This document shows positions 1-64,000 of a stretch of 64,000 nt of DNA, in pieces. Position numbers and translations under genes: made by a program. Source of the stretch: Dyadobacter sp. 676 (GTDB lineage: Bacteria > Bacteroidota > Bacteroidia > Cytophagales > Spirosomataceae); NCBI RefSeq assembly GCF_040448675.1, contig NZ_CP159289.1:6741001-6805000 (forward strand), written 5' to 3'. Position 1 is the stretch's first letter. Every line of letters starts with the position of its first letter. Under the pieces are notes generated by a model. That model was not told where the DNA came from. It did no database searches and saw only the letters and a program-made list of their open reading frames with translations.

Positions 1-838
1 TCCGCATTTTCGTCATCGCTGGCCAGCGCGTTCGCGGCTTCCGAAAAAGCATTGGGGCCGCAGTTGAATGGCAAAATCAACCACTCGGTGTGCAAATGGT
101 GTTATAGCAAAATCCCGCTCGATACATTTGCGCAGGAATGCAAAAAAATCGGTCTTACATCCATTGAACTGCTGGGCCCGGAAGAATGGCCGGTTATTAA
201 GAAATATGGGCTTACCTGCGCATTGCCCTGGGGCGAAGGCTTGACCCGCAGCATCGATAAGGGTTTTAACGACCCGAAAAACCACGAAGAACTCATCAAG
301 GGTTTCGAAGACGTAATCCCGAAAGTCCGGGCTGCCGGCTACGACAAAATCATCTGCTTCTCGGGCAATCGCCGGGGAATGTCGGATTACGACGGAATAC
401 GCAATTGTGCCGAAGGCATCCGCAAGCTGATCCCGACCGCTGAAAAGCACAATGTTACGCTCGTTATGGAGCTGCTGAACAGCAAGGTCAACCACAAGGA
501 CTATATGTGCGATCGGACAGAGTGGGGGGGCTGCCCTTTGCGAAGCGGTCGGCTCCGAGAAGTTTAAGTTGCTTTATGATATTTACCATATGCAAATTCA
601 GGAAGGTGATGTGATCGCCACCATTAAAAAATATCATAAATACATTGCCCACTATCACACGGGCGGCGTACCAGGGCGTCACGAGATCGATGAAACCCAG
701 GAGCTCTACTATCCCGCGATTATGAAGGCCATTGTAGAAACCGGTTACAAAGGATTCGTAGGGCAGGAGTTCGTCCCGAGCCGTGGCGACGATCTTGCTT
801 CCCTGAAACAAGGTGTTACCATTTGCGACGTAGCCTAG
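1..838 (+). pseudogene. Tat-type xylose isomerase-like TIM barrel protein, 5' cut off and frameshifted
   Basis: Related to the hydroxypyruvate isomerase / sugar-phosphate isomerase family (AP endonuclease 2-like TIM barrel); the substrate is unknown. The frame is open from base 1 and starts with the end of a signal peptide (SLASAFAAS), so the true start lies before the window. The sequence follows the intact gene just downstream (about three quarters identical by eye) until a run of seven G at 524-530. There the frame changes and ends at 567, while homology resumes in another frame from about 530 and runs to the stop at 836-838. Removing one G restores a continuous W-G-A-A-L-C-E reading. It is either a sequencing or assembly overcall or a real inactivation. 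Gene family is fairly sure; gene status is not. Confidence 0.8.
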
Positions 839-863
839 ACATTGACATTCAATTACTTATATT

Positions 864-1733
864 ATGCCAACGAGAAGAAGCGCATTAAAAAATATAGCAG
901 CCGGAACAGCAGGAGTGCTTTCTATTTCCGAAGTTTTTGCCAAAAACGAAGCAGTTTTAGGGACTAAACTGAATGGTAAAATCAACCATTCGGTATGCAA
1001 ATGGTGCTACGGTAAAATTCCGCTCGACACCTTTGCGCAGGAATGCAAAAAGATCGGTATTACATCCATTGAATTGCTCGGGCCGGAGGACTGGCCCACT
1101 TTAAAAAAGTACGGTCTAACCTGCGCTTTGCCCAACGGCGCAGGGATGGGAATCGAGAAAGGATTCAACGACCCGGCGCTACACGACGAGCTTGTCAAAA
1201 GCTACGAGGACATTTTTCCGAAATTGAAAGAAGCCGGTTATAAAACGATTATCTGTTTTTCCGGTAACCGCCGCGGAATGTCGGACTATGATGGAATGCG
1301 AAACTGCGCCATCGGTTTGCGCCGGCTGATGCCTTCCGCCGAAAAGTACGGTATTACCATGATCATGGAATTGCTCAATAGCAAAGTGAACCACCGCGAT
1401 TACATGTGCGACCACACGGCTTGGGGCGCGGGCCTTTGCGAGATGGTCGGTTCGGAAAACTTCAAGTTGCTGTACGACATTTATCACATGTCGATCATGG
1501 AAGGCGACGTCATCGCGACCATCAGGCAGTACCACAAATACATCGGCCATTACCATACCGGCGGCGTACCGGGCCGGGCGGAAATCGACGAAACCCAGGA
1601 ACTATATTATCCGGCGATCATGAAGGCGATTGTCGAAACCGGGTACCAGGGATTTGTCGCACAAGAGTTCATTCCCAAGCGCGAACCGCTGGTTTCTCTG
1701 GCTGAATGCGTGAAGATTTGTGACATAGCTTGA
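864..1733 (+). CDS. Tat-exported hydroxypyruvate isomerase-like TIM barrel protein
   Basis: A 289-residue protein of the xylose isomerase-like TIM barrel / hydroxypyruvate isomerase family. The N-terminus (MPTRRSALKNIAAGTAG) has a twin-arginine motif and a short hydrophobic stretch, so export to the periplasm is likely. Family-typical acidic segments are visible: MELLNSK near residue 170 and AQEF near residue 270, where metal-binding or catalytic Glu residues are expected; an H-Y-H-T-G segment lies near residue 230. It starts 25 bp after the end of the damaged paralogue, so the two are a tandem duplication and probably one transcript. The reaction and substrate cannot be told from sequence. 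Isomerisation or epimerisation of a keto-sugar or sugar acid is the family expectation. Confidence 0.85.
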   Translation: MPTRRSALKNIAAGTAGVLSISEVFAKNEAVLGTKLNGKINHSVCKWCYGKIPLDTFAQECKKIGITSIELLGPEDWPTLKKYGLTCALPNGAGMGIEKGFNDPALHDELVKSYEDIFPKLKEAGYKTIICFSGNRRGMSDYDGMRNCAIGLRRLMPSAEKYGITMIMELLNSKVNHRDYMCDHTAWGAGLCEMVGSENFKLLYDIYHMSIMEGDVIATIRQYHKYIGHYHTGGVPGRAEIDETQELYYPAIMKAIVETGYQGFVAQEFIPKREPLVSLAECVKICDIA

Positions 1734-1746
1734 CAGCCTTTTGAAA

Positions 1747-1800
1747 TTTTTACACAAGAACGGCTCGATTTGATCAAATCGAGCCGTTCTTGTGTAAAAA
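1747..1800. repeat. Perfect 54-bp palindrome
   Basis: Bases 1747-1773 are the exact reverse complement of 1774-1800, with no loop; the centre is TTGATCAA. It starts 13 bp after the stop of the isomerase-like gene. It would form a very stable cruciform or RNA hairpin. The T run is on the left and the A run on the right, the reverse of a canonical intrinsic terminator. It could still protect or end transcripts coming from both sides, since the facing gene pair (1733 and 2098) is convergent. The rest of the 1734-2097 gap holds only the second hairpin at 2039-2088 and AT-rich sequence. Confidence 0.9.
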
Positions 1801-2038
1801 TGAATTTTCCTATACCAATCACAGATCTTGCAATACCGCCATACATGTGCTGTCTATCAAAACTATACGCGCAAAATTCAGCAAAACCATAGCTCTGACA
1901 TTTAAACAAAACCTACCAACCCGGAGTCGGGGTTAGTGTACTTGATTCTAAGGCCGATCCTCGCAATTAGCAATTTTGCTATATGACCTCTCGGAAATAC
2001 TACGTGTTGTATAATTTATATTATGTTAAATAGACTTT

Positions 2039-2088
2039 TCAATATAGAAGAGCCCGGGAACGGCTCTCCCCGGGCTCTTCTATATTGA
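2039..2088. terminator. Hairpin with 20-bp perfect stem (probable convergent terminator)
   Basis: Bases 2039-2058 pair exactly with 2069-2088 around a 10-base loop (2059-2068). It lies 9 bp beyond the stop codon of the minus-strand TPR gene and faces the plus-strand isomerase genes. There is no clean T run after the stem on either strand, so termination is inferred from position and stability. Confidence 0.6.
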
Positions 2089-2097
2089 GGATCTATG

Positions 2098-3559
2098 TTA
2101 TTCTACACAAGCGATCCCCTTGCCTTCGAACTGTTGAAGAACATTGTTCAAAGTTTCAAGCGTCTCTTTCGCTTCCGCGGCATCCTTTGCCTGAACGGCT
2201 CTTTCGAAATAAGGCTTGGCTTTTTTGAATTTTCCGCAAACACGGCCTTCAACTTCCTTGCCTTTTTGCTGATACTCAGTCATGTTCATTCTATCCACTT
2301 CGCCTTTCAAAACAACCGCTTCGTTGAAGTAAAGAGCTCCCAGGCTGTACAATGCATCGTAATTGGTTGCATCAACTTCGAGAGCCGCACGGTAATTCTT
2401 TTCGGCAAGTTCGAGATTCTTTTTCTGGTCAGCTTTCAGAGTAGCCAGTTCTTTTTCAGCGCTAGCCGCATTTCCGCTATTCTGCTTGGCCGCTTCCTGG
2501 GCCGTGGCCAGTTCTTTCTCAAGATTTGCGACAGCCGTTGCAGATTCTTTCTTTTTGTTGTTGACATCGGCCAGTTGTCTTTTCAGGTCAGCATTCTTAG
2601 GTTGCTTCTTGATCAACGCGGTGATTCTCTTGATCTCGCCATCGAAAACCTCGTTCTTCGATTTCTCGTCGGCGATAGATTTCGTAAGCGTAGCTACCTT
2701 ATCCTCACCGCCGCCTGCCTGTGCCTGCAATTCCTTGATCCGGCCTCCTTGCTTGGTTGCCATGTTATCGTAAAGCAATGCGAGGTTAACCAGGTTCTGA
2801 ACATTTTTGGGATCGTTTTGAATCAGTGCTTCAAGTTCCTTGATAGCCTGATCTTCCTTACCCGAGGCCAACAGAATGTTAACGACCTCGGCTTTCAGAT
2901 CTTTGTTTCCGGGCGACTGCGCCAAACCCTTGTTCAAAGTTTCGATTGCCTTGTCGAAGTTGTTTTCCGAACGGTACAATTGAGCCAATCCGTAATATAC
3001 GCTGGGATCTTTACCTCCATTGGTTACATAGTTTTCGAAAGATGCTTTCGCAACATCCTTTTTATCAAGTTGTTGCGCCGCGATACCTCCATAAAGAGCT
3101 GCCAACGTGTCTTTCTTGTTGATTCCCTGCGCCGCCTCGAACATTTCAAGTGCACCGTTCAGGTTCTTAGCCTGGTACTTTTCGGCACCTTGCTTCACAA
3201 ACGCGTTGAAAAGCTGCGTCCCTTCGCCGCCGTTCAGGATATTGGTAGCTTCTTTTGAAGACTTTCCTGGCTCACCTTTTTTTGTTAACATCCAGTTCAA
3301 CCACCTTTTTGTAGGCTTCCATGGCGGTTTTAGCGGCACTGGAGTCTACTTCGGAACCTTGCAGGGCTATGTTTTCATAAAGTTTTGCACGTTCCATCCA
3401 GAAAGAAGCCTTGGCACTTGCTTTTGGGTCGGCTGCATCTTTATCGCTTTTCTCTTTGTCTTTACGAAATCCATCTACCATAGCCTTGTTCACAGCGTCC
3501 TGCGCCATCGCAGCACAGCCGAACAGGCTAAGTGCAGAAACTAAAAACAGTTTTTTCAT
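2098..3559 (-). pseudogene. Exported TPR / coiled-coil protein, frameshifted near the N-terminus
   Basis: A cell-envelope protein of about 486 residues if read through. It has a signal peptide (MKKLFLVSALSLFGCAAMAQ), tetratricopeptide-type helical repeats over the first half (for example PSVYYGLAQLYRSENNFDKA), a Lys/Glu-rich coiled coil in the middle (EKELATAQEAAKQ) and further TPR-like repeats before the C-terminus. It follows gyrA with a 72-bp gap. The frame breaks at a seven-T run (3277-3283; A7 on the coding strand): the N-terminal frame stops after VELDVNKKR, and the remaining protein continues as KKGEPGKSSKEA in another frame. One A fewer joins them. A sequencing error, slippage or a real mutation are all possible. 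The role is not known; TPRs usually mediate protein contacts. Confidence 0.8.
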
Positions 3560-3631
3560 AAATATTAACTTTGGTTGTGATTGATTGTTCGAGTCCTAAA
3601 TATAAATCAATTAATATAATTTTTACAAAAA

Positions 3632-6259
3632 TCATGCCTCTGCGTCGTCGGAAGGCTCTTCATCCTCTTCCTCGTCGTCAGCTGCGACATCTTCGTCCTC
3701 GTCCAACTCATCATCAGATACAATTACATCGTCCTCCGAAGCGCCTTCTACCTGCGCTACCGGTTTGGCTACTACGTTACCTTCCTCATCCAGTTCCTCG
3801 GCTTTTTCGTCCGGGTCCTTCTGAATGCGGGTCACCGAAGTGATCTCGTCCGAATTGTTCAAACGGATCAGCTTCACGCCCTGCGTGTTACGTCCAGCCT
3901 GACGAATCTCTTCGACGCTCATTCGGATAGCGATACCGTTACGGGTAATGATCATCAGGTCATCCTGCTCGGTTACCTCGCGGATCGCCACCAGTTTGCC
4001 TACCTTGTCGGTCGCATTCATGGTCGACACTCCTTTTCCGCCACGGTTCGTAACCCGATAACTATCTATCGCCGAGCGCTTTCCGTAACCATTTTCGGAT
4101 ACCACCAGCAGTTGCGCGTCTTCGCGGCTGATACAAACCATACCGATCACCTTGTTCTCAGGATCGCCCAGGTTGATACCCCGTACGCCGGCAGCGGTAC
4201 GGCCCATCGGCCGAACGCCTTTTTCGTTAAACCGGACGGCACGACCGGCGGCGGATGCGATTACGATGTCGTTGTCACCGTTGGTCAGCGCTACGTCCAG
4301 CAGCCTGTCGCCTTCGTTGATGGAAATCGCGATAATACCGTTCGTGCGCGGACGCGAGTACGCTTCGAGCAATGTCTTTTTAATAGTGCCCTGCTCGGTA
4401 CACATAATGAGGTAATTATTGTTGATATAATCCTCATCCGACAAAGTTTTTACATTAATTACCGAACGGATCGAGTCGCCGCTTTCGAGGCTGATCAAAT
4501 TCTGGATCGGGCGGCCTTTGGATGTTTTGCTTCCTTCGGGCACTTCGTAAACCTTCATCCAGAACAACTTGCCGTACTCGGTGAAAATCAGCAGGTAGTT
4601 GAGCATCGTCGCGGAGAACAGGTGCTCGGTAAAATCGGTGTCTTTTGTTTTCACACCGCGCGAACCTACCCCTCCCCTCGTTTGCGTCCGGTACTCCGAC
4701 AACGGCGTACGTTTAATATAGCCTTCATTGGAAATGGTAATCAGCATTTCCTCGTCGGCGATCATATCCTCGTCGCTGAATTCCTCTGCGGAGAACTCGA
4801 TGGTCGTCCTGCGTGCATCGCCGTAACGTTCCTTAATATCGGTCAGCTCGGTTTTGATGATCTCGTACTTGCGGTATTCGTTGGCAAGAATGTCTTTCAA
4901 ATCGGCGATCAGGATCATGATATCTTCATATTCCTTCACGATCTTCTCTCTTTCCAGGCCTGTCAACCGTTGCAAACGCATGTCGAGGATCGCGCGTGCC
5001 TGGATTTCGGAGAGGTTGAATTGCTCCATCAAGCCGTTCTTCGCGGTCTCGGGGTCGCGCGCGGCACGGATCAACGCGATCACGGCGTCGAGATTATCGA
5101 GCGCGATCAGCAAACCTTCGAGGATGTGCGCCCGCTTTTCAGCTTCGCGTAGCTCATACTCGGTCCGGCGGGTAATCACCACGATCCGGTGGTCCACATA
5201 ATGCCTGATCAGGTCTTTGAGGTTCAGCAGAACCGGACGGCCTTTTACAAGCGCCACGTTGTTAACCCCGAAAGAAGTTTGTAACGGGGTGTATTTGAAC
5301 AAATGGTTCAATACGATATTCGGTATCGCGTCTTTCTTCAAATCGAAAACAATGCGCATACCGTCGCGGTCCGACTCGTCGCGGATGTCGGAAATACCGT
5401 CGAGTTTCTTTTCATTGATCAGCGCCGCGATCCGTTCGATCATCGCCGCTTTGTTGATCATATACGGGATTTCCGTAACGATAATCTGTTCGCGGCCGGT
5501 TTTCGACACTTCGAATTGCGCCTTCGAACGCATGATAATACTGCCACGACCGGTTTCGTACGCAGCCCGCACGCCATTATAGCCGTAAATAATCCCTCCT
5601 GTCGGGAAGTCGGGAGCTTTTACATGCTCCATCAGTTCCGGGATCGTAATGTCGTTGTTGTCGATGTAAGCGAGCACGCCGTCCACAACCTCGTTCAGGT
5701 TATGCGGTGCCATATTGGTAGCCATACCTACCGCAATACCCGAAGAGCCGTTTACGAGCAGGTTCGGGAATTTGGCCGGAAGCACCGAGGGTTCATTAAG
5801 CGAGTCGTCGAAATTCGGCTGGAAGTCGACAGTGTCCTTGTTCAGGTCCGCGAGCAGCTCGTCGGCGATTCTTTTCAGCCTCGCCTCCGTGTAACGCATT
5901 GCCGCCGGGTTGTCGCCATCGATCGACCCGAAGTTACCCTGGCCATCGACCAGCGGATATCGCAACGACCATGGCTGGGCCATCCTGACCATCGTGTTAT
6001 AAACAGACGAGTCGCCGTGCGGGTGGTATTTACCCAGAACTTCCCCTACGATACGGGCTGATTTCTTATGGGCTCGGTTGTAATTAACGCCCAGATCGTC
6101 CATTCCGTAAAGGACCCGCCGGTGAACGGGTTTCAGACCATCGCGAACGTCGGGCAAAGCGCGGGAGATGATAACGGACATCGAATAATCGATGTAGGCC
6201 CCACGCATTTCATCCTCAATATTAATGGGGATGATGTTTTCACCAGGAGATTCTGCCAT
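3632..6259 (-). CDS. gyrA: DNA gyrase subunit A
   Basis: DNA gyrase subunit A (875 residues), the breakage-reunion subunit of the A2B2 enzyme that introduces negative supercoils. The start [18 protein letters not shown] is typical. The catalytic tyrosine is Y123 in [10 protein letters not shown]. The quinolone-resistance region reads [20 protein letters not shown], with Ser84 equal to E. coli Ser83 and Asn88 where E. coli has Asp87. The C-terminal domain carries a GyrA-box-like TNRGGKG segment, and the protein ends in a long Asp/Glu-rich tail of about 55 residues ([20 protein letters not shown]), a common modulator of wrapping activity. It stands alone, with gyrB not in view. A very secure call. 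Confidence 0.98.
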
Positions 6260-6544
6260 AAAGAGTTAGAAAAGAACCAAAATTTTAAATTGAGCAAGCC
6301 GGTGATATTCAACTGCCCAATGGATTAACACAATCTTGTCAGTACTAAAAAGTCAAATTTCGCCATTTTTAAGCATTCTAACAAACTATCTTTTGTGCTA
6401 TTTCGAGCCTCCGGCCGTATATGCGTGACTATCCGTTCTTTACCTCTCAGAAATATCCGCGGGAAAACTAAATTGGCTTCTATCATTAAAAATCCCGTTC
6501 TTCCCACTTATTAGCAAAAGCTTAATTTCTCACAATTTTCACCT

Positions 6545-7849
6545 ATGCCTTTACTATTGACCTTCATCGCGATCCTCGCCCTGATACTGCTTATTGCCTG
6601 GCTCAAAATCGACACATTCATTTCCTTTCTGCTGGTCTCCATCGCGCTGGGACTCGCGAGCGGGCTGGATGTGGATACCGTAAGCAAGGCTATACAAAAG
6701 GGCGTGGGAGGGACACTGGGCGATCTTGTCCTTATCGTCGGCTTTGGGGCGATGCTGGGAAAAATGGTGGCCGACAGCGGGGCGGCGCAACGGATTACCG
6801 ACGCGCTCATCAGCCTTTTTGGCCAAAAATATATTCAGTGGGGCATGGCACTTGCCGGGTTTGTGATAGGGATACCATTGTTTTACAACGCAGGGTTCGT
6901 GATCGTCATCCCGCTGATTTTCATGATCAGCGCCACAGCCCGCTTACCATTATTGTATATAGGTATTCCAATGTTATCCGCATTGTCGGTAGCGCATGGG
7001 TACCTCCCACCCCACCCTTCCCCGGCTGCAATTGCCAGTCAGTTGCATGCCGACCTCGGCAAGACATTGTTCTATGGAATGATCGTTTCCCTGCCCGCCA
7101 TCGCCGTGGCCGGCCCTGTTTTTGGAAAGACACTGAAGCGCTTTCAACCCAAGCCGGACGAAGATCTTTTTGACGTAAAACCTCGCCCCGCGTCCGAGCT
7201 CCCGGGGCTGGGCATCAGCGTGGTAACCGCATTGCTTCCCGTTTTCCTGCTGACTTCCATGTCGGGGATCAAACGCATTTATCCCGGTAGCAAACTCATA
7301 GCCCTCCTTGCCGAGCCGTATTTCGGAATGCTCGTTTCAGTGCTTTTCGCGGCATATGTACTAGGCGTGAAGCGCGGCATGAGCATGAAAATGGTGGGTA
7401 AATCGATGGAGGAGGCTTTTAAGGGCGTCTCGACGATCCTGCTCATCATCGCGGGGGCCGGTGTTTTCAAAGAAATCATGACCGCAGGCGGCGTGAGTAC
7501 CTACATTGCCGAAAGCCTGAAAGGAATGGACATCTCGCCGCTTCTGCTCAGCTGGGCCATTGCGGCGGTAATCCGGGTTTGTGTAGGCTCGGCCACAGTT
7601 GCCGGACTTACTACCGTGGGCATTCTCGCACCGTTGCTGGCCAACGCCGGGGTGCCATCGGAATTGCTCGTACTTGCCATCGGATCAGGCAGTTTAATGT
7701 TTTCCCACCTGAACGACGGCGGCTTCTGGCTCTTCAAGGAGTACTTCAACCTGAGCATCAAAGACACGATCCTGACCTGGTCCGTAATGGAAACAATTGT
7801 GTCTATAATGGGTTTGCTGGGTGTTTTGATACTAAATTTGTTCGTCTAG
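6545..7849 (+). CDS. GntP-family permease (gluconate / organic acid : H+ symporter)
   Basis: A 434-residue, very hydrophobic inner-membrane protein with about 12 membrane segments, matching the GntP family in length and in motifs such as GVGGTLGDLVLIVGFGAMLGK and VAHGYLPPHPSP. The family imports gluconate or related hydroxy acids by proton symport; some members transport D-serine. It starts a plus-strand series with RidA, a D-serine dehydratase/D-threonine aldolase-type enzyme and a dipeptidase. That context favours an amino acid or hydroxy amino acid over gluconate, but this is inference. A 373-bp gap follows, so co-transcription with ridA is not certain. It is divergent from gyrA. Confidence 0.9.
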   Translation: MPLLLTFIAILALILLIAWLKIDTFISFLLVSIALGLASGLDVDTVSKAIQKGVGGTLGDLVLIVGFGAMLGKMVADSGAAQRITDALISLFGQKYIQWGMALAGFVIGIPLFYNAGFVIVIPLIFMISATARLPLLYIGIPMLSALSVAHGYLPPHPSPAAIASQLHADLGKTLFYGMIVSLPAIAVAGPVFGKTLKRFQPKPDEDLFDVKPRPASELPGLGISVVTALLPVFLLTSMSGIKRIYPGSKLIALLAEPYFGMLVSVLFAAYVLGVKRGMSMKMVGKSMEEAFKGVSTILLIIAGAGVFKEIMTAGGVSTYIAESLKGMDISPLLLSWAIAAVIRVCVGSATVAGLTTVGILAPLLANAGVPSELLVLAIGSGSLMFSHLNDGGFWLFKEYFNLSIKDTILTWSVMETIVSIMGLLGVLILNLFV

Positions 7850-8222
7850 CCAGCTTCCGGACGGTAACACATTCGTTTATAATAGTATTCGGGACAGGGT
7901 TGAAGAACTCGGGAGATTAAGCCGCTAAAACGTCCCGCTTCTCCCGTCGGTTAGCACGGATAGCAGGGAGCGTACCAAATACTTTTTTCATTCAAAGAAG
8001 AGTATTCCAGGCACAGATATCAATCTTTGCACTATCGACTCGCTTTCCGCTATCGACTTGCCGCTCGTTTCAACGAACGTCCAGGATAAGATTTGTAAAC
8101 CAGATTTGTAGATTAAATTTAGATTACTCGTTAGAATTTACAGATTGAGATCGACTGACTAAGATTTATAGATTGCATTTAAAACCAAATTCCAGCATAC
8201 CAAATTTTATCAATTTACCACC
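7850..8222. other. 373-bp intergenic region with short degenerate repeats
   Basis: No gene is seen. It holds two near copies of CTATCGACTYGCCG-like sequence (around 8032-8070), then an AT-rich stretch from about 8088 to 8185 in which words like AGATTTGTA, TAGATTA and CAGATTGA recur (for example GATTTGTAGATTAAATTT and GATTTATAGATTGCATTT). AATCTTTG at 8022-8029 is one base from the TAnnTTTG -7 box and could start a transcript for the RidA gene. Confidence 0.5.
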
Positions 8223-8699
8223 ATGGACAATACACCTGAATCAAATTTTGCAGCACTCGGCCTTAATCTTCCTCCCGCACCGAAACCGGTGGGTGTTTAT
8301 AAACCGTTACTAATCGTCGACAAACGCTGGGTTTATGTGTCGGGCCACGGGACCGTGCAGGGCGACGGCACACTTATCATCGGCCGCATCGGCAAAGACC
8401 TCAACGCGGACCAGGGCAAACTCGCCGCTCGTCAGGTAGGTCTTGCCATCCTTTCGACACTAAAAGCCAACCTGGGAAGCCTCAACCGTGTGAAAAGGGT
8501 GATCAAAGTTCTCGGTATGGTCAACTGCACCCCGGATTTTGAAAAGCATCCATTCATTATCAACGGATGCAGCGAACTTTTCGCCAAGGTTTGGGGTGAA
8601 GAAAACGGTATCGGCGTCCGAAGCGCCGTCGGCATGGGCACATTGCCCGACAACATCCCCGTGGAGATCGAGGCGATGTTTGAGTTGGAAGAGAAGTAA
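8223..8699 (+). CDS. RidA/YjgF-family enamine-imine deaminase
   Basis: A 158-residue protein of the RidA (YjgF/YER057c/UK114) family, which hydrolyses reactive enamine or imine intermediates released by PLP-dependent dehydratases, giving 2-keto acids and ammonia. The conserved C-terminal region VRSAVGMGTLPDNIPVEIEA contains the family Arg that binds the substrate carboxylate. It is longer than classical RidA (about 125 residues) through an N-terminal extension and belongs to the longer L-PSP-like branch. It sits 6 bp before a PLP enzyme of the D-serine dehydratase type, which gives it an obvious partner: the enamine made by that enzyme. Soluble, cytoplasmic. Confidence 0.9.
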   Translation: MDNTPESNFAALGLNLPPAPKPVGVYKPLLIVDKRWVYVSGHGTVQGDGTLIIGRIGKDLNADQGKLAARQVGLAILSTLKANLGSLNRVKRVIKVLGMVNCTPDFEKHPFIINGCSELFAKVWGEENGIGVRSAVGMGTLPDNIPVEIEAMFELEEK

Positions 8700-8705
8700 T
8701 TTTGA

Positions 8706-9842
8706 ATGAGTGACCCAAACCCGCACCGCATGTCCTGGTACCCACTAACCAACCCCGACGAAGTGATTTCCCCGTCGCTGCTGTTTTATAAAGACCGTAT
8801 TGAAAGCAATGTCCGGAGCATGGTCAGCATTGCCGGTTCGCCGGAACGGCTGGTGCCGCATGTAAAGACACACAAATGCCCCGAAGTAGTTAAAATACAA
8901 CTTTCGGCGGGCATTTCGAAATTCAAATGTGCCACGATTGCCGAAGCCGAAATGGTCGCAGACGCCGGCGCTCCGTGGGTGCTGATCGCCTATCAGCTCG
9001 TCGGACCAAATATGGAACGCCTTTTTGCATTGCGCGAGAAATTTCCGGATACAACTTTCGCGTCGCTGGTCGACAATGAACAAACTGCCGGACTTCTTAG
9101 CGAGGTGTCAAAAGCTCGCGGGCTACGTGCAAGCGTATTTCTCGACGTCAACAACGGGATGAACCGTACCGGCCATGCAACCGACGAAAGCCTGCTTTCG
9201 CTTTATCGCTACGTAAGCAGCCGCGAAGGACTCTCTTTCGGCGGTGTACACATTTACGACGGGCACATTCGCAATCCGGAATTCTCGGAACGCAAAGCTG
9301 CGGCCGACGAAGCCTATGAAAAAGTACTCCCGCTACTCGACCGAATCGGAACCGAATGCGGCTACGACCCGATGATCATCGTCGGCGGCTCTCCATCGTT
9401 TACGGTGCATACCTTGCGGCCCGACGTCTACCTGAGTCCGGGAACGAATGTACTCTGGGACTGGGGTTATGGTGACCGCTTCGACGGGCAGCCTTTTGAA
9501 CACGCCGCATTGATTATCACCCGTGTCATTTCGAAACCCGCTGCCGGAATTGTTACCATCGATCTCGGCCACAAAGCCATTGCCGCCGAAAATCCGATCG
9601 AAAACCGGCTTCGTCTGCTGAATTTAAACGAGTACACATTGCTCGGGCAAAGCGAAGAACACGGCGTTTTGCAAGTAAGTACCGACGCCTGGGAAAGCAT
9701 TCAGATCGGCGACGTATTTTACGCCCTCCCCTACCACATTTGCCCAACCGTGGCGCTGCACGACTTTGCAACGGTCATCGAGGGCGGAAACGTAATCGGA
9801 GAATGGAAAATCACGGCACGAAGCAGACGTGTGACGGTGTAG
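8706..9842 (+). CDS. PLP- and metal-dependent D-threonine aldolase / D-serine dehydratase-type enzyme
   Basis: A 378-residue fold-type III PLP enzyme (alanine racemase-like N-terminal barrel plus D-serine-dehydratase-like C-terminal domain). PHVKTHK near residue 50 carries the lysine that binds PLP. LPYHICPTVALHDF near the C-terminus supplies the His and Cys that bind the divalent metal in this family. Known members deaminate D-serine or cleave D-threonine-type beta-hydroxy amino acids; the exact substrate is not decided by sequence. The flanking RidA gene (6-bp gap) fits a dehydratase that releases an enamine. The downstream dipeptidase could supply the amino acid. The first Met at 8706 gives a standard length. 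Confidence 0.88.
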   Translation: MSDPNPHRMSWYPLTNPDEVISPSLLFYKDRIESNVRSMVSIAGSPERLVPHVKTHKCPEVVKIQLSAGISKFKCATIAEAEMVADAGAPWVLIAYQLVGPNMERLFALREKFPDTTFASLVDNEQTAGLLSEVSKARGLRASVFLDVNNGMNRTGHATDESLLSLYRYVSSREGLSFGGVHIYDGHIRNPEFSERKAAADEAYEKVLPLLDRIGTECGYDPMIIVGGSPSFTVHTLRPDVYLSPGTNVLWDWGYGDRFDGQPFEHAALIITRVISKPAAGIVTIDLGHKAIAAENPIENRLRLLNLNEYTLLGQSEEHGVLQVSTDAWESIQIGDVFYALPYHICPTVALHDFATVIEGGNVIGEWKITARSRRVTV

Positions 9843-10044
9843 TAATTTTGAATGAGTGAATGACGGCGGGGATTAAGGATGATTAAATGGTTCTGTTTTG
9901 TCAGTTGTAGTCAATAGGTCATGTATTGTCCGATAACATTGTCAAAAACAACACCTGACCACACTTGACCTTCCTATTCACTCATTTACGCATTCCCCGT
10001 TCCACGGCGACTCATTCAATCATTCAATCACTAAAAACTCTCTC
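9843..10044. repeat. Intergenic region with inverted AATGAGTGAAT words
   Basis: About 200 bp without a gene. Short GAATGAGTGAATGA-like words after the aldolase-type gene are mirrored by ATTCACTCATT near 9975 and by ATTCAATCATTCAATCA just before the dipeptidase start. Between them lies CACCTGACCACACTTGACC, whose reverse complement (GGTCAAGTGTGGTCAGGTG) resembles the GTCATGTGTGGTCAG units of the repeat array at 31905-32014. Confidence 0.5.
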
Positions 10045-11115
10045 ATGTTCCTCTTCGACGCACACCTCGACCTTTCCATGAATGCCGTGGAATGGAACCG
10101 GGACCTTACCCAGGACCTGTATTCGATCCGCGACCGCGAAAAGAACCTTACCGACAAGCCCGACCGTGGCAAAGGTGTGGTGAGTTTTCCGGAAATGCGC
10201 AAAGGCAATATCGGGCTTTGCGTGGCCACGCAGATAGGCCGCTACATTAAACCCGACAGCAAGATCCCCGGCTGGCATTCGCAGGCGCAGGCCTGGGCCA
10301 TGACGCAGGCGCAGGTTGCCTGGTACAAAGCCATGGAAGAAGCCGGCGAAATGGTACAGATCACCGGCCTTGCCGGGCTCCGCAACCATTTGCAGCTCTG
10401 GCAAAACGCAGAAGCGACCGACGGCCTGCCTATCGGCTACATCCTCAGCCTCGAAGGCGCCGACTCGCTTGTGAGCCTCAAGAACCTCGAAACCGCCTAT
10501 GGTTACGGCTTACGCGCCATCGGGCCCGCGCATTACGGCCCGGGTGTATATGCGTACGGAACGGATTCGGACGCGCCGTTGAGCGACAAGGGCAAAGACC
10601 TTCTCCGAGAAATGGACGAGTTGGATATGATCCTGGATGCGACCCATTTATGCGATACGGCGTTCTGGGAAGCAATGAACCTCTACAAAGGACCGGTGTG
10701 GGCAAGCCATAACCTCGTGCGCGCGATTACACCGCATAACCGCCAGTTCTCCGACGAGATGATCAAAATACTGCTGGAACGCGGCGCGGTGATCGGAATG
10801 GCATTCGACGCGTGGATGATGATACCCGGCTGGGTGCGCGGCAAATCGACGCCGGAGGGTACCGGCCTGAAAATCGAGCATATCGTGCGGCATATCGATC
10901 ACATTTGCCAGATCGCCGGCAATGCGCTGCATGTGGGGATCGGCTCCGACCTGGATGGTGCGTATGGCAAGGAGCAATCCCCTGGCGACCTCGATTCGAT
11001 AGCCGACTTGCAAACGATCCCGGCGCTTCTCGCGGCACGCGGCTACTCCCAGGAGGATATCGAACGCATTATGTGGCGCAACTGGGTCGATTTTCTGGAA
11101 AGGAACTGGTCTTGA
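10045..11115 (+). CDS. Membrane dipeptidase family (M19) peptidase
   Basis: A 356-residue zinc dipeptidase of family M19 (renal dipeptidase family), which hydrolyses dipeptides and often accepts a D-residue at the C-terminal position. Metal-binding elements are in order: HxD at the N-terminus (DAHLDLSM), the bridging Glu in LSLEGADSL near residue 140, His in DATHLCD and WASHNL around 200-220, and GSDLDGAYG near residue 300. There is no signal peptide, so it is cytoplasmic, unlike the mammalian enzyme. It is last in the GntP/RidA/PLP-enzyme series. Together they suggest import and breakdown of D-amino-acid-containing small molecules (inference). A strong terminator follows. Confidence 0.92.
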   Translation: MFLFDAHLDLSMNAVEWNRDLTQDLYSIRDREKNLTDKPDRGKGVVSFPEMRKGNIGLCVATQIGRYIKPDSKIPGWHSQAQAWAMTQAQVAWYKAMEEAGEMVQITGLAGLRNHLQLWQNAEATDGLPIGYILSLEGADSLVSLKNLETAYGYGLRAIGPAHYGPGVYAYGTDSDAPLSDKGKDLLREMDELDMILDATHLCDTAFWEAMNLYKGPVWASHNLVRAITPHNRQFSDEMIKILLERGAVIGMAFDAWMMIPGWVRGKSTPEGTGLKIEHIVRHIDHICQIAGNALHVGIGSDLDGAYGKEQSPGDLDSIADLQTIPALLAARGYSQEDIERIMWRNWVDFLERNWS

Positions 11116-11189
11116 CAACCTTAGCCGACTATCGGAGAAAAATTTATAAAATCTAATAAATTCTTAATATAGCACTAAAAGGAGATCTC

Positions 11190-11234
11190 AAAAAAAGCTT
11201 TGCAACTTGGCATCACGGTTGCAAAGCTTTTTTT
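11190..11234 (+). terminator. Intrinsic terminator after the dipeptidase gene
   Basis: AAAGCTTTGCAAC pairs with GTTGCAAAGCTTT around an 11-base loop (11207-11217). The A run before and the T run after the stem make a canonical, partly bidirectional terminator. Confidence 0.9.
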
Positions 11235-11361
11235 GTTTTTTGTAAAAATAATACGGCACACTATTTGTAATCATTTTAAATAAGTGATACTTTTAAAGCA
11301 TTAAATCAACGATGTACTTTCGATCGGTAACATCCGGTCGCTAAACTTCACATAACGAACG

Positions 11362-11613
11362 ATGGCCAATACATATAAAATTTTTTTCCGTACGCATATC
11401 CAGGCAAGCAAGTCGTTGCAAAAACTGCACGACTGCCTGAAACAACTGAATGTAAAACACTGGGCATACGATTTTCAGGAGTTCCTGCTGACGCTTACCT
11501 CCGAACTGCCCGACTTTACCCGCATCCAGCTGGCGCTACGGTCGGCGGGGTATGTCTGCCATTTTATCAAACTCGAGAATATGAATGAAACCAGTGGTGT
11601 TTCACTATCGTAA
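11362..11613 (+). CDS. Small protein of unknown function (83 residues)
   Basis: An 83-residue, soluble, unrecognised protein starting MANTYKIFFRTHIQASKSL. It has aromatic residues and mixed charge but no membrane segment, signal or known motif. It contains an intact T7 run near the start. It has its own space: a terminator ends the previous gene upstream, and a near-perfect intrinsic terminator lies 44 bp after its stop. This is the main reason to accept it as a real single-gene transcript. Confidence 0.6.
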   Translation: MANTYKIFFRTHIQASKSLQKLHDCLKQLNVKHWAYDFQEFLLTLTSELPDFTRIQLALRSAGYVCHFIKLENMNETSGVSLS

Positions 11614-11656
11614 CCGTAATTGCTGAACGTTTAACGGCTATTTATTCCTTTGTATG

Positions 11657-11685
11657 GCAGTACCGGCACCCGGTACTGCTTTTTT
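11657..11685 (+). terminator. Intrinsic terminator
   Basis: A perfect 10-bp stem (GCAGTACCGG with CCGGTACTGC, 3-base loop) followed by six T. It ends the transcript of the small gene at 11362-11613. Confidence 0.9.
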
Positions 11686-11724
11686 GTGTCAGGGCAACCG
11701 ATACCATGGCACATCTCTCTGTTT

Positions 11725-12294
11725 TCAGGCTAATAAATGCTTTTGTGACATCAGGTTCCGTTTAGCTTGTTGCATATGGCGCTCGTTGTGAGCGATCAGG
11801 AACTGGAAGACATCGCCGATTTTCATGCGGATAAACGGCAGGATCGATATCGGAACGCGGATCGCGTCGAGGTCTTTGTGCGAAGCGTCCCGCAGCAGGT
11901 GCAACAGTTCTTCCTGCTGACGAATAAACTCGCTAATTACCGCTGCCGAATCCAGGTCCGAGGATGGAATATACCCCTTGATTGCCTTGTATTTACGCTT
12001 GCCTGTTTGGGGATCCATCATTTTTGTGAAGTAAGCGCCCATCCATGTACTCGTAAATCCTTCTCCCGGCGCCGGCGGAGCGGCATCCAGCTTCTCGCGT
12101 ATTCTGGGCAGATAATAACGTCCGTAGCTATTCAGGTGATCGAGGCACTGGGCAATGCTCCAACCGCCGGTGTCGGAAGGAAGGTTCAGAAAGTGGTCGT
12201 CGCGGTTTTGAAACAATGCGACTGTGTCGGCAATGTGCCGCTCGACCTGTTCGTCGAGCCTTTGCAGCAGTTCTTTTCTGTTGACCGTTTGCAT
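11725..12294 (-). CDS. DinB-like family protein
   Basis: A 189-residue protein of the DinB/YfiT-like four-helix bundle family (metal-dependent, thiol-transferase-like; mostly uncharacterised). Histidines expected to bind metal are seen in CLDHLNSYGRYY near residue 50 and in IAHNERHMQQAKRN near the C-terminus. It is last of a possible minus-strand unit after otsAB and a Crp/Fnr regulator. The 72-bp gap before it holds the palindrome TGCAAATTTGCA (12316-12327), which includes CAAATTTG, one base from the -7 box, so it may have its own promoter. The role is unknown. Confidence 0.8.
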   Translation of the reverse strand: MQTVNRKELLQRLDEQVERHIADTVALFQNRDDHFLNLPSDTGGWSIAQCLDHLNSYGRYYLPRIREKLDAAPPAPGEGFTSTWMGAYFTKMMDPQTGKRKYKAIKGYIPSSDLDSAAVISEFIRQQEELLHLLRDASHKDLDAIRVPISILPFIRMKIGDVFQFLIAHNERHMQQAKRNLMSQKHLLA

Positions 12295-12365
12295 GGTGGT
12301 TCCATTTGATAACGATGCAAATTTGCACAGCCCGGTCCGGGAAATGTTTGGTAAAAACCAAGATT

Positions 12366-12950
12366 TCAGATCCGTACCTTGTTAACCAGTTTGCTGAAAT
12401 TCGTGGGGTCGATGCCCAGGTAGTTTGCAAGGTATTTGTGCGGGACGAGTTGCAGGATATGCGGGCTGCGTTTAAGCAGGTTCCTGAATTTGTCTTCCGA
12501 CGAAAAGCATTGTACTTCCACGAGCCGCTCCAAGATACCGGAAAACGTCTGCATGATTCCCGTGCGCAGCATCCGCTCGATCGCCGGCCGCTCCATCGCC
12601 AGATCCCTGAATTCGGCGTAGGAAGCGCGGATAAAGTGGGATGGCGTCAGCGTTTCGTAATAATACCTTGAGTGAACTTCCAGCAGGGCCGAATCGATGA
12701 TCCCGCCGAACGACGGCCGGTAAGTAAATGCGATCGTCGCTTCGCGGTCCCGGTCGTCGAGATAGTAAATCCGTTGGACCCCCTCGGTTACGAAATAGAT
12801 ATACCGTTCCGTTTCGCCGGCCACGGAAACAATCTCCTTTCTCCGGGCCGAGAATGGCTTCCAGATACGCGACAAAGCGAGCCAATCGTCCGCATCGAGC
12901 GGATAAATGGCCTGAACGACCGAGTGAAGCAATTTTAGCGGTTCCTCCAT
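12366..12950 (-). CDS. Crp/Fnr-family transcriptional regulator
   Basis: A 194-residue protein with an N-terminal cyclic-nucleotide-binding-like beta barrel (residues about 20-120, GETERYIYFVTEGVQRIYY) and a C-terminal helix-turn-helix (VPHKYLANYLGIDPTNFSKL). This is the common Bacteroidota short Crp/Fnr type. It has no Cys cluster for an iron-sulfur centre, and cyclic nucleotide binding is not evident. It lies 27 bp after otsAB, so it is probably co-transcribed with it. The target genes are not known. Confidence 0.88.
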   Translation of the reverse strand: MEEPLKLLHSVVQAIYPLDADDWLALSRIWKPFSARRKEIVSVAGETERYIYFVTEGVQRIYYLDDRDREATIAFTYRPSFGGIIDSALLEVHSRYYYETLTPSHFIRASYAEFRDLAMERPAIERMLRTGIMQTFSGILERLVEVQCFSSEDKFRNLLKRSPHILQLVPHKYLANYLGIDPTNFSKLVNKVRI

Positions 12951-12977
12951 AGAACCGCTAAAATACGAAAGCCCGGT

Positions 12978-15215
12978 CTACTCGCCTACCGGCGAAACCA
13001 TAAAATGCAGGAAATGAAAAACTTCGTCCTGGCTGCGGATATGGTTGCGTGCGGCCGAAAGGTCGTCGCCGATCTTGATCGTAAAAGAGCTCTCCGGCAA
13101 CGCCTCGAACATGTCTTCGTCGGTCGTATCGTCGCCGATTGCGAGAATGAAGTCATAATCGCCAGCTTCGGCAAATGTCCGCGTGGCCGTGCCTTTGTTG
13201 AAGGCCGTCTTTTTCACCTCCACCACCTTGTTGCCGTCGATCACCTGCAGGTTCAGTTCCGGCTGGATGTAATTTTTCAGTTGCCAGAGAAGCTCCTGGG
13301 CGCGGCGGCTGGCATATTCCTTGTCGTCGGCGGTACGGTAATGCCATGCCAGTGCCGTTTCTTTCTCCTCCACAAATGCGCCGGGACAGCGTTTGGCATA
13401 GATCTGCATCATCGGGCGGATACTGTCTTTCCAGTTTTCCTCATAACCTTCATTGAGCTGCCACCCGCCCGAATCCCTCGTTTTGATCAGGGCGCCATGC
13501 TCGGCGATCATATGAACCGGGAGATCGCTGAATAACTTATCCAGGAAATAACGGTCGCGGCCGCTGACGATCACCACGGTATCGCGCTTCGCGATTTCGT
13601 GCAGCAATTTCCTCATGTCCTCGGACATAATCGCCTTGGCGGGGTCAGGAACGATGGGCGCAAGCGTGCCGTCGTAATCGAAAAACAGGATCCGGTTGTT
13701 TGAAGACTGGTAAGCCGACCGGATCGCGTCGATGCCTTTGTTGTTCAGGAAAACCTGGCGCAACCGGTCGTGTTCTAGTTCAAGCATTGTCATTTGGGTA
13801 AAAAAGTCATTGGTCCATGCGAATACATCGTAATCACGGATCCTTTCGCGCATGGCCTCCATTCGTTTGTTTTGCTCCTCATCGGGCATTTCGAACGCCG
13901 TTTTGATCGCATCGGCGATATTCTGGCGGTCGAGCGGGTTGATAATCAGCGCTTCGCCCAGCTCGGCGGCAGCACCGGCCATTTCGCTCAAAATCAATAC
14001 TCCCCGGCCATCCTGACGGCTGGCGACGTACTCCTTGCACACGAGGTTCATCCCGTCGCGAACGGGCGTAATAAGCGCCACGTCGCTTGCGGTGTACATT
14101 CCTACGAGCTCGTGGTACGGCATGGAGCGGTACTGGTAAATGATCGGCTGCCAGGAAATGGTCCCGAAATCGGCGTTGATCTTGCCTACCGTTTGATCGA
14201 TATCCGATTTCATCTGCTGGTACTGCTCGATGGTGTCACGCGAGGGCACGACCACCATCACAAACGACACCTTTTCATACCATTGCGGGTTCTGTTCGAG
14301 AAAGCGCTGGTATCCCTGCAAACGATGAATAATGCCTTTGGAATAATCGAGGCGGTCGACGGAGAATATGATCTTGTCTTTCAGCGACTGCCGGGCCTCC
14401 GAACGTGCCGCAGCGACCTCAGGATCGTCGTAGGCGTCGTTAAACTTGTCAAAATCGATGCTGATAGGAAACGAATCGACCTTGACGATCCGGTTGCCCA
14501 TGTTGATGTAATGCAATTTATTCCCCAATTCGGAGACAAGTCGCGCCGCTTTCAGGAAATACTCCACATAATCATTGGTGTGAAAACCCACCACATCGGC
14601 CCCGAGAATACCGTCTACGATCGCCTTTCGCCACATCACCGGCAGCAGCCTGAATATCTCGAAAGACGGGAACGGAATGTGGAAAAAGAAGCCGATCTTG
14701 TTGTCGGGAAAAGCATTCCGGATCATTTGCGGCAGGAGCATCAGCTGGTAGTCCTGCACCCAAACGACATCCCCCGGCCGTATCACTTCCCTCACCTTTT
14801 CAAAAAACAATTGATGCGCTTCCTGATACGCTTCGAAATAGACGTCGTGGAAGTGCGCGAGCGAGGGAAAATAATGGCAAAGCGGCCATATCAGGTTGTT
14901 ACAGAAGCCCTCATAGTAATTTTCGTTGAGCTCCGCGGGTATAAAAACCGGATGGGCATGGAAGTTCTCGTTTTCCATCGACTGCCCGTCGAGCTCTTCG
15001 GGCGTATTCTCCGAAAAACCGATCCACTGGATTTTCTGGTGGGTATCGAAGGCCTGGCTCTGTTGATCCTTTACCAGCGAAAGTACGGCGGAAACAAGGC
15101 CGCCGGAATTCTGAAATAATCGGGAAACATCACCGTCGCGGACTACCTTGAACGGTAACCGGTATGCGACTATGACAAGCCTCCCTCCGTTGACTGACTG
15201 AGATAAACTTTCCAT
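12978..15215 (-). CDS. otsAB: Bifunctional trehalose-6-phosphate synthase / trehalose-6-phosphate phosphatase
   Basis: A fusion of about 745 residues that makes trehalose from UDP-glucose and glucose-6-phosphate through trehalose-6-phosphate. Residues 1 to about 470 are the GT20 synthase: WVQDYQLMLLPQMIR, HIPFPSFEIFRLLP, VDRLDYSKGI and RDGMNLVCKEYVA. From about residue 500 comes a HAD phosphatase: FFDYDGTLAPIVPD (nucleophile Asp), VIVSGRDRYFLDKLF, ALAWHYR and AIGDDTTDEDMFEA. The start is set at the Met of MESLSQSVNGGRLVIVAYRL because upstream in-frame sequence is not protein-like. Such fusions are frequent in Bacteroidota. Trehalose protects against osmotic and desiccation stress. A Crp/Fnr gene follows at 27 bp. 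Confidence 0.95.
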   Translation of the reverse strand: MESLSQSVNGGRLVIVAYRLPFKVVRDGDVSRLFQNSGGLVSAVLSLVKDQQSQAFDTHQKIQWIGFSENTPEELDGQSMENENFHAHPVFIPAELNENYYEGFCNNLIWPLCHYFPSLAHFHDVYFEAYQEAHQLFFEKVREVIRPGDVVWVQDYQLMLLPQMIRNAFPDNKIGFFFHIPFPSFEIFRLLPVMWRKAIVDGILGADVVGFHTNDYVEYFLKAARLVSELGNKLHYINMGNRIVKVDSFPISIDFDKFNDAYDDPEVAAARSEARQSLKDKIIFSVDRLDYSKGIIHRLQGYQRFLEQNPQWYEKVSFVMVVVPSRDTIEQYQQMKSDIDQTVGKINADFGTISWQPIIYQYRSMPYHELVGMYTASDVALITPVRDGMNLVCKEYVASRQDGRGVLILSEMAGAAAELGEALIINPLDRQNIADAIKTAFEMPDEEQNKRMEAMRERIRDYDVFAWTNDFFTQMTMLELEHDRLRQVFLNNKGIDAIRSAYQSSNNRILFFDYDGTLAPIVPDPAKAIMSEDMRKLLHEIAKRDTVVIVSGRDRYFLDKLFSDLPVHMIAEHGALIKTRDSGGWQLNEGYEENWKDSIRPMMQIYAKRCPGAFVEEKETALAWHYRTADDKEYASRRAQELLWQLKNYIQPELNLQVIDGNKVVEVKKTAFNKGTATRTFAEAGDYDFILAIGDDTTDEDMFEALPESSFTIKIGDDLSAARNHIRSQDEVFHFLHFMVSPVGE

Positions 15216-15672
15216 AATATACCCGCACGCCTTCAAAAGCCATGCCACAACGACTTTCTGGCCCCCCAACTTCCCCTGCCGATCTGCGCAATACGGCGTA
15301 CACCGCTAATTGACATCCGACGGACTCTATCAAAAAGTGAGTGGCCTTCTCAAAGCGGTAAGGTTTTGACAGAAGAGCCAAATGTATTATTTTCACATCC
15401 GCAACCTCTTCTATCACATTACAGGAACCGGATTTTCCGGCGCCGGGCAAATGCTCCGGCAAGCAAGCGCCATTGCTGTTTTCCATGAGTTAATGTGATA
15501 GCTGACCACAAATACGGGCCTTTGCGGACCCAAGATTAGTCATGGACTACAATCAGGTAATCGCAGATCAATACTGTGCCACTCATTGTTGTGGGTTGCG
15601 GGCGGCCGATCAAGGCCGCCATTTTTTTGGCCGTCCAGTTTACGAATCATCATATTCCTGGTCTTAAAGCAA
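15216..15672. other. 457-bp region without an assigned gene
   Basis: No gene can be assigned with confidence. A minus-strand reading of 118 codons (15486 down to 15130) is open, but it overlaps the start of otsAB by 86 bp, has no recognisable motif and lacks a strong codon pattern. It is therefore not called. The region must carry the otsAB promoter and the upstream sequence of the small membrane gene at 15673. Confidence 0.4.
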
Positions 15673-16023
15673 ATGGTAGTTAAAATCATCAACGGCGTTC
15701 TGATCCTTGTAGCCGTATTCATGGGCCTGAAACAAGGTTGGGCGATGCTCACCGGTAAAGCGGAGATGCTCGACCTGTTCGGAAAGTGGGGGTTTAACAA
15801 AGCCGGCGTGATGGTCAACGGCATCGTCACGATCATCAGTGCATTGCTCATCTTGTACCCTAAAACATTTGTCTGGGGAAACTTTCTGATGGCAGCCGCC
15901 ATCCTGATGATCATCTGTTTCCATTTGCTGGAAAAGGATTTAAAAGGTATGGCGATCGAGCTCCCGTTTCTGTTTTTGAACCTGGTGATTATTTATTTGC
16001 AACACCCATTTACAGGCAAATAA
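15673..16023 (+). CDS. Small integral membrane protein, DoxX-like
   Basis: A 116-residue protein with four predicted membrane helices: VKIINGVLILVAVFMG, a helix around VNGIVTIISALLILY, FLMAAAILMIICFH and FLFLNLVIIYL. The arrangement resembles the DoxX-like superfamily of small four-helix proteins; function is unknown. The start is the Met of MVVKIINGV. A longer reading from 15586 adds a Pro/Arg-rich segment that does not look real. It is convergent with the SDR gene. Confidence 0.7.
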   Translation: MVVKIINGVLILVAVFMGLKQGWAMLTGKAEMLDLFGKWGFNKAGVMVNGIVTIISALLILYPKTFVWGNFLMAAAILMIICFHLLEKDLKGMAIELPFLFLNLVIIYLQHPFTGK

Positions 16024-16028
16024 AAAAG

Positions 16029-16052
16029 AGCGGCAAACAATTTCGCCGCTTT
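16029..16052. terminator. Short hairpin between convergent genes
   Basis: AGCGGC (16029-16034) pairs with GCCGCT (16045-16050), with an A run to the left and TTT to the right. It suits a small bidirectional terminator between the membrane gene and the SDR gene. Confidence 0.55.
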
Positions 16053-16069
16053 ATTCCTGACGCCCCTCC

Positions 16070-16891
16070 TTAAAAGAAACCGCGCATAGCCTCCATATAT
16101 TCCTCAATCGGCATGGATTGGCGCATTTGCAGCAACTGATTCCCGGTTGCGCCGATCACATTGCGGAAAGAATCGATCTCCCGGGTAGCGAGCTGGTGAA
16201 TAACCCGGACGATGTCCATCGGGTCGTCCAGCTGGCTCTCGTCTGGCTGCTCCATGATGGATTGCAATTTTCGGGTCAGCCGATCGTAAGCCGTGATTTC
16301 AGGGTTGGCATTCCAGACAATGCTTTCCTTAAAATTATTTCCTTTCGAACCGCCCTGCTCGACCAGCCGCAGTTCGATATTCAGTGGTTTCAATTCATAA
16401 TACAAGCCCTCGGTTAAGCCTTCAAGCGCAAATTTGGACATATTATAGAGCGACCCCAGCGGTACGGCGGTGGTAACGCCCATGAACGAACTGATGTTGA
16501 TGAACATACCTCCCCCATTCGCCCTGAAATGCGGAAGGAATGCGCGGATCACATTGATCGGGCCGCGCGTGTTTACAGCAAACTGCCAGTCGATATCCGC
16601 CTCTTTCGCCAGTTCGAGCGCGCCGTAGGTGCCCATTCCCGCGTTATTAACCACCACATCGACCCTGCCGAATGCTTCGATTGTCTGTCCGACAGCCGCT
16701 TTCACCTGACCTGCATCCGTCACGTCGAGTTCGAAAATCCTGATGTTCGGGTAGGCGGTCAGTTCCGTCTCCTTCGCGGGCGTACGCATGGTCGCCGCCA
16801 CGTTCCAGCCGTTTTGGGCAAAGTACTTAGCGGTCAGTTTACCGAGCCCGGAGCTGGTACCGGTTATAAAAATTGTTTTTTGCTCATTCAT
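16070..16891 (-). CDS. Short-chain dehydrogenase/reductase (SDR) family oxidoreductase
   Basis: A 273-residue classical SDR. The NAD(P)-binding motif TGTSSGLG is at the N-terminus, NNAG near residue 85, a Ser in INISSFMG near 140, and the catalytic Tyr and Lys in SLYNMSKFAL near 155. The Arg in AATMRTP after the second strand suggests NADP preference. The start is MNEQKTIFITG; the 50 codons upstream cross the operator region and are not protein-like. It is divergent from an HxlR regulator with a shared 88-bp promoter region. HxlR regulators often control a neighbouring oxidoreductase in response to reactive electrophiles or quinones. The substrate is unknown. Confidence 0.92.
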   Translation of the reverse strand: MNEQKTIFITGTSSGLGKLTAKYFAQNGWNVAATMRTPAKETELTAYPNIRIFELDVTDAGQVKAAVGQTIEAFGRVDVVVNNAGMGTYGALELAKEADIDWQFAVNTRGPINVIRAFLPHFRANGGGMFINISSFMGVTTAVPLGSLYNMSKFALEGLTEGLYYELKPLNIELRLVEQGGSKGNNFKESIVWNANPEITAYDRLTRKLQSIMEQPDESQLDDPMDIVRVIHQLATREIDSFRNVIGATGNQLLQMRQSMPIEEYMEAMRGFF

Positions 16892-16932
16892 CTTGATAAA
16901 TTTTAAATTGAATGGCACAAATTTACCGGCTA

Positions 16933-16971
16933 TTGGTATAACTTTGTAATCAGTATCACAGAGTATACCAA
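16933..16971. promoter_or_regulatory. Inverted repeat and -7 box in the SDR/HxlR divergent promoter
   Basis: TTGGTATA (16933-16940) and TATACCAA (16964-16971) form a perfect 8-bp inverted repeat with a 23-bp spacer. TAACTTTG at 16939-16946 matches the Bacteroidota -7 consensus TAnnTTTG on the plus strand, 33 bp before the HxlR start, and overlaps the left arm. The layout fits autorepression by HxlR and control of the SDR gene. Confidence 0.65.
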
Positions 16972-16979
16972 CTACACTT

Positions 16980-17354
16980 ATGGAACAGGTTCCACCGGTC
17001 AGAAACCAGGCAGAAGAAGTCAGGGCGTTACAGGACACCATTTACGTCATCGGCGGTAAATGGAGGTTGCCCATTATCAACTCGATATGCAATGGTAACA
17101 AGCGTTTCCGCGAGATAGAAAGAAGCATTCCGGGCATTACGACAAGAATGCTTTCACGCGAATTGAAGGAAATGGAGATGAACAAGCTGATTAAACGGAC
17201 AGTATACCCCGACTCTCCGGTGCTTGTAGAATATGAGTCGACGCCCTACTGCAAAACGTTTGGAAATATCATCCTTGCAATGATCGAATGGGGCAAAGAG
17301 CACAAAAAGTACGTTACCGAACAACCAGCCAGGAAAATATCTTCGTCCGAATAA
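16980..17354 (+). CDS. HxlR-family transcriptional regulator
   Basis: A 124-residue winged helix-turn-helix protein of the HxlR (MarR-like) family. Typical segments are VIGGKWRLPIINSI near residue 30, RFREIERSIPGITTRMLSREL (recognition helix) and an EYESTPYCKTFGNIILAMIEW tail. It forms a dimer that binds DNA. It is divergent from the SDR gene, and the inverted repeat at 16933-16971 is the likely operator. Some HxlR proteins sense electrophiles through an N-terminal Cys; the only cysteines here are in NSICNGN and TPYCKTF, so the signal is not clear. Confidence 0.92.
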   Translation: MEQVPPVRNQAEEVRALQDTIYVIGGKWRLPIINSICNGNKRFREIERSIPGITTRMLSRELKEMEMNKLIKRTVYPDSPVLVEYESTPYCKTFGNIILAMIEWGKEHKKYVTEQPARKISSSE

Positions 17355-17365
17355 GCTATTCAAGG

Positions 17366-17821
17366 TTAAGCGACGCCGCGTATCCACGCTTCCGCTTCAC
17401 CGGGATCGGTAAAAAAGCGCTCGTTCGGGCTACTATAAAGCGATTCGTACTTCTCGATCTTCGTTGCGTCCTGGTGGCAATGCACCGCCGCTATGCAACG
17501 GATGTTACGCTTGTTCGATAGCACCAGCCCCGACGCCTCCTCCCCGAACATGGTCACATACCCGACTTTCCAGCCATAGTCGGCGAGGGTCAGCGGTATA
17601 ATGCTGCGGAAATGCTTGTGCGCATCGAGGTTTACCGCCGTGAAACCGTGCAGGTTCACAAAGATTTTAAATGTGCTTCCGTCCTGGATGCTGTCCAGCG
17701 CTTCATAAAGCGATTTTTCCCAACGGATTACATCCTCCTTATCCATATCCCCGCTGATACGCGTCACGATCAGCCGGTTCGGGGCATCCCAGTCTGTTCT
17801 GGCTATTTTCGATTCTGACAT
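17366..17821 (-). CDS. Hypothetical protein, possibly STAS/SpoIIAA-like
   Basis: A soluble protein of about 151 residues, starting MSESKIARTDWDAPNRLIV. Two segments, RLIVTRISGDMDKEDVIRWE and STFKIFVNLHGFTAV, have the strand-helix rhythm of SpoIIAA-like/STAS domains, but no diagnostic motif is present, so this is a weak suggestion. The longer in-frame reading to 18028 overlaps the Nudix gene and is not protein-like. Met at 17851 (MQPVEYYQ) is an alternative start. Its C-terminal half contains two cysteines and two histidines (RCIAAVHCHQD). Function is unknown. Confidence 0.6.
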   Translation of the reverse strand: MSESKIARTDWDAPNRLIVTRISGDMDKEDVIRWEKSLYEALDSIQDGSTFKIFVNLHGFTAVNLDAHKHFRSIIPLTLADYGWKVGYVTMFGEEASGLVLSNKRNIRCIAAVHCHQDATKIEKYESLYSSPNERFFTDPGEAEAWIRGVA

Positions 17822-17927
17822 CTGAATTTGCTGATAATACTCCACTGGCTGCATAATCGCCGACACCACATATTTGTTCCGCATCGTCGACGGATAGCGC
17901 CGGTTCATCGACAAAGTGCGGCCGGCG

Positions 17928-18320
17928 TCACACGATGAGCCTTTTCGCCACCAGATCGTCGAAAAGCAGTTGTGCGGCCAGCGACACCTTCGGCCTGTCG
18001 GCATAGCGGAGCCACGAAACATCGTCAATTTCGGCGGCTGCCCTTACTTCTCCCCTTTCCGTGGTCGTGTAGCATCTCAGCCGAACCAGCACTCCCTCCG
18101 GCTGCCCATGAGCCTGCGCCTCGAACTCCCCGTAGAATTTCAGCAATACCGGGTCCAGCACCAGGCTCAGCTCTTCCCCGATTTCACGCACCAGTGCCTC
18201 TTCGTCCGATTCACCCGGTTCGCGCTTACCGCCCGGAATGTAATAGGTGTCGCGCCCGCGGCTTTTTGCAGCAAGTATTTTTTGGTCTTCAATGTAAACC
18301 AGCGCCAGCTTGTCGATCAT
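17928..18320 (-). CDS. Nudix hydrolase
   Basis: A 130-residue Nudix protein, which hydrolyses nucleoside diphosphates linked to another group (dNTPs, ADP-sugars and similar), Mg-dependent. The Nudix box is GGKREPGESDEEALVREIGE followed by ELSLV, matching G-x5-E-x7-REU-x-EE. The Gly before the last position is Ser, a common tolerance. The start is MIDKLALVYIEDQ at 18320; the open frame upstream reaches into the promoter of the divergent lipoprotein gene and is rejected. Substrate unknown, probably a cytoplasmic housekeeping or clean-up enzyme. Confidence 0.9.
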   Translation of the reverse strand: MIDKLALVYIEDQKILAAKSRGRDTYYIPGGKREPGESDEEALVREIGEELSLVLDPVLLKFYGEFEAQAHGQPEGVLVRLRCYTTTERGEVRAAAEIDDVSWLRYADRPKVSLAAQLLFDDLVAKRLIV

Positions 18321-18426
18321 AACTGTAAATATTTCTTCATAAAAATAAGCATACGAGCCGATTCCAACCAAAGCAGCAAAGCTTGAATCTCCAATGCATT
18401 GTTCCATCCCAAAATCGATCAAAACC

Positions 18427-18774
18427 ATGAAAAGGCTGCTACTCCCGGCGCTCGTTACGACGGTATCCCTTGCGCTTTCGTGCTCGAAAAATGAGCCTGA
18501 ACCCAGATACGGGTGCAATGGCGACACGGAAATGACGATCACCGATGTACGCGCGGTTTACCACGGAAAGGGCTATTTTTCCTTCGATCTGGGCGCTCCC
18601 TACGGACAATCGTCAGCCTGGGCCTGCCAGGTCGACTCTGCCTGGGCAAAAAGCGACGATCCGAAGGTGCCCAACTACACGATCAGCGGGAATATAAAGA
18701 AAGTCCGTTTCGTTGGACCGACTGTGACAGTCGTGTATCCGCCGATAGAAATCACAGCCATCCGAAAAGACTAG
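18427..18774 (+). CDS. Small lipoprotein of unknown function
   Basis: A 115-residue secreted protein with a lipoprotein signal: MKRLLLPALVTTVSLALSC, lipid-anchored Cys at residue 19, followed by SKNEPEP. The mature part is short and beta-rich, with two further Cys (YGCNGD and AWACQV) that could form a disulfide. No family is recognised. It is divergent from the Nudix gene, and its stop codon overlaps the stop of the GNAT gene on the other strand by 4 bp. Confidence 0.75.
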   Translation: MKRLLLPALVTTVSLALSCSKNEPEPRYGCNGDTEMTITDVRAVYHGKGYFSFDLGAPYGQSSAWACQVDSAWAKSDDPKVPNYTISGNIKKVRFVGPTVTVVYPPIEITAIRKD

Positions 18775-19226
18775 TTCTTTAAAACCTTTTCGAAACAAAC
18801 GCTGTTTTCCACCCCCGCGTACTGCCCATAGTTGGGCGTACGCGTGTAGCCGTTCTTTTCATAGAGCCCGATAGCCTCCGGCTGACGTTTACCGGTTTCC
18901 AGCACGCATTTGCCGTAACCCATTTCAGATGCCCAGGTTTCCAGCTCACCCAGCACCCGGGTGGCAATGCCTCTGTTGCGGCCGGCGGGCGACACGTACA
19001 TCCTTTTTACCTCCATAGCATCGTCGCTGAACGCCTTGATGGCCCCGCAACCGACCGGCTGGTTATTTTCATAGCATACGACAACGTGCCTGATCCTGTC
19101 GATTTTGTTGAATTGTGCGTAAAAACCGTGATCTGCGCCGTCGCGTAGGGCAAGGTCGGCATCGAGAAGTTTCACGAGAGATTGAAAATCCGGGTCGTCG
19201 GAGTCGGTTCTTCTTAAATGGATCAT
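18771..19226 (-). CDS. GNAT-family N-acetyltransferase
   Basis: A 151-residue GNAT fold acetyltransferase. It shows strand beta4 MEVKRMYVSPAGRNRGIATR, with the acetyl-CoA pyrophosphate-binding R/Q-x-x-G-x-A pattern (RNRGIA), and the C-terminal ETGKRQPEAIGLYEKNGYTR, typical of small-molecule GNATs. Its start overlaps the MFS transporter stop by 4 bp (ATGA), so it is translationally coupled to and the last gene of the sugar-acid unit. It may modify a transported metabolite, but the substrate is not predictable. Confidence 0.88.
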   Translation of the reverse strand: MIHLRRTDSDDPDFQSLVKLLDADLALRDGADHGFYAQFNKIDRIRHVVVCYENNQPVGCGAIKAFSDDAMEVKRMYVSPAGRNRGIATRVLGELETWASEMGYGKCVLETGKRQPEAIGLYEKNGYTRTPNYGQYAGVENSVCFEKVLKN

Positions 19227-20518
19227 TGTAATTCTTCGAGTTCTACTACTTTGGGCGTCCTGGTGAGCCAGTGGATGATGAGCCAGGCCACAAGATAGGT
19301 AAAACCGCAGATCGTAAAAATGATGTTATAGCCTGCCTGGATATTTCCCGCAGCCTTGTAGGTGTCGAGCAGGCTGCCGATCAGGATCGGGAAAAGGATC
19401 CCGCCCACCGCGCCGGCCATCCCGCCTATGCCTACGACCGAACTTACTGCCTGCTTCGGAAAGAGATCGGACGGTAATGTGAACACGTTCGTCGCCCAGG
19501 CCTGGTGCAAGGCGACCGCCAGGCTGATCAATCCTACGGCCATCCAGACGCCGCTGGAAAACTGGATCAGTATCACCGACAGTTCACAGAACGCCAGGCA
19601 CAGCAGCACTGTTTTCCTTGCCTTCAAAGTGAGCCAGCCTCGTTTGATCAGCAGGGACGAAAGATAACCGCCTCCGATGCTGCCCACCGTAGTAGCCGTA
19701 TAAATCAGCATTAATTCGAAACTCGGCTTTTTGAGGTCCAGGTTGAAGGTAGAAGCGAAATAGGACGGCAACCAGAACAGGAAGAACCAGTAAATAGGGT
19801 CGATAAGACCTTTGCCGGTGATATAAGCCCAGGTTTGCGGAAACGTGAAGAGCTTCAACCATTTAACAGGCTGCTTTTCAGCCTCGTTTTCGTCCTGTTC
19901 CTGACCGCTCAGAATATAATGCAGTTCTTCCCGGCTCAACCGCTTTTGGTTGACGGGAATATCATAAAGGAACAGCCAGAAAACCAGCCATACAAAACCC
20001 AACGCGCCCGTGATCCAGAACACCTCCTGCCAGCCATAGTGGCTCAGTATCCAGGGTACAAGGAGCAATGCGACCACTACGCCGATGCTGGTCCCGGCGT
20101 TGAAAAGTCCCGTAGCCAGGGCCCGCTCCTTTTTCGGGAACCATTCGGCCACTGTTTTTACCGCCGCAGGATAATTACCGGCCTCGCCCAAACCTAATCC
20201 GACCCGTGCGACACCAAATCCGAAAGCACTCCGGGCAACGGCATGGAGCATTCCCGCGACACTCCAGAAAACAATTGTGAAAGCATAACCGAGCTTGGTG
20301 CCGATCTTGTCGATCAACCAGCCGAAAACCAGTAACCCGATGGCGTAGGCGGCCGTAAATGCCATGACTATGCGGGCAAAATCGGTTTCCGTCCATGCGA
20401 ATTCCTTCTCGAGAATAGGTTTCAGCAATCCTATGATCTGCCTGTCGAGGTAGTTGATAGTCGTGGCGAGAAACAGCAGGACCACGATGATCCAGCGGTA
20501 ATTCCTGATTTTCCCCAT
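19223..20518 (-). CDS. MFS transporter, anion:cation symporter type (ExuT/DgoT-like)
   Basis: A 431-residue inner-membrane protein with 12 predicted helices, of the ACS branch of the MFS, which imports hexuronates, galactonate, glucarate and similar sugar acids with protons. The N-terminal NYLDRQIIGLLKPILEKEF and LGLGEAGNYPAAVKTVAEWF are signature segments of the hexuronate/galactonate group. It follows KDPG aldolase by 3 bp and is coupled to the GNAT gene. In this locus its likely cargo is a sugar acid or 2-keto-3-deoxy sugar acid made in the periplasm by the exported dehydratases (inference). Confidence 0.93.
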   Translation of the reverse strand: MGKIRNYRWIIVVLLFLATTINYLDRQIIGLLKPILEKEFAWTETDFARIVMAFTAAYAIGLLVFGWLIDKIGTKLGYAFTIVFWSVAGMLHAVARSAFGFGVARVGLGLGEAGNYPAAVKTVAEWFPKKERALATGLFNAGTSIGVVVALLLVPWILSHYGWQEVFWITGALGFVWLVFWLFLYDIPVNQKRLSREELHYILSGQEQDENEAEKQPVKWLKLFTFPQTWAYITGKGLIDPIYWFFLFWLPSYFASTFNLDLKKPSFELMLIYTATTVGSIGGGYLSSLLIKRGWLTLKARKTVLLCLAFCELSVILIQFSSGVWMAVGLISLAVALHQAWATNVFTLPSDLFPKQAVSSVVGIGGMAGAVGGILFPILIGSLLDTYKAAGNIQAGYNIIFTICGFTYLVAWLIIHWLTRTPKVVELEELQ

Positions 20519-20521
20519 TGG

Positions 20522-21157
20522 TTAAGTGAGTTTTTGTACGAATTGAAGGAAATGTGCTTTCAAAGCGTCCCAGTTCTTGTCCCGGATCAGTTTTTTATCG
20601 AACAACTGCCCGCCTATCCCCAGCCCATTGGCTCCGGCTTTAAGAAAAGCAGTCATGTTTTCGAGGCTAACGCCCCCTGTGGGCAGCAATTTCAGCTGAT
20701 TCATGGGTGCTTTCAGATCTTTGATATAATCCGGTCCAAGTGCCGTGGCCGGGTAAATCTTCACCATCGTCGCTCCCAGCGACCATGCGTTGAAGATCTC
20801 CGTGGGTGTGTAGGCACCGGGAAACACCGGGATACCCTTTTTCACGCAGGATTTCACCACTTTTTTGTTCAAAACCGGCGTCACGATAAACTGCGCCCCC
20901 GCATCGAGCGCCAGTTCCAGGTCGTCTTTAGTACACACCGTTCCGGCTCCGATATTCAATCCGTAATGTTCGTTTTCCAGGGCGTAGCGGATCATGTCCG
21001 TCGCGCCGGGTGTGTTCATGGTGATTTCGACGGTGGTTAGCCCGGCTTCCCGGTAAATGGGCAGAATGCGTTTCACGTCCTCGGGCGAGACATTGCGGAT
21101 AATACCGACCAGCGGCGCCTTGTTGAACAACTCCCATGAAAATGTACACTCACTCAT
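20522..21157 (-). CDS. 2-keto-3-deoxy-6-phosphogluconate / 6-phosphogalactonate aldolase
   Basis: A 211-residue class I aldolase of the Eda/DgoA family that splits KDPG or KDPGal into pyruvate and glyceraldehyde-3-phosphate. Seen: the general base Glu in TVEITMNTPGATD near residue 45, the Schiff-base Lys in MVKIYPATALGPDY near 135, and the phosphate-binding LLPTGGVSLENM near 160. Its start overlaps the kinase gene by 4 bp, so the two steps are co-expressed. Eda and DgoA cannot be separated by eye. Linkage to a DgoK-type kinase and a galactonate-dehydratase-like enzyme favours the galactonate branch, though many such aldolases accept both. Confidence 0.93.
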   Translation of the reverse strand: MSECTFSWELFNKAPLVGIIRNVSPEDVKRILPIYREAGLTTVEITMNTPGATDMIRYALENEHYGLNIGAGTVCTKDDLELALDAGAQFIVTPVLNKKVVKSCVKKGIPVFPGAYTPTEIFNAWSLGATMVKIYPATALGPDYIKDLKAPMNQLKLLPTGGVSLENMTAFLKAGANGLGIGGQLFDKKLIRDKNWDALKAHFLQFVQKLT

Positions 21158-22162
21158 AAATTTGTTTTATTCAATGTTAAATTCTGATTTTCAAAAATCC
21201 GGATATGTCCTGCGGTTGCTGCACGGTCGACGATTTCTGAGGGAATGACCGTCGCCCTGCCGGATAGCCCCAGCGTTTCGATCGCGGCTTTGTACAATTG
21301 ATATAGATTATTCCCGCCGCATAGCACCAAATGCGCGTCGGTTTCCCGGGTAAGATCACGGATTTCGTAGCCAATCAGCAGCCCGCTGAGAAACATCCCG
21401 TTCTCCCGCTTATCCAGTAAATCAAAGAGCTGGTTGGTTCTTACTGTAAACAATGCATTTAAAATATTTCCCGAACCCGACTCGCGTATGCCTTTGCGGA
21501 AGGCGCTCGCGGCTTCTGCATTGAAATCGGGCTGGCGGTAATGGTCGATGGAATCTTTCAGAATGCTGTGATTTGCCATGAGGTTGAAAACCTCGCCCGT
21601 CATGAAAGTTTTGAAATCGATCAGTCGGCCATCACGGACAAACATATGTTTCGAATGCGTGCCCGGAAGGATAAATATCGCATCCCGACCGGAGAGGTCC
21701 ATGGCCGCGCCCAGGCCAATAAGTTGAGTCTCTTCGCCCCGCATGACATCGTGGTCGCTCCTTACACCGGAAATGAGGATTACCTCGTGGGGAAAGGCGT
21801 CCGTTTCGTCATAATGCTCCATTCCCAGATGGCTTCCGTCCACGGAAAAGGGCAAGCGGGCATAAGGCAGTTCCTGCATACCGATCGACGACGAGGCCAT
21901 ACCGGAAAGCACGATGGGCATTCCCCCCCGTGTCCAGGCCCGTCTGCCGGCTTAACGCCGCTATTTGCGTTGAAATGACCGAACGGTAATATTGTCCGCG
22001 CGGTACGCCCGTGGCCGCATGCTCCTCCTGCCAGGCATTGTAGACGGCACCGACGCCGTTCGGGGTTGTCACCTCGCCTACCACGTCGCGATCCGCTACA
22101 TTGACCAGCCTTAATCGGAACGAAGATGTTCCCCAGTCGCAACTTAGCAGGTGTTTTTTCAT
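21154..22162 (-). pseudogene. dgoK: 2-dehydro-3-deoxygalactonokinase, frameshifted
   Basis: DgoK phosphorylates 2-keto-3-deoxy-galactonate with ATP. The N-terminal frame has the phosphate-binding LLSCDWGTSSFRLRL. The rest has NGMFLSGLLIGYEIR and LVLCGGNNLYQLY and, in the middle, LPGTHSKHMFVRDG, all DgoK-like. The two parts are in different frames. At a seven-C run (21923-21929; G7 on the coding strand) the first frame reads LDTGGNAH and runs on to an unrelated end, while one G fewer gives LDTGGMPIVLSGMASS and a continuous protein of about 336 residues. It sits 9 bp after the PQQ dehydrogenase and overlaps the aldolase gene. If the shift is real, the pathway lacks its kinase; an assembly error is likelier. 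Confidence 0.85.
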
Positions 22163-22179
22163 CATTATCATTTAAGATT

Positions 22180-24390
22180 TTATGGCAATGCAAATGCGAT
22201 ATAATTTCCTCCCGGTTTTAAACCGTATCTGGTGCCGCCGGCTGCGATCGCAATATATTGCTTTCCGTCGACCATATAAGTGACCGGCGTCGCAAAACCG
22301 CCTGCCGGGAGTTTGTATTCCCACACAACCCTGCCGTTTTTCGTATCGAATGCCCTGAGTTTTTCGTCGTAGGTCGCGGCTATGAAAAGCAGGCCACCGG
22401 CTGTCACCAGCGGACCGCCATGGTTTTCGGTGCCCGTTGGCGGGATGCCTTGTTTCGTCAGTTCCGGATATTCGCCAAGTGTTACTTTCCAGCGGTATTC
22501 GCCCGTATTCATATCGATGGCATTCAATGTACCCCAGGGTGGCTTGATCGCCGGGTAATTGTCCGGGTCGCGGAACTGGACGTTGCCATTGTTGATGTAG
22601 GGTGGCAAATACGGGAACCGGGCATTGCCCTGGGCCGCGGTGGCCGTCGTTGGAGCGTGAATGTCGTCGGCAGCAGGTTTTGTTTCTGTTTTTAGCAGGA
22701 AATCGATAATGGCCGCGCGATCGGTTTTTGAGATGTGTTGAAAAGAAGGCATTCTGCCGCGCCCGGTTTCCAGCAATGCGCCCATCTGCCCGCGATTCAT
22801 TCGTTGGCCGATGTCTTTTAAAACCGGATAAGCCTGCGCAGCGGCTAATGTTGCGTTCTTTGCATCCATAGCATGGCATGCCGCACAATTCGTATTGAAC
22901 AATACCTGCCCCCGTGACAGCTCCTTACCTCCCCGGCCTTCCTTCGCGTCCCGCATTTTAAGCCACCAAAGCATATTGTTGCCATTTACATACACGACAC
23001 CCTCCGGGTCGGCCGCCGTACCGCCCCACTCCGCCCCTCCTCCGATTCCGTAGAGCAACCCTCCGAGTGTGTCGGGCGGTTGGTTTTTAGGCCCTTTGTT
23101 ACTGCTGCGAAACCGGTCGAGCACGTAGGCGTGCGCCTCGGGGGTGCGCGTCGTAATATCCGCCTCGGTTACTGTCTGGTAGGCAAACGGGGCAGGTTTG
23201 GAAGGCACCGGCTGGGTCGGCCAGGGCTGATCGCCGGGCAGCGGTATTGCCTTGGGCACGGGAACTTCCTTCACCGGAAAAAGCGGTTTCCCGGTATCAC
23301 GGTCAAAAAGAAAAATGTAGCCGTCCTTTGTTGCCTGGGCGACCGCATCGACGATCTTTCCGTTTCTCCGGACCCTGATCAGGTTCGGCGGGCAGGGAAT
23401 ATCGCGATCCCAGAGATCATGATGTACCGTCTGGAAGTGCCAGACGCGTTCGCCGGTTGCCGCATCGAGTGCGATTACGCAATTAGCGAACAAATTACTC
23501 CCTTTTCTTTCGGCGCCATAGAAATCCACCGACGGCGATCCGGTTCCGAGAAACACCATTCCGCGCTTTTCATCTACCACCATCCCGGCCCAGCAGTTGG
23601 CGCCGCCGAGCTTTTTGTAAGAATCCTTCGACCACGTTTCATAGCCATATTCGCCCGGCAAAGGAATCGTCCTGAACACCCACGCCACCTTACCCGTACG
23701 CACGTCGAATGCCCGGATATGCCCGGGCAATGCGTCTCCGCCTTCCGAAACGGAAGAGCCGGTTATAAGCAGGTTTTTGTAAATGACCCCAGGAGTCGTA
23801 TTGCGGATATTGAACTGGTAAGGGTCATAGCCGTAAGTTTCTTTGTCGCCCAGACCATCATGAAAATCAACCTCGCCATTTTTGCCAAAACTCTTGACCG
23901 GCACTCCTGTTTCCGCGTTCAAAGCGAATAAGGAAGGTCCCGCCGTAAAAAGAATACGTTTGTCCTTTCCATCCGACCAATACACGACTCCCCTCATCGG
24001 GTGAAACCGCGGCCGCCTGCCTTCGAACGGATCGAACTTCCAGAGCTCCCTGCCGGTGGCGGCTTCGAGCGCGAACACTTTCAACCGCGGCGTCGTGCCG
24101 TACATAATGCCATCGATCACGATAGGCTGGCATTGCATGTCCATCCCGCGTTCGCCGGGTTTGTTGTTTTCGCCGGTGTCGTATGTCCACGCAGGTTGCA
24201 GGTTTTTGACATTGTCCTTGTTGATCTGTGTCAGGATTGAATATCGGTTACCCGCATTATTGCCGCCATACACCGGCCAATCGGCGTTTTCGGAGTCGTC
24301 GGGGACGCGCCCGTCGTCGTTTGGCAGGGATAACGAACAAAAAGTTGCCGTTGCAAACAATGCCGATATGAGCGGAAGTCGGAGTGTCAT
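22180..24390 (-). CDS. PQQ-dependent sugar/alcohol dehydrogenase with inserted cytochrome c domain
   Basis: A 736-residue exported quinoprotein with signal peptide MTLRLPLISALFATATFCS. The N-terminal two thirds form PQQ-type beta-propeller repeats (WPVYGGNNAGNRYSILTQI, VFRTIPLPGEYGYETW, GTGSPSVDFYGAERKGSNLF). Around residues 500-580 a cytochrome c domain is inserted (heme site NCAACHAMD, probable Met ligand in GRGRMPSF), after which the propeller resumes (GTLNAIDMNTGEYRWKVTLG). Enzymes of this build oxidise aldoses or alcohols in the periplasm and pass electrons through heme to the respiratory chain. No PQQ-synthesis genes are in the window. The start at 24390 is chosen for the signal peptide. 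Confidence 0.92.
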   Translation of the reverse strand: MTLRLPLISALFATATFCSLSLPNDDGRVPDDSENADWPVYGGNNAGNRYSILTQINKDNVKNLQPAWTYDTGENNKPGERGMDMQCQPIVIDGIMYGTTPRLKVFALEAATGRELWKFDPFEGRRPRFHPMRGVVYWSDGKDKRILFTAGPSLFALNAETGVPVKSFGKNGEVDFHDGLGDKETYGYDPYQFNIRNTTPGVIYKNLLITGSSVSEGGDALPGHIRAFDVRTGKVAWVFRTIPLPGEYGYETWSKDSYKKLGGANCWAGMVVDEKRGMVFLGTGSPSVDFYGAERKGSNLFANCVIALDAATGERVWHFQTVHHDLWDRDIPCPPNLIRVRRNGKIVDAVAQATKDGYIFLFDRDTGKPLFPVKEVPVPKAIPLPGDQPWPTQPVPSKPAPFAYQTVTEADITTRTPEAHAYVLDRFRSSNKGPKNQPPDTLGGLLYGIGGGAEWGGTAADPEGVVYVNGNNMLWWLKMRDAKEGRGGKELSRGQVLFNTNCAACHAMDAKNATLAAAQAYPVLKDIGQRMNRGQMGALLETGRGRMPSFQHISKTDRAAIIDFLLKTETKPAADDIHAPTTATAAQGNARFPYLPPYINNGNVQFRDPDNYPAIKPPWGTLNAIDMNTGEYRWKVTLGEYPELTKQGIPPTGTENHGGPLVTAGGLLFIAATYDEKLRAFDTKNGRVVWEYKLPAGGFATPVTYMVDGKQYIAIAAGGTRYGLKPGGNYIAFALP

Positions 24391-24469
24391 CGGGTTTTGG
24401 TTAATAATTTGTATTTCAAAAAAAGTCGGGGAGTTTGGCAACGGTTTACAAACGCCGTTTTTTGGTTGT

Positions 24470-24650
24470 TACATACCTACGGCATTGACGCATTGGCACG
24501 GTTTGCATCAACTACCAATATTACGTGCCTGACGGCACCGGTTTTTAAAATGCCCGGTCGCCTTGGCGACGTAACATTGGTAGCCAATCCCGTCCAATGC
24601 ACATTTCGAAAAGCCCGCAGGGATGCAACAACAATTACGTGCTCCGTTAC
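24470..24650. repeat. Dispersed palindromic repeat element, copy 1
   Basis: A non-coding element of about 180 bp with nested inverted repeats. CTACCAATATTACGT (24512-24526) faces ACGTAACATTGGTAG (24569-24583), with a GC-rich inner part containing GCCTGACGGCACCGG. The right end has AGGGATGCAACAACAATTACG. The copy at 52350-52580 has the same order of parts. It lies between the second SusD gene and the PQQ dehydrogenase gene. It resembles the short CCTGACGG/ATATTGGTAG repeats scattered through Bacteroidota genomes (from memory, not checked). Confidence 0.7.
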
Positions 24651-26125
24651 AAATTCGGGTTAATGGATGTATCCGTATAAGGCAGCGGGAACCAATAATT
24701 GGCCTTCACAATCGGTTTGATCGGCTGCAAATCGTCGGGATTTTTCCTGGCATTGGCCTCCTCCACTCTTTCCAGGCGGACCAGATCGAACCAGCGGGTT
24801 CGTTCGCAAGCGAACTCCCACGCACGTTCCTGCACCACCTCGTCGGCAAACTGCGCGGCGGTAAGGCCGTCGCCGGGAGATAACGGCTTGGTGCCCGCAG
24901 CCCGTCCACGCAGGCGGATTTTATTCAATGCGTCGTAAGCGGCCTGGTCCGGACCACCTGTGCCCCGCGCTTTGGCTTCGGCATAAATGGTGAGCACATG
25001 TGCGTAGCGCATCATCACGGAAGGCAGCGAAATGCTCGAAGTCACGATATTGCCTTTGATATACCACTTCTGATAATAAGGATGTTTGGTCAGGCTGTTC
25101 TGCCAGGGAATCTTCGTCGCGCCCAGGCCGAACTCCGTACGGAAGGTAGCATCCTTGCGCGGGCCCGCGGGGAAATCGCGGAAAAAATTCAGTTCGGCAA
25201 ACATATCATCCCAACCGCCTTCCTCGCCGGGCATGGTCGTGTTCCCGTAAGTCGCATTTGCCGTACCGCTCCCTCCCAGGTAGCCGCTGATCTGAAATAC
25301 GGCCTCTTTGGTACCCGGCGAGGCCGGATCGTTCTCGAACACAGCCGCAAAGGTGGGCAACAGTTCAAAACCGTAAGTCCCCGCATTGTCGATTACTTCC
25401 TTCGCCTTGGCGGCGGCGAGGTCGTATTTGTCGGTTTGCTTTAATGGCCAGCCAGCCATGGTCAGGTAAACATCCGCCAAAAACGCTTTGGCGGCGCCTT
25501 TGTTAGGCCGTCCGGGATCGCGCTTGGTGTTCGGCAGGTTATTTTCCGCCACTTTCAAATCCGCCACAATCAGATCGTAGACTTCCTGCGGCGGCGATTT
25601 TTTGATAGTGAGCAGCTCATCGGAATATTCCCCTGCCAAAACCAGCGGAATATTGCCCCAGAAGCGCGTCAGCCAGTAGTAAGAGAATGCCCGGATGAAA
25701 TATGCCTCGCCGACGATGATATCGATCGTAGCTTTTGTGCCAACCGTCTTTTCCCAGTTGTTGATCACGTTGTTCGCGCCCTGAATGGCTTTGTAGCAGC
25801 CATTGTAAACGGCATTGGACCGCTGGTTGGTCGTCGAAACATTGAACTGGTCGAACTCCCGCCAGTCGGCCTTATTGCTCGCCGGGTGAGTGGTCACGTC
25901 GTCGGCGCCAAGCACCGCGGCATTGGCCGACGGATGCAGGAAACCGTACGCCCATTGATTCGCCAGCCCTTTGTAGGCACCTGTTAACGCCGATTCAAGC
26001 CCTTCCTGCGTCGATAGCACATTAGGCCCGTACAAAAGGCCGGTCGTATCCTCATCGAGATAATCGCTGCAACCCGCACCCACAAAAAGCAGGCCGCTCA
26101 GTAGAAGTATAGGGAGTGTTTTCAT
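24647..26125 (-). CDS. SusD/RagB-family nutrient-binding outer membrane lipoprotein
   Basis: A 492-residue SusD-type lipoprotein that caps the SusC channel at the cell surface and binds glycans or other nutrients. Signal peptide MKTLPILLLSGLLFVGAGC with the lipid-anchored Cys at residue 19, then SDYLDEDTTG. TPR-rich N-terminal part (YFIRAFSYYWLTRFWGNIPL) and the C-terminal SusD signature ERAWEFACERTRWFDLVRLE. It pairs with the SusC gene upstream (129-bp gap with repeats). The ligand is not predictable from sequence; the surrounding enzymes suggest a sugar, sugar acid or galactose/uronic-acid-containing oligomer. Confidence 0.95.
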   Translation of the reverse strand: MKTLPILLLSGLLFVGAGCSDYLDEDTTGLLYGPNVLSTQEGLESALTGAYKGLANQWAYGFLHPSANAAVLGADDVTTHPASNKADWREFDQFNVSTTNQRSNAVYNGCYKAIQGANNVINNWEKTVGTKATIDIIVGEAYFIRAFSYYWLTRFWGNIPLVLAGEYSDELLTIKKSPPQEVYDLIVADLKVAENNLPNTKRDPGRPNKGAAKAFLADVYLTMAGWPLKQTDKYDLAAAKAKEVIDNAGTYGFELLPTFAAVFENDPASPGTKEAVFQISGYLGGSGTANATYGNTTMPGEEGGWDDMFAELNFFRDFPAGPRKDATFRTEFGLGATKIPWQNSLTKHPYYQKWYIKGNIVTSSISLPSVMMRYAHVLTIYAEAKARGTGGPDQAAYDALNKIRLRGRAAGTKPLSPGDGLTAAQFADEVVQERAWEFACERTRWFDLVRLERVEEANARKNPDDLQPIKPIVKANYWFPLPYTDTSINPNL

Positions 26126-26129
26126 ATTG

Positions 26130-26252
26130 TTTAATGCTTTATGCTGTAAGCTTTAGGCTTTATGCCCGCCGCAGTGATACCAAATATTTTTACCTAAGGG
26201 GATATATGCTCATAGCCTACTGCTTATAGCTTATAGCCTATTGCTTATAGCC
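26130..26252. repeat. Degenerate GCTTATAGC-type repeats between SusC and SusD genes
   Basis: The 129-bp spacer carries recurring 8-10 base words: GCTTTATGCTGTAAGC and TTTAGGCTTTATGCC on one side, TGCTTATAGCTTATAGCC and TATTGCTTATAGCC on the other. The two sides are partly complementary (GCTGTAAGCTTTAGGC pairs with GCCTATTGCTTATAGC at 13 of 16 positions), so an RNA stem could form between the two reading frames and adjust SusD relative to SusC. Confidence 0.6.
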
Positions 26253-26254
26253 TC

Positions 26255-29245
26255 TCAAAATCCCACCGTCAACCCCAAAGTATACACCTTCGCGTTGGGG
26301 TATGAGCCGCGGTCGATGCCGATGGCGGTGTCGGTGTTCGAACCTACGTTGCTGGACTCGGGATCGGGCCCGGTGTATTTACTGATTGTCAGCACATTGG
26401 TAGCACTGGCAAAAATGCGGATGCTGGCTTTGTCCTTAAAAACCGACGACGGTATATTGTACGCGAGGCTGATGTTCTTCAACCTTACGAAACTTCCGTT
26501 CTCGACAAACCGGCTCGACTGCGTGAATGGCTGGTACGTTTTGGTAAATGCCGGGATGTCCGAATCCGTGTTGCCTTCCCGGTAATAATCGCGGATTTCC
26601 GTCAGCAGGAACTGCCGCGCCTCGCCGGAACCGGACATCGCGCCGGCACGGGTATAGTTCAGTTTATCCACGCCGAATGCCCCCTGAAAAAAAACATTGA
26701 GCGTCAAACCGCCGTAGGTAAAGGTATTATTCCAACCACCGGTCAGTTTCGGGAACGCGTGTCCGACGATCTGGAAGTCGTCGGTGGTAATGGCATTGTC
26801 GCCATTGACGTCCTCGTAATGCGGATCGCCGGGAACGCGGCCTTGTTTGGCGGCGATGTCCGCCTCATTGGGCTTGAAAGTACCGAGGTATTTCAGGCCC
26901 CAGTACGAACCCAGCGGCTGGCCCGGCATGAGCATAAATTCGTTGGTAATGGACATGCCGCCCCCAGCGCCGGTCCCTGTGCCCAGTCTGGGCAGACCAC
27001 CGAGGCTTACTACTTCATTTTTCAGAGTAGAAAGGTTGAGGTTGGTTTCCCAGCTGAATTTCCCCTTTTCGATAGGCGTACCGCCAAGGGCGAATTCGAA
27101 TCCACTGTTTTTGATTTCACCTACGTTGCGGGTTTGCGTGCCGCCGCCCGCGTAGTTCGGAAGTTGTACGTTCAGCAGCAGATCGGTAGTTCGCTTGTTG
27201 AAATAATCGGCTTCAAAATGCAGGCGCCCGTTCAGGAACTCCATTTCGATGCCGACGTCGGTTTGCGTCGTAGTTTCCCATTTCAGGTTTTTGTTGCCCT
27301 GGTTCCCCTGAATCACGCCCGCCGTTACGCCGGTATTATTGAACGCGACCTGCGTCGAATTGTAGGGGGACAATGTCGCATAAGGATTAATGGCCTGGCT
27401 ACCGGTTTTACCCCAGCTGCCGCGCAGTTTCAGATTGGAAAATACATGAAGGTTTTTGATAAACTCTTCCTCCGAGAGCCGCCAACCCAATGCAACCGAC
27501 GGAAACACGCTGTTCCGGTTGTCTTTGCTGAATTTGGAAGAACCGTCGCGACGGATGGCTGCCGTGATCAGGTATTTGTCTTTAAATGCATAATTCACGC
27601 GCCCCAGCAACGAAAGCAATGTCCATTTCGAAAAGCCCGAATTCACCGTGGCGGCTGAATTGCCGCCGATGTTGTCATAGCCCAACTGAGGAAAACGCAG
27701 ACCGTTGGCAGTTGCGGTAAAATTCTTGTCGCTAAACTGCTGCGTCTCCAGCACCGCCACCGCAGTAACGGAATGGTTACCGAACGTGCGGTTGTAATTC
27801 AATGCGTTGGTATTCTGCAAAGTCACCTGGTCGGACGAATAACGCGTCGCGTTCGGGTTGTTGTTCGATAGGCGTTTGCCATTGAAATTTTTGTTCTGCG
27901 CATCGAGGTAGTTGATGGCGTACTGCAAATCCAGCGACAGCCCTTCGATCGGCAACTGGTAGGTCAGGCCACCGATCGCATTGATATTCATCCGTTCGGC
28001 GTCGATGGATTTATCGTACAAATGATCCAGCGGGCTGCGGGAAACCGAACCGATCGGGTCGGCAAAGGTTGGCTGCCCGTCGGCGTCGTAGGCTGGCGTT
28101 GTAGGTGCCCATTGCAAGGCCTCGATCAACGCACCGCCGCCGTCGGTATTATGGTTGGCGGTTTTCGCGCCTGAAAGATTGAGCCGCAGTGCGAGGTTTT
28201 TATTAACCTGCGTAGTCAAATTCGTCCTAAGAATGTAGCGCTTGAAGCCGCTGTTGTTGACGATCCCTTTCTGGTTCACGTAGTTACCGGAAATCAGGAA
28301 GGAAGTCTTTTCATTCGCCCCCGAAACGGTCACCTGATGTTGCTGGCCGCTGCCCTTGCGGTAAACAAGGTCCTGCCAGTCGGTACCGCCGTTCTGCTTG
28401 TAGCCGTCAATCTGCGCCTGTGTAAATGGCGGGTTGGAGCCCGTTGCCAGCGCACGCGCGTTCACGATCTCCGCAAACTCACCTGCCGGCAAGATATCGA
28501 AGCGTTTGATCACATTCGAAACACTTCCCTGGCCTTCGTAACTCACTTTGATACCCCTCGTACCTTTTTTGGTGGTAATAATGATCACGCCGTTGGCCCC
28601 GCGGCTACCGTATATCGACGTGGAAGCGGCGTCTTTCAGCACTTGCAGCGACTCGATATCATTGGGGTTCAGCAAATTATAATTAGCTCCCACAAAACCG
28701 TCGATCACATAAAGCGGGTCGTTATTGCCCAGTACCGAATTCGCTCCCCGTACCCGAACCTTCGAATCGCCTCCCGGCGCGCCATTCGATTGGGTTACCT
28801 GCACACCGGCCGCCCGTCCCTGCAATACCTGATCGAGGCGGGTAATGGGTTGCTGCGAGAACTCGCGCGTCGATACCACCGACAACGCGCCGGTTACATC
28901 CGTTTTCTTTTGCGTACCGTACCCTACAACTACCAGCTCGCCCAGACTCCGCGATTCCTGGGTCATTTTAATGTCGATCACCGAGCGGTTCCCAATCGCA
29001 ACCGTCTGACTTTCATAACCGATAAACGAAAATACCAAAGTGCCGTCGCCCGGCGCGTTGATCACAAAATTCCCCTCTCCGTCGGTAACGGTCCCCTGCG
29101 AGGTCCCGCTGATCAGAATACTCACGCCAGGGAGTGCAGCGTTGTCCTGATCGGTCACTTTGCCCGTCACCCTGGCATTTTGCGCGAAGAGCGTCCCTCC
29201 GCCCGCAATGAGGAAAACCAGGCATAATTGCAGCAATTTTCTCAT
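26255..29245 (-). CDS. SusC/RagA-family TonB-linked outer membrane channel
   Basis: A 996-residue TonB-dependent transporter. Signal peptide MRKLLQLCLVFLIAGGGTLFAQ; carboxypeptidase-regulatory-like domain at about 20-105 (VTGKVTDQDNAALPGVSILI); plug domain with VVVGYGTQKKTDVTGALSVV and the SusC signature GANGVIIITTKKGTRG near 200; then a long beta barrel ending in an aromatic residue (YTLGLTVGF), as expected for Bam-dependent insertion. It forms the import complex with the SusD gene downstream. An 8-base T run in the coding strand (VFFQGAF) is in frame here. Confidence 0.96.
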   Translation of the reverse strand: MRKLLQLCLVFLIAGGGTLFAQNARVTGKVTDQDNAALPGVSILISGTSQGTVTDGEGNFVINAPGDGTLVFSFIGYESQTVAIGNRSVIDIKMTQESRSLGELVVVGYGTQKKTDVTGALSVVSTREFSQQPITRLDQVLQGRAAGVQVTQSNGAPGGDSKVRVRGANSVLGNNDPLYVIDGFVGANYNLLNPNDIESLQVLKDAASTSIYGSRGANGVIIITTKKGTRGIKVSYEGQGSVSNVIKRFDILPAGEFAEIVNARALATGSNPPFTQAQIDGYKQNGGTDWQDLVYRKGSGQQHQVTVSGANEKTSFLISGNYVNQKGIVNNSGFKRYILRTNLTTQVNKNLALRLNLSGAKTANHNTDGGGALIEALQWAPTTPAYDADGQPTFADPIGSVSRSPLDHLYDKSIDAERMNINAIGGLTYQLPIEGLSLDLQYAINYLDAQNKNFNGKRLSNNNPNATRYSSDQVTLQNTNALNYNRTFGNHSVTAVAVLETQQFSDKNFTATANGLRFPQLGYDNIGGNSAATVNSGFSKWTLLSLLGRVNYAFKDKYLITAAIRRDGSSKFSKDNRNSVFPSVALGWRLSEEEFIKNLHVFSNLKLRGSWGKTGSQAINPYATLSPYNSTQVAFNNTGVTAGVIQGNQGNKNLKWETTTQTDVGIEMEFLNGRLHFEADYFNKRTTDLLLNVQLPNYAGGGTQTRNVGEIKNSGFEFALGGTPIEKGKFSWETNLNLSTLKNEVVSLGGLPRLGTGTGAGGGMSITNEFMLMPGQPLGSYWGLKYLGTFKPNEADIAAKQGRVPGDPHYEDVNGDNAITTDDFQIVGHAFPKLTGGWNNTFTYGGLTLNVFFQGAFGVDKLNYTRAGAMSGSGEARQFLLTEIRDYYREGNTDSDIPAFTKTYQPFTQSSRFVENGSFVRLKNISLAYNIPSSVFKDKASIRIFASATNVLTISKYTGPDPESSNVGSNTDTAIGIDRGSYPNAKVYTLGLTVGF

Positions 29246-29376
29246 GGTTTAACAGATAGTTTATATTAAAAATTTACTAAATACTATTTTTTTATACACC
29301 TGAGCATGTTCGCCCTTGCTTGCCGGTTCTGAAGCCGGAAGCAGTTACAGACTTTCAATGAGAAAAGTCAGGTTGC

Positions 29377-30624
29377 CTACCAGTCCACTACCGATCCATC
29401 CAACGCGTTGTAGCTTTCGGGATTTTTCCAGTCGTGCCCGATCTTGTCCTTCAATGCGTCTTCGTCGAGCTCCACGCCCAGGCCGGGCTTCGTAGGAACC
29501 ATGACGGTTCCGTCTTTTTGCAGTTTGAATGGCTCCTTGAGATAGCCTTCACCGAGCGTTACCTGCTCCTGCACCAGGAAATTCGGGACGCTGGCAGCCA
29601 GTTGCAGACCTGTCGCGAGGGAGATGGGTCCCATGGGGTTATGCGGGGCGATGGGTATATAGTATGCCTCGGCCATTCCCGCGATGAGCCTGCCTTCGGT
29701 AATCCCGCCCGCATGGCATAAATCGGGCTGGATAATGCTGGCCGCGCCTTTTTCGAGGATTTCGCGGAAGCCCCATTTGGTAAAAATCCGTTCGCCGGTG
29801 GCAATGGGAATATGCGTTCCCCGCGCGATATCGACCAGCGTGTCCACATTCTGCGCCTGACAGGGCTCTTCGACGAAAAACGGCTGGTATTGTTCCAGCT
29901 CCTTGATCAGAACTTTCGATGTTTGCTGCGGCACAGAGCCGTGGAAGTCGATCGCAATATCCATTTCCGGGCCTCCGGCTTCCCGCAACGAGGCAAAGTT
30001 GTCGGCCGCGTACCGGATAAACGCCGGATTTTCGACGATATTCGCAGGGTTCTTTTTCGCAACGCCTGTCTTGATAATGGTATAGCCTTCGGCTTTCCTC
30101 TTTTTCATGTCTTCCGCGTTGGATGCCCGCCCGTATATGCGGACGCGGTCGCGCGTGGGCCCGCCCAGAAGTTCGTGCACAGGTACGCCCAGGAGCTTGC
30201 CTTTGATGTCCCACAGCGCCTGGTCGATTCCGCTCAACGCGCTGGTTAGGATCGGGCCGCCACGATAGAACGCATGGCGGTAAATGGCCTGCCAATGGTG
30301 GACGACCGCACGCGGGTCTTTTCCGACCAGGTAAGGTTCTACTTCCTTAATGGCCGTCTGGATGGTCAATGCGCGACCTTCCAGCAGCGGTTCGCCAAGG
30401 CCGACGACACCCGCGTCGGTATGGATTTTGAGAAAAATCCAGCGGGGCTTCACCAGGAACGTTTCTAGTTTGGTGATCTTGACCTTGCCGTAAGCCTGAA
30501 ACGGCGCCGGTGCGGCGGCGTAGGACGTCCGGGGCAACAGCATCGTGCCGGTTGCCGCAATGCCAAGCACCGATTGAATGGCTGCCCGGCGCGAAACAGA
30601 GGTGGATTTTTGGGTCGATTTCAT
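29377..30624 (-). CDS. Tat-exported enolase-superfamily dehydratase, D-galactonate dehydratase-like
   Basis: A 415-residue enolase-superfamily (mandelate racemase subgroup) enzyme. Galactonate-dehydratase hallmarks are all present: AIDFHGSVPQQ (metal Asp and catalytic His), FFVEEPCQ and IATGERIF (metal Glu residues), and IAPHNPMGPISLA (second catalytic His). The expected reaction is galactonate to 2-keto-3-deoxy-galactonate. The N-terminus MKSTQKSTSVSRRAAIQSVLG followed by IAATGTMLLP is a twin-arginine signal, while characterised DgoD enzymes are cytoplasmic. It starts 4 bp after the previous dehydratase. The chosen start gives the compact Tat signal. Confidence 0.9.
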   Translation of the reverse strand: MKSTQKSTSVSRRAAIQSVLGIAATGTMLLPRTSYAAAPAPFQAYGKVKITKLETFLVKPRWIFLKIHTDAGVVGLGEPLLEGRALTIQTAIKEVEPYLVGKDPRAVVHHWQAIYRHAFYRGGPILTSALSGIDQALWDIKGKLLGVPVHELLGGPTRDRVRIYGRASNAEDMKKRKAEGYTIIKTGVAKKNPANIVENPAFIRYAADNFASLREAGGPEMDIAIDFHGSVPQQTSKVLIKELEQYQPFFVEEPCQAQNVDTLVDIARGTHIPIATGERIFTKWGFREILEKGAASIIQPDLCHAGGITEGRLIAGMAEAYYIPIAPHNPMGPISLATGLQLAASVPNFLVQEQVTLGEGYLKEPFKLQKDGTVMVPTKPGLGVELDEDALKDKIGHDWKNPESYNALDGSVVDW

Positions 30625-30628
30625 AGCG

Positions 30629-31870
30629 TTACCAGTTGTGGATGGAACCATCCGGACTTTTCAGGATCGGATGCGGGAATTTGGTTTTTTCTTTGACTTC
30701 CATGACGAAAGTCGCCCTTTTGGGATCGAATTTCACGCCCAGCCCTGGCGCGTCGTTGAGGTATAGCTTGCCGTTTTTGAAATTGATATAATCCTCGTTG
30801 AAATACGCCGGCCGCTCGGGCTCCCCTCCGCCCAGCTCCATCAAAGCCCGCGCGGGGCTGCTCGAACCCAGCACGTGCACCAAGGTGGCCGTTGCGAGAG
30901 GACCCGTAAAGTGCGGGATCATACCCACATAATGCGTCTCGCACATCGAAGCCAGCTTCCTGAACTCGCTGATGCCACCCGTGTTGGGCAATGTAAAGCG
31001 GGTGTAGTCGATCCAGCGGTTTTCGATGAACTCGTTGCTATCCCACCGGTCGCCGAACTGCTCCCCGACGGCAATAGGCACCTTGGTCATAGCGCGCACG
31101 GTTTTGTACACCGACGGGTTTTCCGAACGGATAATGTCCTCCACGAAATACGGTTCCAGCGATTCGAGGGCAGCGCAAATTTTCAATCCGTCCGTCATGT
31201 CAAAACGGGTATGGAGGTCGATAGCCCATTTACCGCCCCCGCCCACAGCTTCGTCGATGCGTTTGCAGAAGTCGATGGTTTTTTTCACATTCTCATAAAA
31301 ATCGAACGGCTGGTCCCCATTGCCGCCCGTCGGCCCGATCCGGTAGGCGCGCAGGCCGGCTTCGATGCAGTCCCTGGCCCGTTCTTCTTCCGTTTTGGCC
31401 TTCGAGGCACGAAAACCGGTGGCGTAGCATTCCACATAGTCGCGGGTGGCGCCTCCGAGCAACTCGTACACCGGCACATTCAATGCCTTGCCCTTGATGT
31501 CCCACAGCGCCATTTCAAGGGCTCCGAGGGCATGCAATTTTTCTCGGCCCGGCGGATAAAACATTCCCCGGTACACATTCTGCCAGATGTGCTCGATCCG
31601 GAACGGGTCCTCGCCGATCATCATTTGCGCGCATTGTTCGATCATGTCCTTCGAGCCTCCTTCGCCGATGCCGACGATCCCTCCGTCGGTTTCGATCTCC
31701 ACAATGCCCCGTGCCTGATTGAAAAGCGGTTTGTTATAACCCGGTGCGGCGTAATACCGGATTTTGGTAATCTTCATTTTAGACGCTGCACCGGCATTGA
31801 TTACCGGGAAGCCGGTTGCCATTGCGGCGGTGCCCAGGAATGCTGTTTTGATGAAATTTCTTCTTTGCAT
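30629..31870 (-). CDS. Tat-exported enolase-superfamily dehydratase (mandelate racemase subgroup)
   Basis: A 413-residue second enolase-superfamily enzyme. A strong twin-arginine signal MQRRNFIKTAFLGTAAMATG is followed by a capping domain and barrel. Active-site segments: AIDLHTRFDM (Asp and His), PYFVEDIIRSEN, PIAVGEQFGD (Glu residues) and GMIPHFTGPLATA (His). The D-x-H / E-D / G-E / H pattern is that of sugar-acid dehydratases, but the exact acid is unclear; it diverges from the DgoD-like neighbour. It precedes that gene by 4 bp and follows the LacI gene after a repeat-filled 146-bp gap, where a promoter for this sub-unit could sit. Confidence 0.88.
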   Translation of the reverse strand: MQRRNFIKTAFLGTAAMATGFPVINAGAASKMKITKIRYYAAPGYNKPLFNQARGIVEIETDGGIVGIGEGGSKDMIEQCAQMMIGEDPFRIEHIWQNVYRGMFYPPGREKLHALGALEMALWDIKGKALNVPVYELLGGATRDYVECYATGFRASKAKTEEERARDCIEAGLRAYRIGPTGGNGDQPFDFYENVKKTIDFCKRIDEAVGGGGKWAIDLHTRFDMTDGLKICAALESLEPYFVEDIIRSENPSVYKTVRAMTKVPIAVGEQFGDRWDSNEFIENRWIDYTRFTLPNTGGISEFRKLASMCETHYVGMIPHFTGPLATATLVHVLGSSSPARALMELGGGEPERPAYFNEDYINFKNGKLYLNDAPGLGVKFDPKRATFVMEVKEKTKFPHPILKSPDGSIHNW

Positions 31871-31904
31871 GATGGTACTTGGTATGTCGGGAATTGTGTC
31901 TAGT

Positions 31905-32014
31905 GTCATGTGTGGTCAGAAGTTGTCATGGGTAGTCAGGGGGTCATGGGTAGTCAAGGGGTCATGGGTGGTCAGGAGTTGTCATGGGTGGCCAGGGGGC
32001 ATGGGTGGTCAGGA
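31905..32014. repeat. Tandem array of 18-20 bp GTCATGGGTGGTCAGG units
   Basis: Six degenerate units run without spacers, each starting GTCATG (or GCATG): GTCATGTGTGGTCAGAAGTT, GTCATGGGTAGTCAGGGG, GTCATGGGTAGTCAAGGG, GTCATGGGTGGTCAGGAGTT, GTCATGGGTGGCCAGGGG, then a shorter last one. It fills the gap between the LacI stop and the second dehydratase start. A related word lies at 9950-9970 on the other strand. Confidence 0.85.
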
Positions 32015-32016
32015 AA

Positions 32017-33051
32017 TCACCCGTTCATTGCTGATTTGATTTTCGACGACTCCCGGGCTATCAGCTTGGCTTCCATTAATATCTGTTTCATTCCTTCCTC
32101 CGGGTTTTTCAGTTTCTTCAATAAAAATTCAACCGCCGTTTTGCCCAGCATTTCCAACGGCTGCCGCACGTAGGTAATGGGACAATAGTAAAGGTCAAAA
32201 ACCTCGGCCTGACCGAAACTGACTATCGCCAGGTCGGACGGGACTTTAAGCCGCAGCTCGTTAATATACTTCAACGCATTGATAGCCAGACCATAAGTAG
32301 CAAAAATCATCGCTTCTACGCGGTTCGCGGAGGCCAGTATCTCGTCGATAGCCGTACGCACTTCCTTGTCCATCGTCTCAAAATGCACTTCTTTCAGCCA
32401 CGACTCGTGAAACTCGATATCATTGTCGCGCAAGGCGTGTTTGTAGCCTCTGATCCGCTCCTCCATATGGTACATATTCGACCGGTAGGCCATGATGCCA
32501 ATCCTCGAATAGCCGCTCCTGATCAGGTGGACGCCGGCATCGTAGGAGGCCTTGTAATTGTTGGTAGCCACAAAATCCGTCTGTATTTCGGGAAAGTGGC
32601 GGTCCAGCAATACAAAAGGAATGTTCCGCTCTTTAAGATAATGCACCTGATTTTCGGAACCTTCGCAAGAGACGATGATGAAGCCATCGACCTGCCGGTT
32701 GATCAGCACATTCAACAAGTCCCACGATTTTTCGGCATGCTCGTCGCAGCTGCCGATAATCACCGTATAACCGTTCTTTTTGGCCTCGTCCTCCACTACG
32801 CGGGCGATATTGGCGAAAAAGGGGTTGGAAATGTCGGCGATAATGAGACCGATCGTATGGGTCCTGCCACTTCTAAGGCTTTTGGCAAGATGGTTGGGCT
32901 GATAGTTCATTTCCTTCGCTATCTGCCTGATCTTTTGCGCGATAGCCTCCCCTACCCTGGTTTCTTTTTCCTTTCCGTTAAGGACATAGGAAACCAGGGC
33001 GGTTGAAACGCCTGCCTGCTGTGCGATATCTTTGAGCGATACTTTTTTCAT
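32017..33051 (-). CDS. LacI-family transcriptional regulator
   Basis: A 344-residue regulator. N-terminal helix-turn-helix SLKDIAQQAGVSTALVSYVL with hinge NHLAKSLRSG, then a periplasmic-binding-protein-like sensor domain (THTIGLIIADISNPFFANIA, FIIVSCEGSE, PITYVRQPLEMLGKTAVEFL). It should bind a sugar or sugar-acid effector and a CG-centred palindrome. Its start overlaps the ManD-like gene by 4 bp, so it is inside the locus it probably controls. Candidate operators of the right kind lie before the first SusC gene (39363-39376 and 39519-39532). Repressor or activator role is not decided by sequence. Confidence 0.94.
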   Translation of the reverse strand: MKKVSLKDIAQQAGVSTALVSYVLNGKEKETRVGEAIAQKIRQIAKEMNYQPNHLAKSLRSGRTHTIGLIIADISNPFFANIARVVEDEAKKNGYTVIIGSCDEHAEKSWDLLNVLINRQVDGFIIVSCEGSENQVHYLKERNIPFVLLDRHFPEIQTDFVATNNYKASYDAGVHLIRSGYSRIGIMAYRSNMYHMEERIRGYKHALRDNDIEFHESWLKEVHFETMDKEVRTAIDEILASANRVEAMIFATYGLAINALKYINELRLKVPSDLAIVSFGQAEVFDLYYCPITYVRQPLEMLGKTAVEFLLKKLKNPEEGMKQILMEAKLIARESSKIKSAMNG

Positions 33052-34397
33052 GGACGTATAAGCGTACCGTCGAATTTTCTTACCTGCCAGTTCGACTTGG
33101 TGCTAATGGGAAATTTGCCAGCGGCTTTTTCGTCAATGTCCACGCCTATGCCCGGCACTTCGTTCACCGACATGTAGCCGTTTTTCATGGTCGGGCAGCC
33201 AGAGAACACTTCCAGGGTTTTGTCGTTGAACTGCACGGCTTCCTGGATACCAAAATTCCAGACCGCGAGATCGATATGCGCATGGGCCGAATGACCGACC
33301 GGCGACACGTCGCCGGGACCGTGCCAGGCCGTTTTTACATTGAACCATTCCCCTAGCCGCGCCACCTTCATCGCCGGCGTAATACCACCGATCTGCGACA
33401 CGTGAATGCGGATGTAGTCGAACCACTGGTTCACCATCGGTTCCAGGAACTCATTGACGTTATTAAACAACTCACCCATTGCCAGCGGCACCGTCGTACT
33501 CTGGCGGAGCAGCTTGAACCACTTCATGTTCTCCGGCGAAAACGGGTCCTCGATAAAGAATGGCCGGTAATCCTCCAACCTTTTGATCATATTGATCGCG
33601 TTCATCGGCTGCACGCGTTCATGGATATCGTGCAACAGTTCTACCTCCTCGCCGCACTGCTTACGCACGGTTTCAAACAAGATCGGGATCGCTTTCAAAT
33701 AAGCATTTTCGTCCATATAGTTGTCCGTCGCACCGCCGAAACCGGCCTCCTTGAAATCAGGCTTCCGGGTTGTGCTTCCCACGGCACCGTAACCGCCCTG
33801 CTGAATGCGGATGTAACGATAACCCTGCTCCTGAATTTTCTTTACGCTTTCCACCGTTTCTTCCGGCGTGCGGCCGTTCGCATGCGTATAGCACGGCACG
33901 GCGAAGCGTGATTTGCCCCCCAGCAACTGGTAAAGCGGCATACCGGCACGTTTTCCTTTAATGTCCCAAAGCGCCTGATCGAGGCCGCTCAATGCATTGT
34001 TCAGCACCGGGCCGTTGCGCCAGTAGGAGCTTACATAGGCTGCATTCCACATGTCTTCGATGTTGTCGACGTCCCGGCCCGCGCAAAACTCGTTGAGATA
34101 GGTATTGATCGCCACCAGCACCACTTCGGCCCGCTGCGTAAAGGTGGCACAGCCCAGGCCGTAAAGTCCTGGTTCGGAGGTTTCTACCTTCACGACAATG
34201 AGGTTGGAACCTTGCGGGGCCGTCGCAATTGCGCGAACGCTTTTGATCGTCACGGGTTTCATGGCCCTGGCATAATGCGGTGTTTCGCGATCTGCCCGGG
34301 CATCGGAGATGCCCCCGAACAGGCCCAGGATTCCGGCCGAACCGCTCAGTCCAAGGGCTTTCATCGTCTCCCGACGACTCATTCCGTTCTCTTTCAT
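33048..34397 (-). CDS. Tat-exported enolase-superfamily dehydratase, D-mannonate dehydratase (ManD)-like
   Basis: A 449-residue protein of the ManD/RspA-type enolase superfamily; ManD members dehydrate D-mannonate and/or D-gluconate to 2-keto-3-deoxy-gluconate. Hallmarks: LLHDIHERVQPMNAI (metal Asp, His), FFIEDPFSPEN, PLAMGELFNN, and AWHGPGDVSPVGHSAHAH, the ManD C-terminal signature. The N-terminus (MSRRETMKALGLSGSAGILG from residue 6) is a Tat-type signal; the known ManD enzymes lack one. Met at 34382 is an equally good start. It lies 34 bp after the first SusD gene and overlaps LacI by 4 bp. Confidence 0.9.
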   Translation of the reverse strand: MKENGMSRRETMKALGLSGSAGILGLFGGISDARADRETPHYARAMKPVTIKSVRAIATAPQGSNLIVVKVETSEPGLYGLGCATFTQRAEVVLVAINTYLNEFCAGRDVDNIEDMWNAAYVSSYWRNGPVLNNALSGLDQALWDIKGKRAGMPLYQLLGGKSRFAVPCYTHANGRTPEETVESVKKIQEQGYRYIRIQQGGYGAVGSTTRKPDFKEAGFGGATDNYMDENAYLKAIPILFETVRKQCGEEVELLHDIHERVQPMNAINMIKRLEDYRPFFIEDPFSPENMKWFKLLRQSTTVPLAMGELFNNVNEFLEPMVNQWFDYIRIHVSQIGGITPAMKVARLGEWFNVKTAWHGPGDVSPVGHSAHAHIDLAVWNFGIQEAVQFNDKTLEVFSGCPTMKNGYMSVNEVPGIGVDIDEKAAGKFPISTKSNWQVRKFDGTLIRP

Positions 34398-34431
34398 GGA
34401 TATCAGGTTATAGGTTAAAGAATCGTTGTCG

Positions 34432-35973
34432 TCATTTTTTGTCCCACCACACCCTGGTATTCAGATCATTGGGTCCCTGGCGCGCATTGGCTTCGTTCAC
34501 ATTCTGGAGGTTCACGACGATCTCGCTATCCGGATACGGCATCCGGCGAATGAAGTCCTCCTTGATTTCGGAACCGGGGTACGGGTTCTTTTTCAATGCA
34601 GGGAAGCCGCTACGCCGGAAATTTGCCCACGACTCGTTGCCGTCCAGGAAAGTAGCTACCCAGTATTGCGTATTGATCTGCTCCAACGCTTTTGCATCGT
34701 CCAGCGGATGCGCTTTCAGATAGGCCTGAATGGCATCTTCCCGGATCGCCGCGCCGGGGTCGTAAAGTGCCATTTGTTCGAGATTGGCCCGGATGCCGGC
34801 TGCAAAATAGTCGGCCGCCTTACCCGATACCCAGCCACGTGTAGCGGCTTCCGCCAGCAAAAGCTGCACCTGAGCATACGTGATGTGGAACTCGGGCGCG
34901 TCGAGTTTCAAGACTGTTTTGAGATTAATCTGGCTGAAATCCCACAGACTTACCACGCCATTTTCGGCCAGGACGCTGTTGATCGTTACGTCGTTATAGC
35001 CCATCGGCATGCCGATCTGCACTTTCGGATCGGACGAGGCGCGTTCGGAAACCTGCTCGGGGCCGCCTTTCGCGCCCACGTACCGGACGGCGAACACTGG
35101 TAAGCGAGGGTCGTTGTTCTCTTTGAGGTAATTCACAAATGGCGCTGCCAGGTAAAAATTGGTCTTCTCGCGGGCCGCCAGGTGATTGGCGATATAATTG
35201 TTGTAGATCGCGGTATGCCGGATAATCGAGTTGTCGGCATTGCTTTCGAAAACGCCGCCAGCTACGGCTTTCGCAACATAGCTTTTGGCCAGCGCCGGAT
35301 CTACTTTCGAAAGCCGCATCCCGGCCCGTAGCATCAGCGAGTAGCCGAGTTTCTTCCAGCGGGCCACGTCGCCGCCGTACAGGATGTCGGTGGTAACCGC
35401 TTCCTGCTTGGTGTTCAGAGCGCCTGAGGCCTCTTCGAGTTCTTTGAGAATATCCTTGTAAATGGCTTCCTGCGGATCGTATTTAGGCCGGATAATCTCG
35501 TTGATATAGCCCTGCCCCGCTTCGAAATAGGGGATATCTCCATAGGTGTCGGTCAATATCATGAACGCATATGCTTTCCAGATCCTCGCTGCGTGGTAAA
35601 TGTTGGATTGCAGCGGGTCGTTTTTGGTCTGGTCGGTTACCGCCACGAGCTGCTTGATCACATTCCGGTAAAAATTGACCCACACCAGCGGCGTGTTGGA
35701 ATTGTTGATCTGGTTGTAATTACCACCGGAAAGCGAGCTGCCGTAAGGGGTGATTACCTGTTGAACAATACCAAAATTGTAGCAAAGCATCCCGAGCGTG
35801 GAAACACCGTCGAGGTAGGTGGTGGCGATAATGGCTTTGTTCAGGATCAGCGATGGCGCCAGGGAGGTCGGGTCAACCTTGTTGGTATTGATCTCGTCGA
35901 ATCCCTCGTCGCACGACGTCATCAGCGACAGCGACACGAGGACCGCGAGCATGTATTTCGATGTAGCTTTCAT
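34432..35973 (-). CDS. SusD-like lipoprotein (second SusD subfamily)
   Basis: A 513-residue surface lipoprotein. Signal MKATSKYMLAVLVSLSLMTSC, Cys at residue 21, then DEGFDEINTNKVDPT, the start typical of the SusD-like subfamily found with this type of SusC. Helical TPR region with IWKAYAFMILTDTYGDIPY; a C-terminal NRRSGFPALKKNPYPGSE-like segment. The start at 35973 is chosen for the lipoprotein signal; the frame upstream runs into the SusC gene. It follows SusC by 11 bp. It belongs to a different subfamily from the SusD at 24647, so the locus may take up two different ligands. Confidence 0.93.
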   Translation of the reverse strand: MKATSKYMLAVLVSLSLMTSCDEGFDEINTNKVDPTSLAPSLILNKAIIATTYLDGVSTLGMLCYNFGIVQQVITPYGSSLSGGNYNQINNSNTPLVWVNFYRNVIKQLVAVTDQTKNDPLQSNIYHAARIWKAYAFMILTDTYGDIPYFEAGQGYINEIIRPKYDPQEAIYKDILKELEEASGALNTKQEAVTTDILYGGDVARWKKLGYSLMLRAGMRLSKVDPALAKSYVAKAVAGGVFESNADNSIIRHTAIYNNYIANHLAAREKTNFYLAAPFVNYLKENNDPRLPVFAVRYVGAKGGPEQVSERASSDPKVQIGMPMGYNDVTINSVLAENGVVSLWDFSQINLKTVLKLDAPEFHITYAQVQLLLAEAATRGWVSGKAADYFAAGIRANLEQMALYDPGAAIREDAIQAYLKAHPLDDAKALEQINTQYWVATFLDGNESWANFRRSGFPALKKNPYPGSEIKEDFIRRMPYPDSEIVVNLQNVNEANARQGPNDLNTRVWWDKK

Positions 35974-35984
35974 GGTTGCCGGGA

Positions 35985-38900
35985 TTAGAATTTGACATTG
36001 AGATTGAAACCGATGCTGCGGGTGGGCGGCAGGCCGGGCCAGAAATCGAGACCCGTGGCATTGTCCGACGAGTTGAGCACCTCCTCCGGATCCATATTCT
36101 CGGTCCATTTCTTGATTACGAGCACATTGTTCGCAACGGCACTCAGCCTGAGCCCTTTTACAAACGACTTCTCGGGCAGCAATTTGCTCAGGTCATAGCC
36201 CAGTGTAAGTTGCCGAAGTTTCCAGAAACCCGCATTCGAGACGAAATCTTCATTGATACCCAGCGGGTTAATGGATTCATAAAAGGGCTGAACAGCCGCC
36301 TTTGTCTGATTCACCTCGCCGTCGGGGTTCACGCCGTTGCCGATCACATACCCCTCGGCCCGGCCCGGTAGCGTGCGTTTCGACAGGCCGTGACGCATGT
36401 AGTTGATGTTCCGGCCGGCGATCATCTTGTGCCCCAGCTTGAAATCCACCAGCGCCGAAAGCATAATGCCTTTGTAATTGAACGTGTTGGTTATACCGCC
36501 AAAATACTTCGGCAACGCATTGCCGACGTTCACCAGCGTATTGTTTCTCAAAGGCATTCCACTGTTTTTATCAAACACCTGACGGCCTTGCGCGTCGCGC
36601 AGGTACGTGAATGTGTAAAGCTGACCGAGCGGTTTTCCGACCACCATATTCAGTGTCCGGCCACCGCCGCCGCCGACGGTGATGACCGTATCTTTCTCTG
36701 CCAGGCCCAGTTTCAGCACCTTTGAGGTATTGTACGACACATTGAAACTCACATCCCAGGTGAAATCCTTTGTTTTTACCGGAGAACCCGTCAGCAAGAG
36801 CTCGATACCCTTGTTCATGCTCCGGCCGACGTTAATGAGCTGCGCCGTGTAGGAAGAAGCGTCGGATATCTGGGCGGCGAGGATCTGATCGTCCGTTGTT
36901 TTATGATAATAGGTCAGATCGAAGCCCAGCAAATTATTGAACAGCTTCATTTCCAGGCCCGCTTCCGCCTCCTTGATCCGCAGCGGGCGCAGGTTCCTGT
37001 TCGGCACTATCGATGCGTTGATCCCTCCCACCGGCACCAGTTGACCAGTCGGGTTCGGGAACGAGTTGTTGTCCACCGCATAGTACAAAGCATTCGAGTA
37101 GGGATTTACATTATCCGACCCTACCTGCGCGTAGGCCGCGCGCAATTTACCGAACGTAATCCATGCGGGCAGGTTCGGGAAGGCTTGCGAGAAGATGAAG
37201 CTACCGGTTACCGAGGGGTACAGGATACTGCGGTTGTCGGGGGCAAGTGTTGAAAACCAGTCGTTTCGCGCAGTTACGTTCAAATAAATGAACTCTTTCC
37301 ACGATATGGTCGCCGCTCCGTACAGCGAGTTGATTTTCTTTTCCGAAAGGCTGTACAACGGGTTTTTGACGCGGCCGTTCATCACGGTGTAAAGATTCGG
37401 CTGAACAAAGTCCTGCACCGTCACGCTGTTATAATCCATCCGCGCGTAACGCTGGTTCCCTCCGAGTGTCACATCGACACCGATGTTGCCGAAGGTACGG
37501 TTGCCGCCGAGGATAAAGTCGAGGTTGCGCTCGGTATTGCGGCGTACATCCTGTGTAAATGAGCCGTTTACATAACCGACAGGCGCCTTGGCGATCGGTG
37601 CATAGCCGTTCGGGATATTATAATCCTGGTTACGTACGTAGAAATCCTGCGCCGCGCGAAGTTGGAGGTAAAGCCAGTCGGTAAACTGGTACTTCAATGC
37701 GACATTCCCGAAAAGGCGGTCACGCGTGATGTTCTCGAAATGGTGGCTGAGCGAATAATAGGGATTATTTCTCACCAGAAACCTCGAAAAGACGAATTCG
37801 TCACCGTTGGGGAGCGTCTGGTTTTGTTTCAACGCCTCAAAAGGCATCGAGTTGGCCAGGGTAAAAATGACAGTGGAAGTAGCAAAATCCTGCGTATCTA
37901 CCTGCGGCGGGTTTACATTCTTTTCCTTTGAATAATTCACATTGCCGAATGCCGTAAGCCGCTTCGAAATATTTTGCGTGAAACCGAGGTTCACGACCTT
38001 GCGGTTAAACTTGTTGTTTTCGACGATCCCGCGGTTATCGGTGTTCGCCAGTGAAAGACTGAAACCGCCGTTGGGGCCATTGTTGGAAACGGTAATGGTG
38101 TTGGTCATGTTCGTACCGACGCGGTAAAATTTCCTTACACGGCCGCGCACCGGCTCGTAAGGCCAGGTTTCGTTATCGAAAAGGATCTGCGTCATGCCGG
38201 GTTCGAACTTCTCGCCGAAACTCCACACGCCGGAAGTGGGTTTTTCGGTAGTTGGCCGCTTTCCGCCCTCCCCCTGCCCGTACTCATATTGAAAATCGGT
38301 GAAATCCAGGGGTGTGTCGGTCGTGAAGTTCAGGTTGTAATCCAGCCCGATCCCCTTGCCCGTGCCGCGGTTTTTGGTCGTGATCATTACTACGCCGTCT
38401 TTCGCACGCGAACCGTAAAGTGCCGCTGCCGTGGCGCCTTTCAGCACGGTCATCGACTCGATATCGTCCGGATTGATACTCGAAAGCCCGTCGCCGCCAT
38501 CGGAACTATTGGCGGCCCTCGGACCATAATCGCCGCCTCCCGCGAAGTTGGAATTATCGATCGGTACTCCGTTTACGACAATCAGCGGGTTGTTCTGTCC
38601 CGAAAACGACGACTGCCCGCGAATGCGTATCTTGGCCGTACCACCGGGGCCCGTCGAGAGCGAGGATATGTTTACGCCTGCCATTTTGCCCTGCAATGAA
38701 CTTACCACGTTGGGCGTGCGGTTGGTGGAAATCTGGTCGGAAGTCACGGTGGCCGTCGCATAACCAAGCGTTTTGGCTTCCCGCTTGATACCCAGCGCGG
38801 TAACAACCACTTCCGTGAGGTTTTTCGACTCCTGTACCAGTTGGATATCGATGACCGTCCGCGAACCGACGGCTACCGTCTGGCTCACATAACCAATGAA

Positions 38901-39119
38901 CGAGAAAACAAGACTGGCGTTGGCGGGCACGTCGAGGGCATATTTACCTTCCGAATCCGTAACGGTGCCCTGGGACGTACCGCTGATCAGGATATTCACA
39001 CCCGGAAGCGGCTCCTTGTTTTCGCCGGTCACGCTACCCGTGATCCGGCTACTCTGGGCGAAAACCGCGTTGCAACAAAATAGCAGTAGCAACGCAGCAA
39101 TCGTAAAACAGTTCTTCAT
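35985..39119 (-). CDS. SusC/RagA-family TonB-linked outer membrane channel
   Basis: A 1044-residue TonB-dependent SusC homologue. Signal peptide MKNCFTIAALLLLFCCNAVFAQ, carboxypeptidase-like domain (ITGSVTGENKEPLPGVNILI), plug with VVTALGIKREAKTLGYATAT and the signature LYGSRAKDGVVMITTKNRG, then a barrel ending SIGFNLNVKF. It heads the 20-kb minus-strand locus and has a 622-bp upstream region with operator-like palindromes. It pairs with the SusD-like gene 11 bp downstream. The substrate is not inferable from sequence alone. Confidence 0.96.
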   Translation of the reverse strand: MKNCFTIAALLLLFCCNAVFAQSSRITGSVTGENKEPLPGVNILISGTSQGTVTDSEGKYALDVPANASLVFSFIGYVSQTVAVGSRTVIDIQLVQESKNLTEVVVTALGIKREAKTLGYATATVTSDQISTNRTPNVVSSLQGKMAGVNISSLSTGPGGTAKIRIRGQSSFSGQNNPLIVVNGVPIDNSNFAGGGDYGPRAANSSDGGDGLSSINPDDIESMTVLKGATAAALYGSRAKDGVVMITTKNRGTGKGIGLDYNLNFTTDTPLDFTDFQYEYGQGEGGKRPTTEKPTSGVWSFGEKFEPGMTQILFDNETWPYEPVRGRVRKFYRVGTNMTNTITVSNNGPNGGFSLSLANTDNRGIVENNKFNRKVVNLGFTQNISKRLTAFGNVNYSKEKNVNPPQVDTQDFATSTVIFTLANSMPFEALKQNQTLPNGDEFVFSRFLVRNNPYYSLSHHFENITRDRLFGNVALKYQFTDWLYLQLRAAQDFYVRNQDYNIPNGYAPIAKAPVGYVNGSFTQDVRRNTERNLDFILGGNRTFGNIGVDVTLGGNQRYARMDYNSVTVQDFVQPNLYTVMNGRVKNPLYSLSEKKINSLYGAATISWKEFIYLNVTARNDWFSTLAPDNRSILYPSVTGSFIFSQAFPNLPAWITFGKLRAAYAQVGSDNVNPYSNALYYAVDNNSFPNPTGQLVPVGGINASIVPNRNLRPLRIKEAEAGLEMKLFNNLLGFDLTYYHKTTDDQILAAQISDASSYTAQLINVGRSMNKGIELLLTGSPVKTKDFTWDVSFNVSYNTSKVLKLGLAEKDTVITVGGGGGRTLNMVVGKPLGQLYTFTYLRDAQGRQVFDKNSGMPLRNNTLVNVGNALPKYFGGITNTFNYKGIMLSALVDFKLGHKMIAGRNINYMRHGLSKRTLPGRAEGYVIGNGVNPDGEVNQTKAAVQPFYESINPLGINEDFVSNAGFWKLRQLTLGYDLSKLLPEKSFVKGLRLSAVANNVLVIKKWTENMDPEEVLNSSDNATGLDFWPGLPPTRSIGFNLNVKF

Positions 39120-39362
39120 ACCGATTAATGGGGTTCAAAATTCAGGTGAATAGTGTCATGCAAAACATTACAAACCGTAATCGCTTACGGACACGGGGCC
39201 AGGAATAAAGGGCAAAAAATCACTGTGTCCGGCCGGAATTGCCGAACGATAATATATATACGTAAATAACTATTCTCGCCTTACCAATCGCGGGACCGGG
39301 CAAATGCAGCAAAAACGTACGATGCACGAGCCGCGGGTCGTCAGTATTACGTAAAAGTTTTA

Positions 39363-39376
39363 TTTAAACGATTAAG
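39363..39376. promoter_or_regulatory. Candidate LacI-family operator, upstream of SusC (site 1)
   Basis: TTTAAACGATTAAG, a CG-centred near-palindrome, 244 bp before the SusC start. It matches site 2 at 12 of 14 positions. Central CG is the norm for LacI-family operators. Confidence 0.5.
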
Positions 39377-39518
39377 CAAATTTTTAAAACCAATATATCG
39401 GGACAGCTATGTTTTAGTCAGGTCTAATGCGATGGTATCGGAACTTGCGCGGCCAGCCGGATTGATAAAATGGCAGGCCAGATGAAAAGTAAAGGGAAAT
39501 GTTATGGTCAAATGTAGA

Positions 39519-39532
39519 TTTAATCGATTAAA
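39519..39532. promoter_or_regulatory. Candidate LacI-family operator, upstream of SusC (site 2)
   Basis: TTTAATCGATTAAA, a perfect 14-bp CG-centred palindrome. It lies 156 bp from site 1, a distance that would allow looping by a LacI tetramer or independent binding of dimers. Confidence 0.55.
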
Positions 39533-39689
39533 CAACAAAATTTCAAGACAAATTTTTTAACATTTTTTCTAAAAATAAACACATTGGAGCCCCAAAACCG
39601 CCCGAAATCGCATTGAACCGCAAAAATGGCGTTCAGATAACCGTTCCACCGCTTTGTGTAAATGGAATTACTTCGCCGGCCGGAAACAC

Positions 39690-39697
39690 TAAATTTG
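39690..39697 (+). promoter_or_regulatory. -7 promoter box for the LytS-type kinase gene
   Basis: TAAATTTG matches TAnnTTTG exactly and is 44 bp before the chosen start codon at 39742. It is also the reason to prefer that start over in-frame Met codons further upstream, which would precede the promoter. Confidence 0.6.
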
Positions 39698-39741
39698 CTC
39701 TGAAATCTGCCAACGGTTTCCCCAAATCGGTCCATCCTGTC

Positions 39742-40905
39742 ATGACTTTTTTAAAACGTACGTTGGAACAATCCAGGCTGCCGCTCACAGTGGGCCAGTT
39801 CTGGTGGTATTCCTTCTGCTATTGGAGCATTTTCGCAGTGATAACGTTCGGTCAGCTTATGATGCTGTGGCTTTTGAAGGAAGGGGTGGTGATGCGGCCC
39901 CACGAGATATTTATCTGGCTGCTCGACGGGCTGTTCTGGTGGTCGACGACCCCGTTGATCCTGTACGCGTCCGTCAAGGTACCGGTGGCATTCAAGCCCC
40001 GGGGACGGTCGGTTCTCAAACCGATCCTGTTTCATTTAATGATCGTCACGTTTCTGAATATTTTCGTTAACACCGTTCACTATTACATTACCAATCCGCT
40101 GATGTACAAGGCTGTGGGCAAGGCTGTTCCGCTCGAAAGCTATCTTTTTTCTTTTTTTACAGCTTACACGGCGAGCTTCGGCCAGTACCTGTTGCTCGTA
40201 GTCGGGTTTAGCAAGGTGTCATACATTTATCGTTACCAGGAACTGAAACAGCAGAATTTCGAAACCGAGCTTCATAACGAACAGCTACGTGGACAACTGG
40301 CCACCGCGCAGTTGCAGTCACTGAAAATGCAGCTCAACCCGCATTTCCTTTTCAATACGCTGCACAGTGTAGTGAGTTTGATGGTCAAAAACGATATTCG
40401 TAAAGCCACGTTGATGATTACCACGCTGAGCGACCTGCTGCGGGCGGTGCTCGTGAACCAGTCGGCGGATTTCATACCCTTGCAGGAAGAACTTAAACTG
40501 ACCCGCCAATATCTCGATATCCAGCAAATACGCTTTCAGGACCGCCTTAAAGTGGAATATCACATCGACCCGGCCTCGGAGCTGTACCCCGTGCCTCAAC
40601 TGATACTGCAACCCATCGTCGAGAACTCCATTACCCATGGCATTTCCGATCTCACCACCAATGCGCTCATAAGCATTACCAGCACTGTGAGCGCTACGGG
40701 CATCCGGGTGACGGTGTACGATAATGGCGTTGGCACCGCATCGCGGAAATCGTCGAAGGGAATGGGACTAGGGCTAAAAAATACTTCGTTAAGATTGCAG
40801 CAAGCCTACGGCGCAGAAGCCCGACTGGAATTTGAACAGCCGGTCGGCGGGGGTACGGCGGTAACGCTGCATTTTGACGGCCGACGATCGAACCCCGATG
40901 GCTGA
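39742..40905 (+). CDS. LytS-type sensor histidine kinase
   Basis: A 387-residue inner-membrane histidine kinase of the LytS/YehU (His_kinase) family. Four predicted membrane helices lie in residues about 15-160 (FWWYSFCYWSIFAVITFGQL first), followed by a short coiled coil. The phospho-acceptor is H201 in KMQLNPHFLFNTLHSV. The ATPase domain has LILQPIVENSITHG (N box) and DNGVGT plus GMGLGLKNT (G boxes). No periplasmic ligand domain is evident. The LytTR response regulator 221 bp downstream is its partner. Next to the SusC promoter, it may regulate surface or nutrient functions, but no target can be named. Confidence 0.94.
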   Translation: MTFLKRTLEQSRLPLTVGQFWWYSFCYWSIFAVITFGQLMMLWLLKEGVVMRPHEIFIWLLDGLFWWSTTPLILYASVKVPVAFKPRGRSVLKPILFHLMIVTFLNIFVNTVHYYITNPLMYKAVGKAVPLESYLFSFFTAYTASFGQYLLLVVGFSKVSYIYRYQELKQQNFETELHNEQLRGQLATAQLQSLKMQLNPHFLFNTLHSVVSLMVKNDIRKATLMITTLSDLLRAVLVNQSADFIPLQEELKLTRQYLDIQQIRFQDRLKVEYHIDPASELYPVPQLILQPIVENSITHGISDLTTNALISITSTVSATGIRVTVYDNGVGTASRKSSKGMGLGLKNTSLRLQQAYGAEARLEFEQPVGGGTAVTLHFDGRRSNPDG

Positions 40906-41126
40906 CGGAGAGGAACTATTTCGGAAAGATGATAAAGAACATTAAAAGTGGCCCGGGAGGGCCTTCCTGTTATAGCAATGAAGTGGAATCGGGCGTTCCG
41001 GCTCCGGAGGAGCTTTCTGCCATACGGTACAGAACGCGCTGGGACGCAAATTTTTGTGATCTGACGTTTTTGCGATAAACAGGATGCGCCTCCATAGCCC
41101 GACAAACACCAAACAACCCCAAAAAC

Positions 41127-41894
41127 ATGAAATACCGCTGCCTGATCATCGATGACGAAGTGCTGGCCAGGGACGTAATCAGGACATTTGTACAGCACGA
41201 CCATTCCATTGAAATCACCGACGAGGCCGCCAACGGTTCGGAAGCGGTGGTGAAAATCCTGCAACACCGGCCGGACGTTATTTTTCTGGACATACAAATG
41301 CCCGAGCTCGACGGCTTCGAAGTACTGCGAGAGGTATGGCCCCATCATCAGCCGTTTGTGGTATTTACCACGGCATTCGATCAATATGCGTTACGCGCAT
41401 TCGAAGTGAATGCGATCGACTATTTGTTAAAACCTTTTGACGAGATCCGTTTCCACCAATCGCTCGGGCGGCTTAAAGAACGGCTAAGCCAAAAATCGCA
41501 GCCACGGATCGAAGAGTTGGTGAACAGCCTCCTTCGTGAGCAGAAAGAGGAAAACTATCTGCAACGGCTCCTGGTGAAAGAAGCCGGCAAGATGTACCTG
41601 GTCAAAACAGCCGATATTACCCATTTCTCGGCCGACGGCAACTACATTACGGTCTATACGTGTGAGAAGAAAACCTACACCATTTACGAAAGCCTGGGCA
41701 GCCTCGAAGGCCGGCTCGATCCTTCGGTAATGATCCGGGTCGGGCGGTCCAATATTGTGAATATGAATTTTATATCCGAATTGGAAACCTATTTCAACGG
41801 CGAGTACATCATCCACCTGTCGACAGGCGAAAAAGTGAAATGGACACGGGGCTACCGCGACAACATCAAGGCATTCCTGACCAAAATGGGGTAA
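41127..41894 (+). CDS. LytTR-family response regulator
   Basis: A 255-residue response regulator. The receiver domain covers residues 1-120, with acidic residues DDE near residue 10, phospho-acceptor D55 in VIFLDIQMPELDGFE, and Lys in DYLLKPFDE. The LytTR DNA-binding domain covers about 150-255 (ITHFSADGNYITVYTCEKK, MIRVGRSNIVNMNFI). LytTR proteins bind direct repeats. It is the cognate partner of the LytS-type kinase upstream. The 221 bp between them contain no gene. Confidence 0.95.
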   Translation: MKYRCLIIDDEVLARDVIRTFVQHDHSIEITDEAANGSEAVVKILQHRPDVIFLDIQMPELDGFEVLREVWPHHQPFVVFTTAFDQYALRAFEVNAIDYLLKPFDEIRFHQSLGRLKERLSQKSQPRIEELVNSLLREQKEENYLQRLLVKEAGKMYLVKTADITHFSADGNYITVYTCEKKTYTIYESLGSLEGRLDPSVMIRVGRSNIVNMNFISELETYFNGEYIIHLSTGEKVKWTRGYRDNIKAFLTKMG

Positions 41895-42011
41895 CCGCCG
41901 GATACGGTTCACTGTTTAATATGCACGGTTTAAATAACGAAATGGTCAGATCAGACATTTTTGATTCCCATTTCAACGCTTAGGGATGCAAATTTGTCAG
42001 TAAGTATAACT

Positions 42012-42026
42012 TCCGGTTATACCGGA
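42012..42026 (+). promoter_or_regulatory. Small hairpin or operator before the 42068 gene
   Basis: TCCGGTTATACCGGA: a perfect 6-bp inverted repeat with a 3-base centre, 41 bp before the start codon. CAAATTTG at 41989-41996, one base from the -7 box, sits just upstream, so the palindrome would lie at or just after the transcription start, a usual repressor position. Confidence 0.4.
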
Positions 42027-42067
42027 GAAGGATACCTGACATTCAATTGCATTTAAATCCGTTAGCC

Positions 42068-42433
42068 ATGCTCATCAAACCGTCTACTATCGTTACCTCC
42101 GCGCTCCTGGCGCTGCTCCACCAACACAAAGGCGTACATCAGCGCCAGCTTTTGTTCGCAGTGGCCGTCATCGCGATGCTTACGATCTGGAAGCTGTGTG
42201 CCGCACTGCGCGACGCAACCCACCCGCAGGGGAGCGCCTGCGAAACCTCAGCGCCCGTCGAGCAAAAAGCAACCGTCAGATGGAGCTACGACGAACTTGC
42301 ACACAAGCTCATCATACAAAACACCGACCTCGCCTATTCCGAGCTCGATCAGGGTTTTACACAGCGTATCGGCAGGTCGCTCAGCAAAGTGGCCAGGCAC
42401 ATCGACGGCAAGCCGGTTATTGTCAATCTATAA
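42068..42433 (+). CDS. Small membrane-anchored protein of unknown function
   Basis: A 121-residue protein. The N-terminal quarter is basic and short; one membrane helix follows (QLLFAVAVIAMLTIWKLCAAL), then a soluble C-terminal part of about 75 residues (RWSYDELAHKLIIQNTDLAY). No family is recognised. The start is set at MLIKPSTIV; a Met 7 codons upstream is possible. A strong terminator follows 7 bp after the stop. It is convergent with the oxidoreductase gene. Confidence 0.6.
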   Translation: MLIKPSTIVTSALLALLHQHKGVHQRQLLFAVAVIAMLTIWKLCAALRDATHPQGSACETSAPVEQKATVRWSYDELAHKLIIQNTDLAYSELDQGFTQRIGRSLSKVARHIDGKPVIVNL

Positions 42434-42440
42434 CACAAAA

Positions 42441-42475
42441 ATGGCCACCGCACACTGCCGGTGGCCATTGCTTTT
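42441..42475. terminator. Intrinsic terminator between convergent genes
   Basis: ATGGCCACCG pairs with CGGTGGCCAT around an 8-base loop (42451-42458), with AAAAA before and TTTT shortly after. It can serve both the small membrane gene and the oxidoreductase gene. Confidence 0.85.
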
Positions 42476-42490
42476 GATTCGCCGGGCGTT

Positions 42491-43477
42491 TCATGCCGGG
42501 CTCACCCGAACCACAATTTTACCCACAGTGTGCCCGGTCTCCATCGATTCGTGTGCCTCCGCAAGGTCCGTCCAGTCGTAGACGGCCGAAACCCCGGGGC
42601 GTAGTGCACCGCTTTCCGCCATATTCACCAGTTTTTTCAAAACCTCGCCCTGCCTGTTGCTTTCAGGCCGCTGCAAGGGGCCACCCATAAACTGGTAGCT
42701 CAGCGTAATGTTTTTCAATAACAGCCGATAACCGCCGGTCTCCGGCACCTCAACCGGCAGGATCGTGGCAATGTGGCCGTTGTAAGCCACATAATCGAGG
42801 CACTGGCTGAATGTACTGCCGCCGACGGTATCGAATATCAAACCGGCGCCTTTGCCGCCGGTAATATCCATAATTGCCTTCGGGACATCGGTTTCACGGT
42901 AATTCAGCACATAGTCTGCACCCAGTTCCGAGCAATAAGCCAGCGAACCGGGCTTGCTGGCGGTAGTAACTACCGTACAACCCGTTTTTTTAGCCAACTG
43001 AACCGCCAGGTGCCCTACCCCGCCCGCGCCGGCATGAATTACGACCAGGTCCCCGGCAGCGACCTTCAACCGGTCGAACAGCCCTTCATAAGCCGTAATA
43101 CCCACCAGCGGAATAGCCGCCGCCTGTTCGTCGCCCAGCGTGCCGGCATGCACGCAGGAACGGTAGTCGATCGCGACGTATTCGGCGTTGGCGCCGTTCC
43201 TAAACGGTGTGGGCGAACCGATGACGCGATCCCCGATTTCGAAACCGGCGACATTGCTTCCTTTATCAACGACAATGCCGCACACATCGAAACCTAATAT
43301 CAACGGAAAATTCCGGGGCACCGAAGCCTTCTTCCGGATGCGGCAGTCGAGCGGGTTTACACTCGTGGCGAGTACTTTTAAGATGAGGTCGTCGCCCGAG
43401 GGTACCGGATCGGGAAGTTCCCGCATCGCAAAAACTTCGCGGGCCGGGCCATGGGCGGTAATTACATTTGCTTTCAT
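42491..43477 (-). CDS. Zinc-type alcohol dehydrogenase / NADPH:quinone oxidoreductase-like protein
   Basis: A 328-residue medium-chain dehydrogenase/reductase. N-terminal GroES-like domain (SVNPLDCRIRKK, LGFDVCGIVVDKGSNV) and a Rossmann domain with VIHAGAGGVGHLAVQLAKK near residue 150. The catalytic and structural zinc Cys/His pattern of true alcohol dehydrogenases is absent, so it belongs to the zinc-free quinone-oxidoreductase/enoyl-reductase branch and probably uses NADPH. It lies 64 bp downstream of an AraC gene on the same strand, with an AraC-type direct repeat in front, so it is the likely regulated target. Confidence 0.92.
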   Translation of the reverse strand: MKANVITAHGPAREVFAMRELPDPVPSGDDLILKVLATSVNPLDCRIRKKASVPRNFPLILGFDVCGIVVDKGSNVAGFEIGDRVIGSPTPFRNGANAEYVAIDYRSCVHAGTLGDEQAAAIPLVGITAYEGLFDRLKVAAGDLVVIHAGAGGVGHLAVQLAKKTGCTVVTTASKPGSLAYCSELGADYVLNYRETDVPKAIMDITGGKGAGLIFDTVGGSTFSQCLDYVAYNGHIATILPVEVPETGGYRLLLKNITLSYQFMGGPLQRPESNRQGEVLKKLVNMAESGALRPGVSAVYDWTDLAEAHESMETGHTVGKIVVRVSPA

Positions 43478-43525
43478 GGTTATGTGTTTTTAAGCAAATG
43501 TACCGGCCTTCCCCGCCCCTACGCT

Positions 43526-43560
43526 TGCGCGACCGGGAGCGTTATCTGCGCGACCGGGAG
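43526..43560 (-). promoter_or_regulatory. 21-bp-spaced direct repeat, candidate AraC-family operator
   Basis: CTCCCGGTCGCGCA occurs twice on the minus strand with exactly 21 bp between equal positions (plus strand TGCGCGACCGGGAG at 43526-43539 and 43547-43560). The repeat straddles the AraC stop codon and ends about 49 bp before the oxidoreductase start. Two direct half-sites two helical turns apart are the classical layout of AraC-family activator sites. Confidence 0.6.
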
Positions 43561-44423
43561 TTTTTAAACGCCGACGGCCGCACGCCGTATTTTCTCAAAA
43601 ATGCATTCGAAAAAGCCGCCGCGCTTTCGTACCCGCATTGAAATGCGATTGCGGCAATATCCAGGCCGGTGTCCGGCAACAACTGCGCGGCGCGTTCGAG
43701 GCGCAGGTCCGACTGGTATCTGAACACCGAAGTATGCAGCTGCTCCCGGAAAACCTGCTTGATACGAAACGTATTGGTTCCGGTAAGCCTGGAAAGCTCC
43801 GAGATAGTCAAATAGCTGTCCGACCGATGAATATGCCAGATGGCTTCCTGCAATATGTCCCTCGCGCGCGCGCCCGTCGTGTGCACGCGCGAGGCGAAAC
43901 GGAAAAGCTGGTCGGTAATGAGTTTTTCCTGAAAGAGGTTGAGCAATCCGGGGTTGTCCGACAGGGCTTTAAGCTGTAAAAACGCATCCGCACATCCGGC
44001 GGAAAGGCTCATAACCGGGACCGGCCGTTCGAACAATGCCGGCGCATTACTTTGCAACATTTCCGTATGGGCATCGGAGAGATGGATATGGATTACCTTA
44101 AAGTGCGTATCGGCGGGCAACACCGCCTGGTATGGGCCTTCTTCCGTGCGGTAAAACAATGCCTGCCCGGTGCCGAAGCCGTATTGCGCGGCACGCCTCG
44201 GCATCGACCTCGAATTCCCTTCGATACAAAGCACCATTTTGTAAAAACTCGACGGATAACAGACATTTAACGTATGCGACGCATTGGTCTGAAAATCAAA
44301 CCAGTGTATACTCGTCGTTAAACTCTGCTCCGACTGCTCGTAATGCCGGTACAGCCGCCGTCCCTCCGGAAACAGTGCAGGTTTTCCGGGAAAAAGTGGT
44401 TTATTCTGATAGGAAATCTGCAT
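43542..44423 (-). CDS. AraC-family transcriptional regulator
   Basis: A regulator of about 293 residues. The N-terminal 190 residues are a sensor region with no clear family motif. The C-terminal AraC domain has both helix-turn-helix motifs: YLTISELSRLTGTNTFRIKQ and LDIAAIAFQCGYESAAAFSN followed by AFLRKYGVRPSAF. Codons for its final SRSR residues form part of the direct repeat at 43526-43560. The start is set at MQISYQNKPLF; Met codons at 44435 and 44459 are alternatives. The likely target is the oxidoreductase gene 64 bp downstream. Confidence 0.9.
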   Translation of the reverse strand: MQISYQNKPLFPGKPALFPEGRRLYRHYEQSEQSLTTSIHWFDFQTNASHTLNVCYPSSFYKMVLCIEGNSRSMPRRAAQYGFGTGQALFYRTEEGPYQAVLPADTHFKVIHIHLSDAHTEMLQSNAPALFERPVPVMSLSAGCADAFLQLKALSDNPGLLNLFQEKLITDQLFRFASRVHTTGARARDILQEAIWHIHRSDSYLTISELSRLTGTNTFRIKQVFREQLHTSVFRYQSDLRLERAAQLLPDTGLDIAAIAFQCGYESAAAFSNAFLRKYGVRPSAFKNSRSRR

Positions 44424-44484
44424 GACATCATACATTTCAGTTCCTGCAAAATAATACACCCGTCCGAAAAACCTGCGCGGTTAG

Positions 44485-47400
44485 TTACTGATAGGCCGGT
44501 TCCAGCTCTGCTTCCTGCCCGACATTCCGCCTTTCGATCTTTGGGGGCAGCAGCTTGTACATAACCGGCGTCACCAGCCGCGAAAGCAACGTGGAACTGA
44601 TCAACCCTCCGATAAGTACCAGTGCCAGTGGCGAATACAATGCGCTATATTCGAATACCAAGGGAAGCAAACCGCCGATTGCCGTCATGGAAGTGAGCAA
44701 TATCGGCACAAAGCGGATTTCCCCGGCTTCGATTATCGCCTCCCCGATACTTTTGCCCTGCTCGCGGAGCTGGTTCGTAAAATCGACCACGAGCAGCGAG
44801 TTTTTTACTTCAATACCTACCAATGCGATAAAACCGATGGTAGCCGTGAAAGAAAGCGTCTCGCCTGTTAGAAAAAGCATCGCAAGGCCGCCTACGACAC
44901 CGAGCGGGATCACCGAGAGCACAATGAGAATACTTTTGAAAGTTTTGAATTCCAATATCAAAACGCCGAGGAACCCGAACACGGTGATCAAAATGATCAG
45001 GCCGAGCCCGCCGAAACTCTCCTCCTGGCTTTCCTTTTCGCCTGCCACCGTAAAATGCTGGCCCTTTTCGAATTTGAACCGGTTAAGCTTCGCGGTAATG
45101 TCCTCGTTCATCTTCTGGACGTTATAGCCGGGCTTCGCAAAGGCCGACACGGTAACGTAACGGTCTTTGTCGTAATGCCTGATCTGGTTCGGCGAGCTCT
45201 CCATTTCGATGGTCGCGATGTTTTTCAGCGGAATGCTTGCGCCCGAAGCGGAGGTCACGTATAATTTGTCAAAAACGCTGTAGTCCTGAACCGCCGCGTT
45301 TCTCGGGACTGACACATTGATATTGTAGCTGTCGGCCTTACCCTCATCCTCGCGGAACGTCGCCACATTGAGCCCGGCAGCCCCCAGCCGCACCGTGCGG
45401 TCGATGTCGGCCGAAGAAATGCCCAGCGTTCCGGCTTTCTGCTTGTTGATGTTGATACGCAGGTCGGTAGGTTGCACGAGCAACGGGTTGTTGACATATA
45501 TCGTACCCTCGGTTTTACTGAGCAAATCGGCCACCCGGAAAGCGGTTTTTCGCAAATCGTCAAGATCTTCGCCATAAATGCGGTATGCCAGCGGCGCTTC
45601 GATCAACGGTCCCTGCTCGAAGTCCTTGACTTTAATTTCTGCGCCCGGGTAGTGTTCCAGTTTCCTGCGCAGCTTCTCGATCACCGCAACCTTCTCTTCC
45701 GTTTCAAGTCCCTCCACCTGCACGAAGATTTCCGCAAAGTTCTCGCTCTCATTCCTTTGCACTACATTATAATATATCCGCGGGTTGCCCTTGCCTACAT
45801 TGGTCGCGAAGGAGGTAATGAGCGGTTCCTGTTTCAAGATCCCTTCCACATAACGGGCTATCTCGTTGGTTTTCTTCAGATTGGTACCTTGCGGCGTTTC
45901 GATGTCGATCAGGAACATCGGCTTCTCCGATTTGGGAAAAAGGCTGTTGCCGATCAGCGGCACCAGCGCCAGCGAACCGGCGAATATCAAACCGGCCATC
46001 AGCAAGGTGGTCTTAGGCCATTGCAAGGCGCGGTCGAGCACGCTGCCGTAAGTCTTATGAATGCCCTTTTTCATTCCGCGCAGCAACCAGTTACCGTCTT
46101 CGCTCGCGTGCGGTTTCAGGATCACGCTGGAAAGGAACGGAACGACCGTCAGCGACACCAGCATCGAGGCAAATACGGTGGTAATCACCGACATCGGCAA
46201 GCTTCTGATGAAATCCCCCGCCCCCTCGGGCAGGAACACGAGCGGCAGGAACGCGAAGATCAGCAGGATCGTACAACCCGCTACCGCCAGGCCGATCTGC
46301 GACGACGCCTGGATGGCGGCCTGCACCTTGCCGTAGCCCATGCGTAAATACCGCTCGATATTCTCCACAACCACGATGCTGTCGTCCACCAGGATACCCA
46401 ATGCGACGATCATTCCGACAATACTGAGCTGGTTGATGTTATACCCGAGCAAATTCATCATTGTAAGCCCGATCGCCAGCGAAAGCGGAATCGAGATCAT
46501 CACTACGACAGACGCCCGCGTGCCGAGCGGCAGCAATGTGAGCAGTACCAGCAGAATGGCAATCCCGAAATCCCGTGCGAAATGCGACAGGCGGGTATCC
46601 ACGCTTTTAGCCTGGTCGAATACTTTTACCATTTCGATATTCGCGGGCAACTCTTTCCGGAATGCCGCCACCACGGGCTCCACCTGGTCGCGTACGGCAA
46701 TGATGTTCTCGCCTTCTTTCAGGCTCACATTCACAAAGCTGCAACGGAAGCCGTTCAGGCGGGTAATGTGAGTTTCATCCTCATAACCCATTTTCACCTC
46801 AGCGACATCTTTCAGGTAAACGATATTTCCATTCGAACGGGACACAACCGTGTTGGCAACTTCGTCGAGCGTACGGTAGCTGCCCGAGGTTTTGATATTC
46901 AGTTTTTTGGTAGCCATGCTGATGCTTCCGCCCGGTATATTTACGCCTTCGCTCTGCAATGCGCCTACGATCTGATCCTGGGTCAGCTTTTGCTGGGCGA
47001 TCTTCTGCAAATTGAGGCTTACCTTCACCTCTGGCTCGGGAATGCCCGAGTACTCCACTTTTTTAAGGGTTTTGATCTTTTCCAGCCGCTCCTTGAAGTC
47101 CTTCGAATACTTCTTCAACTGCGCGTAGGTGGCGTTCTCGCTGATCAACGCATATTGGTAAATACTCACGTCGGACGGAATCTGCTTGTTGATCCGTATG
47201 TCGGCGATATCCGCGGGCAGCTGTGAGCGCAATGCGTTGATTTCCCGAACCACTTCCTGGTACTTGTCGTCCGGGTCGGAACTGTATTTATATATCACCT
47301 GCATCACCGCAAGGCCGTCGCGGATGTCGGTGATAATGTGTTTCATATCGTCGAGTTCGTTGATCTTCTTCTCCATCGGGTCCACCACGAGCTGCTCCAT

Positions 47401-47574
47401 ATCTTTCGGATTGGCGCCGGGGTACACCACCACCACGGTAAATTGCGGCGGATGGATGTCCGGATCCTCGCTCCGGGGCATCGTGAAGAGCGAGTACAGC
47501 CCCAGCGCCAGCACGCCCAGGAATATGACCAGCGTGAACTGGTAGTTCTTGACTGCAAATTCAGGTAATTTCAT
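44485..47574 (-). CDS. RND-family multidrug efflux transporter (inner membrane pump)
   Basis: A 1029-residue AcrB/MexF-like hydrophobe/amphiphile efflux pump. The N-terminal helix VIFLGVLALGLYSLF is followed by the first porter domain, a 6-helix block, the second porter domain and a second 6-helix block. ALGILVDDSIVVVENIERYL carries the paired Asp that relay protons in TM4. It works with the adaptor and TolC-type genes upstream in the same operon (20-bp gap to the adaptor) and probably under the TetR repressor at 50066. Heavy-metal (CzcA) signatures are not evident, so small organic toxins are the likely substrates. Confidence 0.94.
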   Translation of the reverse strand: MKLPEFAVKNYQFTLVIFLGVLALGLYSLFTMPRSEDPDIHPPQFTVVVVYPGANPKDMEQLVVDPMEKKINELDDMKHIITDIRDGLAVMQVIYKYSSDPDDKYQEVVREINALRSQLPADIADIRINKQIPSDVSIYQYALISENATYAQLKKYSKDFKERLEKIKTLKKVEYSGIPEPEVKVSLNLQKIAQQKLTQDQIVGALQSEGVNIPGGSISMATKKLNIKTSGSYRTLDEVANTVVSRSNGNIVYLKDVAEVKMGYEDETHITRLNGFRCSFVNVSLKEGENIIAVRDQVEPVVAAFRKELPANIEMVKVFDQAKSVDTRLSHFARDFGIAILLVLLTLLPLGTRASVVVMISIPLSLAIGLTMMNLLGYNINQLSIVGMIVALGILVDDSIVVVENIERYLRMGYGKVQAAIQASSQIGLAVAGCTILLIFAFLPLVFLPEGAGDFIRSLPMSVITTVFASMLVSLTVVPFLSSVILKPHASEDGNWLLRGMKKGIHKTYGSVLDRALQWPKTTLLMAGLIFAGSLALVPLIGNSLFPKSEKPMFLIDIETPQGTNLKKTNEIARYVEGILKQEPLITSFATNVGKGNPRIYYNVVQRNESENFAEIFVQVEGLETEEKVAVIEKLRRKLEHYPGAEIKVKDFEQGPLIEAPLAYRIYGEDLDDLRKTAFRVADLLSKTEGTIYVNNPLLVQPTDLRININKQKAGTLGISSADIDRTVRLGAAGLNVATFREDEGKADSYNINVSVPRNAAVQDYSVFDKLYVTSASGASIPLKNIATIEMESSPNQIRHYDKDRYVTVSAFAKPGYNVQKMNEDITAKLNRFKFEKGQHFTVAGEKESQEESFGGLGLIILITVFGFLGVLILEFKTFKSILIVLSVIPLGVVGGLAMLFLTGETLSFTATIGFIALVGIEVKNSLLVVDFTNQLREQGKSIGEAIIEAGEIRFVPILLTSMTAIGGLLPLVFEYSALYSPLALVLIGGLISSTLLSRLVTPVMYKLLPPKIERRNVGQEAELEPAYQ

Positions 47575-47594
47575 GGTCTTGGCATTTGAAATGG

Positions 47595-48639
47595 TTACTG
47601 AACTATCTTAATGGCCGATCCTTCCGCGAGGTAAGCCGAACCCTCGCGTATCACCCGCGCGCCCGCATCGATCCCCGCAAGGATAAATGCCTTATCACCT
47701 TCCATGAATGCGATCCTGACGCGCTTTTTCAACGCCCGGTTACCGTCGGCTACGAACACGAATGCGCTGTCGTTCTCGCCCTCGATGAGCGCATCCACGG
47801 GAACGGATACCATGCTGGTTTGTTCTTTGGGATAAACGCTCACTTTCGCAAACAGGCCGCTGGCAAGTTTTGCCGAGGGCTTATCGAGGCGGATTTCTGC
47901 CTGGTACAATCCCGACACGGCGTCGCTGGCCTGCGCGAGCGTTTTCACGCTGCCCGTGAATGTTTGCGGATAGGCATCGAACCTGATCTCCGCTTTTTCG
48001 CCGCCCTTCAATCTTGCCCAATCCTTATCGGTAAGGCCGCATTTCACAACCCAGTCACTGCTATTGGTGCTGCTGATGTGCAGGACGGGCGTTCCACCCT
48101 GTACCTGTTCACCGGCATTCTGCAATTTCCGCATAACCACGCCGTCCGCCGTCGAAAAGATCTTGGTCTGCGACAGATTGTATTTCACGATGTCCAGCTG
48201 CTTTTCCGCAAGTACCAATGCGGTCTGTGCATTTTCGAGCTGTTCTTTCGTCGCAACGCTGTCCCGGTAAAGGTTCTGCACGCGGCGGGCATCTCGCTGG
48301 GCTTTCAGGAAATTCTCTTCCACCTGCCCCATTTGAGCGGCGATTTCCGTCGTGTTCAGCGTCGCCAGCAGCTGACCTTTCCTGACCCTGTCTCCTTCTT
48401 CAACTAAAATATCCCTGATAATACCGCCGATTTTGAACGATAGCCTCGCCTCGTTTTCGGAACCGAGCAAACCGGAAGTTTCCACGGCCTGCGACTGCGT
48501 CAATGCTTCCGAGCTGATGATTTTCACGGGAATGGTATCATCGCTTCGCTGCGTCTTCTTTTTCTTCCTTGCACGCGGATGCGAACAGCGCGGCCGCGAG
48601 CACATAGGCGTATACGATGGGATGTGTTGTAGCTTTCAT
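47595..48639 (-). pseudogene. RND efflux periplasmic adaptor lipoprotein, frameshifted in the signal region
   Basis: Membrane-fusion protein linking the RND pump to its TolC partner. The body is intact: ARLSFKIGGIIRDILVEEGD with VRKGQLLATL (lipoyl half), a hairpin (FLKAQRDARRVQNLYRDSV), then beta-barrel and membrane-proximal parts. The N-terminus is split. From 48639 a good lipoprotein signal reads MKATTHPIVYAYVLAAALFA then SAC-KEEKED, but stops at an in-frame TGA. The body is in the next frame. Dropping one base around 48540-48570 (for instance in the A5 run at 48559-48563) joins them. The alternative start at 48605 (MCSRPRC) gives no export signal. Sequencing error is likely, real damage possible. 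Confidence 0.82.
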
Positions 48640-48646
48640 TTCATTT

Positions 48647-50014
48647 TCAGTTTGTAAATAAATAACTCGCCCGTGCCCGTTCAAGCTCCGCCGCGCGGGT
48701 CCGGACGTTGAGATAGGAAATACTTTGTTGAAGCTGGTCGCTGATCAGCCGGTTCTGTGCGTCGAGCAGCTCGATGTAAAGCAGCTGGCCTTCGCGGTAG
48801 AGCTTTTGCTGGTCCCGGTAATATTGCTGCGACAACGCGGTCTGACTTTTGGCGGCCTGATAAGTCTTCAATGCCGATTGCAAAGTATTGGCCGCTGTTT
48901 TGTTTTGTAGTTGAAGCTGCTGTTCTACCTGGCTGATTTGTTCATTGGTCGCTTTCTGCTCCATTTCCGCCTGCTTCACTTTGTACTGGGTACGGTTGTT
49001 GGCAAAAACCCGCCAGTCGAGCGTTACACCGAAGAGGTAATAACGGGTATCCTTGTTGAAATTCACAAAATCACCCTGTGAGCCCAGGTCGATGAACGTC
49101 GACAGCCTGGGCAATGCGCCAGCCCGTGCCAGTTGGCCCGATAGCGCGTTGATTTTCGACACGGATTCGAGCTTCGCCAGTTCCTCCCTCCTGCCGGCCG
49201 CCGAAGTATCGGCCAGCATAGGTATTTCTTCGGGTACACCGATTTCCAGCGTATTGTCCAATGGATTATTCAACAAAAAATTGAAATAGGCCTTCGCATT
49301 CTCCGACTGGTTTCGTGCATCCGCCAGCCTCGCTTCCAGTCCGATCAGCTCGTTCTCCGACCGGCTGATCACCGTCCGGATCGCCTTATCGTTTTTTACC
49401 AGCGCCTGATTGAACCGGAGGTTTTCCCGGGCCAGCGACACCGCGTTTTCCAGAATGCGGACCGCCTCGTCGGCCTGCTGGCAAGCGTAATAGGCAACCT
49501 TGATTTCCTTTACTAACTCTCGTTTATAAACGTCGATTTCCGCTTGCTGCAAATGGATTTGCTCCTTCCGGATCTTGGTATTGTAGGCAATCTCGGCGTT
49601 ATAAATCGGCAACGATGTTCTGAATCTGGCATCGTAGTAGTTCCGCGGGTTAAAGGTCTGGCTTACATTCTCCACCTTCGGGAATGCCGATGAGTTGGTA
49701 AGTTCGTTCAGCGAGCTATATACGGGGTTGAGCAGGTCGCCGATGGGTATGCTGATTTTCCGGCCACCACGCGAATCGAGATAGGAAGTACTGAAATTGA
49801 CTTCCGGATAAAAGAATGTACGGGCTTCTTTGAGTGCGAACAGGTTCTTTTCAAGGATAAACCCCTGCTGTTTCAGTCCCTGGTTCTTGCGCAGCCCCTC
49901 TTCAATGTAGCCTTGCAAGCGCGCATCCTGCGCCATTATGGGTGTAAAGAAGCTTAGCAAAGGCACAAGAAGATACTGCCAATGCCGCCGCATTGTTTTC
50001 AGATAACGTTTCAT
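48647..50014 (-). CDS. TolC-family outer membrane efflux protein
   Basis: A 455-residue outer membrane factor. Signal sequence around HWQYLLVPLLSFFTPIMAQ, then two repeats of long coiled-coil helices (EIAYNTKIRKEQIHLQQAEI; NRTQYKVKQAEMEQKATNEQ), as in TolC trimers. It is first of the three efflux genes; the adaptor start is 7 bp after its stop. A TetR-type palindrome is 21 bp before its start. The Met at 50014 or at MRRHWQYLL could be used. Confidence 0.93.
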   Translation of the reverse strand: MKRYLKTMRRHWQYLLVPLLSFFTPIMAQDARLQGYIEEGLRKNQGLKQQGFILEKNLFALKEARTFFYPEVNFSTSYLDSRGGRKISIPIGDLLNPVYSSLNELTNSSAFPKVENVSQTFNPRNYYDARFRTSLPIYNAEIAYNTKIRKEQIHLQQAEIDVYKRELVKEIKVAYYACQQADEAVRILENAVSLARENLRFNQALVKNDKAIRTVISRSENELIGLEARLADARNQSENAKAYFNFLLNNPLDNTLEIGVPEEIPMLADTSAAGRREELAKLESVSKINALSGQLARAGALPRLSTFIDLGSQGDFVNFNKDTRYYLFGVTLDWRVFANNRTQYKVKQAEMEQKATNEQISQVEQQLQLQNKTAANTLQSALKTYQAAKSQTALSQQYYRDQQKLYREGQLLYIELLDAQNRLISDQLQQSISYLNVRTRAAELERARASYLFTN

Positions 50015-50023
50015 GATAAGTAA

Positions 50024-50047
50024 TGTTTATTTAATAAACAGTGTTTA
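50024..50047. promoter_or_regulatory. TetR operator candidate in front of the efflux operon
   Basis: TAAACAGTGTTTA (50035-50047) is a 13-bp palindrome, embedded in AATAAACAGTGTTTAGT. An overlapping palindrome TGTTTATTTAATAAACA lies at 50024-50040. The same 13-mer (central base apart) occurs at 50708-50720 upstream of the tetR gene. Confidence 0.75.
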
Positions 50048-50065
50048 GTGGCAGGGTAAAATTTT

Positions 50066-50680
50066 TTAGGTTTTCAAATTAGCCAAAAAAAGCTCGAACG
50101 ATTTGTACAACATCTCCCGGGTCACATCGTCGGGTTGCATCAGGATGCACATACGCTCCCTGACGTAGAGCGAAACCAATCCATGCACATACGACCACAC
50201 CTGGATACCAGTCACGTGCAGGTCCGCCTGCCGTATCTTTTTTTGTTCAAGGCAAGCCGCAAGGGTGGTCAGCAAATAGCCGAATGCGCATTCACCCGCC
50301 TTCCATTTTTCCTCATTCTTGATCTGGCTCATCGGCGCGCGCATGATGAACATCAGATCGTAGTAATCAGGATTTTTCAGACCGAATTCAATGTACGTTC
50401 TGCCTAGGGCAGCCAGTCTTTCAAACGGATCGGCAATCACTTCGTGCTGCCTCAACAACCGGTTCAGAATATCGAACGCATTTTCATGAATCACATAGAA
50501 AATCTCGTCTTTATCCTTGAAATACAAGTAGATAGTAGCAGGACTATACTCAATGTCATCCGCAACGCTACGGATAGACGTCTTATCGTAACCTTGCTTC
50601 AAAAACAACTGGGTCGCCGATTCGATGATCAGGTTCCTCATTTCCTGCTTCTCCCGCTCTTTTCTTTCCTTAATCGCCAT
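50066..50680 (-). CDS. TetR-family transcriptional repressor of the efflux operon
   Basis: A 204-residue TetR protein. N-terminal helix-turn-helix in residues about 15-60 (LIIESATQLFLKQGYDKTSI, RSVADDIEYSPATIYLYFKD), the rest helical and ligand-binding. It is transcribed ahead of and in the same direction as the TolC/adaptor/RND genes (51-bp gap). Matching palindromes before its own start and before the TolC gene indicate autoregulation and repression of the pump, released by a pump substrate, as in AcrR-like systems. The inducer is unknown. Confidence 0.94.
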   Translation of the reverse strand: MAIKERKEREKQEMRNLIIESATQLFLKQGYDKTSIRSVADDIEYSPATIYLYFKDKDEIFYVIHENAFDILNRLLRQHEVIADPFERLAALGRTYIEFGLKNPDYYDLMFIMRAPMSQIKNEEKWKAGECAFGYLLTTLAACLEQKKIRQADLHVTGIQVWSYVHGLVSLYVRERMCILMQPDDVTREMLYKSFELFLANLKT

Positions 50681-50707
50681 GCTTTTGTAATTACGATGTG
50701 AATATAA

Positions 50708-50720
50708 TAAACACTGTTTA
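50708..50720. promoter_or_regulatory. TetR operator candidate in front of tetR
   Basis: TAAACACTGTTTA inside AATAAACACTGTTTAGTAAA, 28 bp before the tetR start. It is identical to the site at 50035-50047 except for the central base. Confidence 0.75.
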
Positions 50721-50802
50721 GTAAATGCAAGATGTTTAGCAAAATAAAGTAAGAATGGCGGAAATCTACCTATGAGCGGGAGATAAATCTGTGATCCGAG
50801 GT

Positions 50803-51756
50803 TTATTTTTTCCGGAAGCGATCGTCGGTGAGGGCTTCGAGGAATGCGACGATGTCGTCTACCTCGCCATCGGTCAGGTTGAGCGCGCTACCGAGCGACA
50901 GGTCCCGGTTGATTGGATCGCGGACGAATTTATCCGGCGTGTTATAATATTGCACCACCTCACGCAGCGTTTTGAACATCGCATTGTGCATATAAGGCGC
51001 GGTCACGGCTACATTGCGCAGACCGGGAATTTTGAAAAGGCCGATATGCGCACTGTCCCCCGTGATTTTGAAACGGCCGGGGTCGTTCAGTTCTTTCCCA
51101 TTGAATAGACCAATGCTTTTGAAACGATCGGCCGTAAAATCCTCGCCGGAATGGCAGGTGGCGCAGTTCGCCTTCCCTATGAACAGCATCCGGCCGCGCA
51201 CCGCCGCCGCGGACATCGCGCTTTCATCGCCGTCGAGGTAGCGGTCATAGGGTGTGTTGGTCGTTTCGAGCGTACGCTCGAATGCCGCAATCGCGGCGAC
51301 CAGGTTTTTGCCATCGACCTCGGTTTTAAAAATCTTTTGAAACGCCATACTGTAATAACCGTCGTTTTTGAGGCGTTCCACGGCCTGGTCTAACGGCAAG
51401 TCCATTTCGTCATGCGCCGAAAGCGGGCCCGGCACTTGCTCTTCCAGCGACCCGGCACGGCCGTCCCAGAAGAAATCCGTGCGACCGGAAAGATTGGTCA
51501 ATGCGGGGGAATTGCGTGTAAGCCGTGTGCCCTTGTCGCCGATGCTGAACGCCGCCGTATCCGCAAACGCAAACTCGGGAATATGGCACGATGCGCAACT
51601 GATAGCACGGCTACGGGAAAGGATCGGGTCCGAAAACAATTTTTCGCCCAGCTCTTCCCTGGTTTCCACATCCACCGAAACCGAACCGGATTGCCACGAC
51701 AGCAACGCCAGCGATCCGCCGCAAAGCGCTACCGCCATCCATTTTGTAATACCCAT
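50803..51756 (-). CDS. Diheme cytochrome c peroxidase (CcpA/MauG family)
   Basis: A 317-residue exported protein with an N-terminal signal or anchor (WMAVALCGGSLALLSW). Two heme c sites are visible: SCASCHIPEF near residue 55 and NCATCHSGED near residue 200. Also seen: RNSPALTNLSGRTDFFWDGR and FKIPGLRNVAVTAPYMHNAM, both typical of bacterial cytochrome c peroxidases. It reduces hydrogen peroxide with electrons from small cytochromes in the periplasm. It follows the DsbD-N-like gene by 20 bp, so a periplasmic redox operon is likely. Confidence 0.93.
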   Translation of the reverse strand: MGITKWMAVALCGGSLALLSWQSGSVSVDVETREELGEKLFSDPILSRSRAISCASCHIPEFAFADTAAFSIGDKGTRLTRNSPALTNLSGRTDFFWDGRAGSLEEQVPGPLSAHDEMDLPLDQAVERLKNDGYYSMAFQKIFKTEVDGKNLVAAIAAFERTLETTNTPYDRYLDGDESAMSAAAVRGRMLFIGKANCATCHSGEDFTADRFKSIGLFNGKELNDPGRFKITGDSAHIGLFKIPGLRNVAVTAPYMHNAMFKTLREVVQYYNTPDKFVRDPINRDLSLGSALNLTDGEVDDIVAFLEALTDDRFRKK

Positions 51757-51776
51757 TGTAAACTGCCGGATTTAAA

Positions 51777-52235
51777 TCAACGCACTTCGAAAGATTCTTT
51801 GAACGGCACACAAAGCCCGTTTTCGCTGGAACACAGCAAGCCTTTGATCGTTCCCGACACCTTCCCGCCGGCTTTGGTCAGTCTGATCCTCTGCCGGAAC
51901 TCGGCCTTATCGATAAAATAGGTGTAAGCCTTGTCCCACGTCGGGTCGACGGCTTTGAGCGGCTTTACCGCTGTTATATCGCCCACAAGTTGGTAGGCGT
52001 TGTTTGGATCGAATGCAAATTCGGTGGGAAGCGGGCCGATACCGCCTTTGAAATCGGACGAATAGAGCTTCCAGTTTTTATCGATATCCGCGGAAAATAC
52101 CACTTCCACCTGCTCGCCGGGTTTGGCGTCGGTTTTCGAAAGGTTTACTTTCCAGCGCGAAATATCTTTCAGGTCTTGTCCAAAAACGCTGCCCGCACAG
52201 CAGCACAGCAGCAGCAGTAAAATTTTGTAAATCAT
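51777..52235 (-). CDS. Exported DsbD N-terminal-domain-like protein
   Basis: A 152-residue secreted protein. Signal peptide MIYKILLLLLCCCAGSVFGQ, then one domain resembling the N-terminal (alpha) domain of the thiol:disulfide interchange protein DsbD, with two cysteines near the C-terminus (GLLCSSENGLCVPFKESF) in the positions of the redox pair. The membrane and C-terminal thioredoxin domains of DsbD are missing, as in many Bacteroidota standalone versions. It probably receives or passes electrons in the periplasm. It is followed by cytochrome c peroxidase; a TlpA-type thioredoxin gene lies upstream across a repeat element. Confidence 0.85.
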   Translation of the reverse strand: MIYKILLLLLCCCAGSVFGQDLKDISRWKVNLSKTDAKPGEQVEVVFSADIDKNWKLYSSDFKGGIGPLPTEFAFDPNNAYQLVGDITAVKPLKAVDPTWDKAYTYFIDKAEFRQRIRLTKAGGKVSGTIKGLLCSSENGLCVPFKESFEVR

Positions 52236-52349
52236 TGGAATACAATATTAAAATGAAATATTAAACAACTGCAATGCATGTTATACCTTGTCGGCCGCCT
52301 TGCAGTTGTTTCAAATCACCACGTACCTAGTTTGTGAACTCACGATTTA

Positions 52350-52580
52350 GTTCAAATATGATTTTACCTGGGAGGATGCATTGTCGTTGCATGCCTGACG
52401 GCATTTCAGGATTTCCAGACGTTCGATCTTGCTACCGATATTACATCGCTGACGCGATTCCACGCCCCACTGCCAAGTGCCGCCAGGTACGTAATATTGG
52501 TAGAACGTACGGCGTCATCGCCATTAGTGAAATCCCCTTGGGGATGCAATAACAACGACCTGCCTGTAACGAATCGTCTT
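52350..52580. repeat. Dispersed palindromic repeat element, copy 2
   Basis: It fills most of the 408-bp gap 52236-52643. Same order of parts as copy 1 at 24470-24650: CTACCGATATTACAT (52432-52446), GC-rich centre, ACGTAATATTGGTAG (52489-52503), then GGGGATGCAATAACAACGACC. This copy is longer on the left, where GGATGCATTGTCGTTGCATG partly mirrors the right end and GCCTGACGGCA recurs. No reading frame is seen in it. Confidence 0.7.
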
Positions 52581-52643
52581 ATTTCGAACTCTTGGTATTA
52601 CTGTCCGCCGCCGAACTAATGCCCGCCGGAACCGGCTCGGCGA

Positions 52644-53894
52644 TCAAAGCTCGTCGAGGTCTTTGTTCCATTTCGCCACATAATCTTCGAAATACTTGCC
52701 GGTAATCTCGCCGGTGTAGCCGGTGTGGATCTGGCGGACCTCGCCTTTGCGGTCTATCAGGATCGTGGTCGGGAAAGCCATCATGCGGTTAAGCGCAGGC
52801 AGTTTGTCGGAAGCGACCTTCTTATCGGCAATGCCGCCGAAAAGAATATCATACTCGATGCCATACTTCTTTTTCAGCGTCCCGAGCGTGTATTTCGCAT
52901 ATTCGAGGTCATCCTTCTGCTCGAAACCGATCGCGATCGCTTCCACGCCCCGCTTTTTGTTCTCCCGGAACCACGGCGCGAGGAAAGCTGTCTGATCGGT
53001 ACAGTTCGGGCACCAGGTACCGATAATTTCCACGATCACCACCTTTCCCTTGTATTTGTCGTCGCTAAGCGACACTTGCCTACCGTCGAGGTCGGGCAAA
53101 GTGAAATCCAGTTTTTTGTAGCCTTCTTTCAGATAGGTCAGCTTGTAAGGATCGGGTAATTCCGCCTTGTCGTTTTTGACGCCTTCGAATTTTGTATTGT
53201 CATAAATACCGGAGCTGATGACGCCCGTTATACTGCCGTCTTCATTGATTTTGCCCTTGTAAACCCTGGGGTTCGGCCCCGAAAAGTGCGATAGCACGAA
53301 TTCGTCACCCTCCACAACGCCTTCCAGCTCGCGGCTGTCCCCCACCGTTGACATCACGACGCCCGTCAGCTTGCTGCCCTCCTGTTTCAAAAGCGCCACA
53401 TTATCAGGCATTTTGGCTTTGCTGTAAACCTGCAAATCCCATTTACCCGACAGATTGTGTTTGGTAGGTCGTTCCTTCCCTTTCTCCACGAAGCGGTAGT
53501 CCTTGCCGTATTCGGCCGAGAACGGTAGCGCATTCCCCCGGAAGCCCGGTACCAGACTGCGGTATTCGCCGGTGATCTTGCCGTCGGACTCGACTTTCGC
53601 CACCAGGGCCGCGTCGTAGGTATTCATTTTCACAAAAATCGAATCGGCGCCGAGCCGGGTCACCTTGAAATCGTCGCGGCGCGTCCCGTTGAGCAAGGTC
53701 AGAACCGGATGCTCTTTGTCTTTGGCATTGTATTCGAAATTAAATGGAATGCGCGTTTCGCTGATCACGAACTCGCCACGCCATATGCCTTGTTTTGGTG
53801 CTTTCGCATCCGGACCTTCACCGGCAAATGCCGCGCTTCCAAACAACGTGGCCCCTGCCAGTGCCACGGCTTTCATCTGGTTGTTGATTTTCAT
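52644..53894 (-). CDS. TlpA-family thioredoxin-like protein with DUF4369-like N-terminal region
   Basis: A 416-residue exported protein. Signal peptide MKINNQMKAVALAGATLFGS then AAFA. Residues about 25-240 are beta-rich (RIPFNFEYNAKDKEHPVLTL, GEYRSLVPGFRGNALPFSAE), like the N-terminal extensions of Bacteroidota TlpA proteins. The C-terminal thioredoxin domain has the redox motif WCPNC in IIGTWCPNCTDQTAFLAPWF and the cis-Pro loop FPTTILIDRKGEV. It reduces periplasmic disulfides or peroxides; the partner is unknown. A Met at 53933 is an alternative start. Its upstream region holds three tandem 14-bp repeats and a palindrome shared with the TonB and sulfatase genes. Confidence 0.88.
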   Translation of the reverse strand: MKINNQMKAVALAGATLFGSAAFAGEGPDAKAPKQGIWRGEFVISETRIPFNFEYNAKDKEHPVLTLLNGTRRDDFKVTRLGADSIFVKMNTYDAALVAKVESDGKITGEYRSLVPGFRGNALPFSAEYGKDYRFVEKGKERPTKHNLSGKWDLQVYSKAKMPDNVALLKQEGSKLTGVVMSTVGDSRELEGVVEGDEFVLSHFSGPNPRVYKGKINEDGSITGVISSGIYDNTKFEGVKNDKAELPDPYKLTYLKEGYKKLDFTLPDLDGRQVSLSDDKYKGKVVIVEIIGTWCPNCTDQTAFLAPWFRENKKRGVEAIAIGFEQKDDLEYAKYTLGTLKKKYGIEYDILFGGIADKKVASDKLPALNRMMAFPTTILIDRKGEVRQIHTGYTGEITGKYFEDYVAKWNKDLDEL

Positions 53895-53946
53895 GTAACT
53901 GGAAAATTTAGGTTTTGAAAAATGAGAACTCATCTTGCCGGCGGAA

Positions 53947-53988
53947 CCTAATCGGCCATACCTAATCGGCCATACCTAATCGGCCATA
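53947..53988 (-). repeat. Three exact 14-bp tandem repeats in the TlpA leader (each a 3-codon uORF)
   Basis: CCTAATCGGCCATA is repeated three times without a break. On the transcribed minus strand each unit reads ATG GCC GAT TAG GT, a complete Met-Ala-Asp-stop minigene. The array is 53-94 bp before the TlpA start. The rear part in the other orientation, GATTAGGTATG, is found at 54589-54599, just before the divergent TonB gene. Confidence 0.9.
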
Positions 53989-54084
53989 CCGGAAGTACTT
54001 TGTTTTCAGCCCGGGCATTGTGCAGGATTGGCCCGAACCGGCGGCTGGTCGAAGGTGGTTTGTGACCGCCGTTGAATCATGCAG

Positions 54085-54092
54085 CAAATATA
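54085..54092 (-). promoter_or_regulatory. -7 promoter box for the TlpA gene
   Basis: On the minus strand this reads TATATTTG, matching TAnnTTTG. The shared palindrome at 54108-54130 ends 15 bp upstream of it, over the place of the -33 box. Confidence 0.5.
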
Positions 54093-54107
54093 AAATGGCA
54101 ATTTTAA

Positions 54108-54130
54108 TTATCTATAATTTTTGTAGACTA
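54108..54130. promoter_or_regulatory. TAGTCTA-N9-TAGACTA palindrome, site 1
   Basis: TTATCTA and TAGACTA separated by 9 bp. On the minus strand it reads TAGTCTA-N9-TAGATAA. Same spacing and half-sites as at 54475-54497 and 59746-59768. It overlaps the -33 region of the TlpA promoter. Confidence 0.65.
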
Positions 54131-54258
54131 AGTAGAATAAACTCGTTTTTCATACCACCAAGCTCCCGCGCGCGTATCTATAAATGCGCACCGGCGCACT
54201 GGTGGCACGGTATCCGATTTACCGTCCTGAAATTTTGAGAAACAGGATTACACCATAC

Positions 54259-54266
54259 TAACTTTG
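54259..54266 (+). promoter_or_regulatory. -7 promoter box upstream of the Cys-rich leader peptide
   Basis: TAACTTTG matches TAnnTTTG and lies about 100 bp before the leader peptide start at 54366. A transcript from here would carry a GC-rich palindromic stretch (AGCCGGCCGCCGGCCGCCG) and a possible 38-codon frame at 54299-54415 ahead of and overlapping the leader peptide. Confidence 0.45.
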
Positions 54267-54351
54267 TGCCGTCTTACACTTACTACCTGCAAAAGTAAAT
54301 GTGGATTTATAGAAGAAGCCGGCCGCCGGCCGCCGTATTTCCGGGTAACTA

Positions 54352-54359
54352 TAAATTTG
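54352..54359 (+). promoter_or_regulatory. -7 promoter box directly before the Cys-rich leader peptide
   Basis: TAAATTTG matches TAnnTTTG exactly. Transcription would start within a few bases of the ATG at 54366, giving a leaderless or nearly leaderless message for the peptide. Confidence 0.55.
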
Positions 54360-54365
54360 CAAACC

Positions 54366-54455
54366 ATGTCGAAAACAATTCCTTCCGTGCACTTAAAGGC
54401 GAAAAACGCTTGTAAACCTTGTCGTTGCTGTCCAGAGGACGCCTGGCGTAGTTAG
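54366..54455 (+). CDS. Cys-rich leader peptide (29 residues), candidate cysteine attenuator
   Basis: A 29-codon frame, MSKTIPSVHLKAKNACKPCR then CCPEDAWRS, with four Cys codons in seven (CKPCRCC). It is too short for a usual gene call. Support is positional: a -7 box ends 7 bp before the ATG, the Cys codons lie on the left arm of a terminator-like hairpin (54427-54464), and a TonB receptor gene follows at 54628. This is the layout of amino-acid attenuators: ribosomes stalled on Cys codons would stop the hairpin forming and let transcription continue. Cys-rich leader peptides before sulfur genes are known in Actinobacteria; its use here is inference. Confidence 0.5.
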   Translation: MSKTIPSVHLKAKNACKPCRCCPEDAWRS

Positions 54456-54464
54456 CAGCTTTTT
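54427..54464 (+). terminator. Terminator-like hairpin overlapping the leader peptide Cys codons
   Basis: GCTGT-CCAG (54427-54435) pairs with CTGG (54443-54446) and GCAGC (54455-54459), leaving one asymmetric bulge, followed by TTTTT and a further T-rich stretch to 54475. The left arm is made of the last Cys codons of the leader peptide. The stem is modest, so folding should be tested. Confidence 0.4.
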
Positions 54465-54474
54465 AATTATTTTT

Positions 54475-54497
54475 TAGTCTATAAAATACATAGATTA
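54475..54497. promoter_or_regulatory. TAGTCTA-N9-TAGACTA palindrome, site 2
   Basis: TAGTCTA and TAGATTA with a 9-bp spacer, 131 bp before the TonB receptor start and just after the terminator-like hairpin. It may control a second promoter closer to the receptor gene. Confidence 0.65.
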
Positions 54498-54627
54498 AAT
54501 ATAATATCTGATCCGGTGGTGAGCGAAATGGCTGCCGGCGGGAATTGCAGGCTCATCGCCGGTACACCGGCCATTTCTGCCATCGCCGGATTAGGTATGT
54601 TTTAAGCTTTTTATACAAATAATACTC

Positions 54628-57375
54628 ATGAAACATTTATTACTTTTTATACTTTTAATATCCACTCCCCTGCTTGCACAGCAGCGTACACTCACGGGAC
54701 TGGTGCGTGGGGAGGACGGCACCCCGCTCCCCGGCGTGAATGTGGCCGTCAAAAACACGCGCCAGGGTACCATCACCGACGCCGATGGACGCTTTAATTT
54801 GTCGCCTGTAAAAGGCGGAACGCTGGTTTTCTCATTCATCGGCTTCGAGGTGAAAGAATTGCCCGTCACCGATTCCAATACGTACGATATCACCCTCGCC
54901 GCCAGCACGCATACGCTCGGCGAAGTACAGGTGGTAGGCTCGCGGAATGCCAACCGCACGAAAGTCGGCTCGCCTGTGCCGGTAGATGTCATCGATTTGA
55001 AACCATTGCAGGAATCCGCGCCCCAGGTGAGTATCACCCAGCTTTTGCAATATGTTTCGCCTTCGTTCCATTCCGTGAACGGCACCAATGCGGGCGACGC
55101 GGGGTCGGCACTGAACCTTTCGCAATTGCGCGGGTTGGGTGTGGACCAACTGCTGGTGCTCGTAAACGGCAAACGCAGGCATAAAAGCGCGAATATCAAC
55201 TGGGGCGGCCTGGGCAATGGCGCCACCGGCTATGATATGAATGCTATCCCGACGGCGGCTATCGAGCGTGTCGAGATACTCCGCGACGGCGCGGCGGCAC
55301 AATATGGCTCGGATGCTATCGCGGGTGTGATCAATATCGTGCTCAACAAGAGCGTCGACCAGCTCGCGCTAAGCTCCACCGCCAGCTCCCGCCGCCGCGG
55401 CGATGGGATAACCACCCGAACGAACGCCAACTACGGCTTTGCCCTTGGAAAAAACGGCGGCTACCTTAACACCACCGCCGAATTCGCGACGCAAGCCATT
55501 TCGCTCCTTCCCGGCAGGGACGACGCCGGCCTCTACCTCGGTCCGATCTACGGGGGCGGTGCCAACACCCGCAACTACGATGCCATTTATACCCGGGAAA
55601 TCGATGAAGCTATTCTCGCCTCACGGGGCATCGACCGTCACCATTTCGATCGCCGTGGCGGCGGCTCCAACAAGGCCAAGGACGCATTGCTGTTCTTCAA
55701 CGCGGCTGTACCGATCCGCGCGAACGCGGAACTGTACGCATTTGGCGGTATCAGCCACCGCAACTCGCAGTTTACCGCCGTATACAGGCTGCCGGGCTGG
55801 ACCGAGCGCAACAATTCTTTCCTCTACCCCGACGGCTTCCTGCCCGCAATGGAAAACATCATCACCGACAAGTCATTTGCAGTTGGCATCAAAGGTAAAG
55901 TCGGGGATTGGGACGTCGATATTTCCAATGTAAATGGTAAAAACGATTTCGGGAATGTGATTACCAACTCGTTGAATGCGAGTATGGGGCTAAAATCACC
56001 CAGGACTTTCGATGCGGGCAGTTACAATGCCAGCCAGAACACCGGCAGCATCGATATCAGCCGCTATTTTCCGAAAGCATTCAAGGGCCTGAACGTCGCG
56101 TTCGGCGCGCAATACCGCGTGGAAACTTACCAGATCATCGCGGGTGAAGAAGCGTCCTATTCCAAGGCGGATTTGCGGACAATCTATGGCCTCGATACCA
56201 CTGCCACCGGCATTGTGTACCAAACCAGGGAAGGCAGTATCGGCCTGAACGGCCTGTCGCCGGGTTCGCAGATCCACGCCGGGTTCCGGCCAGAAAACGA
56301 GGTGAACGTGAACCGCTCCGTCCTGGCCGGCTATGCCGATATCGAGGCCAGCCTCACTTCCGCATGGCTATTGTCGGGTGCGGTGCGGCTCGAAAGTTTC
56401 TCGCAGCTTCAAAACGTGACCACCTATAAGGTCGCGACACGTTACAGCATTACCGACTGGCTGGGCATCCGCGGATCGCACAACACGGGCTTCCGTGCCC
56501 CGGACCTCGCGCAATACTACTACACCGAAACATCCACCAGCTTCCAGCAAGGCCGGGCAATAGACCAGGTAACGGCCTCCAATCAGAGTGCCGCCACACG
56601 TGCCTTGGGCATTCCCACGCTCACTCCTGAAAAATCGAAGGGCTACACAGCAGGCTTTACATCGCAGCCATTCCGGAACGTGGAAATAACCGCAGACGCC
56701 TACCTGGTGGATATCGACAACCGCGTGGGCAACACCGGAAATTTCTCGGCGACAGACGCGAACCTGCCCGCCGAAGTGCGTACATTGTTTGTGCAGACGG
56801 GAACTACGCAGGCCAAGTTCTTTTACAACTCATTCAGCACACGCACGAAAGGATTGGAAATTACCGGCGGCTACCGTACGCCTTTCCAAAACGGAGCATT
56901 GAGCCTGCTTTTCGGGGCGAATTTTGTCAAAAACGAGGTTACGCGGATCAATACACCCAAGGGCCTGGAAGCATATCGTTACATTATATTCAACGATGGC
57001 GAAAAGGCGCGCGTCACTTCGCAAATCCCTGGCCGGAAAATTACGTTGCAGGGGATTTTCAAGAAAAACCGGCTCACTTACCTTGCGCGCGCGGTGTACT
57101 TTGGTTCGGTTACCAACGCGTCGGCTCTCAACGCTGCTTTCCCGAAACCCGATTATTTCTATCAAAAGCTGGAACCAATCTGGGTAACGGATGTGTCTGT
57201 CGCCTACGCAATTTCCAAATCGGTCCGGGCGACGCTGGGCGTCAATAACCTTTTCAACGAGCTTGGCGACTATTCGGACCCGAAGCTGAGTGCATTGAAC
57301 AATCCCTCGGTTCTTGGCATTCAAAACGGGAGTGCCGGCATCCAGCCATTCATCCGTGTCAGCGCAAAACTTTAA
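54628..57375 (+). CDS. TonB-dependent outer membrane receptor
   Basis: A 915-residue TonB-dependent receptor, not SusC-like. Signal peptide MKHLLLFILLISTPLLAQ, carboxypeptidase-like domain (LTGLVRGEDGTPLPGVNVAV) to about residue 95, a plug with LRGLGVDQLLVLVNGKRRHK and VEILRDGAAAQYGSDAIAGV (TonB-receptor hallmarks), and a barrel ending IQPFIRVSAKL. It imports small molecules such as siderophores, vitamins or, suggested here by context, an organosulfur compound. Upstream are a Cys-rich leader peptide, a terminator-like hairpin and the shared TAGTCTA palindrome. It is followed after 14 bp by a DUF4397-like lipoprotein. Confidence 0.93.
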   Translation: MKHLLLFILLISTPLLAQQRTLTGLVRGEDGTPLPGVNVAVKNTRQGTITDADGRFNLSPVKGGTLVFSFIGFEVKELPVTDSNTYDITLAASTHTLGEVQVVGSRNANRTKVGSPVPVDVIDLKPLQESAPQVSITQLLQYVSPSFHSVNGTNAGDAGSALNLSQLRGLGVDQLLVLVNGKRRHKSANINWGGLGNGATGYDMNAIPTAAIERVEILRDGAAAQYGSDAIAGVINIVLNKSVDQLALSSTASSRRRGDGITTRTNANYGFALGKNGGYLNTTAEFATQAISLLPGRDDAGLYLGPIYGGGANTRNYDAIYTREIDEAILASRGIDRHHFDRRGGGSNKAKDALLFFNAAVPIRANAELYAFGGISHRNSQFTAVYRLPGWTERNNSFLYPDGFLPAMENIITDKSFAVGIKGKVGDWDVDISNVNGKNDFGNVITNSLNASMGLKSPRTFDAGSYNASQNTGSIDISRYFPKAFKGLNVAFGAQYRVETYQIIAGEEASYSKADLRTIYGLDTTATGIVYQTREGSIGLNGLSPGSQIHAGFRPENEVNVNRSVLAGYADIEASLTSAWLLSGAVRLESFSQLQNVTTYKVATRYSITDWLGIRGSHNTGFRAPDLAQYYYTETSTSFQQGRAIDQVTASNQSAATRALGIPTLTPEKSKGYTAGFTSQPFRNVEITADAYLVDIDNRVGNTGNFSATDANLPAEVRTLFVQTGTTQAKFFYNSFSTRTKGLEITGGYRTPFQNGALSLLFGANFVKNEVTRINTPKGLEAYRYIIFNDGEKARVTSQIPGRKITLQGIFKKNRLTYLARAVYFGSVTNASALNAAFPKPDYFYQKLEPIWVTDVSVAYAISKSVRATLGVNNLFNELGDYSDPKLSALNNPSVLGIQNGSAGIQPFIRVSAKL

Positions 57376-57389
57376 TTCGAACCAGAAAT

Positions 57390-58202
57390 ATGAAAACATT
57401 CACACAAGCCGCCCGCATTGCTTTCCGTCTGCGGAGCTGGCTGCCGGGCCTGATCCCTGCTATTGCCTTCCTTTCCGGCTGCAAAGACACCGGTTATCTG
57501 GACATCGACGCCGCCGACCGGCCCGCGCTTAGCGCCTATATCAGCTTTGTAAACGCGCGGCCGATTGACGCCGGTCTGTATTTCTGGACATTCACCGACA
57601 AGGTAACGCCAACGCCCGTGGCTGTCAACAAAGCGTCGGAATACGTTCCGACGGTATTCGGAAACGTGCAGATTAACTTCACCGAAGGCTCCAACACGAG
57701 CTACAAGGCTTCCTACCAGTTCGGTAACTCGGCAACATTCTCGGCAACCGGTCGCCCAAACGGCCCAATCGCGACCTTCTACCACACGGTAGTCGCCGCA
57801 CGCACCGCCGATAATAAGGCCGACTCACTGTTCCTCTTCTACGATGATCTGAAAGCTCCGGGCCCTGGCAAGGCGAAGTTACGGTTCATTAACCTTTCGC
57901 CGGGCGCAGGTACGATGAATGTAGCACAACGCGGCAAAACACTTTTCAGCCAGGTAGCCTACGGCCGTGCAGCGAACTCGGCACTTTCCGGGGAAGCGTT
58001 AAGTGCCTGGTCGCTCGGTCCATTCGAAACCTTCGACGCAGGGCCCCTGGAACTCGACTACCTCAACGCCTCCACCGGCGTAAAAATAGGTTCTTCAAGC
58101 ATCATCCTGGAAGCCGGCAAGATATACACGGTTTTCACCAGAGGCCTGACCAACGCCGCACCAGCCTTCGGCACGAGCGTCGTCGAACATCCTGTAAAGT
58201 AA
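57390..58202 (+). CDS. DUF4397-like lipoprotein
   Basis: A 270-residue secreted protein. Signal LPGLIPAIAFLSGC with the probable lipid-anchored Cys at residue 34, giving an unusually long N-region with two Arg pairs. The mature part has beta-sandwich-like repeats (AKLRFINLSPGAGTMNVAQR; AYISFVNARPIDAGLYFW) typical of DUF4397 surface lipoproteins. It lies 14 bp after the TonB receptor gene and before a strong terminator, so it is the second gene of that operon and may be a surface partner of the receptor, as SusD is for SusC (inference). Confidence 0.82.
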   Translation: MKTFTQAARIAFRLRSWLPGLIPAIAFLSGCKDTGYLDIDAADRPALSAYISFVNARPIDAGLYFWTFTDKVTPTPVAVNKASEYVPTVFGNVQINFTEGSNTSYKASYQFGNSATFSATGRPNGPIATFYHTVVAARTADNKADSLFLFYDDLKAPGPGKAKLRFINLSPGAGTMNVAQRGKTLFSQVAYGRAANSALSGEALSAWSLGPFETFDAGPLELDYLNASTGVKIGSSSIILEAGKIYTVFTRGLTNAAPAFGTSVVEHPVK

Positions 58203-58220
58203 ATGGTGATTGGACAAGTC

Positions 58221-58256
58221 AAAGCCGCGCTGCCGATTGGCGGTGCGGCTTTTTGT
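58221..58256 (+). terminator. Intrinsic terminator after the TonB receptor operon
   Basis: AAAGCCGCGCTGCC pairs with GGCGGTGCGGCTTT (two G-U type positions) around GATT, followed by a T run. It ends the receptor/lipoprotein operon. Confidence 0.85.
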
Positions 58257-58286
58257 ATCCGACCATATTCCAGTGAATTCGTTAGT

Positions 58287-58321
58287 AAAGTTTGTTAATT
58301 ACAAACTTTTATTTAAATTCG
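58287..58321 (+). promoter_or_regulatory. Promoter with overlapping palindrome before the 58367 gene
   Basis: AAAGTTTGT (58287-58295) and ACAAACTTT (58301-58309) form a perfect inverted repeat around TAATT. TTTG at 58291-58294 and TAAATTCG at 58314-58321 are 19 bp apart, matching the -33/-7 layout with one mismatch in the -7 box. A repressor on the palindrome would block the -33 box. Confidence 0.55.
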
Positions 58322-58366
58322 AGTCGGTTCTGAAAGTCAGCCGGACGACAATTGACACACACTATA

Positions 58367-58696
58367 ATGGAAAATCTCATTCTGAAAATCAAAGAGATTG
58401 CCGCCGAGAACGAGCTGGGATTTACGATTACCCTTCCGGATTGTGAATTTGTGAAATCGGGCTATGTGGTAGCTATGCAGGAAACGCAAAACTCATTTGG
58501 AGACGAGGGATTGAGGAAGGTGATAAAGATGGCGTCCGAAACAACGGGTATCATGGGAGGCTGGAATGACGATGGATTGTTTTACTGGGATGCCGTTTAT
58601 ATCCTGCAAGATCGCGGACGGGCAATTGAACTAGGCAAGGCTAATGAGCAAATTGCTATCTATAATATTGAAAATCAGGAATTGATCTTCCTTTGA
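58367..58696 (+). CDS. Hypothetical protein (109 residues)
   Basis: An unrecognised soluble acidic protein, starting MENLILKIKEIAAENELGFT. Other segments are FVKSGYVVAMQETQNSFGDE and GGWNDDGLFYWDAVYILQDR. No Cys, no membrane helix, no signal. It has its own promoter-like region with a palindrome and is followed at 46 bp by a gene with a C-terminal helix-turn-helix. Both genes may form a small operon; regulator-plus-effector or toxin-antitoxin roles are possible but nothing in the sequence proves them. Confidence 0.7.
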   Translation: MENLILKIKEIAAENELGFTITLPDCEFVKSGYVVAMQETQNSFGDEGLRKVIKMASETTGIMGGWNDDGLFYWDAVYILQDRGRAIELGKANEQIAIYNIENQELIFL

Positions 58697-58742
58697 ACGG
58701 GCAGAATATTCACTTGCTTACAAGTAATTAGAAATCACGCAA

Positions 58743-59240
58743 ATGGAAACGATCGTAAAAAATATTCATCTGATCAAGAACTTGACGACGCCCGAAAATA
58801 TCGCAAAACTGGAAGCCGGGGCTTTACAACACCGGAAATTCAGCCGTATTACGTTCAAAATACTGTCCCGGGAGAGCAACAAGCTTGTTATTCAAACAGT
58901 GCAAACCAAATCGCCCCACGAAAACTATGCGGACGAAGAAACGCTCATCCAGCGTACCAGGGAATTATTCCTGAAATTTTTCCCGGACTACGAAATTGTG
59001 GTGAACGCCTCTATATATCAGGAAAACCCTACGCAACAGGTCACACCCGAGTACATTCGTGAGGCAATGACCAACTATCACATTAAGGTAAAAGATATTG
59101 TTGATGACACCGGTATAGACAAAAGCAACGTAAGTGCCTGGGTAAATGGCACCCGTGCAATGTCGCAACCGGTCAGGGCGATGTTTTATTACTACCTATG
59201 GCAAAAAGCGGCGACCATTGGGGATGCCAGGCGTGCATGA
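58743..59240 (+). CDS. Hypothetical protein with C-terminal XRE-type helix-turn-helix
   Basis: A 165-residue protein. The N-terminal 100 residues are unrecognised (ETLIQRTRELFLKFFPDYEI). The C-terminal part resembles a Cro/CI helix-turn-helix: VKDIVDDTGIDKSNVSAWVN then GTRAMSQPVRAMFYYYLW. It probably binds DNA; the palindrome at 58287-58309 in front of its operon is one possible site (inference). It is convergent with the 59278 gene. Confidence 0.75.
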   Translation: METIVKNIHLIKNLTTPENIAKLEAGALQHRKFSRITFKILSRESNKLVIQTVQTKSPHENYADEETLIQRTRELFLKFFPDYEIVVNASIYQENPTQQVTPEYIREAMTNYHIKVKDIVDDTGIDKSNVSAWVNGTRAMSQPVRAMFYYYLWQKAATIGDARRA

Positions 59241-59277
59241 CCAGAAACAGTCCGGAAGAGAGACGCCTGGCACGACT

Positions 59278-59667
59278 TTACGCCACAGAAAGCATCCGGC
59301 GGCTCGTTGCGCTTACTCGGATGCCTTTGAGATACTTCGTCCGCTCCTCGATCTCGTTTTGATATCGGAATGTGTAACCCGGGCCGGCAAGGCGTTTGAA
59401 TTCCCGGGTAACTTCCCGGAGTTGCTTGCGGGAAATGCCGCTGTATTCCAGTTGCAGTAACTGCGCTTTCTCGGGAGTGGATTTTTTAAGTTTCCAATAC
59501 TGCGGATGGTTGGGCCCTATCGGTGCACGAAAATCGGCGTCGTGCTTTTCACGGATGAGAAATTCATAATCGATGATAATTTCGCTACGGTTGCGGGCCA
59601 CCTGCCCTTTTACCACGATCCTGGCCTCGCGGCCTACGCTCAGATGAAATGTTTTTTCTAATATCAT
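59278..59667 (-). CDS. Hypothetical protein (129 residues)
   Basis: A basic soluble protein of 129 residues, starting MILEKTFHLSVGREARIVVK. It has many Lys/Arg (FRAPIGPNHPQYWKLKKSTP). No domain recognised. Its upstream region is shared with the sulfatase gene and contains the TAGTCTA palindrome (59746-59768), so it may be regulated with it. The C-terminal end (SATSRRMLSVA) lies 37 bp from the stop of the convergent HTH gene. Confidence 0.65.
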   Translation of the reverse strand: MILEKTFHLSVGREARIVVKGQVARNRSEIIIDYEFLIREKHDADFRAPIGPNHPQYWKLKKSTPEKAQLLQLEYSGISRKQLREVTREFKRLAGPGYTFRYQNEIEERTKYLKGIRVSATSRRMLSVA

Positions 59668-59745
59668 ATCGGTTTCCAGTTAACAGGAGTTGATGCCCGG
59701 CTGCCAAAAATTCCGTTCCACAACGGGTAATTTGTATGGGAATAT

Positions 59746-59768
59746 TAGTCTACTTGTTTTATAGACAA
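59746..59768. promoter_or_regulatory. TAGTCTA-N9-TAGACTA palindrome, site 3
   Basis: TAGTCTA and TAGACAA with a 9-bp spacer, between the divergent 59278 gene and the sulfatase gene. It is 123 bp before the sulfatase start. Confidence 0.65.
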
Positions 59769-59891
59769 AGTAAATTTAAATTATTCACGCAAACAAAGAT
59801 TGAGGCATAAAACTTCGCACGGACGACCAACAACTGGTTTTGCAATCCAAATTTTCCCGATCTTGCCGCACACCTGAACCTTTCCACGACT

Positions 59892-61454
59892 ATGATTAAC
59901 CGATTTTCCACGTGGTTGCATGGCGCCCTGACCGCCGCTGCGATGTTTGTCCACGTTCCCGTCCAGGCACAATCCGGGGCGAAGCCAAAGCCCAACATCA
60001 TCGTTTTCCTGGTCGACGACATGGGATGGCAGGATACTTCCGTACCATTTGCCGACCAACCCACCGACTTCAACCGCCGCTACCATACGCCCAATATGGA
60101 ACGTCTCGCGCGCGAAGGCGTCAAGTTCACGAATGCATACGCGACACCCGTGTGTACGCCCACGCGTGTAAGCCTGATCACGGGCGTAAATGCCGCACAC
60201 CACCGCGTAACGCACTGGACATCGCCCGACAAAGACAAGAATACCGATTACGACGACCCTGTCCTGAATCCGGTGGACTGGAACATCAATGGTTTCAGCC
60301 CGGTTGCCGGGGTGCCACACACGTTCCATGCCACTGCATTACCGGAAGTGCTGCGTCGCAACGGGTATTACACGGTCCACAGCGGCAAAGCGCATTTCGG
60401 CTCGACCGGTACGCCCGGTGCCGACCCGTTGAATGCAGGATTCGATGTGAATATAGCGGGAAGCTCGATCGGGCACCCGGCAAGCTATTCCGGCCGGGCT
60501 AATTACGACAGCCCGGTTAACGGCAAGCCCAACCGCAATGCGGTACCCGGCCTCGAAGCATATCACGGAACAGATACTTTCCTGAGCGATGCGATCACGA
60601 TCGAGGCGCTCAAAGCGATCGAAAAGCCCGTTGCCGACAAAAAGCCGTTCTTTTTGTACCTCTCGCATTATGCGGTGCATGTACCGCTCACGGCCGATCC
60701 GCGGTTTTTGAATAAGTACCTGCAAGCAGGCCTGGATAGTACGGAGGCCAAATATGCGGCGCTGATCGAAGGAATGGACAAAAGCCTGGGCGATGTGCTC
60801 CGATACCTGGATAATAAAAAGATCGCCGACAACACGGTCGTGTTATTCATGTCGGACAATGGCGGCCTAAGCCTCACACCGGCCCGCGGCGGGAACGCCT
60901 GGACACACAACCTGCCGCTCAAAGCCGGAAAAGGTTCCGTTTACGAAGGGGGAATCCGGGAGCCGATGCTGGTAAGGTGGCCCGGCGTCGTCAAAGCGGG
61001 GAGCGTAGCGGGGCAGTATGTGATTGTAGAGGATTTTTTTCCGACGATCGTCGCTATCGCCGGCATTAAAAACCCGGGCGTCATTCAAAAAATAGACGGA
61101 CAATCATTTTTGCCCGTTCTCAAAAACCCGTCGCTCAAAGACGACCGGCGTGGTCTGGTATGGCATCATCCGAACCGCTGGATTGCCACGGAAGGACCCA
61201 ATATCCATTACGCCAGTGCATTCCGCCAGGGCGACTGGAAGCTGATTTACGATTACCGGCAAGGCAGGCTCGAACTGTACAACCTGCGCACCGATATCGG
61301 CGAAGAACATAATGTGGCGGCCCGGAATCCATTGAAAGTGAAGGAGCTCGCCGCGTTGCTGACGAAACAGCTCAAAACCTGGAATGCGCAATGGCCGGCA
61401 TTCAAAGCAACCGGTAAGCCCGTCCCCTTCCCCGATGAAGTGACCATTCCATAA
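59892..61454 (+). CDS. Exported Cys-type sulfatase
   Basis: A 520-residue type I sulfatase (alkaline phosphatase superfamily), which hydrolyses sulfate esters. Signal peptide around LHGALTAAAMFVHVPVQAQ. Metal-binding IIVFLVDDMGWQDTS; the sulfatase signature VCTPTRVSLITG, where the Cys is converted to formylglycine; VVLFMSDNGGLSLT (second metal site). The Cys-type needs a radical-SAM or FGE-type maturase, not in this window. The substrate (sulfated glycan, aryl or alkyl sulfate) is unclear; a GAKPKPN linker follows the signal. The upstream TAGTCTA palindrome suggests control with the TlpA and TonB genes, fitting a sulfur-acquisition role (inference). Confidence 0.94.
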   Translation: MINRFSTWLHGALTAAAMFVHVPVQAQSGAKPKPNIIVFLVDDMGWQDTSVPFADQPTDFNRRYHTPNMERLAREGVKFTNAYATPVCTPTRVSLITGVNAAHHRVTHWTSPDKDKNTDYDDPVLNPVDWNINGFSPVAGVPHTFHATALPEVLRRNGYYTVHSGKAHFGSTGTPGADPLNAGFDVNIAGSSIGHPASYSGRANYDSPVNGKPNRNAVPGLEAYHGTDTFLSDAITIEALKAIEKPVADKKPFFLYLSHYAVHVPLTADPRFLNKYLQAGLDSTEAKYAALIEGMDKSLGDVLRYLDNKKIADNTVVLFMSDNGGLSLTPARGGNAWTHNLPLKAGKGSVYEGGIREPMLVRWPGVVKAGSVAGQYVIVEDFFPTIVAIAGIKNPGVIQKIDGQSFLPVLKNPSLKDDRRGLVWHHPNRWIATEGPNIHYASAFRQGDWKLIYDYRQGRLELYNLRTDIGEEHNVAARNPLKVKELAALLTKQLKTWNAQWPAFKATGKPVPFPDEVTIP

Positions 61455-61458
61455 CAAA

Positions 61459-61486
61459 ACACCTCCCGGGAACTCCCGGAAGGTGT
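61459..61486 (+). terminator. Hairpin terminator after the sulfatase gene
   Basis: ACACCTCCCGGGA pairs with TCCCGGAAGGTGT with one mismatch, directly after the sulfatase stop. The T run after it is weak. The following 61490-61590 stretch contains an AT-rich quasi-palindrome (GTACATACAATACATGTACA and ATATTGTAC). Confidence 0.65.
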
Positions 61487-61590
61487 ATTCGCTTTACTCA
61501 ACGTTGTACATACAATACATGTACATATATTGTACCTTAAAATATAATGCCTGCGCAATGCATTGTCCTACAAAATTTTATCAAATGGAA

Positions 61591-62733
61591 TCAACCTTCG
61601 TCGCCGGTGTTTTTCATTTTCATTAAAACCGCGTAGGCATTCCGCACTACCACCTTCGATTCGGCCCTGATGCCCGCTCCGCCGACCTGCTGAAAACCGT
61701 CCTTGACGGCCCCCGGCGCGATTTCAATCATTTCAAAACTGCCCGGATCACGCTCGACAAAGACGAACGACTTGTTCTCCCAGCGCACTACGGCGTCTTC
61801 GGGTACGGTAAGCGCGCGGCCGCTCTGCACGGAAACTTCGCCGTTCATGAACATTCCAGGCACCAGCGCAGGGCTATACCGATCAAAATGACAATGCACT
61901 TCTGCCATTCTGTCATTCGTGAGGCTTTTGCCGATCAGGATAATTTCCGCGGTGAATTTTTTCGATGGATCGGCATTGGTGTAAGCGGTTACGCGCTGGC
62001 CGACCGACAATGCATGCAGGTCTTTTTCAAAAACATTCAATGCCAGATGGATGTCGCGCGGGTCGACCAGCTCGAAAAGCATGTCGGTGGGAGCGGTATA
62101 TTTGCCCACGTTGACATTCACTTTCGAAACGAATCCGTCTATCGGAGAAACGATCGGCACCGTTTTGGAAATATTTTCCGGGCTCAGCTTCCCGGGCACA
62201 ATCCCGATCACTTCCAGTTTCCTCGCCAACGCGTTCACCAGGATACGCTGCGTTTCCACTTCGGCCTTAGCCTGTTGCAGGACTTTGTCGCTGCTGGCCT
62301 TGCTCTGGTTGAGGTCTTTCTGCCGAACGTATTCCGCTTCGGCCAGTTCGAATTTCTCGCGGGCGGTCAGAAAATCCTGTTGTAACTGGATAAACTGCAT
62401 ATCTTCGAGTTCAGCCAGTACCTGTCCCTTCCGCACATGCATTCCGGGCAGCATTTTTGTTGATTTCAGGTATCCTCCCAACGGAAAACTCAAACTGACG
62501 GTGCTCTGCGGAGGCACATCGATCTTTCCCTGAAGCGTAAGCACGCCCGCGACATTTTTGACAGCCGGGTTCCCTACCTCGATACCGACGTTCCGGATTT
62601 GTTGTGGATCAAACGACACCAGGCGCATGGTCGGCGGGGCTTCAACCGGCTTTTCGGCGGGTTGCTCCCGGGCGGGCCCCGTGCACGAAACACTGGCACA
62701 GAACAGAGCGGATATTAAAATGTATGGTTTCAT
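61591..62733 (-). CDS. Efflux RND periplasmic adaptor lipoprotein (CusB/CzcB-like)
   Basis: A 380-residue membrane-fusion protein. Lipoprotein signal MKPYILISALFCASVSC with Cys at residue 17, then a lipoyl-type domain (PLGGYLKSTKMLPGMHVRKG), an alpha hairpin (AEAEYVRQKDLNQSKASSDK), the second lipoyl half (IVSPIDGFVSKVNVNVGKY) and beta-barrel part. The sequence is closest in style to CusB/CzcB adaptors of heavy-metal or cation pumps. It lies 10 bp after the TolC-type gene; the RND pump itself is not in the window and should be just upstream. Confidence 0.9.
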   Translation of the reverse strand: MKPYILISALFCASVSCTGPAREQPAEKPVEAPPTMRLVSFDPQQIRNVGIEVGNPAVKNVAGVLTLQGKIDVPPQSTVSLSFPLGGYLKSTKMLPGMHVRKGQVLAELEDMQFIQLQQDFLTAREKFELAEAEYVRQKDLNQSKASSDKVLQQAKAEVETQRILVNALARKLEVIGIVPGKLSPENISKTVPIVSPIDGFVSKVNVNVGKYTAPTDMLFELVDPRDIHLALNVFEKDLHALSVGQRVTAYTNADPSKKFTAEIILIGKSLTNDRMAEVHCHFDRYSPALVPGMFMNGEVSVQSGRALTVPEDAVVRWENKSFVFVERDPGSFEMIEIAPGAVKDGFQQVGGAGIRAESKVVVRNAYAVLMKMKNTGDEG

Positions 62734-62743
62734 GGTGATGTTC

Positions 62744-64000
62744 TTACTGATTGTTCAAATGGAGTAATTCGATGACGGCCTCGTTGTAGCTGCCCAATGC
62801 ATTCACATATTCGCTCCGTATGGCGATCGATTGCCCGGCCAGGATCACCCACTGCAGGTAATCGATTTCGCCGCTGATGAACTGACGGTCGGCGGCGGAA
62901 AGGATCGTTTCCGCATTCGGAAGTCCCTGTTGCTCGTAGTAGCGAAGATTTTCGGCAAATTTCCGGACCTGTTCTTCCGCATTCCGGAGGTCGGAGCGGA
63001 GACGTCGCGCCACAAGCTCTTCTTCGTTCCGCGCCCGCAGCCAGTCGAGACGGGCGGCCGAAACCTGCGCTCTTTGTGCCTTGAAAAACAAGGGAATATT
63101 GATCCCGAGCCCGTAATACCCGAAGCGGTCCCCCGCCGTCAGGTTAACCTCCCGGCCATCAAGCAGCTGCGTTCCGCGAAGGCTCTGGTTGTTGTACGAC
63201 GCCGAAATTTCCGGCAGCATTTTCGCCTTTTCCATACGATACCGGAAGTACGCCGACTGCGTCAATTGCTTCCCGATTTCCAGCTGGGGCAGATCCGCCG
63301 GGATAACGCTATCGGGCATTGCGGCTATCCTGGGCACATTCCACCGCGGGGTGTAGGTCAGCGAGTCCTGTATCCAGAAATTAAACCTTTCCAGAACAAT
63401 GCCCAGGTCGTGCCTTACGAGGTTCAACTGATTGGCGACCTGTTGCTTCTGTGAACTGGCGGCTGTTTTTTCCAGCACATTGGAAGCGCCCCGCTCGAAC
63501 CGGAGGTTGGATTTGGTTTCAAAGCCGGTAAAAATACTGTCTGCATAAATCAGCAGCTTTTCCCGCTCTTTCAATACGGCATATTCATAAAAAAGTCGTC
63601 TTACGCCCGTGCGTACTTCTTGCTCGGTAAACTTCGCGCGCGCCTGAGCGGCAAGATAATCGGCCTCGCGGCCCTTCCGCTGGTTCGTATAAACCGACGG
63701 AAATGCGATCGTTTGCGTGATACCGATACGGGTATCGTTGTTCGGGCTATTGAACTTGCCATAATCAGCACTGATGCCCGTTTTGGCGATATCGAAAGCA
63801 CTGCGCCGTAACTGCTCCGCGGCTTGCATGCCCAACCGGCCGCTTTTGACGCTTCTGTTATGCCCCAGCGCCTTTTGCTCCGCTTCTTCGAGGGTTATCG
63901 TGCGGTCCTGCGCCTGCGCCAAACTGGTAAATAACAGCAATCCCAGCACGCCGGCTACCGTCCTGCCGGTCGTTTTGTTTTTTGTATTAAAAAGTAGATA
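62744..64000 (-). CDS. TolC-family outer membrane efflux protein, 5' end at or beyond the window edge
   Basis: An outer membrane factor of at least 401 residues. The frame is open from base 64000. A GTG at 63949 could start it, but the codons before it (YLLFNTKNKTTGRTVAG) supply the basic N-region expected of a signal peptide whose core and cleavage site are VLGLLLFTSLAQAQ, so the true start is probably beyond the window. The body shows TolC-like coiled coils (LEEAEQKALGHNRSVKSGRL; LRSDLRNAEEQVRKFAENLR). It is in an operon with the CusB/CzcB-like adaptor. Confidence 0.88.
   Translation of the reverse strand, partial: YLLFNTKNKTTGRTVAGVLGLLLFTSLAQAQDRTITLEEAEQKALGHNRSVKSGRLGMQAAEQLRRSAFDIAKTGISADYGKFNSPNNDTRIGITQTIAFPSVYTNQRKGREADYLAAQARAKFTEQEVRTGVRRLFYEYAVLKEREKLLIYADSIFTGFETKSNLRFERGASNVLEKTAASSQKQQVANQLNLVRHDLGIVLERFNFWIQDSLTYTPRWNVPRIAAMPDSVIPADLPQLEIGKQLTQSAYFRYRMEKAKMLPEISASYNNQSLRGTQLLDGREVNLTAGDRFGYYGLGINIPLFFKAQRAQVSAARLDWLRARNEEELVARRLRSDLRNAEEQVRKFAENLRYYEQQGLPNAETILSAADRQFISGEIDYLQWVILAGQSIAIRSEYVNALGSYNEAVIELLHLNNQ

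Follow-up and report, generated by a model that had tools for sequence, protein, structure and literature searches.

In the 64,000-nucleotide stretch of Dyadobacter sp. 676 analysed here (the window), we found a gene cassette that, judged from its sequence, is a real, conserved and predicted-exported variant of the De Ley-Doudoroff pathway. It probably encodes a LacI-controlled pathway of this type that is split across the inner membrane. This reading is based on which genes are present and occur together, on their conservation, on active-site motifs and the operator pattern, and on export-type N-termini with the way these are distributed in evolution; actual export, the substrates, the cargo of the carrier and the electron acceptor are what we infer. 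The earlier note had ascribed a twin-arginine signal to every dehydratase of the locus, and all three indeed carried two adjacent arginines (RR) and a hydrophobic stretch at the N-terminus.

In the proposed route, sugars or aldonates would reach the periplasm via two SusC/D pairs, and the secreted PQQ-cytochrome c dehydrogenase would convert aldoses to aldonolactones or aldonates, with the electrons passing to the respiratory chain. The Tat-exported dehydratases would then turn aldonates into 2-keto-3-deoxy-aldonates in the periplasm, the DgoD-type enzyme acting on galactonate, and the ManD-like enzyme and a third enolase, U, on epimeric or related aldonates. The keto-deoxy acid would be taken in by the MFS carrier, and DgoK and the Eda-type aldolase inside the cell would yield pyruvate and glyceraldehyde 3-phosphate.

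Gene content and probable control of the cassette

According to the ORF list and the Pfam and NCBIfam profiles, all cassette genes lie on the minus strand (Table 1). The gene set claimed for one strand was recovered in full: two SusC/SusD pairs, PQQ dehydrogenase, three dehydratases, LacI, DgoK, aldolase and importer. The starts of the DgoD, U, ManD-like and SusD2 genes were set by hand inside longer ORFs. Two points of the original description were narrowed. The locus had been started at 18771, but the GNAT-like gene at 18771-19226 seems to lie outside the conserved cassette, and by eye no such ORF was seen after the importer in the Runella locus L014. The term "polysaccharide-utilisation-type locus" is valid for the two SusC/D pairs only, because no glycoside hydrolase or polysaccharide lyase was found among the cassette genes scanned with Pfam.

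Table 1. Features of the cassette and its upstream region (positions in the window)
Feature	Position	Strand	Evidence
MFS importer, galactonate/hexuronate type	19223..20518	-	profile matches
KDPG/KDPGal aldolase (Eda/DgoA type)	20522..21157	-	PF01081, TIGR01182
DgoK 2-keto-3-deoxy-galactonokinase, interrupted frame	21154..22171	-	PF05035
Secreted PQQ dehydrogenase with inserted/fused cytochrome c	22180..24441	-	PF01011, CxxCH
SusD-like lipoprotein SusD1	24647..26125	-	profile match
SusC/RagA TonB-dependent transporter SusC1	26255..29245	-	profile match
DgoD-type galactonate dehydratase, twin-arginine N-terminus SRRAAIQ	29377..30624	-	NF010624
Unassigned enolase "U", acid-sugar-dehydratase type, twin-arginine N-terminus QRRNFIK	30629..31870	-	profiles
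LacI-family regulator, overlaps ManD-like gene by 4 bases	32017..33051	-	profile match
ManD/gluconate-dehydratase-like enolase-superfamily protein, twin-arginine N-terminus SRRETMK	33048..34382	-	profiles
SusD-like lipoprotein SusD2	34432..35973	-	PF12771, PF12741
SusC/RagA-type TonB-dependent transporter SusC2	35985..39119	-	Plug, CarbopepD_reg_2
Second LacI-type operator-like palindrome	39363..39376	.	one mismatch
LacI-type operator-like palindrome	39519..39532	.	exact match to TTTAAWCGWTTAAA

The DgoK-type kinase named in the earlier note matched PF05035 (185 bits), but its frame is broken in this assembly within a 7-base homopolymer (21923-21929), so that no single ORF encodes DgoK, and a search of the genome brought up no second copy. 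The frame was intact in 8 of 8 relatives, which rules out a conserved frameshift device. The aldolase matched PF01081 and scored 181 bits with TIGR01182 (cut-off 156); no signal peptide was seen in it.

The PQQ dehydrogenase met PF01011 and contained one CxxCH haem motif. It was nearer the glucose/quinate/shikimate model than the alcohol model while scoring under both cut-offs, with 457 bits for TIGR03074 (membrane glucose/quinate; cut-off 833). PqqC was not found in the same genome by a search that was positive in 4 of 4 positive controls; these four were used because the search had been negative in all 14 initial control genomes.

The palindrome was first spotted ahead of SusC2, both in the window and in the Runella locus L014, and counted afterwards. 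Of 10 cassette loci, 8 had it before SusC2, LacI, U or DgoD, and it was not found in the other two (L021 and L111). The cassette loci contained 14 sites in 210 kb, versus 1 in 1.59 Mb elsewhere, a comparison in which the Dyadobacter loci cannot count as independent of the window and the background leaves out 12 further loci overlapping cassettes or the locus itself. With up to two mismatches, the whole window contained 4 matches versus 1.24 expected. On this pattern, a dehydratase part without common control was rejected. The single regulon originally proposed is supported for the dehydratase, LacI and SusC2 promoters, where the LacI-type operator occurs, but not for SusC1 and the PQQ gene, before which no palindrome was seen; these two genes are tied to the cassette by gene order only.

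Distribution of exported DgoD and the compound probably imported

A common core, with shuffled gene order, was found in eight loci from Dyadobacter, Runella, Larkinella, Spirosoma and Catalimonadaceae, which rules out a one-off assembly. In the stretches examined, the Larkinella locus L015 had no PQQ or ManD-like match and the Catalimonadaceae locus L017 had no aldolase or importer match. The cassette is patchy: exported DgoD occurred in 4 of the 9 sampled genomes of the family, and both it and DgoK were absent from another genome of the same genus. The named loci are the best 80 of 589 confirmed stretches retrieved with a query alignment of the exported type, and many are metagenome bins.

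In the DgoD tree, the exported sequences of several phyla formed one side of one branch (support 94). Export was labelled by reading N-termini. A script flagged 35 loci, of which L068 was dropped as an out-of-gene reading, and eight loci under the script threshold were added by eye (L022, L028, L050-L053, L055 and L056); L071 was left out of the tree after a mapping failure.

Related loci also encode an extra protein, outside the window, that is predicted to have a galactose mutarotase fold and gave no sequence match in a PDB profile search. A model from three sequences was poor (pLDDT 49.5) and was replaced by a nine-sequence model. Below or among the mutarotases, its fold lists also contained YidC periplasmic domains, an NDH-complex subunit and domains of glycoside hydrolases or phosphorylases.

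In a co-occurrence check of the kind suggested, exported DgoD was accompanied by DgoK in 8 of 8 cassette loci and in all 6 of the 118 genomes of the order that contained it; in genome G004 the two lay far apart. This bears on the alternative that the aldonate itself enters the cytoplasm and is dehydrated there by other enzymes; the dehydratases would still be exported, but with a side job, such as acting on aldonates still joined to glycans or clearing aldonates from the periplasm. Such a division would fit the genome of strain 676, which also holds a cytosolic DgoD, so that cytosolic dehydration is possible there, as well as the importer, whose best NCBIfam model is TIGR00893 "D-galactonate transporter" (252 bits, under the cut-off of 395), carriers of this type being modelled as galactonate transporters. 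However, a search for DgoD homologues, which are unrelated to IlvD/Edd-type dehydratases, brought up no close cytosolic DgoD in 5 of the 6 genomes of the order sample with exported DgoD, yet DgoK was present. Besides the constant company of DgoK in the cassette loci, exported DgoD was also immediately followed by an Eda homologue in 3 of the 27 exported loci outside recognised Bacteroidota (L024, L028 and L029). We therefore regard cytoplasmic dehydration of an imported aldonate as unlikely. Considering that exported DgoD and DgoK occur together without a close cytosolic DgoD in those five genomes, import of the keto-deoxy acid would be the simplest topology, and the comparative data strengthen it.

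Putative substrates and export signals of the dehydratases

The active-site motifs were intact in all three dehydratases. Enolase U fell under every NCBIfam cut-off listed, and elsewhere in the order DgoK and Eda were located near weak enolase homologues of 26-32% identity (L103, L105-L109), an arrangement that may correspond to anhydrogalactose routes. Both observations would suit a product other than keto-deoxy-galactonate, with at least one of the three enolases having different substrates, such as 3,6-anhydrogalactonate, fuconate or xylonate, and DgoK and Eda serving a different sugar. We consider this improbable, because the DgoD-like protein scored 442 bits with the galactonate dehydratase model NF010624, 131 bits over its cut-off of 311, and its active-site motifs were present in 120 of 120 homologues, the best 120 of a longer list of matches.

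The designation "ManD-like" is adequate at the level of the ManD/gluconate-dehydratase-like family but not beyond it: the protein scored 400 bits with the D-mannonate dehydratase ManD model NF043051, below the cut-off of 550, and its nearest solved relatives, 3t6c and 3tw9, are both named only putative dehydratases. We take their subgroup to be the D-mannonate/D-gluconate dehydratase subgroup, with which the protein has the sequence family and active-site motifs in common; besides scoring below the cut-off, it differs in having a twin-arginine N-terminus that precedes the aligned region. DgoK is known to act on the galacto epimer; if gluconate or mannonate gave keto-deoxy-gluconate, either DgoK would have to tolerate this compound or another kinase would be required.

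Loss of the RR motifs in close homologues, which had been named as a point to check, was not observed: the twin-arginine N-termini were kept in 119, 117 and 114 of the 120 best homologues of the three dehydratases (out of 7975, 4336 and 7998 matches). Cleavage-type endings followed the hydrophobic stretch, as read by eye. Among 89 ORFs of 200 aa or more in sampled DNA of the same genome, the RR detector was positive for 9, three of them being these dehydratases and at least two resembling other signal types; it was positive for 1.5% of shuffled N-termini. A chance origin of the motifs was rejected on these rates and on their conservation in homologues. A cytosolic location like that of the known dehydratases, with N-termini that do not work as signals, would agree with the Tat profiles TIGR01409/PF10518, which were all below cut-off (U, 16.1 bits versus 16.7; ManD-like, 14.1; no match for the DgoD-like protein), but is very improbable given that the RR extension occurs in nearly all 360 homologues examined and was not seen in the cytosolic-branch DgoD rows by detector or eye, that the genome has TatC (173 bits, cut-off 132.7), and that SusC/D and the nearby PQQ dehydrogenase, which has a c-type haem motif, belong to extracytoplasmic families.

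Periplasmic oxidation and dehydration with import of the keto-deoxy acid is a partly supported reading, because we infer export, substrate and transport, strain 676 has its own cytosolic DgoD and an interrupted dgoK, PqqC was not found, and the ManD-like protein lies below the ManD cut-off and has as nearest solved relatives two putative dehydratases.

Implications and comparison with known systems

If the split is true, the inner membrane can divide a textbook sugar-acid pathway into two parts, of which the periplasmic one includes a dehydratase step. In several phyla, many proteins that databases call "galactonate dehydratase" or "mannonate dehydratase" would then be exported rather than cytoplasmic. 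Genome models would change as to what is imported and where reducing equivalents go, 2-keto-3-deoxy acids would be suggested as extracytoplasmic intermediates, and the pathway would be tied to PQQ from other bacteria. Spirosoma, Runella and Dyadobacter isolates allow the split pathway to be tested directly. A wider picture, which taken as a whole we put slightly short of an even chance, is that exported galactonate dehydratase is an old, separate DgoD branch in Bacteroidota, Acidobacteriota, Verrucomicrobiota, Planctomycetota, Omnitrophota and a few Alphaproteobacteria, through which the committed dehydration of sugar acids left the cytoplasm. Such cells would then take up 2-keto-3-deoxy acids that perhaps few neighbours can use and, without PqqC, use PQQ borrowed from others in the first oxidation.

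Exported galactonate or mannonate dehydratases were not found in the open-access literature (titles and abstract starts, with most subscription journals outside its scope), nor was an exported De Ley-Doudoroff variant found described there. In Gluconobacter, quinate oxidation is combined with a 3-dehydroquinate dehydratase. There, as in the cassette, PQQ-dependent oxidation is followed by a dehydratase, but the substrates differ and the dehydratase is unrelated.

The De Ley-Doudoroff pathway (DgoD, DgoK, DgoA/Eda and DgoT) occurs, for example, in Pseudomonas saccharophila and E. coli. The cassette has the same dehydratase, kinase, aldolase and transporter families and presumably the same chemistry. 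Whereas the dehydratase of that pathway is cytoplasmic and free of an export signal, those of the cassette bear predicted Tat-type signals; oxidation would be carried out by a secreted PQQ dehydrogenase, and two dehydratases, SusC/D uptake and LacI control are added. The placement of the pathway follows PMC12076931. The same paper cites periplasmic conversion of a sugar to a sugar acid before import ("On the pull", Thomas 2017). As described there, sugar conversion takes place in the periplasm and what is imported is an acid, as proposed for the cassette; but that system imports the sugar acid itself via a TRAP-type system, whereas the cassette would dehydrate it first and import the product via an MFS carrier.

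Gene content and recurrence of the cassette

The window belongs to a 7.28 Mb single-contig genome, and its cassette genes are separated by -4 to 205 bases with the assigned starts. Among the matches listed, the DgoD-like protein was closest to its counterparts in Dyadobacter BHUBP1, CY261, and 50-39 (97-98% identity).

Genes of the cassette in order of transcription
Gene	Position	Strand	Remark
SusC2	35985-39119	minus	first in transcription order
SusD2	34432-35973	minus	second in transcription order
ManD-like dehydratase	33048-34382	minus	
LacI	32017-33051	minus	
Unassigned enolase U	30629-31870	minus	
DgoD-like dehydratase	29377-30624	minus	
SusC1	26255-29245	minus	
SusD1	24647-26125	minus	
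PQQ dehydrogenase	22180-24441	minus	cytochrome c inserted
DgoK	21154-22171	minus	
Eda-type aldolase	20522-21157	minus	
MFS importer	19223-20518	minus	last in transcription order

Eight cassette loci were compared (three Dyadobacter, Runella, Larkinella, two Spirosoma, and Catalimonadaceae). LacI, U, SusC2/D2, DgoD, and DgoK were common to all eight; the ManD-like, PQQ, and aldolase genes were each present in seven, the importer in six (one locus stops short of its expected place), and SusC1/D1 in five, in varying gene order. With 12 genes on one strand and a core recurring in eight loci, the gene group proposed in the earlier note is real and conserved. U, DgoD, and ManD-like genes also adjoin in Lunatimonas. 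Outside recognised Bacteroidota, an aldolase homologue directly followed DgoD in 3 of 27 exported loci (L024, L028, and L029), some contigs being too short; L028 also has a sodium:solute symporter ahead of DgoD and, further upstream, a PQQ dehydrogenase.

The Larkinella locus had no PQQ match. Divergent beside its LacI (L015:1-2481) are two subunits, FAD and 2Fe-2S, of a molybdopterin-type dehydrogenase, the second with a Tat-like start; this enzyme may perhaps carry out the oxidation in place of the PQQ enzyme. In genome G004, an SMP-30/gluconolactonase-family protein (PF08450; L125:13964-14917) with an export-type start lies close to exported DgoD and is a possible periplasmic lactonase. The window's genome carries a second SusD-like, PQQ dehydrogenase, and Tat-type ManD group (L120, G000:C1:6259000-6269500). 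Elsewhere in the window are a xylose-isomerase-like TIM barrel protein with a twin-arginine N-terminus (PF01261; 864-1733) and, about 11 kb from the cassette on the opposite strand, a GntP-family (gluconate-type) permease gene (6545-7849), followed by D-serine dehydratase-domain and M19 dipeptidase genes. A degenerate tandem repeat (31905-32013; unit of ~18 bases, 5.9 copies) occupies the LacI-U gap, and in Dyadobacter bucti a repeat-like ORF separates ManD-like from LacI.

No single ORF encodes DgoK: its ATP-binding N-terminus and the remainder lie in different frames, broken at a 7-base homopolymer (21923-21929). This was the sole DgoK match in the genome, and dgoK was uninterrupted in all eight relatives examined. 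The break is either an assembly error or a loss of the kinase step in this strain; conclusions at family level are drawn from the relatives.

Probable export of the dehydratases

All three proteins have the acid-sugar dehydratase motifs that supply metal ligands and catalytic histidines in the enolase superfamily: DFH 235, EE 261, GE 286, and PH 336 region (DgoD-like), DLH 231, ED 257 region, GE 282, and PH 332 region (U), and DIH 257, ED 283 region, GE 308 region, and WH 358 (ManD-like; all in longer-ORF numbering). A pattern search, not a comparison of alignment columns, found each motif in 106-120 of the protein's own best 120 homologues. The DgoD-like protein passed the galactonate dehydratase model, the ManD-like protein fell below the cut-off of the ManD model, and U fell below that of every family model compared.

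Signals were scored as RR within the first 35 residues followed by an uncharged hydrophobic stretch, a pattern that is not Tat-specific. Among the best 120 of 7975 (DgoD), 4336 (U), and 7998 (ManD-like) homologues, 119, 117, and 114 were positive, respectively; the RR motif that the earlier note saw on every dehydratase is kept in nearly all of these homologues. The 10 negatives comprised seven that start after the signal, two with RR slightly further in, and one (P0234) in which serine replaces the first arginine. As background, 1.5% of shuffled N-termini and 9 of 89 ORFs in sampled own-genome DNA were positive, three of the nine being these dehydratases and at least two resembling other signal types. 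Curated Tat profiles scored below cut-off (U, 16.1 vs 16.7; ManD-like, 14.1) or gave no match (DgoD-like). TatC is present in the genome; PMC3827258 gives the SRRXFLK motif and the occurrence of TatC in Bacteroidetes. By eye, DgoK and the aldolase, which both begin near their domains, had no signal. Export of the dehydratases is very likely, judged from their sequences.

The best 80 of 589 confirmed stretches, fetched with a DgoD alignment from the exported query, were judged by script flag and reading of N-termini: 42 exported and 38 not. The script flagged 35, of which L068 was dropped as an out-of-gene reading, and eight missed by its threshold (L022, L028, L050-L053, L055, and L056) were added by eye. 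In a tree built by a quick method from only the barrel part (79 loci and the window; L071 left out), the 43 exported rows formed one side of a single branch (SH-aLRT 94, just under 95). Export state changed once, and none of 500 shuffles was as low. By record title, exported rows came from Bacteroidota, Acidobacteriota, Verrucomicrobiota, Planctomycetota, Omnitrophota, and three Alphaproteobacteria, many being metagenome bins, and cytosolic rows from Pseudomonadota, Bacillota, Chloroflexota, Actinomycetota, haloarchaea, and others; the nearest neighbours of the exported rows were two cytosolic Chloroflexota rows. Exported DgoD appears to be an old branch, and either side of it may be ancestral.

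Co-occurrence across the order and proposed import

The order was sampled with 118 genomes, six of which had exported DgoD (E <= 1e-130) and 16 of which had DgoK. DgoK accompanied exported DgoD in 6/6 genomes vs 10/112 others (Fisher p 2.4e-6, kinship ignored); the two lay within ~10 kb in four, were unlinked in G004, and were on different contigs in G017. Close cytosolic DgoD relatives (75-100% identity) occurred in six genomes, and both forms only in the window's own. In the other five exported-DgoD genomes, all with DgoK, no close cytosolic DgoD was found, indicating that the exported enzyme replaces the cytosolic one rather than being added to it. As it is there the sole close DgoD found, import of the keto-deoxy acid would be the simplest reading. 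The proposed split, with dehydration before import, is likely from this pattern, but the window's own genome also has a cytosolic DgoD.

The distribution of exported DgoD was patchy: within the family, four of nine sampled genomes had it, and a second genome from the window's genus lacked both it and DgoK. Three genomes of one genus carried the classical cytosolic set of Eda, signal-less DgoD, and DgoK together, adjoined in L102 by a lactonase. No homologue of the PQQ, SusC/D, LacI, and MFS genes above 60 bits was found nearby in classical-set genomes.

Regulation and relation to known pathways

Two palindromes upstream of SusC2 match TTTAAWCGWTTAAA, exactly at 39519-39532 and with one mismatch at 39363-39376. 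The pattern was first spotted there in the window and in Runella L014, and then counted. With up to one mismatch, 14 sites were spread over 8 of 10 cassette loci, each before SusC2, LacI, U, or DgoD and none within a recognised cassette gene, against one in 111 other loci (1.59 Mb; 12 loci overlapping cassettes or the own locus left out). This clustering favours a single LacI regulon covering the dehydratase part, with the palindromes as predicted operators. The search gave no site ahead of SusC1 or the PQQ gene; the single regulon envisaged earlier is supported for the dehydratase part, and gene order is the sole tie to the downstream part. From the translations read, a histidine kinase-like and LytTR-like response regulator pair (39613-41894, plus strand), divergent from SusC2, shares the intergenic region with the palindromes.

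Among titles and abstract starts of the open-access literature, we found no description of exported galactonate or mannonate dehydratases. PMC12076931 gives the De Ley-Doudoroff pathway its textbook placement and states that some sugars are turned into acids in the periplasm before import. For acetic acid bacteria, PMC9171043 places oxidation on the periplasmic side, and a reference title there concerns 3-dehydroquinate dehydratase. The exported-dehydratase cassette would be a variant of a known De Ley-Doudoroff-type pathway, with predicted substrate and transport.
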